Positions 1-64,000 of a DNA stretch of 64,000 nucleotides are shown in pieces. Within the stretch, counting starts at the first letter, position 1. Every line of letters begins with the position of its first letter. The DNA is from Dioszegia crocea. Taxonomy: Eukaryota > Basidiomycota > Tremellomycetes > Tremellales > Bulleribasidiaceae. The translations under genes were made by a program, and so were the position numbers. The stretch is from NCBI GenBank assembly GCA_001600615.1, contig BCKK01000007.1, forward strand, positions 402,431 to 466,430, given 5' to 3'. The notes below the pieces were generated by a model. That model was not told the origin of the DNA. It saw nothing but the letters and a program-made list of their open reading frames with translations, and searched no databases.

Positions 1-1058
1 CTCCTTCCTCTGACGATTATACCCCCATTTCCATCCTCGACATTATGATCTTGCTTTGCTCTGACGTCCTCCGAATCTGAGCCACAACATTTTCATCGGC
101 TCGTTGGGAGGAGCCAAAGATTCCGTTCTTGATTTTACCGAGACAGTTGTGATCGGCGGGAATGTACATGCGGGGAGAAGTTGTCAGGGGTATGGAGTAG
201 GGTGTGGTGCTTGGGGGAAGAGGGAAAGGGAGAGAAGTCCCTTATGTCGTCACACTCCTTGTTCAGCAGGACATTGAATCTTCGCACATTTTCACCGCCC
301 TGATGACTGGCTCCATGTTGAACATCACCGTCAACCCTGCGGCCAAGGCCACAAGCGGGACACCACCTCCGCCTTTCGACTCTATCGCCCGGTACCTCCT
401 TCTCCGAGAACTGAGCCCCAATGGTTCCAACCGCGGGTCGACAACCATCCGAATGCTCGATCCGGTTCGCAGTGGCTATACGGACCAGACTACCGCCAGA
501 TGGTATGAGCGAGGGCTTGTGCGGTGAATGAGCGATAGTCGCAGTAATCACACCCGGCAGGGGGTTGATCGCAACGGAGACCGGCTGTTACAGGGACTAG
601 TGACAGGGTCCCGGGTGACTGCGCGGCAATGTAGAATCCACGGTATGGAGCCGTGGTATTGCCAAGGTACGTGCATAGTGTGCTCTATTGGCTGACTCTG
701 TAGATATGGACCTTCTCCTCCTCACGTCGACCGTTCGGACACCACTCGGCGACATCAGGCTCAGCTCTGCAATGCTGAAGTGTCCCGGATGTAAGAAGGG
801 GGACGTGGGCGGGGTGACATCGGCAGACGGCACGAATGCTGTGAAAGCTCGGGATCACTGTGGCCCGGTCCTGGCCTTCGACAGCTTCCCTCGCCCGGGC
901 CGACTTCAAGCGATACGTCGAGGACCCTGCAAGGACTTGAGGGCTGAAATGGTCATATTGAGGGGTCTTATTGTTGACCGGACAAGGTGAGTCTACACTA
1001 TAGTATACGAATTGCAAAGCTAACAGCAAGCGTCCCTTCCCTCTTCGGGCCTTTGACA
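1..1058. other. Region without a resolvable gene
   Basis: No convincing gene was resolved here. Two stretches on the plus strand look like introns of the local type (666-703 and 987-1028, GTACGT/GTGAGT donors with CTGAC/CTAAC before the acceptor), but the exons they would join contain stops in the frames that fit. It may be a decayed plus-strand gene or the end of one that starts before the window. Confidence 0.3.
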
Positions 1059-1833
1059 TCATCCGATCTCTCTGCCGTAGCGGACGCTCCTACTGGTATC
1101 GCTTTCCAGCAAGAAGCCTACGCTGCGGGGGAAGCGGCGTTCAGCACGATGGGTCGATGGGAAGAGCGAGGCAGAGGTAGGCACGGCCGGCAAGGGACCG
1201 TTTGGAGCAGGATTGGGATGACCCCAGTTTTTAGAGACAACACTGGGTTCCAGCGGGTAGCCCTCGGTAGGACCAAGCTGCTGGAGATCACCCAGATCGA
1301 GCGTTGACTCGGGGGAAGGTGGCACAGGCGAGTGCAGGAAAGGAGGAGGAGGAGGAAGGATATGGACGGGATGAGCGTACGACGCTGGCGAAGGCGGAAT
1401 GGGCGTAGATACGGGCAAGGATGAGCCTGATGCCAGCTGAGGTTCCGACTGGGTAGCAGGAAGACATTTGAAAACCTGAAAAAACTCCCATTTTTCCTGT
1501 ATCTCCTTGGTCCACCATGGGAGAGATTGAGGGTTAAAGGGGAGGATACGAGGAAGAGAAGGAAAGGGATGGCCGCCAAGCTGATGGTGCAATGGGTTGA
1601 AGAGGGTGTTATGAGTAATGTGTATGTCTAGCCCCTGTTTCAAGGTGGCAGAATTTAGCGCTTGTTGGTACAGGGGAAGGTGAGGGTTCGGCCCATTTGG
1701 CAAAGGCGAGGAGAAGGTGGCGGCGGGGCCTCGGTGCTTCTGTTCGCGCGCTCGACCTATGTTGCGCGGCGGAGACTGAGTGTTCTCGTCGTGTGTAGAG
1801 TGGGAGACAAGATGTGTTGGAGAATTCGATGAG
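1059..1833 (-). CDS. Hypothetical Pro/Ser-rich protein exon
   Basis: An open frame of about 775 nt on the minus strand, closed by a stop at 1059-1061. The upper end is open to an in-frame TAG near 1834, next to a possible acceptor, so this is probably an internal or last exon rather than a gene starting at an ATG. The N-terminal half is of ordinary composition and includes a W-W-T-K-E segment; the C-terminal half is low-complexity and proline-rich (runs of P, P-S-P and P-P-F). No known domain was recognised. A spurious open frame in GC-rich DNA is possible, but the length and the change in composition favour real coding. Confidence 0.35.
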
Positions 1834-2919
1834 GTCTATGGGTTCAACAATGAGCACACATGACGTGAGTCCTTGAGTCAGCCGTCAGTCTACGCTGACA
1901 AATAGCGGCTAATGATGCTCGTACATAAACCGAAGCCCGAGGATAAAAAAGGTGACGCAGGCGGAATGTATGAGTGACTGGGCTCTGCTATCGAATTTAG
2001 CGCCCATGATTCGCCTCAGCGCTATGGCCAATGAGAGAACCACGGAATCTCGCCAATTATCCACCTAAGGCAGTAGGAGCTGCAAGTCTGAGTCGTGTGG
2101 ATTTGTGAAAATGGGTTGAAACAAGACATCCGTCCGCCTAATCAGAGTTGGATGAAGCGAGATCCTTGGCGTTTTCACCGCGTCTCAAGTTTGAGTAGTT
2201 GGACAGATCTCTCACTGAGCCTTTCTGTCGAGCGAGCAAGGTATGAGTGACATTCGCAGTAACATGGTCACGCAGACTGCCTTGCAGCGTTAGATATGAA
2301 AGACACATGGGAATTTGTTTGTATTATAGCGCGATACATCCCTACGCTTAGGTCAGAAGGACTTAGTAAGGCAGTGTCACGTAGGAAACCAGGATCTGAT
2401 GCCCATTCTGAAACTTGAAGCCCACACTCATACCATACCCGACCCTGAGCAAGTATAGTATCCGTTTTCCCCCGTCACGTCCACTTTATGATATCCCCTC
2501 AAGATCCCAGATTTCCTGCCTCCAATTCGCTCACTGGTCCTTTCCGCCCCCGACGTCGTCTACCGCCTTTTCCACCTCCTCGGACTGGGAGACGTTTCCC
2601 TTTGGATCGCCCGTCTGGATGACATCGGAGATCGAGCACATCTCTTGTGCTTGTCGGATGCAGCGAGCGGATGCGGCAGTTGAAGTAAAGATGAGGAGAT
2701 CGGGTCTATCACACTGCTAGCACCAATAGTATGGTGTCTAGAGTAGTTCGTGACCTTACTAATGGAAGGAAAGCGAACATAGAGGAGAGTAGAGGAGGCT
2801 GCTGCTGCGGTGGGCCTTCATAAATGTAGGGACCGAATATGACTCCTCGCGCCACCGGGTTAGTCGCGACTTGTCATCGTTCGCCGTCATGTTATACATT
2901 CCTCATACCTCGCATCAAG
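1834..2919. other. Intergenic stretch before RPT1
   Basis: About 1.1 kb without a supported gene. A short open frame on each strand at 2415-2720 has no recognisable domain and no matching introns. The last 150 bases presumably hold the RPT1 promoter; no TATA-like or other element stands out. Confidence 0.4.
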
Positions 2920-5073
<2,154 letters not shown>

Positions 5074-5216
5074 GCTCCGCGAGAGATGTATGACATATCA
5101 ACGATTCCTGTGTGATTGTGAGAGATAAGTACGAGTAAGATACAGGTAGGGAACATTACATATGAGAGCAGAGAGTGTGTCGGGGCTTGATGGGAAATGC
5201 GTATAGGAAGAATTCT

Positions 5217-5487
5217 ATAACGCCGTAAATGTCCGGAAGATACTGGCTTAGTGGTCCCTCCTTCTTAATCATTCGGGATTTTGCGGAGTTATACGTCGAC
5301 CGTTGGAACTGTTTCGGAGGTAAAAGGTTACCTTAGTGGTACAGCATGTCACTAAGGGAGAGGCGAAAGATCCGGAAATTTGCGGCGTTATCGAATTGGT
5401 CCCTGAAATTATAACGCCGTAAATTCCCGGAACATACTGGCTTAGTGGTAGCCCAAAGCTGAAAGACCCGGAGATTTACGGCGTTAT
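5217..5487. repeat. Cluster of alternating palindromic repeats (MITE-like)
   Basis: A motif of about 20 bp beginning ATAACGCCGTAAAT and ending in TCCGG or CCCGG occurs forward at 5217-5236 and 5411-5430 and inverted at 5372-5391 and 5467-5487, with a weaker inverted copy near 5275-5293. A second motif, CTGGCTTAGTGGT, follows both forward copies (about 5243 and 5437), and a related CCTTAGTGGT lies near 5331. The outer pair would form terminal inverted repeats of a 271-bp element; the inner pair suggests nested or tandem insertions. No coding potential. It lies just downstream of RPT1. Confidence 0.7.
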
Positions 5488-6221
5488 GGAATTTGCGACG
5501 GCTGGTATTTTGGATCTCATTTGGGCCGAGTAGTCTGCGCATAGAAGAAAGATTTATCGATCACGATGCATGATGTTGTGGTCTGTTGTGATAATAGCTG
5601 CGAGGCGGAGTAGGTGGGAATAACGGAGGTAATGGAACACTGAGGATGTGATGAATGTTGCGTGTGAACAGTAACAAAGGATAAGGAGGAACTTAACATT
5701 GGGATGATCTTAACCAGTACAGATATAATGTCTGCTATGATTAGAAGGATGTAAGATGTAGGCGTCGGAAAGCATGAGTGTATATGAGGTCATAATTCTG
5801 TAGAGAGAGGTACTGTGTAGGTGCACAGAGAGATGGTATGGCAGATCAGCGTGGCGCCTGGGAGAATTGATGTTGTGTGAGGAAGGAGAGTGTGAAGTAT
5901 ACATGAGTAAAGAATGTGGATGTGAGAATGGGAGTATGTATGAAAGGCTGAGAGGAAGATCTAAGCAAGGCAAAGGGGGGACGAGGGAGGAGCTCAGGAG
6001 AGGGAGGAGAAGGTGGAGAGAGAAAGGGGGAGGAGAGAGGAGAGGAAGATGGAGTGAGTAGAGAGGCAGGAGAGGAAGATGATGTGGGAGAGGTGTAGTG
6101 GGGTAGTGGGTAGAGAGGGGAAGGGAGAGGGCAGGGAGGAAAGTGGAGGGGGAAGGGTGGGGGGAGTGGGGGAAAGAAAGAGGGAAGGAAACAGATGGGA
6201 TGGGGGAGGGGAAAAGAAAGC
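5488..6221. other. Intergenic stretch with a purine-rich tract
   Basis: No gene is supported. From about 5860 to 6220 the plus strand is almost all purines (G/A blocks such as GGGAGGGG and GGAGAG), leading directly into the tRNA-Leu gene. The long open frame opposite (5710-6261, Leu/Ser/Pro/His-only) is a product of this composition, not a gene. A similar tract sits about 12 kb away at 18,780-19,010. Confidence 0.6.
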
Positions 6222-6312
6222 GGTGAAGTGGCCGAGTGGTTAAGGCGACAGCTTCAGGCACCGTGCTTATTGCTGCTCCTCCGGGGCGCGAGTTCGAATC
6301 TCGTCTTCATCA
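6222..6312 (+). tRNA. tRNA-Leu (CAG anticodon), intron-containing
   Basis: A type II tRNA folds with acceptor GGTGAAG (6222-6228) pairing CTTCATC (6305-6311), discriminator A at 6312, D-arm GCC/GGC, and T-arm GCGAG-TTCGAAT-CTCGT. The anticodon stem is ACAGC/GCTGC with one mismatch at the outer pair. The loop TTCAGG gives anticodon CAG, followed by an intron of about 12 nt after position 37. The long variable arm and the A discriminator point to leucine rather than serine. It decodes CUG. Confidence 0.8.
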
Positions 6313-7053
6313 GAAGCTACGTTTTGAAAGGTACGATTTATGGGGTTTGCCCCAAGACATACTTTTTGGCTCTGGACTCGACGTTTCTGATCGCACGCAT
6401 GCAGTTCCCGGGTTCATTTTTCTTCAGCTAGGATGGGATGATCAATGGGAATGAGATGGCCCTTTCGATTCCACGGCCCGCCATGCTCATTCGACGGGAA
6501 TCCAGCTTTCCGTAATTGGGTGCGCGAGGAGTAAAGAAATGGGCAATGTCACGTGACGAGTCTGAAACTCGGCGGGTTTCGCCACCTCGCCGTCCCTCCT
6601 CCGCCGCTTATGCCGGCCCTCCTTTGGGCCACATCCTGCTGGCTATACAGTGGGCTTGCAGGAGCTCAATGGTTCCATCTGTGCATGCTCGATACAGTGG
6701 GAAAGTCTTTTCCAAGAACCTCGATCCTAGAAATTTGTAATACTATCGCCTGTATCTCCCACATCGGGAGCTCGAGCCAACAATTTCGCATTCACTTTAT
6801 GCATATGTGGATACCCCTGACCAGCAGAGAACAGATGAGGGATAAAAGCTATAATAAGGCATACGGAGGAGATGTATTATACGGATATTCAGGTTCTGGT
6901 CGGAGAGAGAGGTACGGAAAGGAGGACTTACTACGGCAAGAGACGGTGAGCAAAACGGGATTGTCAGAGACGATGAATGGAAGCAGGAGGGGTGACAATA
7001 GAGCTCGAGTCTCAATCCCTGGCCTCTCCGCCTGAAATCCGACCCACTCCTCA
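6313..7053. other. Intergenic stretch after tRNA-Leu
   Basis: No gene is supported. Short T runs near 6360 and 6415 could terminate Pol III transcription. The plus-strand open frame at 6553-7035 has no domain, no introns of the local type and an atypical composition, so it is not called. Confidence 0.4.
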
Positions 7054-7512
7054 TCATTCTTCATCCAACTCGTAATACTCCTCGTCCGACTCCGGCAGGT
7101 CAACATTCTCAATCATGGATTTCGCTGTCCCAAGAGCGACGCGTGCACCCGCAGAATTCGTAGGCGAGTCGTGAGTATTGAACCGATACTCCGTGATGCG
7201 AGTTTTAGGACCTCCGGCTTATTTCGAGGTCGTTCGCCAAGCAGTCGAATTTCGCCATCTGATCCTCCAGCCGCCGATGACACAAAGTACTCGGGTCGAA
7301 AGCAGCGCGTACCTTGTCCTGCCTTGGCATCGATACTCCTCGTTTGGTGGCTTTTGGTGGTCTTTGCGTTTGCGAGCGTGCTTGGCGGCCTTGCGGGTGA
7401 CTTTCCCTTCTGCGCCTCCCATCTCCTTTCCCTCACCCGCCTTAGCTCCTTCTGGCTCGCCATTGGTTGCCTGGCGTTCGACTCCCTTTTCTCTCGCCAC
7501 CGCCGGTCCCAT
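7054..7512 (-). CDS. Hypothetical basic protein with acidic C-terminus (model unresolved)
   Basis: Two coding-looking pieces lie on the minus strand. The upper one (starting 7512) is lysine/arginine-rich with K-A-A-K-H-A-R-K-R-K. The lower one reads R-I-T-E-Y-R-F-N and ends in an acidic tail with S-D-E-E-Y-Y-E-L-D-E-E at the stop 7054-7056. They are in different frames. A donor GTACGC near 7310 fits, but no acceptor restores phase cleanly, so either an intron boundary is missed or there is a frameshift. No known family was recognised; the tail resembles many nucleolar or ribosome-biogenesis proteins, which is only suggestive. Confidence 0.35.
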
Positions 7513-8427
7513 TCGGGCTCATGAGCCCGACATAGCTTGGGGGCGTGATGGTTGGAGGCGGAAAGTACTTCTGACTGGAGTGTCCCTAGCTGTTGGTATG
7601 ATGGGAGAGGGCTTTATTGAGTAGGAAGAGATGTGAGCGAGTGAGCTGATGGCCGATGGGATCGTGGGGCGATGAGGTACGGGGGTTGATCAAAGTTGAT
7701 GATGGGGAGGGTAGGATGATTTCGCTGTGGTCGAACTTTACAGTCAGCTGAAGGTACTGGGAAACGGGCTGAAAAGGCGTACATACTCGAGGACTGGTCT
7801 AAAGCGATCGATCTAGTGACTGTGGGAGCTCAGGTGTAGCTCAGTAGGAGTAGGGCGGTACGGTACGAGCGAGGCGGAGGCTCAAGGAGGGGTCCGACCG
7901 CGATTTCGATGCTGGAAAGTCAGCTCGCCATCTTGAAATGTTCTGGACGCGCGACTCTTACGTCTTGCCTGCAATGATCCAGTATCGAGTCCTGGCCCCG
8001 GGGTGTGTGGGATTGGACACATCGATCACTCTGCTGATGGAGAGGGAGGGGGAACTGTGCAGCAGCTTGGCAGCTTTTGCGTGAGGTGGGTCTCGCTTAA
8101 CTCGCCTAGTGTTGTTTTCACTTTCGGCCGACAGCGGCCGACGTACCACACCAGCCTCACCCTCCTTTGACTCAGCCATCCATCACCCCCACTCAGTGCT
8201 CACCTTCAAACCATGCAGACACGCTCCAGCAGAAGTGGGGAGAGGCCTCACTGCCGTGTGTGGACCTCTAGGCGCCCTCTACTGCCCCGTTATGATGCGG
8301 GCCAGCTTTTCGCTCGACGAGCCTCTGGGTTTTCACCCTTGCTTGATGAATCACCTTCGCCCATTAGTCCTTACTGCCTATCAACGACAAACTCACACAG
8401 CTCTCGGCTCATACGTACTTCCTCAGT
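7513..8427. other. Stretch without a supported gene
   Basis: Open frames on both strands here (for example 7958-8179 minus and 8109-8540 plus) are short, overlap each other and show no domain or consistent intron pattern. It may contain the promoter and 5' leader of the plus-strand gene starting at about 8428. Confidence 0.35.
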
Positions 8428-10149
8428 ATGGTACCCATACTAAATCAGGCTGTCACCCAACAAAATCTTCACCCAAAACACCCCGGCCGGCACCTCCCAA
8501 ACCGGGCCATCATCCAAATCAATGTCAATGGCACGTATAACGTCGGAAGCGAGGGGCGATCGACCAGTGGCGGAGGCAGAAAAGTCTGGAGGGGCATCAA
8601 TTATCGAGCGGTCTACAAGATCGGCAGGCAGGACTGGCTGCATCACGACGAGAATGCGCAGAAACTTGGTTTCAGGGCGATATTCCCGTCGTTCCAAGAC
8701 TGGAGCAACATCCAGAGAGAGGCACAAAAGCCAGCAGCTCTGTGCAATCAAGGTAATAAAACTCATTTGCTACACACGGACGTGTAAGTCCTCCTGTGAG
8801 GTTCGGCGGACTGCTGGTCACTGACGACTATAGACATCCATTCATCAAATGCACATGGGGCTGTACCGAGAATGATTTTGCCGTCATTGATGACTACCGC
8901 CTTCTCGATCCTCAACCTGCAGACGGAAGTGTCACGATCGAAGTGACGAATTGCGCCATGTGTAAACGCTCGCGGAAAATGACGTGCGAAGCCAAGGGAC
9001 ACCTCATCAACATCACCCCTCAAGGTGCCATCACCGTAACCGCGCCTGATGGCAATGCTCTCCCTTATGCGCCACTTGTCCTTGTGAGTATATCGAAGAT
9101 GCACTACTGATGAACAGACGGACCATCCTCGGATGGCTCCATTCATTCTTCCCCTCGATCACTCCGTCGCCTGGACCCCACCCTCCTTCCCCAACGCCCT
9201 TAACCCTAATCCTCTCCCTACTCAACAAGCTGTCCGTAGTCGAACTCGTAATCCCGCCCGGCCCCCCTCGTCATCAGACTCAGCCGACTCATCAAGATCG
9301 TCTTCTCCTACATCCCCGCATTTTTCCTACCTCGGACAGGGTCAAAGGCAGACCCGTGGAATGGCAAGGGCAGTCAAGGCCACTGTAAGCGTGGAGGTGC
9401 CTGTTCAGCGAGGGAGGGGAATGGTGTCGTATCTGGAGAGTGACTCTGCATCAGATGCAGGTGTGGAAAACCCGGTCCGACAAAGGGAGGGTGTTTTGGC
9501 GTATCTCGACAGCGATTCTGGATGTGAGAGCGGCAAGGAGCCTGAGCGGAGGGAGGGTTTGATGCAGGGGCTGAAGGAGGAGGGTTCGATACAGGAGCAA
9601 GAACGGGAGCAGGGATGCAGGGATTGATGGAGCCAATGGATGATGAGTCAGAGACCGGAGTAGCCGAAGAGGCGGAACCTGCGGGACGGTCGAATGGATT
9701 GGTGTCTTATCTGGATAGTGATTCTGATGATACTGGTTTTGACGGTATCGACGAGATTAAGAGTGAGTTTAAGGTGTTGAACCAGCTGATGGTAGTCAAT
9801 AGGAGTCACCGCCAGACATCATCACCCGTTGAGCTGTCGAGTAAAGCCGATATCGCTCGACTCAAGCGGAAAGAGGGTGAGTCTTGCCTTAGAACTCGCC
9901 GAGTCTCGCTGATCGTAGCCTTTGATATATCGCGCGTTAGAGCGGTCTCATCGCCATCGTCCAAGCTGAACAATTCTGCCGGCGCTAAGAAGCAAGATCA
10001 GGCTGGAACCGGTAAGTCATCCCCTTAATCCTCAGTCTTTCACGTGCTGACTTTCAGTAGAGGCTCATATCCCAATCCCGACGCCCACTGGCTCCAAAGC
10101 TACGTTGATAGCGTCAATCGCTAGGAGGAGCGATGTGCTGATACGATGA
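8428..10149 (+). CDS. Hypothetical Cys-containing protein with YLxSDS repeats (frameshifted)
   Basis: Six exons on the plus strand: 8428-8783, 8834-9083, 9118-9762, 9796-9876, 9919-10011, 10058-10149. Exon 2 has a possible metal-binding pattern (C-T-W-G-C, later C-A-M-C-K and C-E-A-K). Exon 3 encodes three copies of a Y-L-[ED]-S-D-S motif, each preceded by a short hydrophobic stretch (around 9428, 9500 and 9707), in a Gly/Glu-rich context. All exon junctions keep phase except inside exon 3, where the frame shifts once between about 9545 and 9627, a GAGGG-rich tract. Before that point one frame is clearly coding and after it another (F-D-A-G-A-E-G-G-G-F-D-T-G). This is a real indel, an assembly error, or a missed tiny intron. 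The start ATG is tentative. No family recognised. Confidence 0.5.
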
Positions 10150-10819
10150 TGGGCATAGGGGCCCGGGGGATATAGGAGGTGGAGGCGAGTAGTAATGGTT
10201 GCGTGAATGAGACCTTGGATGAAGCAGAAGAGGAGTAGGGGTATATTCGAGGCACGAGCTCATGAAGATTCCGATGTCACTCATGTCACCGGTTGAAGAG
10301 TGCCTTGATGAGCTTCTAATCACCTCACAGCTCCGCTTAACCTAACGGAAAGCCTTAGACGGAAATCGGATTTGGACGGATCCGAGGGTAGACCTTGATA
10401 CGTGTCGAAACCGCCAAGGATGAAATGCCTGATCACCACTCGTGAGTTTCCGCATGGTCTTAGCTGCAGTGATGAATGAACGAGAGCTGATATCCAAAGT
10501 TTCGACATCTACGTGATACATGTCAGCTGCCGCACTTATACATTCATACAGCTGCAACTTTACAAAGGTCAAAGCACGCCAGCTTGGTCCCAACCCCGCC
10601 GATCCGCTCAACGTCAAGGGCCGTCAGCAGGTCAGAGGTGACCTCGCGTACTAGAGCTTGCTATCTACCCGACAGAGAGGGCCGACAGGGTGAAACGTAA
10701 GCTGTCCAGCATTCTCAATCAATGGCTATGAAGCTGAGTTTTCAGGCTCGTACCGAAGAGGGCCGAACCGAGCGCCACCAAACCCCGCCCGCTCCCACTC
10801 GGCCCCCCAACCATCCCTC
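10150..10819. other. Intergenic stretch
   Basis: No gene supported. Minus-strand open frames at 10320-10617 are short and lack domains. Confidence 0.35.
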
Positions 10820-13052
10820 TTGGCCCACACAGAACATTCTTCGAACTTCGCCCACCCCACTCCTTCCACCCACTCCGCCGCCGGATCGTCTGGCAAATGG
10901 GCGAGGGCCATGTACAGGTCCAGCTTCCAATCAGGGGCACTACAGGAGACTAATCTCGGGCACTCATCCCTCTCTGACCGCCTTCGACTCTCCCCTACCT
11001 TCCTATCGGCACCTTCTAGCTCTGCGGTCGACGCGGTGTGCAACGATCACCTCCGGAAACTAGCGGCAGACACCCTCCGGGTTTACGCCGATAACCCCTC
11101 GGCAAAAACCCCCCTTACGGGCCGAAGAGGTGCGGTCATATTTGATCGCCCTCCGCGGTAAGATGCCTGATGCTATCGATCAGAAGGGCTTGGGGTATCA
11201 CATCGAGGACGACATGGTCAAATACACCGAGACGAGCGCTGAGCCAAATGTGGAAAGTGGTGGGGAGAATGAAGCGATGAAGGGCATCATCGACCAGGAG
11301 GAGGCAGAGGCGAGCAAAGCGGCGGCTGGGGACATTGCCGACTTGAAGGAGGCAGAGGAGGAGGATATGGAGCTGGATGTAGGATGTCAAGTTCTAGCTT
11401 CAGAAGTGAGTCGGTTGTTGTGCGGAAAATCAATCGATGACGGGAAATTGGACGATGGCGGGAGATCATCGATGCTTGCAGCCAAAGCTTTAGCTGATCC
11501 TCAGATCGTCATCATCTATCGAGCCAGCGTCACTTTCCGCCTCGAACATAGCGTGACTGCTCTTGGCGCGAAGAGATCCCCTACTCGGATCAAACAGCTT
11601 GACGAGCTCATCCAACTTCGCGATAGGATGAGCTCCGAAGGTCTACTCGGTATATCCGGTCTGTCTCCTCACTACCATCGACCCTCGACTCGGCGGGCAC
11701 CAAGAAACGGTTCTTGGACGTCGACGAAGGCGCAAATTCCTTTCGCTCCGTATCCGCCATCGAGAATCACGTCACCCGCGGCTTTGACGACGATGAGAAC
11801 GAGCGGTACGCCATCTCACACTTTGGCAAATATGCCACGCCGGGCTTTGTGAGGAAGTCAATCGTCATTGGACGTCGGTGATATCCATCTCCGACTGCTT
11901 CAAGAAGCTCGTCGACCAAACCTACATGGAGAAGAGGGAGACAAACACATTATACCGGTTGTGGCCGTGTACGGCGTGCGGTCAGAGCGCAATCACCGAC
12001 GAAAACGGGAAGACCTGCCCAATGCGCGACGATGACAATGACGATACGGGGTCCAGGGCCAACCCCGCACCGGAACTATCGGTCGATTCGATACGCTCAT
12101 CAGCTTGCTGAGGAGCAGCACGTCCAGCGACTCGTTCCTGACCTCGACGCCCTTTTACTATCACTCGATTTGACGAGGATGCGCAGCAATCCCATCATCA
12201 GCGGAAACCTCAACCTGATTGGGGATCTCCCTTTCGTTGATTGTCACCGCCGAGACAATAAAGGCCTCCTCTACGTCGACGGTATCCGACTTCCGGTCGA
12301 GACGCCAGATATCATCGGGTATATCGATGTATCTAAGAATCATCCGCGAGTGCTTCTGGCCGCAGCTGGGCACCAGCTGCTGGCTATCTCACCCGGTATC
12401 GACGGAAATAACGCACTCCTGCCCCGTCCAGTCAATCCTCTCGCCCTATCCACACCTCTGTCGTCAGGCTCGGCTCTCCCCCCTCTCATCAAGGGCTTAA
12501 AGCTGAAGAATACCATCTTGCAGCTTGAATGTCGGTCCGAAATGCCCTGCTGGTGGGATGGTCTTCAAAGCTCAGTCGAGAAGCATCATCAGCACAAGTG
12601 CGAGACAAATGTGGCTGAAGCGGAAAGGTTGGCGGCAGTGGAGGGTTACGTGGTCACCAAAACAACAGTAGGTCTGCCAGGATTGAGTAAGCTGTAGATG
12701 CTGACTGTTTAGGCCAAATGTACTCACCAATTTCCCGAAGTCGGTGAAGCAAAGCTCAGAGCCCTAAAACCCCAAGCAAAGCCCGAAGATAGACGGGACG
12801 CCTCTCGACCAAAACGCTGGACCATCCGCTCCGTCATCCCCAAACGCAAACCCCCACGGGCAAGGTCGGCTACCTCACCATAGCCGATGCTTGCAAGTGG
12901 TACAGTTTGTCAATTACCCCACAATCCCAAGCCGTCCACATCGACATCAGCCTCGCCGAGGTATACATCGCTGATTCAGGCAGCGGGAAGGGACAATGCA
13001 CTCAGAATGGCGATCTGGCAGGAGGGACGAGCGGTGTAGCCCGAACAATGTA
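10820..13052 (+). pseudogene. Family G member 1, degenerate
   Basis: Plus-strand coding pieces match the minus-strand family member at 16.9-18.3 kb: P-T-F-L-S-A near the start, an N-D-x-L-R-x-x-x-x-D-T-[LI]-R-[VI] helix, an acidic segment with E-D-[MV]-E-L-D, an intron after a T-E-V or A-S-E end, then V-[TA]-F-R-L-E-H. At about 11,105 the frame shifts inside an AAAAACCCCCC run, and several further frame changes follow between 11,660 and 11,900. A later open segment (about 12,032-12,697) and a spliced basic tail (about 12,712-12,880) probably belong to the same gene. Function unknown; no domain recognised. The many frame changes make this a decayed copy or a poorly assembled region. Confidence 0.45.
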
Positions 13053-13279
13053 AATAGTCATGCTGTTTCATGTATAAAGCTTTATATCCAGCTTGCTTTA
13101 AAACTCCCTCCTCGCACGGTCGTCCGGCATCATCCAAAATCCCGGATCATGTATACAACGCCATGATCTGTAGTGTATGCCATTCTCCTATAGAAGTCTC
13201 CCAAATACACACGCTGTCTAGCTCGATTTGATTGCAACCTAATATGTACAACCCGATTCCTCATCCTCTCAAACTACTT

Positions 13280-14040
13280 CTATTCAGAATCCTCCATCTC
13301 CAAAGGATCACCCTCAGAATAACCCTCAGAATCCTCCATCACCCAACCAGGATCATCCGGCGTTCCCAGACCTCCTCCCCTTGCAGCTGTACTCGCCTCA
13401 CCCTTGCTACTACCCTCGCCGACGTCCTCCCTACCCCTTCCTGATCTCAGGCTCATTCTCCCCCCCGACTTCTCATCGACTTTCTTGAATATGCTGGGAC
13501 CGCTGAAGTCAAGTTGTGTCTGACGTGTAGAATCGTTTGGGACTGTTTTCTCGGCCTTGCTGATATTCCCCTTCTTCTCCGCCTTGGACCCCTTCTGCCC
13601 TCCCATATCCAGCTTCCCTTGCCTCCTCTGCCCAGAGTCCCATTTTAGCATACCCCTTTTTAAGGTGGTCTCCGCCGAGCCTCCCCGCTGCTCGCCTCTT
13701 CCGCCAGTGTGTACCATGTTATCCCCGCGCGTTTTGTCATTCTTGTCATAGAACGTGTCGCCAGGCCACATAAAGCAGGCCAGAGACGTTGCTTGTACTC
13801 CGCCGGTAGGTCGTTGAAGGAATGGCAGCTGCCATAGACGCGATCACTCACCCCATCAATTCTGGTATAGATCCACACCAAAATACCCATCCCCATCGGC
13901 ACGCTGCCCGACGGTGTCGGGGTTCCATCCGACCGCCTGCGATCGGTCAGCCTCCGTCTTCATACGTTCTACAAAAGCAACGTACCGCATAGTGTAGCTC
14001 GATGCGTTCACCGTCAATCAAGACTCTGGCGGCGGTCAGC
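13280..14040 (-). CDS. Hypothetical charged protein; upstream exons degraded
   Basis: The main exon (13,280 to about 13,790, minus strand) is a 164-codon or longer open frame rich in K, G, S and E, with a basic middle and an acidic end (P-L-E-M-E-D-S-E before the stop). It contains T-Q-L-D-F-S-G, faintly like a PCNA-binding motif but lacking the paired aromatics. Upstream pieces (for example L-I-D-G-E-R-I-E-L-H-Y-A, then an intron, then V-G-W-N-P-D-T-V-G) look coding, but a stop interrupts their frame before the main exon. No family recognised. Confidence 0.35.
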
Positions 14041-14150
14041 CTCGATCTGGGTGTGGGACTTGAGATCTCCCGCGACAGAAAGGTTTCTGCGCCCAACAAG
14101 GTACTGGACATACCTGCAGTTTTTCAGATGCAGCCGGGCGATCAGCACCG

Positions 14151-14752
14151 ATGAGCCTTGCGGCTATCCAAATATCCATGTGGGAAGACCTCATGTCCCT
14201 GGCTCCACCCTCGGCGAAATCCCCAGTCTTCTTCCAAAGTCACTGCCTCCACTTCCACCTCGTCACGAGCAAAATCATCACTCCATACATCCAACCTCTC
14301 ATCGAGCGATATCGTAACGCCCTCCCCAAACCAGTCATGTTCTGGGGTTCCATCCATTATCCACCCGTCAATAAGCCAGCGCAGTATAGGGAGGAGCAGG
14401 GCCCAATTCCGACGAAAAAGTTCAATGACGATATTGGACGGGTGTTGGAGGATTCAGCGCCGGGGTCAATCATTGGGCCGAATGTGACGATGAAGCAGGT
14501 GGATTGGTTTAGTCTGACGAATGGTAGGCTCGACGCAAGCCCCACGCTTCGAGTCTGTTTCCCCGGCTTGCGTCGAGCCTAGACGAATGGGGCGGAAAGC
14601 TTTGACGGGGGACATTATTCGTATCAAGTGAGTTGAGTTGTGAGCTGGGCTGATTGATCAGGTGAATCTGGAAAAAGGCCATGATTGTGTTGAATCTGTT
14701 GGATGTCATCTGGGGAGAGGCCGAACGAGGAGGTGGGCTTGTATATACGTAG
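14151..14752 (+). pseudogene. Truncated SGNH/PC-esterase-like copy with a MITE insertion
   Basis: A 5'-truncated paralogue of the intact gene at 14,881-16,106. It begins within the family at a P-P-S-A-K-S-P-[VI]-F-F block and keeps W-G-S-I-H-Y-P-P, the N-D-D-I-G-R block and D-G-G-H-Y. The N-terminal half with the catalytic G-D-S is missing. A 57-bp palindromic element at 14,525-14,581, with a 9-bp target duplication, splits the T-N-G/A-E-S junction and brings an in-frame TAG. The last intron and the short final exon are preserved, so truncation and insertion are probably recent. Confidence 0.75.
14525..14581. mobile_element. 57-bp MITE-like palindromic element
   Basis: Perfect 17-bp terminal inverted repeats (TAGGCTCGACGCAAGCC and its complement) flank a 23-bp core. 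The insertion is bounded by the direct repeat GACGAATGG at 14,516-14,524 and 14,582-14,590, a 9-bp target-site duplication. It carries no gene and appears to be an internally deleted relative of the 95-bp element at 50,646-50,740. Confidence 0.85.
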
Positions 14753-14880
14753 AGTCGCGAGTGTAGACATGTCAGGCTTTGTATTCAAGGGCAAGGCAAG
14801 ATCGAGGAATGCGGGGCTCCACGTTTCCCGCTAGGGACGCGCTAAAAACACGCCCGCAGCAACTGCCTCCTTCATCCATC

Positions 14881-16106
14881 ATGATCTCACTCGCGGCCAG
14901 CTTCAGGAAGCTCGGCCTACGGGCGGGCATGACGTCTCTCTTGATCGTCATAGTCTCGTCAATATTCTGGTACTCGAACGCGTCAGATTTTTCTTCCAGT
15001 CATTGTATATCTACGCCATCTAGCCCAGGAACCGAGCTCTGTGTCGGTAGGACCGCGGAAATTCGGGCCATTCTATCGGGGTTGCGACTCGACCACCCTA
15101 TTGGCAAACGTTGCTAGAGCTCGGCTAAGACCCGACGGAGCATCTCGCCATATCAACACTGAGGATCTAGGAGAATACGTGATGTACCAAGATTTCAAAC
15201 CCTCATTCGATTTCGACACCTGTCCCCCACTACACATCTTCAATTCGGATGAAGCTTGCGACTTGCTGAGCGCCTATGGCGGACTTATACTCAGCGGTGA
15301 CTCTTTCACCAGGCATGTGATGAATGCTCTCTTCATCATTTTATCAGGGCGTAATGATGGAGCTGTAAGAGATGATAAGAAGGGGTGTCGGGGTGAAAAG
15401 ACATTTATCGATCTGTAAGTAGGGCTGGCGGCTGAGCTGACAGCAGGGCCGTCCATTGTCGACTACTGGTACATATGAGCTCAGAGGAAGTGCCGGAGCT
15501 GTGCGGCGGAAACGTGTTTATTCGGTTAGACGAAATGTAAGTCAGCCTCGGATCTCAGCTGACGGTCAGTCATACACTGCGGGAAGAATCACTCAACACT
15601 GCCATTTGGCACGACCTCTTGGCGGCTGCTCCACCTTCAGCAAAATCTCCCATCTTCTTCTCCAGCCACGGCATCCACCTCGGACTCAATAAGAATATAA
15701 TCCTCTCGGCGTACATTAGACCTCTCATAAATCGATATCGGAACATCCTGCCCAAACCAGTTATGCTCTGGGGTTCCATCCATTACCCACCCGCCAACAA
15801 GCCAGTGCAGTGGAGGGAGGAGCAGGGTCCGGTACCCACCAAGAACTTCAACGACGATATCGGGCGGGGTTTGGAAGAATATCCGGGATCGATAATAGGA
15901 GCGAACGCGACGATGAAGCAGCTGGATTGGTACAGTATGACCAATGGAGCGGAGAGTGCCGATGGAGGGCATTATGCGTATCAAGTGAGTTGTTACAGTG
16001 GGTGAGCTGACTGAAGGTGAATTTGGAAAAGGCCCAAATATTGCTGAACGTGTTGGACGTTGTTTGGGAAGAGGCCAGATTAGGAGGTGGACTGTTGGAG
16101 ATATGA
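14881..16106 (+). CDS. SGNH/PC-esterase-like membrane-anchored protein
   Basis: Exons 14,881-14,998, 15,051-15,414, 15,447-15,536, 15,570-15,984 and 16,017-16,106 give 358 aa. An N-terminal signal anchor (about residues 16-32, L-L-I-V-I-V-S-S-I-F-W) is followed by an extracytoplasmic domain with G-D-S-F-T-R-H-V, the nucleophile block of SGNH/GDSL and PC-esterase proteins, and near the C-terminus D-G-G-H-Y, matching the catalytic D-x-x-H. This layout is typical of Golgi or surface proteins of the Cas1/TBL/PC-esterase group that add or remove O-acetyl groups on polysaccharides. The substrate cannot be told; capsule or cell-wall glycan is an inference. Its neighbour upstream is a truncated copy. 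The first intron has a weak GTCATT donor, chosen because it keeps frame and membrane segment. Confidence 0.75.
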
Positions 16107-16194
16107 CGTCGGTTGGGTATATGTCAGCCGGCGTGCTGTCTTTAGCTAGGGTAGATATCTGTAGTGCATAGAATCATTTGTCAAATTATATTCA

Positions 16195-16830
16195 TCAAAG
16201 ACCATCCCTTCCGTATCCTATTTTCACGACGAGAAGGAGCGCTCGGGCGGTGCTAAGTCGTCGGTCCACTGGATGTTCTCCGACGAACCTGTAGGTAATT
16301 TTTTCGGGCACAGCTGTAAAGACGGCCGCAGTCATCTGATGGTCGGTAGCCCGGGAGTTGATGCTTGAGTATGCCGGCGTGGGATGAGCCGATCGTAATT
16401 GAGTATCACGACTTTGTCGCTGGTCCGTAGAAAACCAAAACGGGCTGATGCCCGTGATTGGTCTAGCATCTTTGCCACCTTTATGCTGAGAAATTTGAGT
16501 GGAGGGAAGACAGTTTGGCGCATGCGGAGGGATTTGTTCAGTCCCACATCGAGCCCGGGCATGGTGAGATCGGAGAGGTAGGTGGGATGGCTGATTTGGC
16601 GCAGACGGCGGTTGTGGGATGTGGAGTGGTGAGGAAACCGAGCAATCCGCTGAGTGACTCGTTCGAGTTCTGACCCGGTGCGAGGATGAATAGTCTATGC
16701 TCTTATCGGAAGTTCGGACTCGCTCAGATCCGGTACTGGCTAGCGCTGAATCGGGGGTTTGGTCCAGTAGACGCCAATGAACTGGACGGAGACATGAGTG
16801 CAAGTCAGCAAGGCTATTGACGTGACTCAC
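16195..16830 (-). pseudogene. Family G fragment
   Basis: On the minus strand near 16,260-16,450 the reading V-L-V-F-Y-G-P, a stop, then S-H-A-G-I-L-K matches the V-L-V-F-Y-G-P and F-H-A-G-I-L-K segments of the family G gene just upstream (16.9-18.3 kb). The long open frame over this interval is in another frame and is Ser/Pro/His-rich. It is best read as a partial tandem duplicate of family G that has lost its frame. Confidence 0.45.
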
Positions 16831-16879
16831 CTATCCAGTGGTTGGTGATGCAATGACTACTGTCGCTGTATTTATCGAG

Positions 16880-18292
16880 ATTAGAGATGGCGGCTGACGA
16901 GAGATTGTGGTAGCCTGCTACGGACACGCGGAATTCGGGGAGTGCTGTATGGAATTCCTCAAAACTGGTGCCGATGGTGTATATGTCGTGCTCGAGGCGG
17001 AAAGCGACCGTCGATCGTATACGGGCGGACTCTTTGACTTTGAGCTGAAAGAGTCAGCACGTGTCTGGCATCGCTGATAGGGTAGACATACCTCGGTGAC
17101 CAGAATGTCTCCACCTCCCGCCAGGTCCAGCTCCACGTCTTCCGCCTGCACTGAAACCAGCCCTTCTTCGTCCGCCTCCTCCACTCCACCCTCTTCGTCT
17201 ATCGCCCGCCTCAGCACCACGTCCGCTGCCCTCCTCGGTGCATTCAGCAAGATGTACGCCTTCAACAGTACAGCAAGCTGTACGTTGAGGCCGCTGAGCG
17301 TGATGGCTTCCTTGACCTTGCCTCGCAGCAGGATGAGAAGTTTTCGGGTGGCGTCGCCGGTCGGGTCGCCCGACGGCATTTCTACCTTTTGTAGAGAGTC
17401 GTAGGCGGTCTCTTCGGCAAGCACAGCAATGGCTCTGATGGCGATCAGGACCGAATCCAGCTTCGCGGAGATCGTCCTGTCGTACTTGAGGATCCCAGCG
17501 TGGAAGTTGGGAACCATGATTGACCATCCACGATCGTGGCTGGGACCGTAAAACACAAGCACTGGCTTGCCAACAAGCTTGTGCCAGGCTTAACACGAGG
17601 AGTCGTCGAATCTGAGTCTGAGGAAGGAGGGGTGGACGATCTGGAGAAGGTCGGTCCCGGTGCAATCCGACCTGTTGTAGTTGATACCGAGGAATCGGTC
17701 TTGCATCTCCCGGACGGTCGGATCACCGCCGAACACCAGTCCCGCCATACCATCACATAGCAGAGTCGCCACTCTGCTATCGTGCACCCTCAGCACGACT
17801 GGCTTGACGGTAAGGAGGAGGCGGGCGAAGAGGATAAGGTTCAGCCACAACGACGACAATGACGTCGTTGAGGTGAAGAGGTCGAAGGTGGACCCATGCA
17901 GCTCTGCCGAAGTGATGTCGCCCGCCATACACGCCAGTTGGCGGTGCTGGTCGGGCGGTGATTGCCTCTACGGTGATGTCACTTGCGACCGTCGCCGACA
18001 ACACTGGAGCGCCCAGTGTCGTCAGCCGCCGGGCGCAAGCGAACGTCTTCACCGTCGCCTTGATTGCTGATGACGACATCTGGTGAACTGACGGCTTCGG
18101 ATCGGATTGGGCGATCCGGATGGTGTCCGTCATCACCAGACGGAGCCGGTCGTTCAGTGCGTCGTCGACGCGCTGATTGGTCTTCGCCGACAGGAATGTT
18201 GGGTGCCCTTGGCATTTGCCTAGGGCATGGTGGTGGGGGGAGATGTAGTCGTAAACACCGCCGGGTGCGGAGTTGAGGCCTAGGGGGGTCAC
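16880..18292 (-). pseudogene. Family G member 2, interrupted
   Basis: Minus strand. An N-terminal part (from 18,292) has P-T-F-L-S-A and the N-D-R-L-R helix. A central part from 17,928 (M-A-G-D-I-T-S-A-E) runs in frame through a TAA at 17,590-17,592 into V-L-V-F-Y-G-P, F-H-A-G-I-L-K and an acidic segment E-D-V-E-L-D, then an intron (donor near 17,093) and V-A-F-R-L-E-H. The N-terminal and central parts are in different frames between about 17,930 and 17,970. The gene therefore has at least one nonsense codon and one unexplained frame change. Family function unknown; no catalytic motif seen. Confidence 0.45.
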
Positions 18293-18350
18293 CGACTACT
18301 GAGATGGGGAGGTGGGATGTAGAAATGGCTGAGGTGACCACTGAAGTGGA

Positions 18351-19908
18351 AGGTCATGCGCGGGATTTCGTGGTGTCGTGCTACTTGTAGGCACTGAGAT
18401 GTGTCCTGGTGTATCAGTATCTTCCATGTCATGGTGTGACCTTCCTTGTGACAGTGGTGTCGTGAAATGTCGTGAAGAAGATAGCGAGGTGGGGCAGTGG
18501 AAGGAAAGAGGAGGTACCCTGTGAAGTGTGAATGCGGGTAAAGTACCATGCAATATAGGGCAATATGCCGTAGGTATTGAGTGAGGGACGGTAGTCGGGA
18601 TGAGGAGAGGGATTGTTGAGAATGTATGAGGAAAGGAAGATGTATGGATACTGGGAGATTCTTGAAAATAAATGTAATGGTAGAAAAATAACGATGCTCA
18701 CGCTTACCAGAGGTAAGATGTGAGACAGGTAGTGCTGTGGAATGATAGAGGTTGTAGTATTGCAGGTGGGGTGGAGAAATGAATGTTCATTTGGAGAGGG
18801 CGGGAGAGGGAGCAGAGAGGGATGGGGGAAGGGAGAAAAAAGCGATGTGAGTGGGTATGTTGGTATCGGAGTAGGAGAAAGATAGAAAGCCAAAGAGAAG
18901 AAGGAAGTAGAGAAGGAAGGAGACGGAGGGAGGAAGGAAAGAAGAGAAGGGGGGAGGAAGGAGGGTGAAGGGTGAAGGGGAAGGAGAGGGGAGAAGAGGA
19001 CGATGGTTGAGTGATAATTGATGAAGACGATCGTTGAGGTGAAGAGATTGCAAGCGGTGCCACGCAAGGTTGCCGACGATGAGTCTGTTGTCATGAATGT
19101 CGAATGGTGTGTATACAAAGGTGACGATGGGATTGGACTTGGTACAGTGATTGAACTTACCAATGTGAACGACGTGATTGATCACTGGTGGGTGTGTAGC
19201 ATAGGTAGTGAGGGTGAAAGAAGATGTGGTGGTCATTGAGAGATCATCTTACTAGATGAGTTAGAGGGAGCTGGAATATGTTTAGGACAACGATAGAGCG
19301 TGTAAATTGCGGGTGTAAGAAGGAGAGGAGTGCGGGGTTGTGGATGAAGCTGATTGGGGGAGAGAGAGGAAGGTCGTAGAAGAGCAGTTATGTGTGGGGG
19401 ATCAGAGGGTGAACTCACGGGACTTAACACGTAGATGTGTCATGGATAGTAAGTGGTGGAGATAGTGTACGTAGGGAGTGAAATAGTAGCGAGTCTGGAA
19501 TGGGAACAATGGTAGGTGAGAAATGTGTAGTTGTGGAATTGATGTTACTTGGTGGTGGGAAAGGGAGACATGAGAGGAAGAATGTATGTCGGAGGGAGGA
19601 CGGAGGTGGAGGGGAAGGAAGGGAGTGGTTCTTTATGCTGGTCAGGGGGCACTGCTGCGGCGGCGCTATCGGGATAGGCCGCCTCCTTTCGGCGCTAGTG
19701 CCATTCTACCCTGAATGGCCGTTTTCACGGCCACCTATCACATTCCTGCTAATGTTCACGAGATTGATATGCATATGTATGGGGGATTGGCTGGTAGTAT
19801 TCCATTTCGTCACGACCTTTGAGTGGCTGGGGAGGGAAGACGAAGGCGGGGGGAAGAGAGAAGAGGTATAGAAGGAGGGGAATGATAAAGAAAGGAAAAG
19901 AAGATGAT
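18351..19908. other. Intergenic stretch with purine-rich tract and family G traces
   Basis: From about 18,780 to 19,010 the plus strand is nearly all purines. Next to it (19,020-19,170) a minus-strand peptide R-G-T-A-C-N-L-F-T-S-T resembles H-G-S-T-F-D-L-F-T-S-T of family G member 2, so a third, very decayed family G fragment probably lies here. The long pyrimidine-coded open frames opposite are composition artefacts. The rest, up to the tRNA, shows no gene. Confidence 0.45.
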
Positions 19909-20020
19909 GGACAGATGGCCGAGCGGTCCAAGGCGTTCGACTCAAGACACACGTAATCTTTGGACAACAGTCCGTTTTCGAATCATTAATTTGGCAGGGG
20001 TTCGAATCCCCTTCTGTTCA
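19909..20020 (+). tRNA. tRNA-Leu (CAA anticodon), intron-containing
   Basis: Acceptor GGACAGA (19,909-19,915) pairs TCTGTTC (20,013-20,019), discriminator A at 20,020. D-arm GCC/GGC, T-arm AGGGG-TTCGAAT-CCCCT, anticodon stem TTCGA/TCGAA with loop CTCAAG giving CAA. An intron of about 30 nt (roughly 19,947-19,976) follows position 37, as in many eukaryotic tRNA-Leu(CAA) genes. A TTTT at about 20,029 can end Pol III transcription. Confidence 0.9.
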
Positions 20021-20909
20021 ATACAACTTTTGGGGGAAGGAAGGGAGAAACAGTCACCCAATCCCAGACCGTATTTTTTAAGGAATGAAGGGTGTGGCGG
20101 AAGTTCCCGGCGCTTCTCACTCTTTTCTCCGCCCCGACAGCCTGTTAGGGGTAGGGAGGTCGGGATGGAGGCTTCTGGGCAGGCTCCTAGGCCACAGGTT
20201 TCATCGCTGATGCGATTATGGCAATCTGGAGGGGAAGGACGCATGGGGGCAGCAGGGTTTCTCTTCTAGGGGGTTCAATTCGAAAGCCTGGGTATTCCTT
20301 GACCACCGGGAGATAGCGCAGTGTCATAGCTACACAATGCCCCTTTCAGTCGCGTTAATCATGTATGTTTGTGCATGACCAACCTCTTGACTCCGATTTT
20401 CATGTCATTGCTGGATAAATTTGTTTTCGGCTATATCCGATTTTCCGAAAACCGACCGCCACACCGACCGCCACATTGCATCAGTCTGACGTTTCGCTGT
20501 GCACTGTCAGGCCGCTTGACTCATGACTGGCCGATGTAGTGCATTCTATGTATAACATCTTGATGGCAGTATGGTCTCCCTCTACTCCAACCCCGATCCC
20601 TTTCGTGCTTTTCAAAGACGGCTGCTCACATGACGCCCTGCCCGGGTGTCGAATCAGGCCCCCTATCCGCAGGCATTCTCGATTAGTGCTTGTAATGATT
20701 CTGTCACCACCAATGAGACTCTTGAGCTGTAGGACGATGGAGGAAGATGAGCAAAGCTTATCGCATGTGATTTGTGTCGCCACTTCCCCACAGAAGTCAC
20801 GTGCTCGCGATGAAACTCCGACGGCGGACGGCATCAAAAATGGCCCCTTTTAGAAGGCGCATCACGACTGCTTGACTGCAGCATTGCCTTCAGTCTTTAC
20901 ATTACCGTC
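20021..20909. other. Intergenic stretch upstream of BRCT/Myb copy A
   Basis: No supported gene. A short direct repeat (CCGACCGCCACA twice) occurs at about 20,450-20,475. The last part should contain the promoter of copy A. Confidence 0.4.
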
Positions 20910-23168
20910 ATGTTGCAGTCCCTGGTAGATCACACAAGGGGCGTCTTCACCACAGATAACGGAGACCCCGTGAAAATCTGGATCGACCCTTCACTTCCCT
21001 CATATTCGGACCTCTATCCCCTCCTCCAAGCGCATCATGCGGAAATCTCCATCCGACATGGCGATATTGAAACGCGCTACATCATCTTGGCCCCCTCGTC
21101 AATGAAGATCTACGATAGATACTGCCATCCATCATGGCTGCCAAAATGCGGTAAACACCGATATCAGCGTTTACTCCAGGCGAAAGGGGTGGATGAGTGG
21201 AGACATAAGGTGTTGTTGACGGATAGTTGGCCGGAGCGGTGTGTAGAAGCAGGAAGAATTTTGGGTGAGGATGATGATTGGGGAGGATGCAGGAAGGGAG
21301 GGTGAGTTACGAACCGAGCAGCGCTGATTCAGTCCGCCTGTACTCACAGTGCGACCTAAATTACCCTCGGTCAGATCAGAACTTGTCGCTCGCTTGGTCG
21401 CCGAAGTTGCACCAACCTCAAGGATCCATGTTCTACCTCCCGCAGCGCGGTCTGTTACTGTTCCCAATGAGGCACAGCCCTCGCCAACACTTGCCACTCA
21501 GAACGACCAGTCTGCGCCATCCGCCGGGACACAACCATCACCTGTTGTCGGCCCCACGGATCACCGCGAAGCGACAAATTCTCCTAGACCTTCAATACGG
21601 GAGGCTTCCCAAGACAGCATTGGTCCCTCGCGCCGATCTCGTCCCTCTCGTGCGCGCTCTGGCCCGATGGGGACTGTGGCTCGAAAATCCGAAAAAGAAC
21701 TTGAAGCTATCTTTAGCGAGGTCATTCCGGACTACCTCAGCGGGCGGAAAACGGTTCATCAAATAGGCGAAGAGCTCGCAGAAAAGGTGAGCGCCCTAGC
21801 AACTGAGCTGACTACAGTATCAAACGTATACAGCCTCCACTTGGATTGTGCAATTTGCCACCATTCGCAATCGCAGGGGCCGATTCGCCAACCGAGCAGA
21901 TATGGCGCTGGATGAACTCTGCGCGATGCACCTCCTCCCCCACGTGGAGCCTCTTTCCGACAGCCCTCAGTCCAAGATGAGGAAGATATCATTCGCAATA
22001 CGCACCCGTTGAGTCTTGTAAATGGGCGACATTATCAAAATGTCACACGGCGACTGGCGCTTGATGTGAGTGAATGTACTTCCATGCTGATTAGAATCCG
22101 AGCCATAACGAAGAAGGATGGACCAGGGCATACCTCGATTGGAGGAATGTAGCGGGGAAGTACAAATACTCCGATAGTGTCAGTTATGAACAATACACCG
22201 GTATCTTCGCAACATACTTGCCAATGATCAGGCGTGGAGCATCTTTGAACGAAGTATGCAACCGTCTAGTGAGAGAAGTAAGTCACTGAGCGAATTCGCT
22301 AATACCAGCGTCCTACTGTCAACAACTCAGCTGCAGAATGGAATGTCCTCTTCGGGAATTGGTTACGAACCTGTCCGATATCAAACCGACCGGATACACC
22401 CCCTCTACCTGCTGCACGAGCTCCAATTTCCGCGGGCTTACCAGACAGACCGGCTACACCTCCGGTAGCAGCGAAGATATGGACCAAGGGGGAATTGGCA
22501 AAGATCTTTAAAGACGAGTTCGATGGACCTGGCTGGCAGCCTCATGAAGTAGCGAAGGCTCTTGAACATTCTGTGAGTCCCACCGATGGCCCGACTGATG
22601 ACAGACCGGAATAAGTAAACGCAGTTTGAGCAGATGGTATTTCAATTGGAAAGCAGACCAGCCGCCTTTCCACAACATCCGGCAAGAAGTTAGGTATTCC
22701 AAAACAGGACCCGAAGTTCCCGCCGAAGCCACTCCTCCACCCACTGTCCCTTCCCAACGCCCGAGCGAGTCTTCAGGTCGACCCCCTTACAACCCAACAA
22801 AGGCATTCACAGCGGAGGAGGAGGCACAGATGGCGGTGTACATTGCGGGCAAATGTCCAACAAAATTTGTCGAGCCAATTGAAGAGGACTGGGAGGAGTT
22901 CGCAAGAGAAGTGAGTAGTCCTGAAGCTGGGCTGACTTAGAATCCTGGACGACCCATTACAGATTGGGTAGAGCATCATCAGCGATATCGAGCAAAAATT
23001 AACGATTGGGTGGTCAAGCTGGGCGGGACGGTCCCTGGGCGTCGCGCCAATGCGAGGCAGAGGACAGTCAGGAGGGCGGATTCGGATGACGAGATCGAAT
23101 TAGTGCAGGAGAAGAGGAAGGAATGGAAGCCTGAAGACGCTGAGGTGTTTGAGGTGATGAGTGATTAG
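20910..23168 (+). CDS. BRCT/Myb family protein, copy A (single frameshift)
   Basis: Exons 20,910-21,301, 21,333-21,786, 21,818-22,065, 22,095-22,277, 22,309-22,572, 22,605-22,910, 22,941-23,168. Order: BRCT-like domain (exon 1, with K-I-W-I-D-P, A-E-I-S, Y-C-H-P-S-W-L and ending D-D-W-G-G-C-R-K-G-G at a phase-2 intron), Pro/Ser linker, four helix-turn-helix-like modules (types alpha, beta, gamma, alpha), then a C-terminal Rap1-type Myb (F-T-A-E-E-E ... D-W-E-E-F-A ... P-G-R-P-I-T-D-W ... R-Y-R-A-K-I). There is no second BRCT. Every junction is in phase except exon 3, whose 248 nt are one short of a codon multiple: the frame changes between about 21,895 and 21,960, near a CTCCTCCCCC run. Probably nuclear and DNA-binding, by architecture. 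Copy B follows on the same strand. Confidence 0.75.
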
Positions 23169-23392
23169 ATGTGGAGAGTAGTTTTTTGTTGCGCCAATTT
23201 GTATGTATCTTGGATTTTGTTAAGTACGACTGTAGGAGGCGACGGAGTGCACCCCCCGCGAACATGTCGATGGAGTCGTTGTAGTGCCAGCACATCCGGG
23301 AAGGCACCAACAGCGATCATCGATCCATCCTTCGGCCTCGGCCGAATGAACCAAAATGTCAACACCAGTTCCTGCTTCTTACTTCAACCAGT

Positions 23393-25585
23393 ATGACCGC
23401 CCAGGGCGAAAGTCTGCTCACAGCGGCCGTTGAGCCCATGAAAGTATGGCTTGACCCTACCTTGCCCTCTCCACGCGATTTAATCACCCGCATAACAACA
23501 CACGGCGCCGAAATCTCTCTCGACCACAACGATCCCTCAACATCCATCCTTGTCCTTCACCCGTCCTCTGTTGACATATTCAACGAGTACTGCCACACAG
23601 CGTGGCTACGTCAACCCGGACGGTTGCGATATCAGCGGCTCCTGCGAGCTGGAGGTGTAGAAGAGTGGAAAAGAAAGGTGATTGTGACGGATGATTGGCC
23701 GAAGTTGTTGGACACTGGGCAGGTATTGGAGGAGGATGATTGGGCCGGGTGTCGCAAGGGCGGGTGAGTTATATTTTCCTAGCGAATATCTCTATAGCCT
23801 CTCAAGGCTCGTCGAGAAGCGGAGGAGTGATGCTTGTGGTATTTCGGACGGCTAGAGGCAATCTACAGTAACGCTGCTTAGGCCTCCCTTCACCTCCTCA
23901 TCACAGATCTGGTCTGGAAACGTGAAGGACCGTGTACAGATCAACTCTCAGTGCTGACAGCCAGTCCACCGGTGGATCCATCGTTACAACCTCGGCCCGC
24001 TCGACCGCGAATGCCCCCAGCCCAAGCCCCAGTCCAAATCCAAGCCCAAGCCCAAGCCCAGCCACCCACCCCACCCCAACCTGACTCTCATCACTCGACC
24101 CCCGAGCCAGCCGCACCCGCGCCTCAAGCCTCGAAGCCTACACGGTGGCAGCTGGTCGGGCAGACTCCTCCTCAAATACTCCACGGGCTTAGTTTCTACA
24201 TCACCAAGGGCCGACTAGGGCGAAAGCATACCATAACATACATAAGAGTGAGTGTTTCTTAAGATCCAGCTGATGTCAGTCAAGCGGCGGCAAAGTAGTG
24301 TCCAACGTGCAAAACGCGACACACGTACTCGCATCAACAGCCATACTCGCTGCGGCGCAGGAAACATCCATCATGATCGGCTCGGAAGGCGCTGAACAAG
24401 CCTGGTTTGTCGGATTTGACTGGATTGAGAATAGCTGGGAGAAGGGACAGCTGGAGAGGGAAAGCGATCTTGTCTGGGGAGGAGGTATACCAAAGCAGAT
24501 GACTGCACCATTGGACGAACCCCTGTCGTCTTGGTTGACGCCTGCTGCGCTAGGCCCGATCTTTACCGAAGTTCACAAGGCGAGATCAAAAGGTCGAAGT
24601 CGTTTCCAACTTGCAAAGGAGCTTGCAGATCAGGTATGTCCCAGGGGAGCTCGGCTGACGCTAGTATGAAGGTGTATACCGCAGTAGAACCTTTGAGACG
24701 CTGTACGAGCAATGGCGGAATGGCATGGGTTGTTTTGCTTCCTCCGATGAGAGCGAAACGTCGCCCGCGCCAGACCTCGAGAAGGTGCTCAGAGAGGCTC
24801 ACTTATTGAGTTTCCTGCCAAGTGCCGAGAAAATACCCAAATACTTGAACATGATCGTAAGTACACTACCTGCCAAGCTAATTGTAGAATCCGCAGTATT
24901 CGGAGCAGGTCTGGTCGACCATATACAAGACCTGGCTAGACTTCTCCGCTCCGTTCCAACTGAACCCTGCCGATGTCAACTACGGAAACTACATCTCCTC
25001 ATTCCCATCTTACATGCCGAAGATCAAGCGGGGCGTCTCACTAGTTGACATCTCTCGGCGCATGGCAGAAAAGGTGAGCCCAAACTGAACTTCGCTTACT
25101 TCAGTACGGCCCTTCCGGTCCTACCGCTTCAGACTTCCACGTCTACTTTGGAAATTGGCTACGCAGAGGCGATATCCCACCAGAACCTATAGCGCCAGCC
25201 CCGGCGCCAGGCCCGCCTGCGGGGCGCACAACGAGAAACGAGCTGGCAAGGATGTTTAAGGCGGATTTCGATTCCGAAAGTGTCCCTTCGAGTCAAGTGG
25301 CTGCAGCTTTGATCGGAAAGGTATGCCTTGTCCCTTCACGGCTGACAATAGACGTCCTTCAGTGCCAATACGATCGTACTCTATTTCGACGCTTGGCGAG
25401 CACACGAAGGTGTCTTTACGAGTGTCAAGGCTGAGATGGCATACACTGGGGGTGTAGGACCTGTGCACAAGCCCAGGGAATCAACGGAGGAGAGAAATAC
25501 AGCCAAGCGGGCAAGAGCCGTATCGGGTTTGGTATCTGCGCTGGAGGAGGAGAAAAGCAATGACAAGCGGGCGAGAAAAACTTGA
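23393..25585 (+). CDS. BRCT/Myb family protein, copy B (two BRCT-like domains, no Myb end)
   Basis: Exons 23,393-23,763, 23,965-24,247, 24,280-24,633, 24,665-24,856, 24,888-25,073, 25,105-25,320, 25,352-25,585 give 611 aa without interruption. The first BRCT-like domain ends D-D-W-A-G-C-R-K-G-G at the family's conserved intron. A Pro/Gln-rich linker (Q-A-Q-A-Q-A-Q) leads to a second BRCT-like domain (I-L-H-G-L-S-F-Y-I, G-G-K-V-V-S-N, F-D-W-I-E-N-S-W). Four helix-turn-helix-like modules follow (alpha, beta, gamma, alpha), then a Lys/Arg-rich tail. The terminal Myb of copies A, D and E is absent. Intron 1 is long (201 nt). Likely nuclear. BRCT domains usually bind phosphopeptides or mediate partner contacts; the ligand here is unknown. 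Confidence 0.8.
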
Positions 25586-25909
25586 TCGCGGATCGCAATG
25601 AGGTGAGTACAGCGCCGATGACTCGCTGACTTCAGCCAATATATGCCTCTAGCTCTCACGTAGCCAACCACCGACCAACTTACGCGGGTCATTGACGGGA
25701 TCTCTGCCCTCAAACCCCTTGCAAGTTGCCCCTCAGCGACGGGCACACTGCACGGTGAAGCCAGGGTCAGGCGTACTGGACCGGAGTGCAAAATCAGTGC
25801 TTGTTACACATCCCGCCCAGGGTCCATAGTAACCATCCGCAGCGTACCGAGCCGATGCATGAGTGATGGTGATTGCTACAGATTCCTCTTCTTTTCCTCG
25901 CGCCAGTCC
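25586..25909. other. Short gap with an unused intron-like signal
   Basis: Just after the copy B stop there is a good intron-like sequence (GTGAGT donor near 25,602, CTGACTTCAG acceptor near 25,635). It may be a spliced 3' UTR or a remnant of the lost Myb exon. No coding frame continues from it. Confidence 0.35.
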
Positions 25910-26403
25910 TCACAACGATCCACCCATCCCCGCACCAGCCGCCATACGCTCTTTGCCCACCCGCGCAACGTAAGACTTTGACACCTGATCAAAAGCTGCC
26001 ATGTAGAGGTTCATACATCTTCCGAGGCATTGCTGCGGGTCAGCTATGGCCAGGATTACTTGACTATCGCCAAGGGAACATACCTCTTCTGAAGATGTCA
26101 ATGATGATGATGGCGTCTTGATACATTTCTCAAAGCACTACAGATTAGCTTTAATATAGCCTAGTCTTACATTCTCATTCATCTTTGTAATCAACTGTTG
26201 AGCATTCGCCATTGCCAACTATCCCATCAGCACTATCTCCACGAGGTACAGAAAACATACCTCTTGTTGGATCTGCTGCTTCATTTGCTCCTTCCGGGCA
26301 TTCATGTCTGTCAATCAGCCAAAAGTTTCCACAGCCCCATTCCAAGCTCACCGGTCGATCCACCCGCTCCCGAGCTGCTGGCGTTGCTAAAGAATGAAGA
26401 CAT
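25910..26403 (-). CDS. TIM13: Mitochondrial import chaperone Tim13
   Basis: Small TIM chaperone of the intermembrane space; with Tim8 it escorts hydrophobic precursors to the inner-membrane machinery. Five exons (26,352-26,403, 26,261-26,307, 26,171-26,218, 26,084-26,134, 25,910-26,032) give 106 aa. The twin CX3C signature is complete: C-F-E-K-C in exon 4 and C-L-G-R-C in exon 5, followed by N-L-Y-M-A-A-F and V-S-K-S-Y-V-A-R, which fits Tim13 better than Tim8, 9 or 10. There is no cleavable presequence, as usual for this family. It is divergent from the mitochondrial gene at 26,509, with only about 105 bp between starts, so the two probably share a promoter. Confidence 0.95.
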
Positions 26404-26508
26404 GTTGTATGGTGAGAATGTATGATGTCAAGAGGAGGATGAACTTTTTGGGTGGCGGAACCAATCCGGTGGAGGCAACATCTTCTATCGATGATACATC
26501 CATCTATG

Positions 26509-27969
26509 ATGAGCCGTCAGCCCTACCGCCTAGCCCTCAGGGCCCTCTCCCGTCCCCTAGCTCCTCATGCTGCGCTCCAACGGCCCCTCCGATTCGCATC
26601 ATCGGTCCCGTCCCCTCGCTCATCCCTTCCCCCCATGCCCCCCGATATGCCCCGGGAGAACTATGCCGAGCCAACCCTCTACACCCTCTCTTACCTCTCC
26701 CGCATCATCCGCTTGCTCCTCTACTCTGCCCTTGGAATATCCGGCGCGGGTCTGATCGGGTTCGAGGGTCTACACCTATACATCGAACATCGCCTAATGG
26801 CCACTCCCTCCGGTCCGCCAGAGGATGAATATGGATGGTCGACCGAGAATGTCTCTTGGACAGGTCGGAATGGAGGAACGGACCCCCGTCTGGGTTGGAA
26901 AGCGCGACATGCACTAAGAGGCGCGTGGATATGTCAAGAATGGGGAGCAGGAGGTCCAGCGGGGAGTATCGGCCGCAGTATCCATCCTGGACCTCGGTCA
27001 GGAACGGGAGTGGAGGTGAATAAGGTGGATAGGGGTTATGAGCTTGCGGAGGAGTATATCGATCTGGCAATTGGCGAGGCGGAAAAGAGGGGGATAGTAT
27101 TCCCTGGTCAAGGCAAGGCGGATCAGACGGCGGTGGATTTGCTCTTGCTCAAAGCTGGCGTGTTGGAGAGATTGGCCACAGAGCAGAGTCTTCTACAGGC
27201 CAAGAGGGTCTATCAGGACGTACTGGATAGTCTGCCAGAGACGGAAGTGGCGAGGAATGTGAAGCTGTCTGGGAAGATTGGGGATTTGGCACAGAGGACA
27301 GGAGGGGATGGGAAGGGTTGGTGGGCTGCCGGATTACAGCGTGCGGGGATACAACTACCCTCTGAAACCAAAGAGGGTTGGTTTGCAAAGACCGATACTC
27401 CACCTACATCAATCACACTCCCTCCCCCTGTGCTACGCGCTGTGATCGGTCTACTCATTTCGACCGAAGCAAACCTTGCGACTTCAGCGCAATACGCCGA
27501 ATCTGCTAAAATCCAATCATACGCCTTATCACTTCTACCTCCACCTTCATCCTCCCTCGATCCCTCAGCGGCCTTACAAGATATATGGCTATCCCATCGA
27601 AAAGCCCTCATCACTCTTCATTCCGCTTCCGTCTCACACGCTCGTAAACTCCCAGACGCAGCGATTGAATCATCTACCGCTGCTGCCGCGCTCATCGAAA
27701 CTGTCATTCCTCGAATTCCCTCCCCACCCATCTCTAGCTCCCTAAACCCCTCGGCCAAACTCCTAGCGCGCGATGCACAATCCCTCGCGGCCGAGGCGAA
27801 CTTTACGCGTGGCGTCTTGCTTGAGAGAAAGGCGGATTTGGAGACAGCCGGAGAGTGCTTTGAACGGGCGATGGGTCATGCCGGTGAGAGGGGAGCAGAA
27901 TGGGATAGGTACTGGAAGGCATTTGCTAGAGTTAGAGAAAAGCTAGAGAAGCAGAGGGGTGTAGCGTAA
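26509..27969 (+). CDS. Mitochondrial inner-membrane TPR-like protein (possibly Mgr3-like)
   Basis: Single-exon gene. The start at 26,509 (M-S-R-Q-P-Y-R-L) gives 486 aa with a classical Arg/Ala/Ser-rich presequence; an upstream in-frame ATG at 26,452 is possible. A membrane segment (about residues 70-90, L-L-L-Y-S-A-L-G-I-S-G-A-G-L) precedes a helical region with TPR-like A/L/Y spacing (Y-E-L-A-E-E-Y-I-D-L-A-I-G-E-A) and a last repeat near the C-terminus (A-G-E-C-F-E-R-A-M-G-H-A). One membrane helix followed by TPR-like helices matches Mgr3, an adaptor of the i-AAA protease, but no specific signature proves it. A different TPR-type mitochondrial protein is the alternative. Confidence 0.7.
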   Translation: MSRQPYRLALRALSRPLAPHAALQRPLRFASSVPSPRSSLPPMPPDMPRENYAEPTLYTLSYLSRIIRLLLYSALGISGAGLIGFEGLHLYIEHRLMATPSGPPEDEYGWSTENVSWTGRNGGTDPRLGWKARHALRGAWICQEWGAGGPAGSIGRSIHPGPRSGTGVEVNKVDRGYELAEEYIDLAIGEAEKRGIVFPGQGKADQTAVDLLLLKAGVLERLATEQSLLQAKRVYQDVLDSLPETEVARNVKLSGKIGDLAQRTGGDGKGWWAAGLQRAGIQLPSETKEGWFAKTDTPPTSITLPPPVLRAVIGLLISTEANLATSAQYAESAKIQSYALSLLPPPSSSLDPSAALQDIWLSHRKALITLHSASVSHARKLPDAAIESSTAAAALIETVIPRIPSPPISSSLNPSAKLLARDAQSLAAEANFTRGVLLERKADLETAGECFERAMGHAGERGAEWDRYWKAFARVREKLEKQRGVA

Positions 27970-28119
27970 ATTAGACATTAGCTATACTCGAGATTGACAG
28001 CCTTTGATCAACATGACGGGGAACATCAAAGGATTCGATCAGACACAGGGGATTGAGGTCTTGAGGTACTGCATGGTGGTCGGGCGATTGTACACTGGGT
28101 GACCGAATGACAACATCAA

Positions 28120-29301
28120 ATGCTACACAAATACATCAGTGCGCTTTACTTACTCCACCTCGTCCTCGCTTTAGATGTACATGTTCGAACGATCAATGAA
28201 AGCCCGCCCGTGCCGGTAGTGACGGTGGCTGCAACTGTGACAGTCACCGCTAGCCCTACCCAATGTAAGCGTCACTCAAGAACACAGCTGACCCACAGGC
28301 CCGCCTGGCCCATCTCCGGTTGCCCCGCCTCCGAACGCACCGGGTGCGGGAGATCCACATGTTGCCGTTCAGCCAGTAGTCACTCCCTCAGCTAGCGGAG
28401 TAACATCCGCCCTCGCTACTACCAGTCTGTCAAGCTCATCCATTGTCAACACCCCTGCGTCAGAGGCCTCACCTACAGTATCCTCCACCACCAAAGTCAT
28501 CGGCATCGCCATTCGCCCCGGCATCACCATTGCCGATTTTGAAGAGTACAATAAAGACACACCTGAGGCTGTACCTAGCCCAGCCGTGTTTGGCCCAGTG
28601 TCCGCCGAGACCAAGAAGCAGTATCCTGTAAGAGTGGCGGCAAACGGCACCATCATCGACGCGCGCAGACTGAACTTATCGTGGCGAGATGGTCAATCTA
28701 TCCAAACGCAGAATGTAAGTCTGCCCGTATGACCGCGCTGATATCCAGTGCGGAGTTGAAGGTAAACCGGGGACATCCGAATGTACGATGGTTCTTTCAG
28801 TTCCTGCAGCCGGCGCGTCAGTCACCTGGGCCATGTCACCAAACCCCTGTGGCGATTTCAACCTAAATTGTAAACCTGTACAGTCTGCCCCGCCCAAGAT
28901 CAGCCTCGTTATCGATCCCAAAATCAATCTGGTCAATTTCGCCCATTACAATCAGTCCACTGGTATTGCCAGTCCTGCTGCAAACCACCAGAGCCCGAAT
29001 GGCCAACCATACATTATGGCCCTTCAAGGATTAGGACCGCCGCAAGGGTCGACAACTGCAGACGTGGTGTGTAATATCGAGTACAAGGAGGGCACAGGTG
29101 AAGTGAAGAAACAAAGCGTGAGTTGTGTTGTCACGATCCGGGCCTAATTCCCAGTGTAAATTGATCCGAAGTGTCAAAGACGTCGAGCAAAAAGCCGACG
29201 CAATCTTTGTGCTCCAAGCGGTGGCTGGCGCGGATCATATACCAATCAAAGATAGCGCTGGAGTGACCGTCGTGTGTGTGAATGGCGAAATCTCAAGGTA
29301 G
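28120..29301 (+). CDS. Secreted or wall-associated Ser/Thr/Pro-rich hypothetical protein
   Basis: Exons 28,120-28,264, 28,299-28,714, 28,749-29,117, 29,155-29,301 encode 358 aa. A signal peptide (L-Y-L-L-H-L-V-L-A-L) is followed by a T-V-T-V-T-A tract, a Pro-rich hinge and a Ser/Thr-rich stretch likely to be O-glycosylated. The C-terminal half holds a few cysteines (around C-G-V-E-G-K, E-C-T-M, N-P-C-G-D, L-N-C-K) suited to disulphides. No GPI signal is obvious. No known domain was recognised. Confidence 0.75.
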
Positions 29302-29441
29302 GACGTCGTGGTGGATCGTTGAATCCTGTAAATTAGGTAGAACGCCCAAGGTGAGAGATTCTGTAGGTCGAAATTAGTCCAGACGTAATTCCCGTGGCAA
29401 GGCGAATCTGCTATGCCCAATCCATGCGCATCATCCTATCC

Positions 29442-29938
29442 CTATGAACTCTCCGACTTGCGCGCCTCCCGGATCGCCTTGTTGGTACCGTTGGAAGCGA
29501 ATCGGGCGTTACGACGGAACTGAGGATTAGCACAATTCCGGTATAATTTTGGCCCGGTCTGCGTTCCCCTCATCCCGTCCATGTCTTCTCACACGAGCCA
29601 CCTTCTCTCCCCGTCCAACTGTACTCCTTTTCCATCCAGCATTGCCCCAGCCAAAATTTCGCCAGCATTTCCGCTTCTCCGCTATCGGACGTCCATTTCC
29701 CTGCTGAGACTCCACCTCTGCCGCCTAGCCCAGGAATCTCCCAACTATCCCATCTTCTGCTTTAGATGAAAGCTCACCTTGGGGTCAACACCCTTCATCG
29801 AGGGGTGACGAGCGGAGGCAACACGCTTGATGCCGTTCCTGTGCGCTGAAGAATCAGCATTTCCCCCTGTGTCCACTTCTCGAAAGACGCACCCTTCTTG
29901 TTCTGGTTGTGGTTGGTGTGGTTCTTGGACTTGGACAT
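29442..29938 (-). CDS. RPL29: 60S ribosomal protein eL29
   Basis: Exons 29,893-29,938, 29,778-29,845 and 29,442-29,519 give 63 aa, the normal size for eL29. The N-terminus M-S-K-S-K-N-H-T-N-H-N-Q-N-K-K is diagnostic, then A-H-R-N-G-I-K, H-P-S-M-K-G-V-D-P-K and F-R-R-N-A-R-F. Intron 2 is long (258 nt) for this genome, as is common in ribosomal protein genes. Faces the protein kinase gene across about 560 bp. Confidence 0.96.
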
Positions 29939-30496
29939 CGCGACGCTGTCTAGTCAGTAAAGTTCTTCGAGCCGGCGGTTCGTCCTGAATCCCTCCATAT
30001 CCATCTCCTCCAAATTTCGAGCAATTCCATCCCATCTTTTCCGTGCACATTCCGTCGATTCTACGCTTTCCTGGCGCACCAACAACGGCGAAGATAGCTT
30101 ACGTGGATGTGTTTTGTGTAGATGAAGGCTAGAGAAGAGATCCACAAGCTTGAATTGAAGGAATTTCGGAGCGGGCGCCGCGGGAATTTCGAGTGTGGCA
30201 CTTTGGCCACGATCTGACGTGGCATATTGAGCTGAACGGGTGGCGGTATCACACCAGTACTAAGCCTCTCTGCCCGCCTCTCAGCGCCCATGCATGATAT
30301 CTTGGGCCTGGAAACCGACGGGAAGCGACCCATAAAGAATCGTATGCATCCAACACTGCTGCAAGGGCAAATTGCAGCACCAATCCACCCACCAAACCCA
30401 CTAAAGAGGCAAATCCGGGGCAGTTCCGGGGCATTTGGGCCCCGGGGGTTTCCACTTCCCTTCAACAACCATGATTCTCTGTTGACACTATACGTT
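29939..30496. promoter_or_regulatory. Bidirectional intergenic region between RPL29 and kinase gene
   Basis: 558 bp separate the divergent starts of RPL29 and the kinase and must hold both promoters and leaders. An open frame continues upstream of the kinase start to 30,290, so a longer kinase N-terminus cannot be excluded. No individual element was identified. Confidence 0.5.
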
Positions 30497-32272
30497 ATGC
30501 TCGCAGCCAATAGCCCATCCTTCTTCTCAAGGCTGAATGTAGAGCGCTCAAAATCATACGATACAGGATCAGCAGACAATTCCGACACCGAAGCAGAAAG
30601 CAGCGAGGCAGGCGTCAGGCGGGCAGCGTCCCTCCGCGTTCCGTCCTCTCGCCGGCATGTCGACAGCGTGTCCTTCACTGCTGCCGGGGCGAATCTGTCC
30701 CCGAACCTACCTCTCGCCTCGCGGCATGCTTTATTCAGCCACCACAGAGTGGTCTCTTCCCCTGCCCCTGCTCCCATCCCCATCTCGCCGACCCCACCTT
30801 CACCTACCCTATCCAACTCATCCTCGGCCTTCTCACCAGCCTCGGCGTTTCTATCCCGCTTCTCGTCAAACGCCTCCCTGCGTCCTGCGTCATCATCCTC
30901 CACGCCAGACGGTCCCGGCGCGACCATCCTAGGCTATACCCTAGGCAAAGTCCTGGGCAGAGGCGGTTTCTCCGTAGTCCGCCTGGCGACCAACGTGCGA
31001 GGCGAGCAATTCGCATGCAAGATTGTCAAGCGGGATGATTTGTCTGATCGCTCGGGGTCACTGGAGAAGTTCCAAGAGGAAATACGGATTCTACAATCTT
31101 TACCCCGCCATCCATCCCTTCTCCCCCTGCTCGAGTTGGAACGCACAGACTACGCCACTTTTCTCATCACTCCCGCGCATCTCGGCGGTACCCTGCTGGA
31201 CGTGCTCAGACGGGAAGGCGGGTCAGACAGGACAGCGAGGAAATGGTTTCCTGGTGTGGTTGAAGCCGTAGCGGCGATGCACGAGGGATATGACGGATTC
31301 AAGGGAGGGATGGTTCATGGGGATCTCAAATTGGACAATTTTCTCGTCGACAACGAAGGCAAAGTCGTTGCGTGCGATTTTTACATGGCTCAAATCGTCG
31401 ACCCCACTCCCATCCCCCCACCTCGTCGACCGCGCGCTCGAGCTACCCTCCCTGCACAACTCGAACCGATCGGTCTACCCTCACACTATCCCTCTGCATC
31501 CCTACCCTACGCTCCACCCGAACTGCTCTCCCACCCACCACAACCTCCCTCACTCGCACAGGACATCTGGGCACTCGGCGTCGTACTCTACGCCTTCCTC
31601 ACTGGCAAACTCCCCTTTGTCGACGCGTTCGATCCACGCCTCCAAATGAAGATCCTTCGAGGTCAATGGGACGTTCCAGAGCATCTGGGCAAGGAGTGGT
31701 TGGAGGTTCTGCAAGGGTGTCTAGATGGAGACAGGTGTACCCGCTGGACTATTGACAGGGTGAAGAATAGTGATGCGGTCATTGGGTGGAAGGAGGTCAA
31801 GCAGAGAAGTCGGAGTCGGAGTAGGCGGAGGGTGGACGAATGGGCAGATCCACTCACCAGTCGTCCAAGGGACGCAAGGAGCGCTTCCAGGGGTGATAAC
31901 AGGGGCGGGGCACGACCGTCCAGATCGGGCAGTTCGTCCAGACTCGAACCGGACGAAGTCGGATTTGATCATCTCCACGTTCGGGGTAGATCCCCTCAGA
32001 TCACACCCGGCCTATCCTTCGCTAGGGAATCAAGACCTACCTCTACAATCAGAACACCCTCCGCGAACAGGGATCAGCCGAGATCGCGATCGAGAGGTCG
32101 ACCCATCCCATCCCTCGCACCTAGTCCTAGCGCTATCGCGCACAGTCCAACCAAAACCCTCGACGGACAGCGCAGCAGATCTCGTACGCCATGGGGCGAA
32201 GGCAGACTAGGCGTCGTCAATGAGGAAAGTGCCGAGCGGGAAATTGAGAGGGGGAGAAGAGGGCGCAGATGA
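30497..32272 (+). CDS. Serine/threonine protein kinase with DFG-to-DFY change
   Basis: Intronless, 591 aa from the ATG at 30,497 (660 aa from 30,290). A long Ser-rich N-terminus precedes the kinase domain: glycine loop G-R-G-G-F-S-V-V, catalytic lysine F-A-C-K-I, catalytic loop H-G-D-L-K-L-D-N, A-P-P-E and D-I-W-A-L-G-V-V. The magnesium-binding DFG is replaced by D-F-Y, and the catalytic loop has H-G-D rather than H-R-D. An extended Pro/Arg-rich insert lies between DFY and APPE. The C-terminus is rich in R-S repeats (S-R-S-R-S-R-R-R), like substrates of SR kinases. It may be related to fungal nutrient or stress kinases such as Prr1 or Nnk1, but assignment is not firm. Confidence 0.85.
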   Translation: MLAANSPSFFSRLNVERSKSYDTGSADNSDTEAESSEAGVRRAASLRVPSSRRHVDSVSFTAAGANLSPNLPLASRHALFSHHRVVSSPAPAPIPISPTPPSPTLSNSSSAFSPASAFLSRFSSNASLRPASSSSTPDGPGATILGYTLGKVLGRGGFSVVRLATNVRGEQFACKIVKRDDLSDRSGSLEKFQEEIRILQSLPRHPSLLPLLELERTDYATFLITPAHLGGTLLDVLRREGGSDRTARKWFPGVVEAVAAMHEGYDGFKGGMVHGDLKLDNFLVDNEGKVVACDFYMAQIVDPTPIPPPRRPRARATLPAQLEPIGLPSHYPSASLPYAPPELLSHPPQPPSLAQDIWALGVVLYAFLTGKLPFVDAFDPRLQMKILRGQWDVPEHLGKEWLEVLQGCLDGDRCTRWTIDRVKNSDAVIGWKEVKQRSRSRSRRRVDEWADPLTSRPRDARSASRGDNRGGARPSRSGSSSRLEPDEVGFDHLHVRGRSPQITPGLSFARESRPTSTIRTPSANRDQPRSRSRGRPIPSLAPSPSAIAHSPTKTLDGQRSRSRTPWGEGRLGVVNEESAEREIERGRRGRR

Positions 32273-33095
32273 GCAACAAGTGATCAGCGTGCGTTCTCGG
32301 TTTCGGATAGTTGCATCTGGTGCTGATTTACAGTGCCTCACTATACTGTATATAGCACTTGTCGACAAATAACATCGACCAAGCCAGAATCGGGCTGAGG
32401 ATAGAAATACTCTGGTGACGATCGGTATGTTTCTCGACATCGCTAGTCGGTGCTGACTTTACAGCAATGAGTCCTTCACATCATGCTCGCGCGAATCGCC
32501 TCTGCCAACGACTCCGGCAATCTCCGGAAGAGACACGGCCGTCCACACCGCCGGGATGTTCATCCTCCATCTCTGCCCAGGAGCCTCTCGCGATTGGGAC
32601 GTCGGAGGAAGTTGTGCATATGAATGCTCTGTCTGTTTGCCGCAAGCTGGCAATCTCGCCTCGAGCTCCGCATCGCATGACCTGGCCTACTATCCATCTA
32701 CTGACACAGAGTACACCACGGACATTCACTCCTCTGTCCATACCTCTCCTTCGTCCACTGCCAAGATCCCCTTGAGCCTGAATGCGGCAAATACCTCCTC
32801 GGTCAAGCGCTTCTACCGTCTCCATCTCCTCCACCCTCACGATCTCCAAGCCCTGACGCGGCGTTAACAGAGCGGTACCACCTCGGCCCTTATGCCCAGC
32901 CTTCGCGCCGAAACGAACGCCATCGTGCGGTATCTCGTCAACGTTTGTCCCCTGCCATGACATCCACCGCCTTCCCTCCCGATACAGTCTCAGATTCCAC
33001 CCTCCTGATCTTCGCAACAGGGCCGCTTATACCTGCGACTGCTGAAACAAGGGTTCCCTTTTCCTCTTCCTCACACCACCACCCACTTGCGTCCA
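32273..33095. other. Stretch with a possible short plus-strand exon
   Basis: Two strong acceptors (GCTGATTTACAG near 32,331 and GCTGACTTTACAG near 32,464) point to spliced plus-strand RNA. An open frame of about 400 nt follows the second one (to a TAA at about 32,868) and contains an E-S-F-T-S-C-S-R and a C-A-Y-E-C-S-V-C-L Cys pattern. Its upstream exon has stops, so a full gene could not be built. It could be a separate small gene or the spliced 3' end of the kinase transcript. Confidence 0.3.
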
Positions 33096-35254
33096 TCACA
33101 ATACATCCTCAACCCTGCTTGGCTGTAAGGCTGAAGGGATCTGCGCAAAATGGGCGTGCCGACTCCTCCACTGCCGATAGTAAGTCTCGATCCGTTTTGG
33201 CAAATACCCCGGAAGCTATCATCAGCCACCGCCTCCATTTGACATACCTGTTCCGCCACCTCTTCAGCTATAACGCTCGGCGCCAAAGTCGACGAGTCGT
33301 AATAGCTTTTGAAGATCCCCGCCAGTCGCGTCTCTAGAAACCCAGAACGATATTCCTGGCCCCGAGAATCGACTCCCCCATTTGGATCCGCCATCGGGCG
33401 AGGTCGAGAGGGGATAGACGATGGACGAGGTATAGAGTTGGCCATGGCATTTACATAAGGGTTCGATTGAGGCGGCGCCTCTTTCCCCGGCTCGCCCGAA
33501 GAACCGACTTGCCCATGTAGTTCCGGGTGAGGTCGCGGGGGAAAAGTCGACGGACGAGGTATAGGGTTGGGCATGACATTTACATAAGGGTGCGATTGAG
33601 GGGGCGCCTCTTCACCTGGCTCGACCTTGCGTAACCAGTTACCTAAGTGGAGGGCAAACATCTCGGCCGATAGACCGTAATCGGGATGCGCGTTTGAAAT
33701 GGCGGTGGCGAGGTCGGGAACGAGCATGCCTCTCCTGATGAGCGGGAGGTATTGTGAGAATATTGAAGCGTACGCAAGACAAGCAGTCTTGTCGCCGACA
33801 TCCTCGAAGCGGCCATTGCCCCGGCGCCAGGATCTGTACCGCAGATCCCAGGTCTTCACGTTCAAAGGCAGACTGCGATACTTCACTGATCAGCAATGAC
33901 GGGGACAAAACTCACGTTTTGAGAGAGAAACGCAATGGTGTCTTGATGAGATTTCCCACTTTTCAAAGACTTTGGGTGGTGAAGTCGGAACAGCTCATCA
34001 AGCTGTTGTCTACCGTCAAATTTTTTGCTTGCCGGCCCACAGTCGCGCTCTTCCTGTTTATCAGTGAGAATTATCGCTGCACTCACCTCTTCGTGGCTCT
34101 CGTCTGCCACATCGCCAATAGTGACCCTCGGCTCAGTCGGGACAATGCGCTCGTAGACAAAGTCGGCCTCATCCAAGAGCCGGCCGGCAGTCCATGAAGC
34201 CTCCAACCACTCATAGCTCACACACCAGATTTCCATATTGGACGTGCGGCGAATTACAGCTCGGAGCTCCTCCGCGTCCTCCTGTAGAACAGCGCTGAAG
34301 CAGCAATGTGTGGCCTCTCCAATGGTTTTGACTATGGTGCCAGAAGATGCCTGTCGTCAGCGTTGTAAGACAGCAACTCACCTTAATATTGGTCACGGTG
34401 ATCTTACGCGCGAATCTCCCGGTACCAAGGTAGATACGAAGGCCTTTGAGGATTATGGGCGGTGTCAAGGATCCTTCTTGCCATACACTACTCAAAGAGG
34501 TTACTTTCTTGCGCCACTGAGCGGGAGAAAGGACAACTCTGTGGTATTGGCGAGGAGCGACGGCGGGCGCAATTGTCGGATTGACTGTGGCTTCGGGCCT
34601 ACGGTCTGAGGATGGACCGGTCGGGATTGGCCTGTTCTCCTTCTGGGGCTCGGTGGCAGTCTCGTCATGGGTGACGACTGAGCTTGTTCCAGCTGCCACA
34701 GCGACGGCCTGAAGCACAGACCTCGCTCGAGTTGGGAGCTCAGAAATTCTGCGCGGTGCCTCCGCGCTTTTGTTACCGACCAGACTTTTAGGTGTACCCT
34801 CTCGCATAGCGGTATATTGACGCTTGGTTGGTTTTGGAGGTCTACATTAGCTCTTTCCCATAAGCACTCACCCTCCCTTCCTGGCTCCTCCCCAATTATC
34901 CTCATGACCCAAATATCGCCCCGCAGCAACGCACAACCCTGGCCATTGTTCCGTCACCATCACCTTCCGCCTCCACGCGTCTGCTTCTCCTGCTCGCGCA
35001 CGCCGCTGATATCTGAACCTTCCCGCCGTAGTTAGCCATGAAGGATGGCAATACTGGTCAAAAACACCAGTGGAGGATGGGTGAAGGATGATGATTGACG
35101 TGTCGGGCTCGGAATGATCAGTCGAGATGGCAGCTCCGTTGATCTGGATGAGGGATGAAAGTCCCGATTGGGTGGAGAGAACCGGGTCGAGCCAGATCTT
35201 GACAGCGGCCTGTCCGTTTGCGAACAATGGCTGGCCCGCTTGGGTGCCCGACAT
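33096..35254 (-). CDS. BRCT/Myb family protein, copy C (two BRCT-like domains, no Myb end)
   Basis: Exons 34,872-35,254, 34,382-34,841, 34,087-34,350, 33,916-34,053, 33,248-33,880, 33,096-33,215 give 665 aa, open throughout. An in-frame ATG at 35,293 would add 13 residues. Order: first BRCT-like domain ending N-W-G-G-A-R-K-G-G; linker; second BRCT-like domain (L-K-G-L-R-I-Y-L, W-C-V-S-Y-E-W-L-E-A-S-W); a beta and a gamma helix-turn-helix-like module; a linker holding a tandem duplication of about 33 residues (E-A-P-P-Q-S-x-P-Y-V-N twice); an alpha module; stop. The terminal Myb is missing. The intron before exon 5 needs an AAG acceptor to stay in frame. Nuclear role inferred only from domains. 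Confidence 0.78.
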
Positions 35255-35494
35255 AGCGCCTGGTCGGGTCGTGAAGTGGATAGATGAAGTCAAGTGAAAT
35301 TGTATTTCGGCAGGCTGGCTTTTGCCATCTCAACTCCCCACGCCCGCTAGGAGACATTACCCACCCGAGTCGTAGATATCTTCACATACAAGCTACGTAA
35401 CGAGCTACATAAGGTCTACATAAGCGAATTTCGTGATGCCCATCATATCATCCTCGAGTCAAATATACAGAGTCAAATATACAGCCCCAACCCA

Positions 35495-38400
35495 TCAATC
35501 TTCGTCCGAGCTGAAGCACAAATCAATCACCATACCCGACACATCCTTCACCACTACCGAGGCCGGTGTCGCCACTGCGGTTGACGAACCCACACCTGAA
35601 CTCGCCCCTCGCCGGCTTGAGCTTCGCCTCCCCTCGACGTTTCCGCCAAGTTTGGACACCAAGTCATCAATCCTCGCGCGATATAGTCGATAGTGATCAG
35701 CCCAGTCTTGGACAGTTCGACTGGGATTCTGAAGTCAGCACAGTTGCGACGGAGACTCACCATTTTACCAAAGTCTTTCCAGTCCTCTTCGAAACCCTCC
35801 GTCGTTTTCGGCGACCGGCCCACGACATAAGTCGCCATCCTCGCCTCCTCTCCATTCGTAAAGTCGACTTTCGGCCGTTTGGGCGGGTCAGACCGGGCCA
35901 ACGGGGATTTGCGCTTGGGCAAGGGGATAGACTTGGGCTTTGACGAAGGTTGGAATTCTTCAGGAACACTTCGCCATGTTTCGCTTCTGTTGACCCATAG
36001 CCCGTGCCACCTCGCGATGATGTGGGCTTTATAACCTGTCTGTAAAGTTAGCTGCGCATTTGTCGAGCACGAACCAGTGGAGCAACCTCCTCGCCAATCT
36101 CCTTATGCGACTTAGCTGAGCCGTCATAGTCTCTTTTGAAGATTTTGGCATGTTGCAATCTCTTCTCCATTGCCTCCTCGTTGATTTCGGACTGGGTGCG
36201 AAGCCCCAGGCCCACATAAGGACCGGGTCGCCCTGAAGTAGACGGCTGTGGCACATTCTTCCGGGTAATCGAGTCTGGCTTGACACTTCGTAGCCAATTT
36301 CCGAATTGGACTTTCCAATGACGCTTGGACTTTTTCTGGGGATGATCCTTCGCAAGCTTGGCTGCGACGTCGTCCAGCGACACACCTTTGACGATGAGAG
36401 GGAGGTATGACTTGAATGTGGAATTAAAGGCGGTATCATCGGAATGCTCCGGTGCTGCTGCAAAGCGTTCCGTCCTGAACAGCCAGGAGTGGTATGTTTT
36501 ACGCCAGCCCGATTTGGATAATTTTGTGTGCTACAGATGTCAGCCCGATTGCGACCCCATACGTACGGTCTTAGCCAGTTGATTGTACACACTTGCCGCA
36601 CTTCCACCTTTCCTTAAGCTTTGGGGGTGGGCGTCGCGCAGTATGTCGTGGAGCTCTGCCACTGTGTATCGCTGGTTCCAGCGGTCCTTCTGACCTGGGA
36701 GTCGACGGTGGCCAGTACGCGATCCCTCTTCGCTACCTTCGCTTTCGTACTCCGACTCCCCGTTAGCTCAATCAGGGATCTACTCACTTCGCTCTCCTCA
36801 TCTTCATCGGAGCTTTCATCCGAGTCCGATACAGCCTGAAAGTGATCGCGTGCGGCGCTGGCCTTTTGAGTTGATGGACCGGCCAGAGTTTTTGGCTTTG
36901 AAGCAGAATCGGACTTCTCAGCTGATTTGGGGATGCGTGCCGAGAAGGTGGGTTTTCTGGAGCGATCACTGGTTTCAGCCTTGAACGGACCCAAACTCAC
37001 CCTCCGTCATCCACAGCAGTAACTTTCTCCGCCTGGCTCGACATCGATCTCAGCCGATTACCAAGGTGGATGTTCCACTCCTCCTCTCCAATTTCAGGCC
37101 TGGACTTGGCGAGCCGAGCCGAAATATCTCTTAAGGACATTCCTTTCTTGATACGATCGATGTATCTGGTGAATGTATCGCGATGAGCGAGGTAGCCAGT
37201 CTCTTTGACGAGCGGGGCGAATTTGTCCTTGCCAGCAAGCCACTTGGTGTACTTCCGATTCCACTGGTCGGAGCTCAACCTGGGATGCTGGACATGAGCT
37301 CGATGGAGACTCGGACTCACCGATTGAGCAAGATGCTGCCTTAGCTCCATAAGACTCTTGCCCTGCAGCAGGCAGAGAGGATGAGCATTCCGTAGAGCAT
37401 CGTCCAACTCGTCAATGGTGTATATCACATTGTAGGATGGGCGATAGGACCCAAAGCGGCTGGATGTTGTCAAAGGTAGGTCAGGTGGCTCCGATGTGGC
37501 CTTTGGACCAGCAGATGGCATAGCGACTTTCTTGGACGATGCAGGCAGCACACTATCATCAGCTAATACCAGCCAGCAACGTACCGTTTCTTTCCAACGG
37601 GGCCACCCTCACTGTCCACTCTCGCCGACTCGTCCACACCCGGATTTACGGTCCTCAGCCAATCGCCCAACAGTCTGCTCCACTCTGAGGCGTCCCGTTC
37701 AGGACGGCTTTTCCCAAGCCCATCCGCAACCTCCGCGAGCGAAAGTCCTTGCTTGATAGAAGGCAGGCATTTGGCAAATATTTTGACATGTTTGAGATGT
37801 GCGGTATGTTTTGGCATTTGAGCAAAGCGTCCAGTCCAGCTAAGCCAATCTTTGTATGTCTTGTTCCAGGTGGTGTGGGACAGCTCTTTATGCTAGACGT
37901 TCAGCCCCGCCTCGAGATAAGCTTACATTTTCTTCAAGCTCCCGGTCGACATCGCGTGCTGTGTTGCCCTCGACCAAGCTCAGAGGATGGACACTGCGGA
38001 AGACGTCTTCGAGGTATTCAACCGAATGCTTTGGAATTCCACGACGATTGGGGCTGGCTTGAGCGGACTTAGATGATGCCTGGGGTCCCTTAGCTGTAGT
38101 CACAATCACAGGACTATAAACTCACTCCGCTTTTGGGCATCTGTGCGGAGTCTTGTGCTGGGAAGGAAGAAGTCGAGCGTGACAATGAAGATTTTGTGGT
38201 GGAGGGACCAGCTTGCTGGTTGTCTCTGTGGGGACCAGGTATTAATGAGAGGGAGGCTCTCGGCCCAGTAGGTGGTATGCTGTCGGTTGTGGACGGCTGG
38301 GACCCGCGCGTAGGGACCATTGGTGGATTCATTGCAGGCCGAGTCGAGGACGATACTTTGGGTGGTCTGCAATCAGCCATGTACTTAAGCAGACGTCAAC

Positions 38401-38748
38401 TCACGCTCCCTTCCTACATCCTGCTCAGTTGTCTTCTTCTCCTAGCATCCTCCCTGCAGCAACACATCGACCTGGCCAATTCTGCGTGACAATCACTTTC
38501 CCTCTCCACAACTCTTCCACTTCCCGAGGCCTGACCTCGTCAGACGGAGGTAGCCATTCCGGATGACAGTAGAGATCAAACAGATGGATCGACGTGGCCG
38601 GGTTCAGGACCACAATGTCGGCCAAAGCGTGATCATCGCACAACTCGGCGCCGTGGCTTCGAACGAGTATGACGAGGGCGGAATATCCTGGTAGATGTTT
38701 GTCGAGCCAGATTTTCACCGCCTCAGATCCAGCCGGGGCGAAGATCAT
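35495..38748 (-). CDS. BRCT/Myb family protein, copy D (three tandem module pairs; one nonsense codon)
   Basis: Eleven exons (38,405-38,748, 38,126-38,366, 37,927-38,088, 37,585-37,892, 37,321-37,552, 37,001-37,287, 36,788-36,968, 36,567-36,755, 36,075-36,530, 35,761-36,039, 35,495-35,728) sum to 971 codons. A BRCT-like domain is followed by three tandem beta-gamma pairs of about 115 residues (marked by H-P-L-S-L, H-P-L-C-L, H-P-Q-S-L and by G-D-W-L-R, G-N-R-L-R, G-N-W-L-R), an acidic Ser-rich linker (S-D-E-S-S-D-E-D-E-E), an alpha module and the terminal Rap1-type Myb. The second BRCT is absent. All phases agree, but TGA at 38,425-38,427 replaces the conserved Trp of the D-x-W-G-G-C motif in BRCT-1. 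That is a single-base nonsense change, a sequencing error or readthrough; translation could also start downstream. Confidence 0.75.
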
Positions 38749-39180
38749 GGCTGCCCGCTGTGCTAGGGTTCTACCCCGTGCTTCGGTTGGCGTAGACGGC
38801 AGGCAAATAAGAGTGATGTGAATGTGATTGAGGCCAACACCAAGGTTGCGCGATTGAGCGTTTGGTCTCGGCTGTAACCGAGGCTCGACTTCCGGCAAGG
38901 CATCACGCGATAGCTTGAATGCGGTGGCACAATGAGGGTGGGACTTGACCGCCCTACAAAAATCCTATGTTCAACAAGATGACAGAGATAGACTAGGTAC
39001 AACTTCCCAAATGGCACACACTACATTCCAGACAGTCCCGCTGTCGCCGCCAATCCTCATCCCACCTGTGAAGTGCTTGGCCCCCCCTTCTTCGCCCGTG
39101 AATTCTCCAGTCCCCACCCGTTTGGGCGTTATATCAGTCCATGATGAGGGAGCCAACCCCACGCCAGAGGCCAATTCCGA

Positions 39181-41536
39181 TCATCCCTCCTCAAGCAAAC
39201 TCCTCAGCTTGACAATCAATCCGTCTATTTTGGCTCTGTGAACTCCGTGGTGCTTCGCCCAGCTTGCTGCTGATCTTGTAGGGATCTGTCATCAGCCTAG
39301 GCCAAGGTCATCTCCACCCCAACTTACTTGACTCGCAAAGGCGCGCCAATCCCTTTCTACCGGCTCGGTAACCTCAGGCGTGCGACCGAGAATATACGCC
39401 GCCATTTCTGACAATTCTCCCCTGGTGAAGAGCTGTAGTTTGTGTCGTTTGGCCGCATCGGTATCGTCTACAGAAACGATATTGCGTTTGGGTGGAGGAA
39501 CGCCATGGTCCGGCCGAGGTGAGGGTTGCCATTCTTCGGGGATATCCTTGGATCTTTGATTTCTTCCAAGCCATCGTCCATATCCATACCAGACCGTTAC
39601 ACTCTGACTGCTAGATCCGAGCTGACAGTCAGCCTTGCGTATCTATGGCGAACCTACCCTTCTGGCGATTTCTTCTCCCGCTTGTTGATGCCTTGTCGAA
39701 TGCACATCGTACTTCTCCTGGAAGGCTTTGGCGAGTGCTAGGCTTTTCTCCGACGTCTGGATTGGTCGACTCGGAGTCAACGGAATCTTCGCCAATTCGG
39801 TCAAGGGAAGTTTCGGTAGAGCTGCAATTTCGACGCATGGCAATTTTGCGACGTCCAAAGTCCTGAGCCAATTCTCGAGCAGGGTAGTCCAGCCATCGAC
39901 GGACTGCCGTATCTCGGGGTGAGCCGCGGCTAAAGTCGCGGCGATATCGTTGATAGGAACGCCTTGCGTAAAGAGAGGGATATATCGAGTAAGGATGGGG
40001 ACAAGGGTGACATATGCGGTCTCATTGGCCGAGGGCTCGAACCCGTTGGTGAATTCTCGCCACGAACGGTATTTTCGGCGCCAAGTGCCGATGCTCCATC
40101 GCGAATGCTGTGAGGTCAGGCAAGGGCCATGTGACTCCTAGTGATGACTCACATATTTGGCCAATTTCCAAATGATCGTGCCCTGCTCAAGACCGGATTT
40201 GAAACTAAGTGGATGCAATTTGCGTAGTATGGCGTCAGCCTCCTCGAAGGTGTACCGCAGTAAAGGATGTGGAAGGTCGGGTCGGGAGTGGGTAGAATGC
40301 TGAGATTGAGCTTCGCCGGCGCTAGCGGGCGTCGATTCATAATCCATCTTGTCGTCAGTATACAATTCAAATTTCCAGCTCACTTACATCCTGGCCAAAC
40401 TCCTCGCTAGTCACGCTGGATGACGGTCCAGCATTTCCAGTAGGAACGGCGTGTTCAGGTGCTGGGTTATAGAAGTCGTACTCGTACTTAAATCCCGCCT
40501 CAGGCAACAGTCGCTCAGCCGCAAAACAGGCCTTCAGCCAGTCGGGGTGCAAGCAACATACGCCCTCTGCCACCGCTTCTCCAATCAGCTTCCACAGCGC
40601 CGCCGCCTTTTTCTCAGAAATCGGAGACAGAACAGCATGCGATGATGATTGTACATCCTCGCAGATCATTCCACCAAGGCCCTGGACGTCAACTTCAGCT
40701 GAAGTATCGAGGCCTGATAGACGTACAACGATTTTGGAGGCGATGTGTTTTCGATCTCCCATCTTGTCCAAGTAGATTCTCAGCCCGTGAAAGAATTCAG
40801 GCGGGTCTTCTTTTCCTCGGCGTCGAGGAGCCCTCCTAGGCATTGAGTCAGAGACGATATTGTTTTTGCGGCGTTTAGGGTTGGGGCCGTCGACTGCCGA
40901 ACGAATCGGAATGGTGCGCTTCGCGGCCCGTCCAGTGTCCACAGGCGCCGATCTCCGTTCAGAAGGTCCGGCTTGTTGCTCTTGGCTGATCAAGTGGTGT
41001 CCGGTCTTCGGATGAGGAAGCGGCGATGCCGCCGGAAGCGAGACGGGCGCGGTTGCCTCAGTCGGATGCTCAATGCTGATGGGGCTGGAGGGCGCGATTC
41101 CCCCCTGACCGCTAGCGGCGGGAGAGGCAACACCAAAGTTCGATTTCGGAGGCCTGTATTCAGCTGTGCCCAATTCAATAGCTCACCATCCCTTTCTGCA
41201 GCCGCCCCAATCATCCCTTTCACCCAGAAGTCTGTGGGCGCGTACACACCGCCACGGCCAGTCCGCCGTGACGATCACCGTCCCTCCCGTCCAGGCTCCA
41301 GAATGCGGACTCTGAGGCAAGATCCATCCTGGATGACAATATCGATCAAAGATAGGTTCAGACTTCGGATGAAGGACGACTATTGATGCGGAAGAGTCAT
41401 CGTCCGTTATCTCAGCGCCGTGATGGCGGTGAAGATGGGCGAGGCGTTCATACGTTACGAGGGCGGGGTCGAGCCAAACTTTTACGGGCTTGTTGTTACG
41501 GGTGATGAATATCATCCTTTGGGGATCGCCCTGCAC
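39181..41536 (-). CDS. BRCT/Myb family protein, copy E (complete architecture)
   Basis: Exons 41,187-41,536, 40,727-41,153, 40,388-40,681, 40,153-40,347, 39,658-40,107, 39,328-39,621, 39,181-39,285 give 704 aa with no interruption (697 aa if the second ATG at 41,515 is used). This is the fullest member: BRCT-1 (K-V-W-L-D-P, A-E-I-T, Y-C-H-P-G-W, ending D-W-G-G-C-R-K-G), a Lys/Arg-rich linker with a likely nuclear localisation signal (N-P-K-R-R-K, R-A-P-R-R-R), BRCT-2 (F-H-G-L-R-I-Y-L, H-P-D-W-L-K-A-C-F), a beta-gamma pair, an alpha module and the terminal Rap1-type Myb (F-T-R-G-E-L ... R-D-W-R-A-F-A ... A-S-W-A-K-H-H). By analogy with Rap1 it may bind DNA and a protein partner; the target is unknown. 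Shares a short upstream region with the MFS gene. Confidence 0.82.
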
Positions 41537-41709
41537 TCATCGGTGCAAGGTATGTAGGGCTTCCAATGGCTAATGGCTCCCTCTTGAGCTCGAGATGCCA
41601 GATGCGAAGTGGATGCCGGCATCAATGACGCCAGGCACAGAGGGTAAATTTGGCTCACTCTTCGCAATCACCCTTATCTGATACCAGCCATCGCGCCTAT
41701 ACGCCCACG

Positions 41710-43444
41710 ATGTCAGACACAGAGGGCCTTCGGCTCAAGTCTGCCGTGTCTAGGCTACTGCCCTATACATTTTTGTGTACGATCGGACCGAGCGTTACGG
41801 CCGCTACGTCGCTTTATGTCGTGGTGAGTTTCGTGGTCTGCCCGTGACCCGATTAGCAGCCCTTGCGGGTTTCAGTCTGGTCAACTAGACAGCATCGATT
41901 CCAAAGCTGATGGCCTAGCGCTATCTCATGTGCGTGTACAACTCGTCTCGGCACGGCCACGAACAGCCACAGCCCGGCGAGTCGACCTGTAACAGTCCCA
42001 CCGTTGGAGCTCTAACGGCGAGCACTATGGCCGGCCTAGCCACGCTTGATGGCATCTTTTGTATGTTTATTACTTATGATTAAGGTCGTTCTGACGTGCA
42101 GCCTTCCTCACCACCTCATATGTCCAGCGCTGGGCAGACAGCTCGGGCCGACGACCACTGATGATCGTCTTGCCCATCCTGGCGATGGTGGCTTCGAGCT
42201 CAATGGTCCTTGCCTGTAAGTCCCAAACGCCTCCCTCGCTGACTTCAGATACCTTCCACAATCCCACACTCTCATGGTTCCTCCTCGTCCTATCCGGCGT
42301 CTTCATCTCCGCATCGACCAAATCCATCTTTGTCCCTTCGCTCAGCATCGCCGACGTCTCCTCCGAGGCCGGCATGACCAAAGCCTACTCCCTGCTCGAG
42401 GCTGTTGCCATGTTCGGCCCAGGCTCAGCATATATCCTCTCCGCCCTGTCATCACGCTACATCCCCATTACTCTTTTCCCATACTACATCGCCCTTGGCT
42501 CCCAAGCTCTGGCAAGCATTTACGCAGCTGTGGCCGTTCCCGAGACTCTCTCAGCGGAACATCAGGCCGAGGTGGACAGTATCCACTCGCAAGAGGGAAT
42601 CATCGAAGCGCTAGTCCTGCCCGTCATCCAACCTATCAAACCACTGCGCCTACTCCTACCCCGGAAAGAGAAAGACGGGTGGCATTGGCGACTATCAATC
42701 CTTACCCTCTCCCTCCTCTCCACAACCTCAGGTACAGTCTTCATCGTCACTGCGAGCCTACTCTTCCTATCGGACAAATTCGCCTTCAACCCAGAATACA
42801 ACGCTTGGGTTTTGGCCTACCTCGCTTTCGGCCGAGGTGGCTATCTTACCCTCGTCTTCCCCTCCATCCAGCGATGGGGTCGGCGCCTGTTCCACAAGTA
42901 CGGTGCAAAGCCTGCGGACGGTGAACAACAGCCTTTACTCAACAGCGCCGGTTGGAAAAAGTCGACACAAGACGAAGCGAACAAATTCGACGTCATTCTC
43001 CTCTTCATTTCAGTCTGCTTCGACACCATATCCCTCGTCCTCGTATCCATGTCGCAAGACTACAAACATGCTCTTGTCGCATTTGGGATCTTCGCACTAG
43101 GTGCAGGGGATAATCCGACTTACAAATCTGTGTTTGTCGCATCGGTTCCTGATGAACATGCCAGTAAGTTTATCATGCTACGTGTGAGAGTTAGCTCATC
43201 ACCCAGGTCAATCCCTCGCAGCGCTAGACATGGTCTTCAACGCTGCCAGACTGCTATCGCCCATCCTTCTAGGAAGTGTCTACGCGATATTCGCAGAGCA
43301 AGGCAGACCAGAAATGTTGTTTTTGGTGGCGGGTGTAAGTCACCAATACCCCTCATGTAACTTTTGCTGACCATCCAGGGGTTCTGTGCTGTTGGAGCAC
43401 TGCTATTGACGCCTTTGATCTTCACTAGAATAGGTAACAAATAG
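41710..43444 (+). CDS. Major facilitator superfamily transporter
   Basis: Exons 41,710-41,823, 41,919-42,060, 42,102-42,215, 42,249-43,163, 43,207-43,334, 43,379-43,444 encode 492 aa. Hydrophobic segments fit about 12 membrane helices. The loop after TM2 carries R-W-A-D-S-S-G-R-R-P-L, the MFS motif A (G-x-x-x-D-x-x-G-R-R) in variant form. A long cytoplasmic loop (H-Q-A-E-V-D-S-I-H-S) lies in the middle. The pattern resembles TetA/Mfsd14-type fungal transporters. Substrate unknown. It is divergent from BRCT/Myb copy E, with about 170 bp between starts. Confidence 0.88.
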
Positions 43445-44036
43445 TACATTTGCATGGGTTTTTCGTATAAATGACGGGCATACGGCATCAGGCACCTCAC
43501 CTCCACCGCCTCGAACGACCATTTTCCGCTATTGCCGAATGTCGCAGAGGTGGATATGGCCTGTATGTGCTAAAATCCAGTATTATCGGGGGTCAGCCGG
43601 AGTGGACCCCCCAATCTAGCGGATACTCCCATCATCGAATCCCATCATACATCATCATTGTCGTCATCCAAACCATACATCATCCCTCCAACTCTACACC
43701 TCAAACCTCGAAAATATCAAAAACAACCTCAAACATCGACTCCACCAGCGCCTCCCCCTTTAGAAGTCGCAGTAGAGTGATAGAGCGATAGAGCGATAGA
43801 AATAGAAAGAGGGGGAAAGGCGGGAAAACCCAATTTTTTGCCACCAGCTTCGCATTGCCTCACCGCTAATCCTGATCGACCATGAGTATCGGAGTGATGT
43901 AGTCCTAGGCATGTACAGATGGGCCAAGAAGCCACAGGATAACAGGCCGGGCTGAGACGCGAGACCATTTCTTTTGCCACCAGCTCCCATCGGTCACTTT
44001 TTCTGGACCGAATACATCAAGACCACTCGCTGACCA
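43445..44036. other. Intergenic stretch between convergent genes
   Basis: Lies between the 3' ends of the MFS gene and RRP1. A short microsatellite of GATAGAGC units occurs at about 43,775-43,800. Nothing else recognised. Confidence 0.5.
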
Positions 44037-45255
44037 CTACTCATCATCCCCACCCTCTTCACGCCACAGCTGATAGATCTTTCGTCGATTACTCTCCCTA
44101 CTCCCCTCTTTCGCAGCGTCCATAAACATCGCCTGTAACAGCGCACTTCTCAATTCATCGACGCTTGCCTTCTCTCCCCCGAAATCTGTCGTGCAGTTCA
44201 TGAGGATATGAGGATACACCTCATCTGCCCTTTTCCGCTTCTTTGGCAGAGCTTCAGGTTCTATTTCCGCCGAACCTGTTTGAAGCGCGGCGAGGAGGGG
44301 CGCAAAGAGCGTATCAATCAGCCGTTTGTAGACTACTGGGGTGGGTGTGTTGGCGAGGAGGGCGATAAAGGGTTGCATGAGAGGAATGAGGGGTGCAGGT
44401 GTTGAAGATGTCGCGAGGAGGGTATCGAGCTCAGTGAGGTAGATGTCTGATAAATGGGTAGAGAGGGATATGGGGATTTTGGGATTGGTATAACTGTAGT
44501 CGTCAGTTTCGGGCCATCATGGTCCATCTCATGCATCCGCCAACTTACTTCAATGGTCCCTGACCTTTGGCACCCACGAGAATCTCCGTCATCCTCTCCA
44601 CACCCGCCTGATTCCATTCTTCCCTCGCCAACAGCCCAAAGCTCGCCGACACAAACCGCCTAATGAGCAAGTAAAACTTGTCCATCCGCAACCTATCCAG
44701 TCCCTCCCATTCCCGTACCATCGCTTCCCAGAACCCTCGCAGGAAATCCAGCGAGGCAGAGAGGCGCTGAGCGCTTGCTTCGGCGGAGGAAAGGGATGAG
44801 GGGAGGTCTGGCGAGATAGACAGCAGAAGGGAGGATAGATCTCTTGCGAGTGATTGTTGGATCAGGGGTTTGTCGGACATCCAAAAGCCTAAGAATCAGC
44901 TTTATTGTTTGATTAAAAAAAAGCTCACAATAGAACAGCCCCTTCCACAGCTTGGCCATCTCCGCTTCGTCTAGCCGGACATAAGAGCTCGACTCGGCTT
45001 GCGGCTCTTCCTCCAAGACAACATCCTCGCCATCCCCGGTTGATCCACCGCCCCCTCTAGAGACGAACGCAACGAGAGATTTGATGGCTCGGTCCCTGAC
45101 CGCTTTGTCTGGAACGATCAACACTGAAGAGAACTCGAAATCGGAAAGGACATACCGGTGTGAGCGAGCTGTTTTCCTAGCGGTAACGCCGCCACTACTT
45201 TTTCCTCTTCCTGAGCGCGTCCCTTCCCCTTGTTTCTCCTGGCTGTAGATGTCAT
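44037..45255 (-). CDS. RRP1: Ribosomal RNA processing protein 1 (Nop52 family)
   Basis: Nucleolar factor for 27S pre-rRNA processing and 60S subunit assembly. Exons 45,156-45,255, 44,929-45,123, 44,549-44,888, 44,037-44,493 give 363 aa. The N-terminus G-K-Q-L-A-H-T followed by D-K-A-V-R-D-R-A, then L-W-K-G-L-F-Y-C-F-W-M-S-D-K-P and M-D-K-F-Y-L-L-I-R-R-F-V are hallmark Nop52 blocks. The C-terminus ends R-R-K-I-Y-Q-L-W-R-E. The start at 45,255 was chosen because only that frame splices into the conserved H-T/V-L-I junction; an open frame reading through the first intron from 45,322 is misleading. Confidence 0.93.
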
Positions 45256-45832
45256 GCTTGTGTATGTGGTGTATGCACGTCAGTTGTATGGCAAGGGCAG
45301 GTCTCGAGATTGGCTGCGACATGTGAACGCGGCTGAAATTTTGTCTCCGTTACGGCATTCTTTGCGGGGAAATGCGGGGTAGCTGGGTGGAGGCAGACCA
45401 CCCTATGACAATCGCGCCATGACTTGGGGCGGCTGCTCTACAGCATGCGAAGGTAGACACACTGGGCCTGGCACATGAAGCTCACATCATACATTGCTGG
45501 TTGGACTCAGAATCTTAGGTTAGGGAAGGAAGGGTTCTCTATTGGAATTTCGTCGACAGACTTGCATGTCAGCACGGCGCCGCCAGGGTTTGGTAATTTT
45601 TGAGACTCACTGCAGGGTCACTTGTTGAACGGGACGCCCGAAGCGGACTTCAGACCCTTGATCCGCAGCTCACAACCGAAACAGCTGTCCGCATACTGGA
45701 TCAGGCTGTGATCCTCGCCGTGAATGGCACCGCTGACCTGCAGGACAGCGAGCGACTGTTCGCAGCACTGTTCATTCTCGTAGCTGATTTGTTAGGATGC
45801 CAGCACATACAATGAACTGGAAGGTTGACGGA
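45256..45832. other. Intergenic stretch
   Basis: Contains the RRP1 promoter and the 3' end of the small gene at 45,833. A plus-strand open frame at 45,600-45,815 has no support. Confidence 0.4.
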
Positions 45833-46111
45833 CTAATACGCATGGCTGGGCCACTCGATTTTTGCCCAGTCGGCCTTGCCACCGGGGAATTCTTCCTCGC
45901 GGAAATGATAGGGCGGGAAGACTTCCTGTAGTTCCCACAAACCGGCGTTGATGGGGTGGAGGTAAGGCTTAGCGAGATACTCCGCATCGGTCATCGGTTT
46001 CCACTTGGGAAAGCGGATTTGGATGTCCGCCATGATCATCGCGTTCCGGAAAGGATGGTCTAAGGGGAGGTCGGCGTTGGTGGGTGCATGGTTAAACGTT
46101 GAGGTGGACAT
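45833..46111 (-). CDS. Small hypothetical protein (92 aa)
   Basis: Single-exon frame of 92 codons with balanced, non-repetitive composition and many aromatic residues (F-P-K-W-K-P, L-W-E-L-Q-E-V-F-P-P-Y-H-F). It ends W-P-S-H-A-Y. No signal peptide, membrane segment or known domain. Composition and its own gap on both sides argue for a real small gene. The family is not recognised. Confidence 0.6.
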   Translation of the reverse strand: MSTSTFNHAPTNADLPLDHPFRNAMIMADIQIRFPKWKPMTDAEYLAKPYLHPINAGLWELQEVFPPYHFREEEFPGGKADWAKIEWPSHAY

Positions 46112-46607
46112 TTCGGAATATGATCAAAGGGAGGATACTGGATTTGCTGCTAGGATGAGCATAGACTCAGAGCACTGGTGAGCGGAAAGAGAAGGGAAGG
46201 AAGGTGAAGAGAGGGGGGAGGTATGCGCACCTGTAGGGCCCAGAGACTTTTGTTAGTTTAGCCTACGTGTATTGATTGATCGTAGCTAGATTCTGGCGAC
46301 TTGTAGTATGGCTCGATAGGTGTGGGAATGAATCCTGATACGTGGATATGGATGAGAGTAAATGGAGGAAAGCCGAGGGGGAAGGAAAGAATGAGGGGGT
46401 GGAGCGGACAAGAGCCTCACCTCCACATTCCGCCACTAAAAGCCACGTTTCGCGTGTGTTTCAATCCAGTCACGTGAAGCCGCGGCGATGACCGCCGTGC
46501 ACGATACGTCATCGGTTTGATCGCGATTGCTGGATTTTGGTCCACTTTTGCAGGAAGAGGTCAGCCAGTAGTGTACATACAGTACCGCATACATACCCTG
46601 GAGCCAT
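46112..46607. promoter_or_regulatory. Divergent promoter region of the 92-aa gene and UVE1
   Basis: About 500 bp between two divergent starts. An intron-like signal in the leader of the small gene is possible, but no element was identified with confidence. Confidence 0.4.
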
Positions 46608-48908
46608 TTGATGCTTCTATCGCTCAGAAATCGAGCAACCTTCGTCCTACGCTTGATTACGCCACACTCGGGTCCGACTCTCCTTCCCCAGGCTGTCCTG
46701 ACCCGGCCATTCGGCTCCTTCTTCTCTTCTCCACGCAGTCTCGACATGCCGCCTCGGAAGCGGACCGCTCCAGCACCATCTCGGAGGTCTACTGCGTCCA
46801 AAGCTGCGGTAGAGGATCAGGATGACTTGACTCCGCCGCCTGTTCTGACCGAGGTACAGACCTTGGTGAACACGTCGGTCGATGCTGTAATTGCGCGGCA
46901 CAAGCGGGTGGTGAAGAAGCCCACTTACGTTGAAGAAGCGGAGGAGGAACAGGAAGAAATTGAGGATGTGAAGCCAAAGAAGGGCAGAAAGCAGGCGATA
47001 GCTTCGCCTGACGAGCTCAGCGCGGCGGAGTCAGCAATGACGGAAGAGACGGTCGAAGCTGCGCAAACGCCAAAGACGAAGCCGACGAAGCGGAAGAAGA
47101 AGGCGGACGCGGACGAGGATGGAGATGATGCGACTCCTGCGAAGGTGAAGAAGGCGCCAACGCCTCGAAAACCGACGCCAAAGAAGTCGAGGATGGTGAA
47201 GGATGAGCCGGAGTTCGACGAGGACGGGAATGAGATTGTCAAGAAGAAGCGGAAAGTCAAGGTTGTGCCGAAGCCGGTGTATGATATACCGCCTGTTGAG
47301 AGATTGGAGACAACATTTAGAGGTGAGTTGGTGGCTGTGCGAAAGGACGATAGCTGATATCTAGGCCGAATAGGGTACGCCTGCCTGAACACCGTTTTGC
47401 GGTCGATGAAGCCCGACAGCATCTTCTGTTCACGGACATGTCGGATTGCTAGCATAAAAGAGGAGGGTATGGAGCTGCCCAAGGCACTTGCTTTGATGAA
47501 TTGTCGAGATCTAGTCAAGATGATTGAGGTCAGTTCGATGTCACACAACTGCCGCCCCAGCTAACACTTCAGTGGAATGAGCAGAACAAGATCCGTTTCA
47601 TGCGTCTTTCATCCGAAATGTTCCCATTTGCCTCTCATGCCGAATATGGCTACAATCTAGAATTCGCCGATAAAGAGTTGAAAGAGGCCGGAGCACTGGC
47701 GAGGAAGTATGCCCATAGACTCACTGCGCATCCGGGACAGGTCAGTAGTGTCTGGCGCACCAGGTTGTTGACTGACCGTCTAGTTCACCCAGCTCGGGTC
47801 TCCCAAGACTGCTGTAGTCACTGCCAGTGTGAGGGAGTTGGAGTATCAGTGCGAGATGATGGATCGCATGGGGCTAGATCAGGATGGGGTTATGATGTAA
47901 GTTGTATTTCCCCTTGATGATTCGGAGCTGATGAACAGTATCCACATGGGAGGTATCTATGGCGATAAGGAAACAACCCTAGCCCGGTTCAAGGAGAATT
48001 ATACCAACAGGCTGAGCGATAAGATCAAGAAGAGATTAGTGCTGGAGAATGACGAGGTGAGTATTTTAGCCTGAGTGAGATTTCGGCTAATCGACAGATC
48101 TGTTACAACGTGGACGACATCATGCCAGTCTGCAATGAGCTAGAAATCCCAATGTGAGCTGGTCCTCCCACAGTGTTTCGGGCAAGGAGACTAGCTTACA
48201 ACCCAGAATTTTCGATTATGTACGTCCATTACCGCCTAGGTTTAGCTGACAAGCAGCACCACGATTGGATCTACCCCTCTTCCCGCCCTCCATCCGAGCT
48301 TATACCACTGATCAAAGAAACGTGGGATAAGCGTGGGATCAGGATGAAGCAGCATCTCTCCGAACCCCGTCCTGGCGCAGTTAGTGTGATGGAGCGCCGG
48401 GCACACTCTGATCGGTGCGCCCGACTTCCGCCAGATTTGCCGGATGATGTGGATCTCATGATTGAGGCGAAGGACAAGGAGCAGGCTGTGTTTGAGCTGT
48501 ACAGGATCTAGTGAGTCCCTTGCCATGGAGTTGCTGACCTTCAGTGGGATTGAGGATGTCATTTGGGACAACCTTAGACCGCCAGATTTGAACCCTGGTA
48601 TGCATACCAAAGGCCGTAAGAGCAGTCTAAAGAAGTGAGTGGGACGCTGAGTCGAGGTCCAAAGCTGATGTTATAGGAAAGTAAAGGAGACTGGGGATGT
48701 GGATGAAGATGGGAACCCGGTCGAATTGGATGATGTGGAGAAAGAGGGGGATGGAGGTGTGGGCGACGAGGGTGTCGAAGAGCCTCGACTGGTGAAAGTC
48801 GATGAAGAGGTCAAGGAGGAGGTGAAGGCTGTTGCTAAGAAGCGAACGCCTAGGAAGAAGGGCAAGAAAGCGGTTGAGGAGGAAGTCAAGGAGGAGGCCG
48901 ATGAGTAG
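46608..48908 (+). CDS. UVE1: UV damage endonuclease (UVDE/Uve1)
   Basis: Apurinic and UV-photoproduct endonuclease that nicks 5' of damage, an alternative to nucleotide excision repair. Ten exons (46,608-47,322, 47,365-47,528, 47,573-47,740, 47,784-47,896, 47,939-48,056, 48,098-48,153, 48,207-48,219, 48,257-48,510, 48,545-48,634, 48,677-48,908) sum to 640 aa. The TIM-barrel core begins G-Y-A-C-L-N-T-V-L and includes [17 protein letters not shown] and F-D-Y-H-H-D-W, with the metal-binding His and Glu blocks of the family. Charged Lys/Glu-rich extensions flank it. The first ATG gives an Arg-rich, acid-poor presequence like a mitochondrial signal; a second ATG at 46,746 (M-P-P-R-K-R-T-A) gives a nuclear-looking start. 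Exon 7 is only 13 nt. Confidence 0.95.
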
Positions 48909-49196
48909 AGGGCGGTCCTGGCGGACGGCGGTCCTGAGCTCGGAGGGCAATACCGAAGTATGAACATCTCGTCAAGTAGAAGAGTGACGCATGTGCACAA
49001 CCGTTAGAATGTAGACTCTCGGTAGAGGGGGTGAGCTTCTTCATAATATCTCAGGGGCAGATGCTCAGTTCGCCCAGAGACTTCATACAGCCTTCCCATA
49101 GCCTTCACTAGCTTCACTCGGGACCAAAATTTGCCACCAACTCATTCCTTGCCCAAGGTTTGGAAGGCCCAAAGCTCCATCCATCTCACCCACATC

Positions 49197-50413
49197 ATGA
49201 TAAGATCCATAGCGACGCGCCGCCTACTCTCTACGAGATCACTCGTCCAGCTCGTGCAACTCCCCAAACCATCCCGGATACGATTTCGCGGCGTTGCGAT
49301 ACAAGCTCCCGGAACGTCCGACTCCCAAATATCTGAAAATGTCGATGCCTCACCCACGGCCGATACTTTCCGAACCCAACATCCCTTCGCAGCCGTAGAG
49401 ACTTCCGAAGAGTCTACATCGGAAGAAACAACCCCATCGGACACTCCAAATCCCCCACATACATCTTTACCCGCTCCACCACCCTCGATCCCTTTCCGAC
49501 CTCTATACCTTCAACACCCCTTTGACACGCACGCCTTTGTCGCCTATCTAGAAAAACACGATGTGAGCCCCGGGACGTCTCGAGTCCTCATGGAGGCCGT
49601 TAGGCGATTTATCGTCCGGCGGGGAGAAGTGGCGCGAGACTGTATGTTGGGGAAAGAGGACATGGAGAATGGGGCGTATCTCTTTCGGGCCGCACTCAGC
49701 GAATTGCGGACGGAACTAAGTGTGCGGACGCGAAATGATGGGACGGCATTGAAGGCTATGTCGAGTGCGATAAGGAGGGAGGTGGATCAATTGGAGCAGA
49801 AGTTGAAGGAGGATGTTCAGACTTTGAAGCATGAGTGGGTTGTGGCTTGAGCGTGGAGAAAAGGCCTCGTGCTGATGTCTTAGTATCGAGATGGATATGA
49901 ACAACCGTAAGGCAGATACAAGGACCGAAATGAAGGGATTCGATATGCAAATCGAGGTAAATTCATACTGCTTGAGCGATGAGGAGCGCTGACGTCGCAG
50001 GAGATCAACAACAAGTTCACAATCTCTTTAGGAGACCTACGAACGGAGATCGAGTCAGCCAAATGGGACTCTGTCCGTCGTGCAATTTGTACGTCTCCGT
50101 GCCATTGCACACCACCCCTAACGTCTCAGCTATTATTGTCGTCGTCGTCCTCTTCGGTGTCGGAACTTCAATCTACTATGCCCCCCCCAACATCCCTCCA
50201 CCTGCCGCAGCACCTCTCCCCAAACCCACTCCGCCTGCAGTCATGCGCGATATGAGCATAGGGACGGACGATGAGCTGATGGGTGATGAGGCGGTTGTGA
50301 CTATCTCAGAGGAAAGGCTGGAGAAACTGTTGATGGATAAGGGAGTCGGGGATATTGCGCTGAAAGCAAAAGCGAGGAAAGGGAAAGAGGAGATTATGGT
50401 GGATCGGATATGA
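49197..50413 (+). CDS. FMP32: Mitochondrial coiled-coil protein, Fmp32/CCDC90 (DUF1640) family
   Basis: Exons 49,197-49,834, 49,884-49,956, 50,001-50,088, 50,130-50,413 give 360 aa. A presequence (M-I-R-S-I-A-T-R-R-L-L-S-T-R-S) precedes a Pro/Ser-rich linker, then the DUF1640 core H-P-F-D-T-H-A-F-V-A-Y-L-E, a long coiled coil (Q-L-E-Q-K-L-K-E-D-V-Q-T-L) with I-E-M-D-M-N-N-R-K, and a C-terminal membrane helix (I-I-V-V-V-V-L-F-G-V-G). Fungal members support cytochrome c oxidase assembly; animal relatives include MCUR1. An in-frame ATG at 49,131 exists, but the 49,197 start gives the better targeting signal. Confidence 0.9.
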
Positions 50414-50645
50414 GATTGGGGCCACGGGCCAGGTTCAGAAGGACGATAACTACTATCCAGCCCTACGACGCCAGGGCGGATGTCCGAAAGCTCGACCTCG
50501 GTCGCGTCTTGTCAGGTGGAGGCCTTGTCCAGCCTTGTCGTACGGACCGTCTCGCGCGTGGTATCTCCCAGATAGAGCTCTAGATTCACACATCTGACCT
50601 ATGATATACGCACAACAGACAAAGTTCCTCAACGATACCATCCGA

Positions 50646-50740
50646 TAGGCTCGACGCAAGCCCCGTCCTTTCTTCGTGGCAGTGAAGAGGGCTCCTTCCG
50701 GGGGATACAGACTCGAGACGTGGGGCTTAAGTCGAGCCGA
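50646..50740. mobile_element. 95-bp MITE-like element related to the one at 14.5 kb
   Basis: Terminal inverted repeats TAGGCTCGACGCAAGCCCC (50,646-50,664) and an imperfect complement at 50,722-50,740 (two mismatches or so). Its internal segment ACAGACTCGAG matches, in reverse, the core of the 57-bp element at 14,525-14,581. No clear target duplication is visible. It sits at the broken end of BRCT copy F. Confidence 0.75.
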
Positions 50741-51353
50741 CCTACCCGGTGATGTCGTCTACCTCGCTGTCGCCCTCTCTCTCCCCATGATCCGCTTGGA
50801 CTTGGTGCGGGATGCAGACGAGCCCGAACCCGGTCTGAAATGAGTTTGCTGAAATCGGTGGTCGTTTTGACGGACTGCTGTCCTTTTGGCACAAATCTTG
50901 ACTCACCCTCCCGTCCTACACCCGCCCCAGTCATCTTCTTCGCCCAATAAGGATCCCGCCTAGACACATTTCCGGGCCGATCTGCCGTCAATATCACTTC
51001 CCCGCCCAATTGTTCACGCCCTTTTGCCCCTGGTCCTGCGCCTGAGGCAGAGCTTCTGGAGACAAAGAGTCAGGGTGACAGTATCTTCCGAAGGCAGCTG
51101 CAGTGGAGGGGTTGAAGCGCAGAATGTGAACATTGGAGAATTCGTAAGTGGCCGAAATGAGCGCTGCGTTTGCGCGAAGCAATTTCGCAACGACGGCGTA
51201 ATTCTCAATGATGGGATCGACCCATACCTTGAGGCGGGCTCCCTCTGATGTTATAAATATCGCAACCGTGGGGTGTTTGCTGTGTGCTCCTCGCCATCTA
51301 CTGTAGATTAGATGCAGGTGAACTTGATTCTTCACAGCGGTGGCTCGCAACAA
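50741..51353 (-). pseudogene. BRCT/Myb family copy F, decayed BRCT fragment
   Basis: The first exon of the BRCT/Myb family is recognisable from K-V-W-V-D-P through Y-C-H-P to V-I-L-T-A-D. A frameshift then moves the end, C-V-stop-A-G-S-L-L-G-E-E-D-D-W-G-G-C, into another frame with a TAG. The family's conserved donor still follows it. Downstream only a short stretch of the next exon remains before the 95-bp MITE; the rest of the gene is gone. Two separate lesions plus the loss of about 2 kb make this a clear pseudogene. No proper start codon is left at the expected place. Confidence 0.8.
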
Positions 51354-51727
51354 ATTCGGACGATTGTTTAGCCATTACGTGAATTCCGCTTCGGGCGATT
51401 TTCGTCGCGCCAGCTCTTGAAGTGTGTTCTGCCACTGCTTTGCCCCTACTACTGTACCAAGACTCCATGATCAATGCGCGTCAACGCTCTCCACGCCCGA
51501 GGAGATCGCCTAGAGCCATCCCCACCCGTCAGGCCTAGACAAAGCTGTTCCACAATAATCCCCGAGAATTCCCCGAACGGGCCGAAACCACATTCCTCGC
51601 GCACGGACAACGCGTTTCAAAGTCGCGTCGCGTCAAGAGTGTTTGCCGATTTCATCTCGCTGACGCCGCGCCCAGGTCCTCGTTCTCGGTGATACACACG
51701 CTCACGAGTCGCAAACTCTCATACGCG
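51354..51727. other. Intergenic stretch
   Basis: Between the decayed BRCT copy F and the first F-box-like gene. No gene recognised. Confidence 0.4.
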
Positions 51728-52985
51728 ATGGAAGAAGAGAGCACAATACCCCGTCTCCCAGTAGAATTGTGGACAAAAGTCATTCCTCTTGTTCAACGAG
51801 CCACTCCGCCCCCGAATGGCAAAAATCAAAGGGCAAGCATCTCGCAGCCTGAGCTATGTGCGCTGTCTAGAGTGAGCAAGGTGCGTCGGCAGATATCTCT
51901 CTCAATATCCCTCTGTGCGGCATCTGTACTCGATGAGAGGCTGGTATTCGAGCTTATCTCCCGGCAACCTAATTTGCGGTGCTGGATTGTCCCGCTGACT
52001 CGCGCAGCTGTTTCACAACATCGCTACCCCCCTCCTCTACTCCGTCGTAATCACCGACTACCTTCCCTCTCTAGCCTACGGTCTTGACTGCTCCCCAATC
52101 CAGGGCGTAGAATCCAAGTCTCAGCTGCTTGGCCGCACCGGGCGCCTATTCCTCGAGTACATTTCCAAGGGTAGACCCACATACGAGACTCTCTTGCGAT
52201 ATGGAGGCGACCACTACCAGCTTGTCACTCGTGAAGCCCACGAAGTGACTGCATTCTGCAAGGCAGAGTGCGACTGGATGGCAGAGTCCGCATCGAAACT
52301 CCTGGGGCATACCAAACGCCTTACCTCCGTCGCTGCTTGCAGCTTCACCGATCCCCAAACCAGCACCTGGCAAAAGGAATGCATCGACCTCCCCCTTCAC
52401 TCCGATATGTTTGACCGTCTAACAAACGCCCGGTCTGCCATCTCCAAACTCGTCACCCATCCTTCCTAGACCTACCTCTGCCAACGGGCAATGTCAGGCC
52501 CCCTCACATTCTACCAACTCATCTGGCCCGAGTCCAGCACCAAAACCCTTCCCAATGGTCCGAAAGGCCTCGATCATCGGGTACACTTTAGCGACTTCAA
52601 GGGTGGCGCTTCACCAATCATTCTGGATGGCAAGTCGCGGTGGGAATATCCGGCAGACAAGAATAAGAACACCCAGGTGAACAACCGGGATCTGTCACAA
52701 CTTGTTCACTCGATATGCGAGCATATCCGAGGGAGGCAGGTGTGCTGGGAAGAGGACCTGGATCAAAGGCAGGCGAAAAGACTGTTGAATAGACCTTCGG
52801 TCGATGTCGATATCTACCTACCCCGGTCAATGATGAAGTTCAGGAGTCAGATCGAGACAAACATCACGCGGGGTCTGGAGCAGACTCGGCAGGGGCATGT
52901 ATACCGCTATGCGAAGGATGTCTTCAGGTTGTTCAATCTGGAAGAAGCGCCCGTTTGCGAGGGGTGCGGATGGAAGGCGTGTTGA
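51728..52985 (+). CDS. F-box-like protein, copy 1 (single nonsense codon)
   Basis: Exons 51,728-51,880 and 52,008-52,985 (377 codons). The N-terminal I-P-R-L-P-V-E-L-W-T-K-V-I, a variant of the F-box L-P-x-E-[LI]-x-x-x-I start, is followed by L-S-R-V-S-K and L-F-H-N-I-A-T-P-L-L-Y-S as in fungal F-box proteins. F-box proteins act as substrate adaptors of SCF ubiquitin ligases; the target is unknown. The C-terminus C-E-G-C-G-W is shared with copy 2. A TAG at 52,467-52,469 falls where copy 2 has Leu (N-P-R-L-A-Y), one base from TTG, so the gene is truncated unless this is a sequencing error. Confidence 0.7.
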
Positions 52986-53212
52986 AGGCGAGAAGGTGGG
53001 GTAGATGTATTTGGTTGAACGTGTTCCTTGCATGTCCTGTCTAGTCTCTTGACTCGTAGATATCTATCTTCATGCGGTGGTCGTAGGCGCAATACAAACG
53101 CTTTGCAGCATGGGCATGTTGGATATCCGTCGGATCCTTGCCGACCAGCGGCTTGGCACTCCGTCTATATCATTTCTCTCTTGCAAAGCGCAATTCTTCA
53201 CCATCCTGCAAC

Positions 53213-54602
53213 ATGAGTACACTTCAAAAAGCAGATGACCGCACCGCCGCCGAGGCCTTGCGTCAATTACCGCACCTCCCGGACGAAGTGATTGCAAACA
53301 TCATTCCGTATCTCCAGCAACCCTTACCCAGACCGACCGGCAAGAATGAGCGCAGCGCCGTCCGCCAAAACGCGCTCGCGACGTGTATGCGTGTCAGCCC
53401 TGTATGTCTCAGTGTCTATCTAGAGAGTCCCACTGATTGACAGCTCTTCAACAATCTCGCTGCGCCTTTACTGTACTCCACAATCATCACAGACTTCCTC
53501 CCTTCGCTCACCTATTGCTGCTTCGACGAATCGGAGGCTCATCCCCTAGGTATTCAAAGCAAGATGACACTGCTTCAGAACATGAAGCGGCTGTACCTCG
53601 AATACGACTCGAAAGACACCCCCTCCTACTCGACACTCCTACGCCACGGCGGCCACTACTTTACGCTCATCGAGGCCAACCTCTACGAAATGGCGCAAGT
53701 CTGCGCGGCAGAGTGCGACTGGATCGCAGCGTCAGCAGACGTCCTAGCTGCTGTGCCCCAGAAGCTCGTCTCGCTGGCCACCGGCGCGTTCTTGGGCGGT
53801 CAGAGGGAGATCTGGTACCCCATAGCCTGCGAAGGCAAGCCAAAGCCGAACCCGTTCCAATTCCCTGGACGCGCAGGGGAAAGTCGGAGCGCCATTACGG
53901 CTCTCTGCACCAATCCCCGACTGGCCTACTTCTGCCAGCGCGTAGAGTATGGCTCGCTCGTTTTTGAGCAGGTGCCATGGTTGTACGAAGACATCTGCGA
54001 TCCGCCGGGTCTACCGACCCTGCAACATCGGTCACATTTTGAGCTCGACTACGGCTGTGTCCCCGTCATCATGGCTGGCGGGGGTTCGCGATGGTACTGT
54101 CCGTACAACAGTCCTGATCGCGATCCGGGATTGGACAAGTCTATCGATAAGCTCACACACTGGATGACGGGTCATCTCCAGGATAGGGAGACCGCGTTTA
54201 GTCACATGGTGAAGGAGGATGCGGAATGGATGATGAAGAAGGGTCCTTCGGTGAATGTTGACGTTTACTTGCCCAAGTCGATGGTGGAGAGTAGGGCAAT
54301 GGAGAGAGTGCATTCGGCGGTGCAGACACACAAGAGCGAGTTGGAGTGGTTGTTGGGACTTCCGCAGGATAGATGTAAGGGGGATGTGTGGAAAGTCCAC
54401 AGTCTGGAAGAGGCACCACCGTGTGAGGGGTGTGGTTGGATGGTTGAGGATATGGAGTGAGTGACTATCTGTCCAGATTGTGCTAGATACAGGTTCTGAC
54501 TATAGGTCTGATTCGCCTGTCTTGGCCGACAATGCTACAACAGAGAGTGAGATCGAGGAGGGTGACCCAACCGAGAATGAGGAAGATTGGGAAGACATCT
54601 AA
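53213..54602 (+). CDS. F-box-like protein, copy 2 (intact)
   Basis: Exons 53,213-53,401, 53,444-54,456 and 54,506-54,602 give 432 aa. F-box-like start L-P-H-L-P-D-E-V-I-A-N-I-I, then R-V-S-P-L-F-N-N-L-A-A-P-L-L-Y. The middle carries A-E-C-D-W-I-A-A-S-A, also in copy 1 (A-E-C-D-W-M-A-E-S-A), and the end has P-P-C-E-G-C-G-W plus an acidic tail (N-E-E-D-W-E-D-I) that copy 1 lacks. The pair is tandem, 227 bp apart, with a conserved first intron position, so it arose by local duplication. Confidence 0.8.
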
Positions 54603-55556
54603 AGGTCAGTCAGATCACACGTTCGCCTCGCCTCGTCGCTGATCCCCCTAGGCTAGGGTTTACATTCAAGCCATATCTAGGCAGCGATATATGTCGGCCT
54701 GAGAGTATGGGCGATTCCATAGGACTGATGATTCAAATCCAACGATATCACTTGTCCAGCATGCCACTCACTTCATCACTCTCTTCCTCCGCCTCTCCAC
54801 CCCTTCGCACAACTTCAGCGCCTTGAAAGTCACTTGACTACACCCTGTACCGCTGCCGCACGACACCAGGCCTGCTCTTCTTCTTCCTCATTGGACCACC
54901 ACGTTCCCATTCTGTCTCATCCGCAGAATCGCTCGTCTCGACCCTTACCGCCAAGTTGATCGCCTAGCTTTCCCCTTCTCCGCTGGCGTCTGCTGCCTAC
55001 TCTGCCTGGTCCTTGGCCCCCTACTCTTCCCGCCAGTTCGTATTCTCCCCTCCTCCGCCCCATCATGACTCTAATTCATCGCCGGAATCCCTTGCGGTAG
55101 ACTCGCTCGCTTCTGTTTCAACTTTTCCTCTTGGCCTGCCGCTTTGGCCTTAGCTTCTGATGACCTCGTGCCGCTCTTCTCCGACATCCCCATCGCCGAC
55201 CTCACCCGCTTCCTCTTTACTGGCGTACCCAACCCGTCTCGAGCCGGTCGGTTTGGGCGGTGCTTCTGCCCTATAAATGGCTACCGAGCTTCGCGCAAGC
55301 TCAGTGATTTGCGGGGTCTGACCACGTCAATGCCTGCTGTCCTGGGTGCTGAAAGTTCTTGGAGTATTGTAGGAATTACCGTAGCGGAACTTCAACCGAA
55401 TTCCCATGCTTTCCCATGGCCCATGGCCACCACCCTCCACCACCCAACCAATGGTTACGGCATGGATCGGAGACGACCGACAGCACCAAACTTTATTGGC
55501 TGCCTGCTTCTTGTTGGCCTCTTACCTCTTGCCCCTTTCGCTACTGCCCAGCAGAG
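54603..55556. other. Stretch with decayed minus-strand coding traces
   Basis: No intact gene. On the minus strand between about 54,840 and 55,320 one frame carries G-R-P-R-G-K (AT-hook-like), V-E-T-E-A-S-E-S and further down M-R-K-K-K-S-R-P-G-V-V-R-Q-R-Y, separated by several stops. This looks like an old Ser/Lys-rich nuclear-type gene that has decayed. The right end must include the promoter of the peptidase gene. Confidence 0.3.
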
Positions 55557-57384
55557 ATGTCTTTCCAGAAGTTCCCTGCCCGGGAGCATGCTCAGAAACT
55601 GGCCGTATCACTACTTGGCCGATTAGAAAAGGAACAACGGGAATCGGTGAGCTGGCTGTTGAGTTGGACTAAGATGTAGACCCATGCTGTCTTTCTCCAA
55701 GCGCCGCCCGTCGAGTGCCGACATGACACCGATCGCGAGCTGGCATTTCGTAAGTGTATACTCTTACGATAAGTGAGCTTTGGCTGATGAGATAGATCAA
55801 GAAGCCAACTTCACCTACCTGACAGGCTATCCACACGCAGATGCCTCGGTACTCGTTGTCATTAAGCCGTCAGATGGCGCTCCAACTATTGAGCACACAC
55901 TCTTTGTCCCTCCTGCTCTGCCAGAGGTGACAATGTGGTCGGTGAGACCGCCAACTCTCGAAGAAGCTCGCGCGGGCTTCGATACCGACAGTGTACGCAG
56001 TACCGCGGATTTAGACAAGGCTTTGGAACAGCTTGGCCCGAACGTACGACTCCACACTCTGCCCATGACGAAGGAGTATCCCGCCTTGCCCGATACTATT
56101 CTGAGCGCCAAAATACTCCAGCCAGACATGTCTAATCTCCTTGACGCTCTTCATATCGCTCGACTTACCAAGAGCGAGTTCGAAATCGAGCTCGTCAGAG
56201 AGGCCAACCGGATCTCTTCTGGGGCGCACGAGGTTGTCATGAGAGAACTGGGCAGATACGCCCGGAAGCGAAAAGAGGGGCAAGGAAAGGGGAAAGAACG
56301 GACCGGAAAGGAGGGACTGAGCGAGTGGGAAGTTGAAGGAGAAGCAGATGCCGAGGCTGTTTTCGTGGCTGCTTGTCGACGACAAGGGTGAGTGACGAGT
56401 TTAGACACTTTGCTGATGTTAGGTCGAGTCCTGCTTATCTTCCTATCTGCGCCTCTGGCTCAAGGGCTAGTACACTACACTATGTGTAAGTCAGATCTTG
56501 TCGCCTCGGCCTTGACTAATTCTGCAGCTGTAACGATCGCATCTTTCCCCATCTCGCCGAGCCAAGGCAGAACGGTGACAAGTCGTTCCGCCGAGTGCTA
56601 CAACAAGGGTGCTGCTCGTCAGATACACACGAAGCATACACTGCTGGAACACCTATCGGCGAGTATCACTCGGACAGTTTTGAGCCCCAGGTTCTTCTCA
56701 TTGATGCCGGAGGGGAATGGCAGAATTACGCCAGTGATATCACTCGAACTGTACCCGTCGGAAATGGAGGCAAATTCACCAAGGAAGCCGGAGAGATCTA
56801 CGAGCTCGTTCTTCGGATGCAGAAGGTGGGTCACTGATTAGCAAAGCTGATATCAGGAAAGCGAAGCTATGGTCAAGCCAGGAGTCCACTGGGACAGCAT
56901 CCACCTCCACAGCCACCGAGTACTCGTCGACGGCCTGCTCAAACTTGGGATAGTCAAAGGCGATCCCGAATCGATCCTCCAATCTGGAGTTACGTGCGCT
57001 TTCTACCCTCATGGTCTAGGCCATTCGCTCGGTCTCGACGTCCATGACTCTCGACAATACCTTCGGTCGACTCAGACAGATCTACCGGAGTCTTCTAAGC
57101 AGACCCCGGCGAAGCTCTACGCCTACCTACGAATCCGCCAGCCATTGCAGGAAGGCATGATTCTCACTGTCGAGCCGGGATGCTACTTCCCTGCGCAGTT
57201 AATGGAAGAGCATGGTGTGTGGAGGAGCGAGTACGTGGATCAGGAGGTGTTGAAGAGGTATATACCTGTGGGCGGCGTGAGGATTGAGGATGCAGTGGTC
57301 GTTCGGAAAGACGGGATGGAGAATCTCACTACTGCGCCGAGGGAGAGAAAAGAAGTGGAAGCTTTGTGTAGCGGGGAGATATAA
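55557..57384 (+). CDS. Xaa-Pro aminopeptidase/prolidase (M24B metallopeptidase)
   Basis: Exons 55,557-55,646, 55,680-55,749, 55,796-56,387, 56,423-56,485, 56,528-56,825, 56,857-57,384 give 546 aa. The N-terminal aminopeptidase-P domain shows [13 protein letters not shown]. The pita-bread domain holds the dinuclear metal ligands: [34 protein letters not shown] and G-V-R-I-E-D. It releases N-terminal residues before proline or splits X-Pro dipeptides. An insert of basic residues ([11 protein letters not shown]) sits before the metal core. No targeting signal is evident, so it is probably cytosolic. Confidence 0.93.
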
Positions 57385-57565
57385 AGAGATGTAGGCAGGA
57401 TAACTTTATTGTCATCAATCACTGTAGTCTTGTCCGATGGTGTCACTGACCTCCATCGCTCTGCTCTCGGGAAGAGATCCCGACAACCATCGGCTAGATC
57501 CGAGGGCGAGGAATGCTGCTCGAAAGGCTATGCTGCTCGTCATGCCTTCTCTCCGTTGACCAGCA

Positions 57566-59570
57566 ATGCCAGACATAAAGCCTATACTTTCCGGTGCGGT
57601 ATGCAGCGAGCACCGCCTGGCCTCCGAGATTGGCACCGATATGCTGAAAGCGGGCGGCTCAGCAGCGGACGCCATCATAGCTACTGTTCTCGCTATCAAC
57701 ACCCTCTGTCCTTATCACTCTGACCTCGGCGGAGGTGGATTTGCCATTGTGCGGAATGGTCAGGGGATCTATGAAGGTCTAGACTTCAGACAACACGCTC
57801 CTGTGAGTCCGTTGTTTGAGCTGAAAGCTAACGCAAAGGCAGCAGTGACGATGGAATTTTATCAGAATGGAGCTTCGACGTCCCGAGGCGGAGCAGCTGT
57901 GGCTGTTCCTGGAGAATTGAGAGGGCTGGAAGAGCTGCATAAGCGGTACGGAAGACTACCGTGGTCTAAGCTTTTCGAGCCGAGTATAAAGCTTGCCATG
58001 GAGGGGGTACCAGTCGGCGGAGATTTTCATGAGGTATGTCTGTCCACTCTGTGAGCTAACGAAGTAGTACATCAGGAGAGACTGTGTTCCTGCCGGGTCC
58101 GATCAGATTGTGGGATCTTTCTACGAGTCTGATCCGATGTATGCGCCGCTCTTTCAGGACGGAGTCGCTCTGCCTGTGGGCTCGAAGCACCCTCGACCGG
58201 AATTCGCGCGGACGCTGAAGCTGTTGGCGGAAGGGGGCGCCCAGGCGTTCTATGAGGGTGAAGTAGCGGACGCTGTGATCAAAGTCATCAGAGATAAAGG
58301 GGGGCTCATGTCGCTTGGTGATCTAAAGAGTGAGTCTCATCTGACAAGGGGTAGCTCCGAGCTGAAGGATAGATGTTCGCGCTCGATGGGTCGACCCTAT
58401 TCAAGCGAGATACAAAGACTATACCCTCTGGACATTACCGGCTCCTGCGTCTGGTGCGATATGGCTGTCGGCTATGGGTATGCTAGGTCATTTGACACGG
58501 GCAGAAGAGGGGAGCGTCTTGGACCAGCACCGAGTTGCTGAGGCTTTACGAGTGAGTCTTTGGTCATCCAGAGGGGACACAAGCTGATGTGGCCAGTTGG
58601 CGTTTGGACAACGAACAGAATTGGGAGATCCTGACTTCGTACCTGGACTAAAGGAGAAGCAGGCCCTTTGGGTCTCGGAAGACGGCAGCAAGAAGCGGTC
58701 AGAGATGATCTCGGATGACCAAACGTTTGATCCAGAGTACTATATGGCGTCAAGGTAAAGTCTGGCATGTTTCATCACTGTTGTGTGGCTGATGTTGCAG
58801 TACGGATGTGAAATACGACAGTGGTACCTCCAACATCACCGCTGCTGATTCCTCTGGCCTCGTCATATCCCTGACCACAACTGTCGGCTGGAACTGGGGG
58901 AGTAAGATCATGGTACCGGGTTATGGCTTCGTCCTCAACAATTCGATGGACGATTTCTCAGTCAGGGGACGGCCAAATGGATTTGGGTATGAGCCTACGC
59001 CGACAAATTATGGTGCGTCGCCTTTCAGCTTCCCGACACGAAGCTGACGCTCCAGTTGAGCCCGGGAAGAAACCCCTCAGCTCGAGCTGCCCTTATATCG
59101 TGGAAGACAAGGATGGTCGGCCGGTTCTTTCTGGAGGGGCTGCAGGTGGAAGCACCATAATCTCTTCGAATATACAAGTGGCGAGGAATGTCCTGGTGAG
59201 TCTTGGGTGTCCGTTGTCGATGTGTAGAGGCTGATTGTAAGGATTTCGGCATGTCAGCATCAGAAGCTCTGCGAGCAAGCAGGCTACATGACCAGATTCA
59301 GCCCAACGTGACTTATCTTGAAAGGACATCTACAACTCAGGGGATCACGGTTGATGGACACTCGGACGAGCTGGCAGAGGGGCTGAGGAAGAAGGGGCAT
59401 GTGGTCCAGTGGGTCACTGGTGAGTCAGACTTTTCGAGTATGTGAGCTTGGGCTAATATGAAGCACACCGCAGTACGCCTTGTGCAATGCAATTCATGGC
59501 AGATGGCGCATGGGAAGCAGCGGGAGATCCAAGGAAACACGATTCCGGCGGCAGTGTACATCATGCTTGA
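57566..59570 (+). CDS. Gamma-glutamyltransferase
   Basis: Transfers or hydrolyses the gamma-glutamyl group of glutathione and conjugates. Nine exons (57,566-57,802, 57,839-58,033, 58,068-58,329, 58,373-58,551, 58,597-58,754, 58,801-59,012, 59,056-59,195, 59,242-59,419, 59,464-59,570) give 555 aa. Family blocks: G-G-S-A-A-D-A, S-D-L-G-G-G-G-F, F-R-Q-H-A-P, V-A-V-P-G-E-L-R-G; then S-G-T-S-N-I-T with the autoprocessing, nucleophilic Thr, N-N-S-M-D-D-F-S and G-G-A-A-G-G-S. No N-terminal signal anchor is seen, unlike secreted or vacuolar homologues, so it may be cytosolic. Three introns use AAG acceptors. The last 34 bases of the coding sequence lie inside a 156-bp tandem duplication. Confidence 0.93.
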
Positions 59571-59848
59571 TCATCAGATACCGAAGCTGCCTTACCTTCG
59601 ATCTTGCTTATCGACTCACCTCGCTCATGATCGATGATCCTTCTGACCTTCAACGCATCAAGCAGGTCTGAATCGGGAGCAGGATCTGAGGCACACGATT
59701 CCGGCGGCAGTGTACATCATGCTTGATCATCAGATACCGAAGCTGCCTTACCTTCGATCTTGCTTATCGACTCACCTCGCTCATGATCGATGATCCTTCT
59801 GACCTTCAACGCATCAAGCAGGTCTGAATCGGGAGCAGGATCTGAGGC
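59537..59848. repeat. Perfect 156-bp tandem duplication at the 3' end of the GGT gene
   Basis: Bases 59,537-59,692 are repeated exactly at 59,693-59,848. The first copy includes the C-terminal codons and stop of the gamma-glutamyltransferase and 122 bp downstream; the second copy is an extra, non-coding version. No mismatch between the units, so the event is recent or is an assembly artefact. Confidence 0.9.
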
Positions 59849-60222
59849 AGCGGCGAGGACCAGGTCCAGGTCGCAGGAGTCAAAGCATGAAAGGCTCTCC
59901 ATACCTGAAAGGATACATGCAGGTCTTTGATGTGGCCTCCCGAGGATCTGCGATAGTGCTCGACGCAGGGATCAAGAACTGTAGGTTCCTCTTACATCCT
60001 ACTCGCAACTTCTGTGCCTGCCTAGACCCGCTCTTCTGACCATGCAGGACATCACGGACCCATCTTCAGGTGGGTGTTATGTGCTAATTTCAGCGGTCCG
60101 ACTTACTGTCGACAGTCTCTCTGCTTATCAGTCTGCAACCCTCTGTCACTCTGCTAAACTCAATCACAGACACTCTTTCCTCCGAGGATAGAAGGAGGAG
60201 CACGAGGAGACGCAATACAAAG

Positions 60223-60921
60223 ATGGAGACGAAACGCATCAGACGGATCAGGAGAGAGTGCGGTTTATCGACCTTGGCCAGTACTAGTTCGACGGGCAAA
60301 TCGATCCATACAGCTGCTGAACTGCGTACTCTCAATGCCGAGAAACCCTTCTTCGATCCTAAGCTGTTGGGTGAGTGTTGAGGATCTCGATAAAGTCCTT
60401 GACCTAAAAGTCTTGTATGGACGAATGCTGACTATTCAGACACAGAACGGAGGCGCCTGGACTTTGCGTATCTCCGAGAATCAGTGGACAGATACGACAC
60501 GGCTTCACTCGCATCAGATGACGAGGGATCATGGCTGTTCTGTAAGCCCGAAGAGGTGGAGTACGCTCTAGATGGTGTCCGTCAAGATATGCTGGAATGG
60601 AAGGCATCAGCTTGCAAGTCGTCCCTCTTGACAGCGGTCTTTGCATTCTTCACCAAACCTTGCCAGCAGTGGGGAAGCCCAGAGTGGTTCTGGGACGAGA
60701 TCAAGACTGGCGATTCTGTGGAGGACAAGAAAGCTGATGAGGCCTTGAAGGCGGCGCTCGTGCGGCAAATGTGTATGTGGGGACTCATCAAGGTGCTAGA
60801 AGAGCGTGAGAAGGCCGGAAGCGAGCGTGTCGTGGTGAATACCAGCGATTTTGTCAGGACGCGAAACTTGACGACAGGCACTGTGGTTGTCTTGGATCCG
60901 ATCATCGAGGAGGAGGCTTAG
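60223..60921 (+). CDS. Hypothetical protein (unknown family)
   Basis: Exons 60,223-60,370 and 60,440-60,921 give 209 aa; the frame continues upstream to an acceptor near 60,113, so the true start may be earlier. The N-terminus is Arg-rich (R-R-I-R-R-E). The rest is helical, with W-E-E-type aromatic spacing (W-G-S-P-E-W-F-W-D-E-I), then K-V-L-E-E-R-E-K and a short acidic end. No domain recognised. A possible additional exon near 59,890-59,980 could not be joined without a stop. Confidence 0.6.
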
Positions 60922-61151
60922 CAGCAGCAGGGAGGAGGAGGATGCCAAACAGGGAAAACATATGTTTGTAGTACCTGACCGTAGCCCAACACATTAGTAT
61001 GCTCTGTGCCCGACATGGCCATGCCATGGTCAGCCGTAATCTGAGTGAACATCAGGCTGTCATTCATTGGACTACTCCAGAGTACTTCTTCAACCGTAAA
61101 TGCATGGATCGCCTCAGAACCGTACAGTGCGCGTGTTTCACGAATCCAAGC

Positions 61152-62348
61152 CTATCCGCCGGAGTGCGTCCCGTTCAATGAAGCCTTCAAATCCTCTTCC
61201 CCTAGCATCTCTCCCGCAAAGGCCGCCGCCTGCTGTCCATGCGATACGGCCAGATTGACATTCGCCATCGGGCTACCGCTGTTGCCAGCCCAGAACAGCC
61301 CGGGGACGTTCGTCCGAGGATCGTCGCCCATACGAGGCATGCCAGCCACGGCGAGCGGAGGATTGGGCGGAGATATGCTACCGCCAAAGGGGGAAAGATC
61401 GGCGAGGAGGAGGTCTTTGGTCAAGAGGGGTTCGGCGTCAGGGGAAGGTGTAATTCGCTCGGGGAAGACGAGGATGTAAGGGAGGGAAAGGGATGGGCGG
61501 TTGGTGAAGTGGATAGTGAGTTCCGACGAGGTCTGAGTGGTGGAGTCGATTTGGTCCGTGATGACTTCGTATCTGTCACTGCAGGAGTCAGATGTGATTC
61601 TAAGCAGGAGTAGGGGGAACATACGGATTCGCCTTGATAATAGGCATGAATTTCTCCAGACCGCTCGCTGTAAGCTCCTCGGGCGTGTCAATGTCCATTC
61701 CGTGGGTGAAGAAGTATGTTTTGGGATGGAGTAATTTGTTCCACAGCTTGAAGCCGCTGGCCACGATCATTGGGTTGAAATTGGCGTTGGCGCGAGTCAA
61801 GAGGAAGCCAAAGGGTTGATCACGAGTTTCGGTTCCGTGGCAGAATACGCAATGGATGGCTCGAGTACCCCACGCTTCTTGAAGGCCTGGCTATTAGCAC
61901 CAATAATAACGTCAAAGAAATACTCACCTGGGATAGAAGGCAAGATGTCCCTGACACCCGTAGCCAAAATTACAGCCTTGGCAAAGACCTTATTTCCCTT
62001 TGCGTCTTCCGCCTCGAACCCCTCTGCACCCTTGACAAGACTAGTGATCTTGCCATTGACGAATGATGTCCACTCATATCCCTTCTCAATCTCGGCGCGG
62101 GCGTTCTGGCGATAGACGGCCGGATTGACACCTTCATGCCCGAGGATAGTATGAGCAGTGGGTGACTGGGCATTTCGGTAGAGACCGCTGTCGTAGAGGA
62201 TGGTCGGGCGGCGAAGGCGCGAGAACATCAGAGCAGCAGATAATCCGGCAGGACCACCACCGACAATGAGGAGGTCGACATGGGTGCTTGTGGGTTTAGG
62301 GTGAGCCATTGTGAGTAGGTTGAGTAGGGCGATGGGGGTGAATTTCAT
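61152..62348 (-). CDS. Thioredoxin-reductase-like FAD/NAD(P) oxidoreductase
   Basis: Three exons (about 61,926-62,348, 61,625-61,885, 61,152-61,581). FAD-binding G-G-G-P-A-G-L-S near the N-terminus, A-T-G-V-R-D before the first intron, the redox-active C-V-F-C-H-G, and the C-terminal FAD motif A-G-N-S-G-S-P-M-A-N-V-N-L-A-V-S-H-G. This is the small pyridine nucleotide-disulphide oxidoreductase fold used by thioredoxin reductase and by fungal disulphide-forming enzymes such as GliT. The hydrophobic N-terminus (F-T-P-I-A-L-L-N-L-L-T-M-A) could be a signal. The donor of intron 2 is GTATGT. Substrate unknown; a secondary-metabolite dithiol oxidase is as likely as a thioredoxin reductase. Confidence 0.85.
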
Positions 62349-62657
62349 AGTCAACTGGTGAGATTTGCTTCGGAAGACGGCGCCTCTTTATATGCCTCTC
62401 GAGCCGGTATCCTGCTGCAGTCTACTGCACTGTTCTTGGCCTATCCATATTGATGTACAGAGTGAAGGCGCCGAAAGGGGGTCCAGTGGGGCCCAGATGC
62501 GCGCCGCCCGGCCGCCGGGGACGTCGGCCATCGCCGGGTGTAGAGATCGGGGCCCCGCAGTCTGGGAGGAACTGTCGACTCGATGCCATCTCACTATGCC
62601 TATCCATCCGTATCTCTCCAAGCTACTGGTCTATCTCCATGACTTTCCAAGTGCAGG
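62349..62657. promoter_or_regulatory. Divergent promoter region of the oxidoreductase and GNAT genes
   Basis: About 310 bp between divergent starts, containing a very GC-rich segment near 62,500-62,525. No specific site recognised. Confidence 0.4.
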
Positions 62658-63440
62658 ATGATCCATATCCGCTCGACTCTTCGAGGAAACCCCCTCGTAG
62701 CAAAACTCGAAGATCACTTCTTTGCGTCCGCGCCCGCTTTGAGCGCAACCCTCCACTCATCCGGCTGGCTCCTCCGATCTTCAGCCGGGTATACCAAGCG
62801 TGGTAATTCGGCATCCCCCCTCAGCCCCTCAGCCCCTTTATGTCAGTCGACACTACCTCAAATCCAGTCTGGACTGCCTGAACCCAACATAATACGGATA
62901 ACTCCACTGGCGCATCCGGACGATGACAGCTTTCTCGATAGGCTCGGGTGGCGCCACCTGGATCCATCGATCGTTATGGTGCGCAAGCTCGATCGAGTCG
63001 GCTCCTCAGTCGATGCTGGCAGTGCAGATGTCTCAGTATCGTCCGTCCCATCTCCAGCATGGTTAGATGGATTTGCCTCATCCTCTTCCCTCACCCCGTC
63101 ACAAACATCGACATTCCGAAATACCCTTGATCTTATTCTTCCTCCCTTCACACCGGCCTACCTGACCCTCACCGACAAATCGACATTGGCGGCCATCGCT
63201 TATGGTCAAGCAGTGACTTTTGGCGGTATTGCTGGGCTTTTCAACATTGTTGTCCCCGCGGCACATCGTGGGAAGGGTCATGGAAGAAGGATCACACAGG
63301 CGTTGCTGGACTGGGCAGGGCAAAACGGTGCCGATATGGCATATCTGCAGGTGACGCAGGGAAATGCAGTCGGGAAGAAGTTGTATGAATCGATGGGGTT
63401 CAAGGAGGAGTATCGGTATCACTACAGGGTTGCGCCATAG
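62658..63440 (+). CDS. GNAT-family N-acetyltransferase
   Basis: Intronless, 260 aa. The C-terminal third has the acetyl-CoA site I-V-V-P-A-A-H-R-G-K-G-H-G-R-R-I, matching motif A (Q/R-x-x-G-x-G/A), then L-Q-V-T-Q-G-N-A-V-G-K-K-L-Y-E-S-M-G-F, the typical motif B end. The N-terminal part is less conserved and Ser-rich. Small-molecule and protein acetyltransferases share this fold, so the substrate is open. Confidence 0.92.
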   Translation: MIHIRSTLRGNPLVAKLEDHFFASAPALSATLHSSGWLLRSSAGYTKRGNSASPLSPSAPLCQSTLPQIQSGLPEPNIIRITPLAHPDDDSFLDRLGWRHLDPSIVMVRKLDRVGSSVDAGSADVSVSSVPSPAWLDGFASSSSLTPSQTSTFRNTLDLILPPFTPAYLTLTDKSTLAAIAYGQAVTFGGIAGLFNIVVPAAHRGKGHGRRITQALLDWAGQNGADMAYLQVTQGNAVGKKLYESMGFKEEYRYHYRVAP

Positions 63441-64000
63441 TATGTGAGTCGCTGGGAGGTTCAGGGCAGGAGGTGCAGCAGCTGGGCAGATGGTCAGTGT
63501 CAAAGACATCTGTCAATCTTAGGCACCAGCTGATTCCGACAGGCAAAGATTCCAGCGGCTGAAGGCCTGAATTGCGTGCACCGTTGGGTCAGTCTTCTAG
63601 ATATTGGTGTAACCAGCATATTGTGGGCGGTCTGGATATGCCAACGAAGGAATGCTTCACATATAAAACTGCACCGAGACAGATCGAGCACTGATCGAGC
63701 TTATTCGCAAATCACGCGCTCTTGAACGAGTCCGGAGCAGATGTCTGGACGCGAGCAGTACATCCTTTCGGAACACCTAATGTCACACGAGGCTCAGACA
63801 TCTTTGCTCAAAGGGAGATAAATCATGCACTCATGTGAACGAGGTGCCGCTAAGGTATTATGCACACTACGGTGCTACTCGGGGGCGTAGAGCACACGTC
63901 AATTCCCAAGACTTATAGTTTCCGACACAACACAGTCGCGTCCGCTCAGCGTGACATGTTCCTGTCACGCTATTCCGAAACGTTACGTACTTACCGGAAA
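63441..64000. other. Terminal stretch without a supported gene
   Basis: No gene recognised on either strand. Short minus-strand frames are shadows of the GNAT gene or lack domains. Confidence 0.4.

Follow-up and report, generated by a model that had tools for sequence, protein, structure and literature searches.

We found a local family of related genes in a stretch of Dioszegia crocea DNA, best called a family with the BRCT-plus-Myb plan of chromatin proteins, in a layout that we did not find described. We put at about an even chance the reading that the cluster encodes nuclear proteins confined to one lineage, which join BRCT domains to an array of Myb/HTH-type modules, on a plan distantly like that of Rap1 but with the RCT domain absent. 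The stretch analysed (the window) is the 64,000 nucleotides at positions 402431-466430 of contig C7, in an assembly of 20.57 Mb and 17 contigs; all coordinates below are positions in the window. The initial annotation of this DNA had described a tandem expansion of six copies (A-F) of a shared N-terminal domain, and all six were located, between 20.9 and 51.4 kb. Searching the whole assembly with the N-terminal domain of copy C gave seven matches, all seven of them inside the window: copies A-E (ranging from 1.2e-86, where C meets its own sequence, to 2.8e-21) along with copy F in two pieces (3.1e-10 and 0.0067). With this query there was no match outside the window anywhere in the 20.6-Mb assembly. 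A search of the genome with an exon of copy D that carries module sequence (151 residues) gave eight matches, all within copies A-E. Because every match to the N-terminal domain or the modules fell in the window and the copies, the family forms a single cluster. This local multi-copy family is not a strict tandem array, since A and B lie on the forward strand and C-F on the reverse strand, with unrelated genes interspersed. By Pfam, the genes in between include one for a protein kinase and one each of the Nop52 and CCDC90 types, and a protein search identified a further neighbour as UVE1-like, with its best match in Kwoniella shivajii (68% over 62% of the query). This UVE1/UvdE UV-damage endonuclease gene (46611-48684, forward strand) has many short introns in its model. 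Beside the remnant of copy F, at 51539-54580 on the forward strand, are two adjacent similar-looking genes whose starts appear F-box-like by eye; a Pfam scan of two stretches in this interval gave nothing above cut-off.

Gene models were made with a simple gene finder and curated by hand from three-frame readings. The models of A, B, C and E encode 652, 626, 665 and 691 amino acids, respectively, and that of D has 967 positions, one stop included. Usable splice sites were present at 35 introns across the five models, most of them having a donor of the GTGAGT type and, shortly ahead of the acceptor, a branch site of the CTGAC type; AAG acceptors were required for intron 4 of C and intron 3 of E. 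Intron sizes range from 29 to 54 nt, with two exceptions: a doubtful 116-nt intron in A and a 118-nt intron in B. The latter is intron 1 of B (23764-23881), which measures 30-38 nt in A, C, D and E and may have been enlarged by an insertion. The phase-2 intron that had been annotated after the N-terminal domain was confirmed in all five modelled copies (A-E), and F retains the matching donor but is frameshifted.

The copies differ in what follows the N-terminal domain. Copy A (20910-23168, forward) continues with one module of each of three types, which we call m1, m2 and m3, and a Myb-like end, and has a frame break near 21850-21964. Copy B (23393-25585, forward) has a second BRCT domain (BRCT2), an extra m3-like module, m1, m2 and m3, and copy C (33096-35254, reverse) has BRCT2, m1, m2 and m3; a profile of the Myb-like end found none in either of these copies at an E value of 0.05. 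Copy D (35495-38748, reverse) has an in-frame TGA in its N-terminal domain, then three m1-m2 pairs (each of the copies A, B, C and E has a single pair), m3, the Myb-like end and an acidic tail. Copy E (39181-41515, reverse) combines the N-terminal domain, BRCT2, m1, m2, m3 and the Myb-like end; it is open throughout in the model and is the sole copy with every domain and no lesion. Copy F (50906-51279, reverse) retains no more than the first exon, in a decayed and frameshifted state. The proline-rich m2-m3 linker of copy C contains a duplicated 103-nt stretch (within 33395-33626, reverse strand), whose two units lie 129 nt apart with 84% identity.

The N-terminal domain is encoded by exon 1 of A (20910-21301), B (23393-23763), C (34872-35254), D (38405-38748) and E (41187-41515, followed by its intron at 41154-41186), and the residue motifs originally listed for it are present. 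Pfam gave no BRCT or other match for this domain, and a PDB sequence search with it returned chance-level matches only. An AlphaFold model of the domain from copy C, of modest confidence, has BRCT topology, and Foldseek searches with this model placed human RAP1 at ranks 2 and 5 (E values of 0.038 and 0.062). Just 9 of 700 shuffles reached the score of the N-terminal profile against the human RAP1 BRCT. The predicted structure thus suggests, with modest confidence, that the N-terminal domain adopts a BRCT fold. For the separate second domain, which B, C and E possess and A and D lack, BRCT identity is supported by Pfam. The B domain (24167-24483, forward) matched Pfam BRCT_2 at 8.8e-10, with 39.2 bits against a cut-off of 27.3, and is a BRCT domain by this generic standard; the domains of E (40481-40804, reverse; 9e-6, 26.3 bits) and C (34144-34462, reverse; 5.4e-4, 20.6 bits) scored below the cut-off. 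All three share a phase-0 intron at one place (24248-24279 in B, 34351-34381 in C and 40682-40726 in E), and a PDB profile search with BRCT2 gave weak matches to the BRCT proteins PTIP and TopBP1 (E values of about 0.002). In E, the second domain starts some 115 residues past the first, so the two do not form a packed tandem BRCT pair. The genome contains six other BRCT_2 matches, which on reading look like other BRCT proteins, REV1, Pescadillo and DNA ligase 4 being provisional names for some of them.

We located the modules with profiles built from the copies themselves, so that the sequences found are also the sources of the profiles. They total 23, comprising seven m1, seven m2, six m3 (five plus the extra one in B) and three Myb-like ends, a count that leaves out one weak extra candidate in A. 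The m1-m2 pair of A lies at 21967-22380 and its m3 at 22471-22700 (forward). On the reverse strand, D carries its three pairs at 37641-38031, 37039-37425 and 36276-36671 and its m3 at 35944-36176, and E carries m1 at 40030-40257, m2 at 39850-40002 and m3 at 39520-39759. In the gene models, a phase-0 intron separates helices 2 and 3 in 18 of the 23 modules, including all seven m1, two of the seven m2, all six m3 and all three Myb-like ends. The m1 and m2 types are related to each other (hhalign P = 2.6e-7) and m3 is weakly related to both (P = 1.9e-4 and 7.8e-5), while the relation of the Myb-like end to m1 is not clear (P = 0.022).

The array had been described as a series of helix-turn-helix modules, a description that fits some of our results better than others. 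AlphaFold2 modelling of the second m1-m2 pair of D, with its intron left unspliced, predicted six helices arranged as two groups of three, at low confidence, and a fold search with this model gave no useful match. For m2, Pfam gave six sub-threshold families, each in one of the seven members: four HTH or winged-helix families, Clr5 and VAR1. The low-confidence helices and the HTH-type matches of m2 are consistent with HTH modules, but the eight families matched by m1, each again in one of seven members, include no plain HTH family, the best being the SUZ12 zinc domain (5.7e-4) followed by ROS/MucR (0.0078). The m3 type gave one match among its six members (0.16). PDB sequence searches with m1 and with m2 returned chance-level matches, and Myb_DNA-binding (PF00249) was listed for none of the five proteins, its 13 matches in the genome including none on this contig. 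Net charge ranges from -3 to +8 in m1 and m2 and from -5 to +3 in the Myb-like end, and this mixture suggests that some modules may bind protein instead of DNA.

The conserved end of A (22806-23027, forward), D (35642-35862, reverse) and E (39199-39429, reverse) had been assigned to the Rap1 type. This end is real, but its Rap1-type identity was not borne out: Pfam matched none of the three members, Myb_Rap1 appearing only in D at an E value of 4, and comparison with a profile of human and yeast Rap1 Myb domains gave P = 0.089. Weak signals were seen with yeast Rap1 Myb1 (score reached by 10 of 400 shuffles) and c-Myb R3 (3 of 400), and there was none with the human RAP1 Myb (11 of 60). A PDB sequence search with this end returned chance-level matches. 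By eye, it has in common with human RAP1 the F-T at its start and, in A, a W-x5-R-Y spacing, the resemblance picked up in the initial annotation, but the statistics alone do not carry it.

Comparison of the copies revealed that they are old and have been constrained. Across the ten pairs of N-terminal domains, pN was 0.31-0.38 and pS 0.68-0.87. Silent sites near saturation together with a constrained protein indicate that the copies were long kept. Identity between copies is 45-57% for the N-terminal domain and 44-52% for the Myb-like end. The arrays (23-39%) and the second BRCT domain are more diverged, with 24-39% for m1-m2 arrays, 23-37% for m2 modules and 28-37% for the second BRCT domain. 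Against this background, the lesions in two of the copies, an in-frame TGA in D (38427-38425) in place of the conserved W codon of W-G-G-C and a frame break in A between about 21850 and 21964, where the model needs its doubtful intron, are probably recent or assembly errors.

These lesions, the fragmentary state of F and the lack of a Myb-like end in B and C would also fit a cluster made up mostly of pseudogenes, in which E alone works, the old duplicates are decaying and there is no function at the level of the family. We consider this rather unlikely, because the N-terminal domains have stayed 45-57% identical among A, B, C, D and E even as their silent sites neared saturation, and because copies dead since duplication would not be expected to have kept usable splice sites at 35 introns. 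The damage in A, D and F, together with a weak match of one of the seven m2 members to the Sleeping Beauty HTH (E value of 0.14), raised a further alternative, that these are domesticated or decaying mobile-element proteins in which transposase-like HTH modules were joined to BRCT domains. This seems very improbable: no transposase or integrase domain was listed for the copies, the two genome searches found no further copies elsewhere, the only direct repeat of at least 60 nt within 15-55 kb lies inside copy C, and the proteins have been under long-term constraint.

We next consider how this family might relate to Rap1. Modules were set against Myb domains in 24 pairings, with 60 shuffles each; the strongest was that of m1 with yeast Rap1 Myb2, whose score was reached by none of 700 further shuffles. 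At the level of sequence, this likeness is the only good Rap1 Myb signal in the family: m1 gave no signal with the human RAP1 Myb (9 of 60 shuffles) or yeast Myb1 (41 of 60), and neither did m2 or m3 (60 shuffles each). The RCT domain is common to Rap1 proteins, according to the available part of PMC3487762. After the aligned Myb-like end there remain 5 residues in E, 46 in A and 48 in D, which leaves no room for this C-terminal domain (the Rap1_C model has 84 positions), and no Rap1_C match was listed for the five proteins at an E value of 5. A genome search for a canonical Rap1 with PF11626 and PF08914 came back empty, as did its prokaryote controls, and so carries no weight. With the RCT absent, the copies fall short of Rap1 proper, and the descent from a Rap1-like protein that was initially proposed is an inference.

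The proteins could nevertheless be true Rap1 paralogues that arose from a fungal RAP1 gene, lost its C-terminal domain and are still telomeric or subtelomeric. The human RAP1 BRCT ranks high among the fold matches of the first domain and scores well against its profile, m1 resembles yeast Rap1 Myb2, and in Hansenula polymorpha RAP1 is known to have duplicated, the roles at telomeres and subtelomeres having diverged (PMC6510891, from the part available). We nonetheless regard this origin as unlikely, given the missing RCT, a Myb-like end that does not match the Rap1 Myb, and a second BRCT domain and long array that are foreign to the Rap1 layout in the available part of PMC3487762. Moreover, at 402-466 kb in a 1.49-Mb contig, the locus is not itself subtelomeric. 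A pattern search found no TTAGGG arrays in the assembly, and there were none in the terminal 150 bases of 18 of the 34 contig ends. By eye, one subtelomere-like sequence recurs at ends of contigs C4, C7, C11 and C12, and in C7 and C11 it lies beside short TTAGGGGG-like stretches close to the contig end.

To look for relatives, we searched a database of 5.8 billion proteins, using as queries E alone and the copies A, B, C and E aligned in four rows (D left out). No relative was found at E values of 1 and 10 among the 7994 candidates sharing most words, which were scored in a search that needs shared 5-residue words and so can miss distant relatives. The UVE1-like neighbour served as a control: of 7996 candidates, 2365 matched it at 1e-10, with Kwoniella and Cryptococcus leading. 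Tremellomycetes are thus in the database, although a conserved enzyme of this kind speaks to its coverage and not to the sensitivity of the search. In the literature, judged by titles and the openings of abstracts and including few subscription papers, we found no account of a BRCT and module-array layout.

We favour a model of the family as a multi-valent nuclear adaptor whose array varies in length and sequence from member to member. The N-terminal BRCT domain, with the second BRCT domain in some members, would recruit protein partners, and the chain of three-helix modules of Myb/HTH type would anchor each member to DNA or chromatin. The array may have grown by duplication of a module with an intron separating helices 2 and 3, and since members differ in module number and sequence, each might bind a different site or partner. 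It is also conceivable, though improbable, that these are lineage-specific chromatin readers that split from a Rap1-type ancestor and, with the N-terminal domain and the Myb-like end conserved, widened their DNA recognition by duplicating single HTH modules, each borne on a pair of exons. They would then be a fungal counterpart of the zinc-finger array families that follow shifts in repeats, subtelomeres or mobile DNA. If the adaptor model is correct, the BRCT-plus-Myb plan was rebuilt within one fungal lineage by duplicating a module with a fixed intron, and the cluster would offer a testable case of growth in a sequence-recognition array. It would also supply candidates for a class of telomere or chromatin proteins in basidiomycetes. 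According to the available part of PMC7952879, such proteins have been put to the test in very few studies of fungi with canonical repeats, a group that takes in basidiomycetes.

Several known systems resemble the family in part. Clr5-domain proteins (PF14420) share sub-cut-off matches with it, in the third m1-m2 pair of D (2.1e-4, 21.8 bits against a cut-off of 22.3) and in one m2 member (0.006, 17.1 bits); genome-wide, Clr5 gave a single match, in copy D (E value of 0.47). The multi-BRCT repair adaptors TopBP1/Rad4, REV1 and XRCC1 have the BRCT fold in common with it but, to our knowledge, carry no HTH or Myb array. Tay1, a fungal duplex telomere-binding protein, resembles the family in having multiple Myb-type modules, although its two Myb motifs are TRF-like and BRCT is absent from the text of PMC7952879, which describes basidiomycete telomere proteins as remodelled. 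The TRF1 Myb gave no signal with the family modules (scores reached by 13 to 51 of 60 shuffles). In plan, the family is distantly like Rap1 (human RAP1/TERF2IP and its counterparts in S. cerevisiae and S. pombe), which also has a BRCT-like domain first and Myb-type modules later. The family differs from it in lacking the RCT, in having a second BRCT domain in three copies and in being present as six clustered copies. Whereas Rap1 has one or two Myb domains in the layout given in the available part of PMC3487762, the family has three to seven modules, followed in three copies by the Myb-like end.
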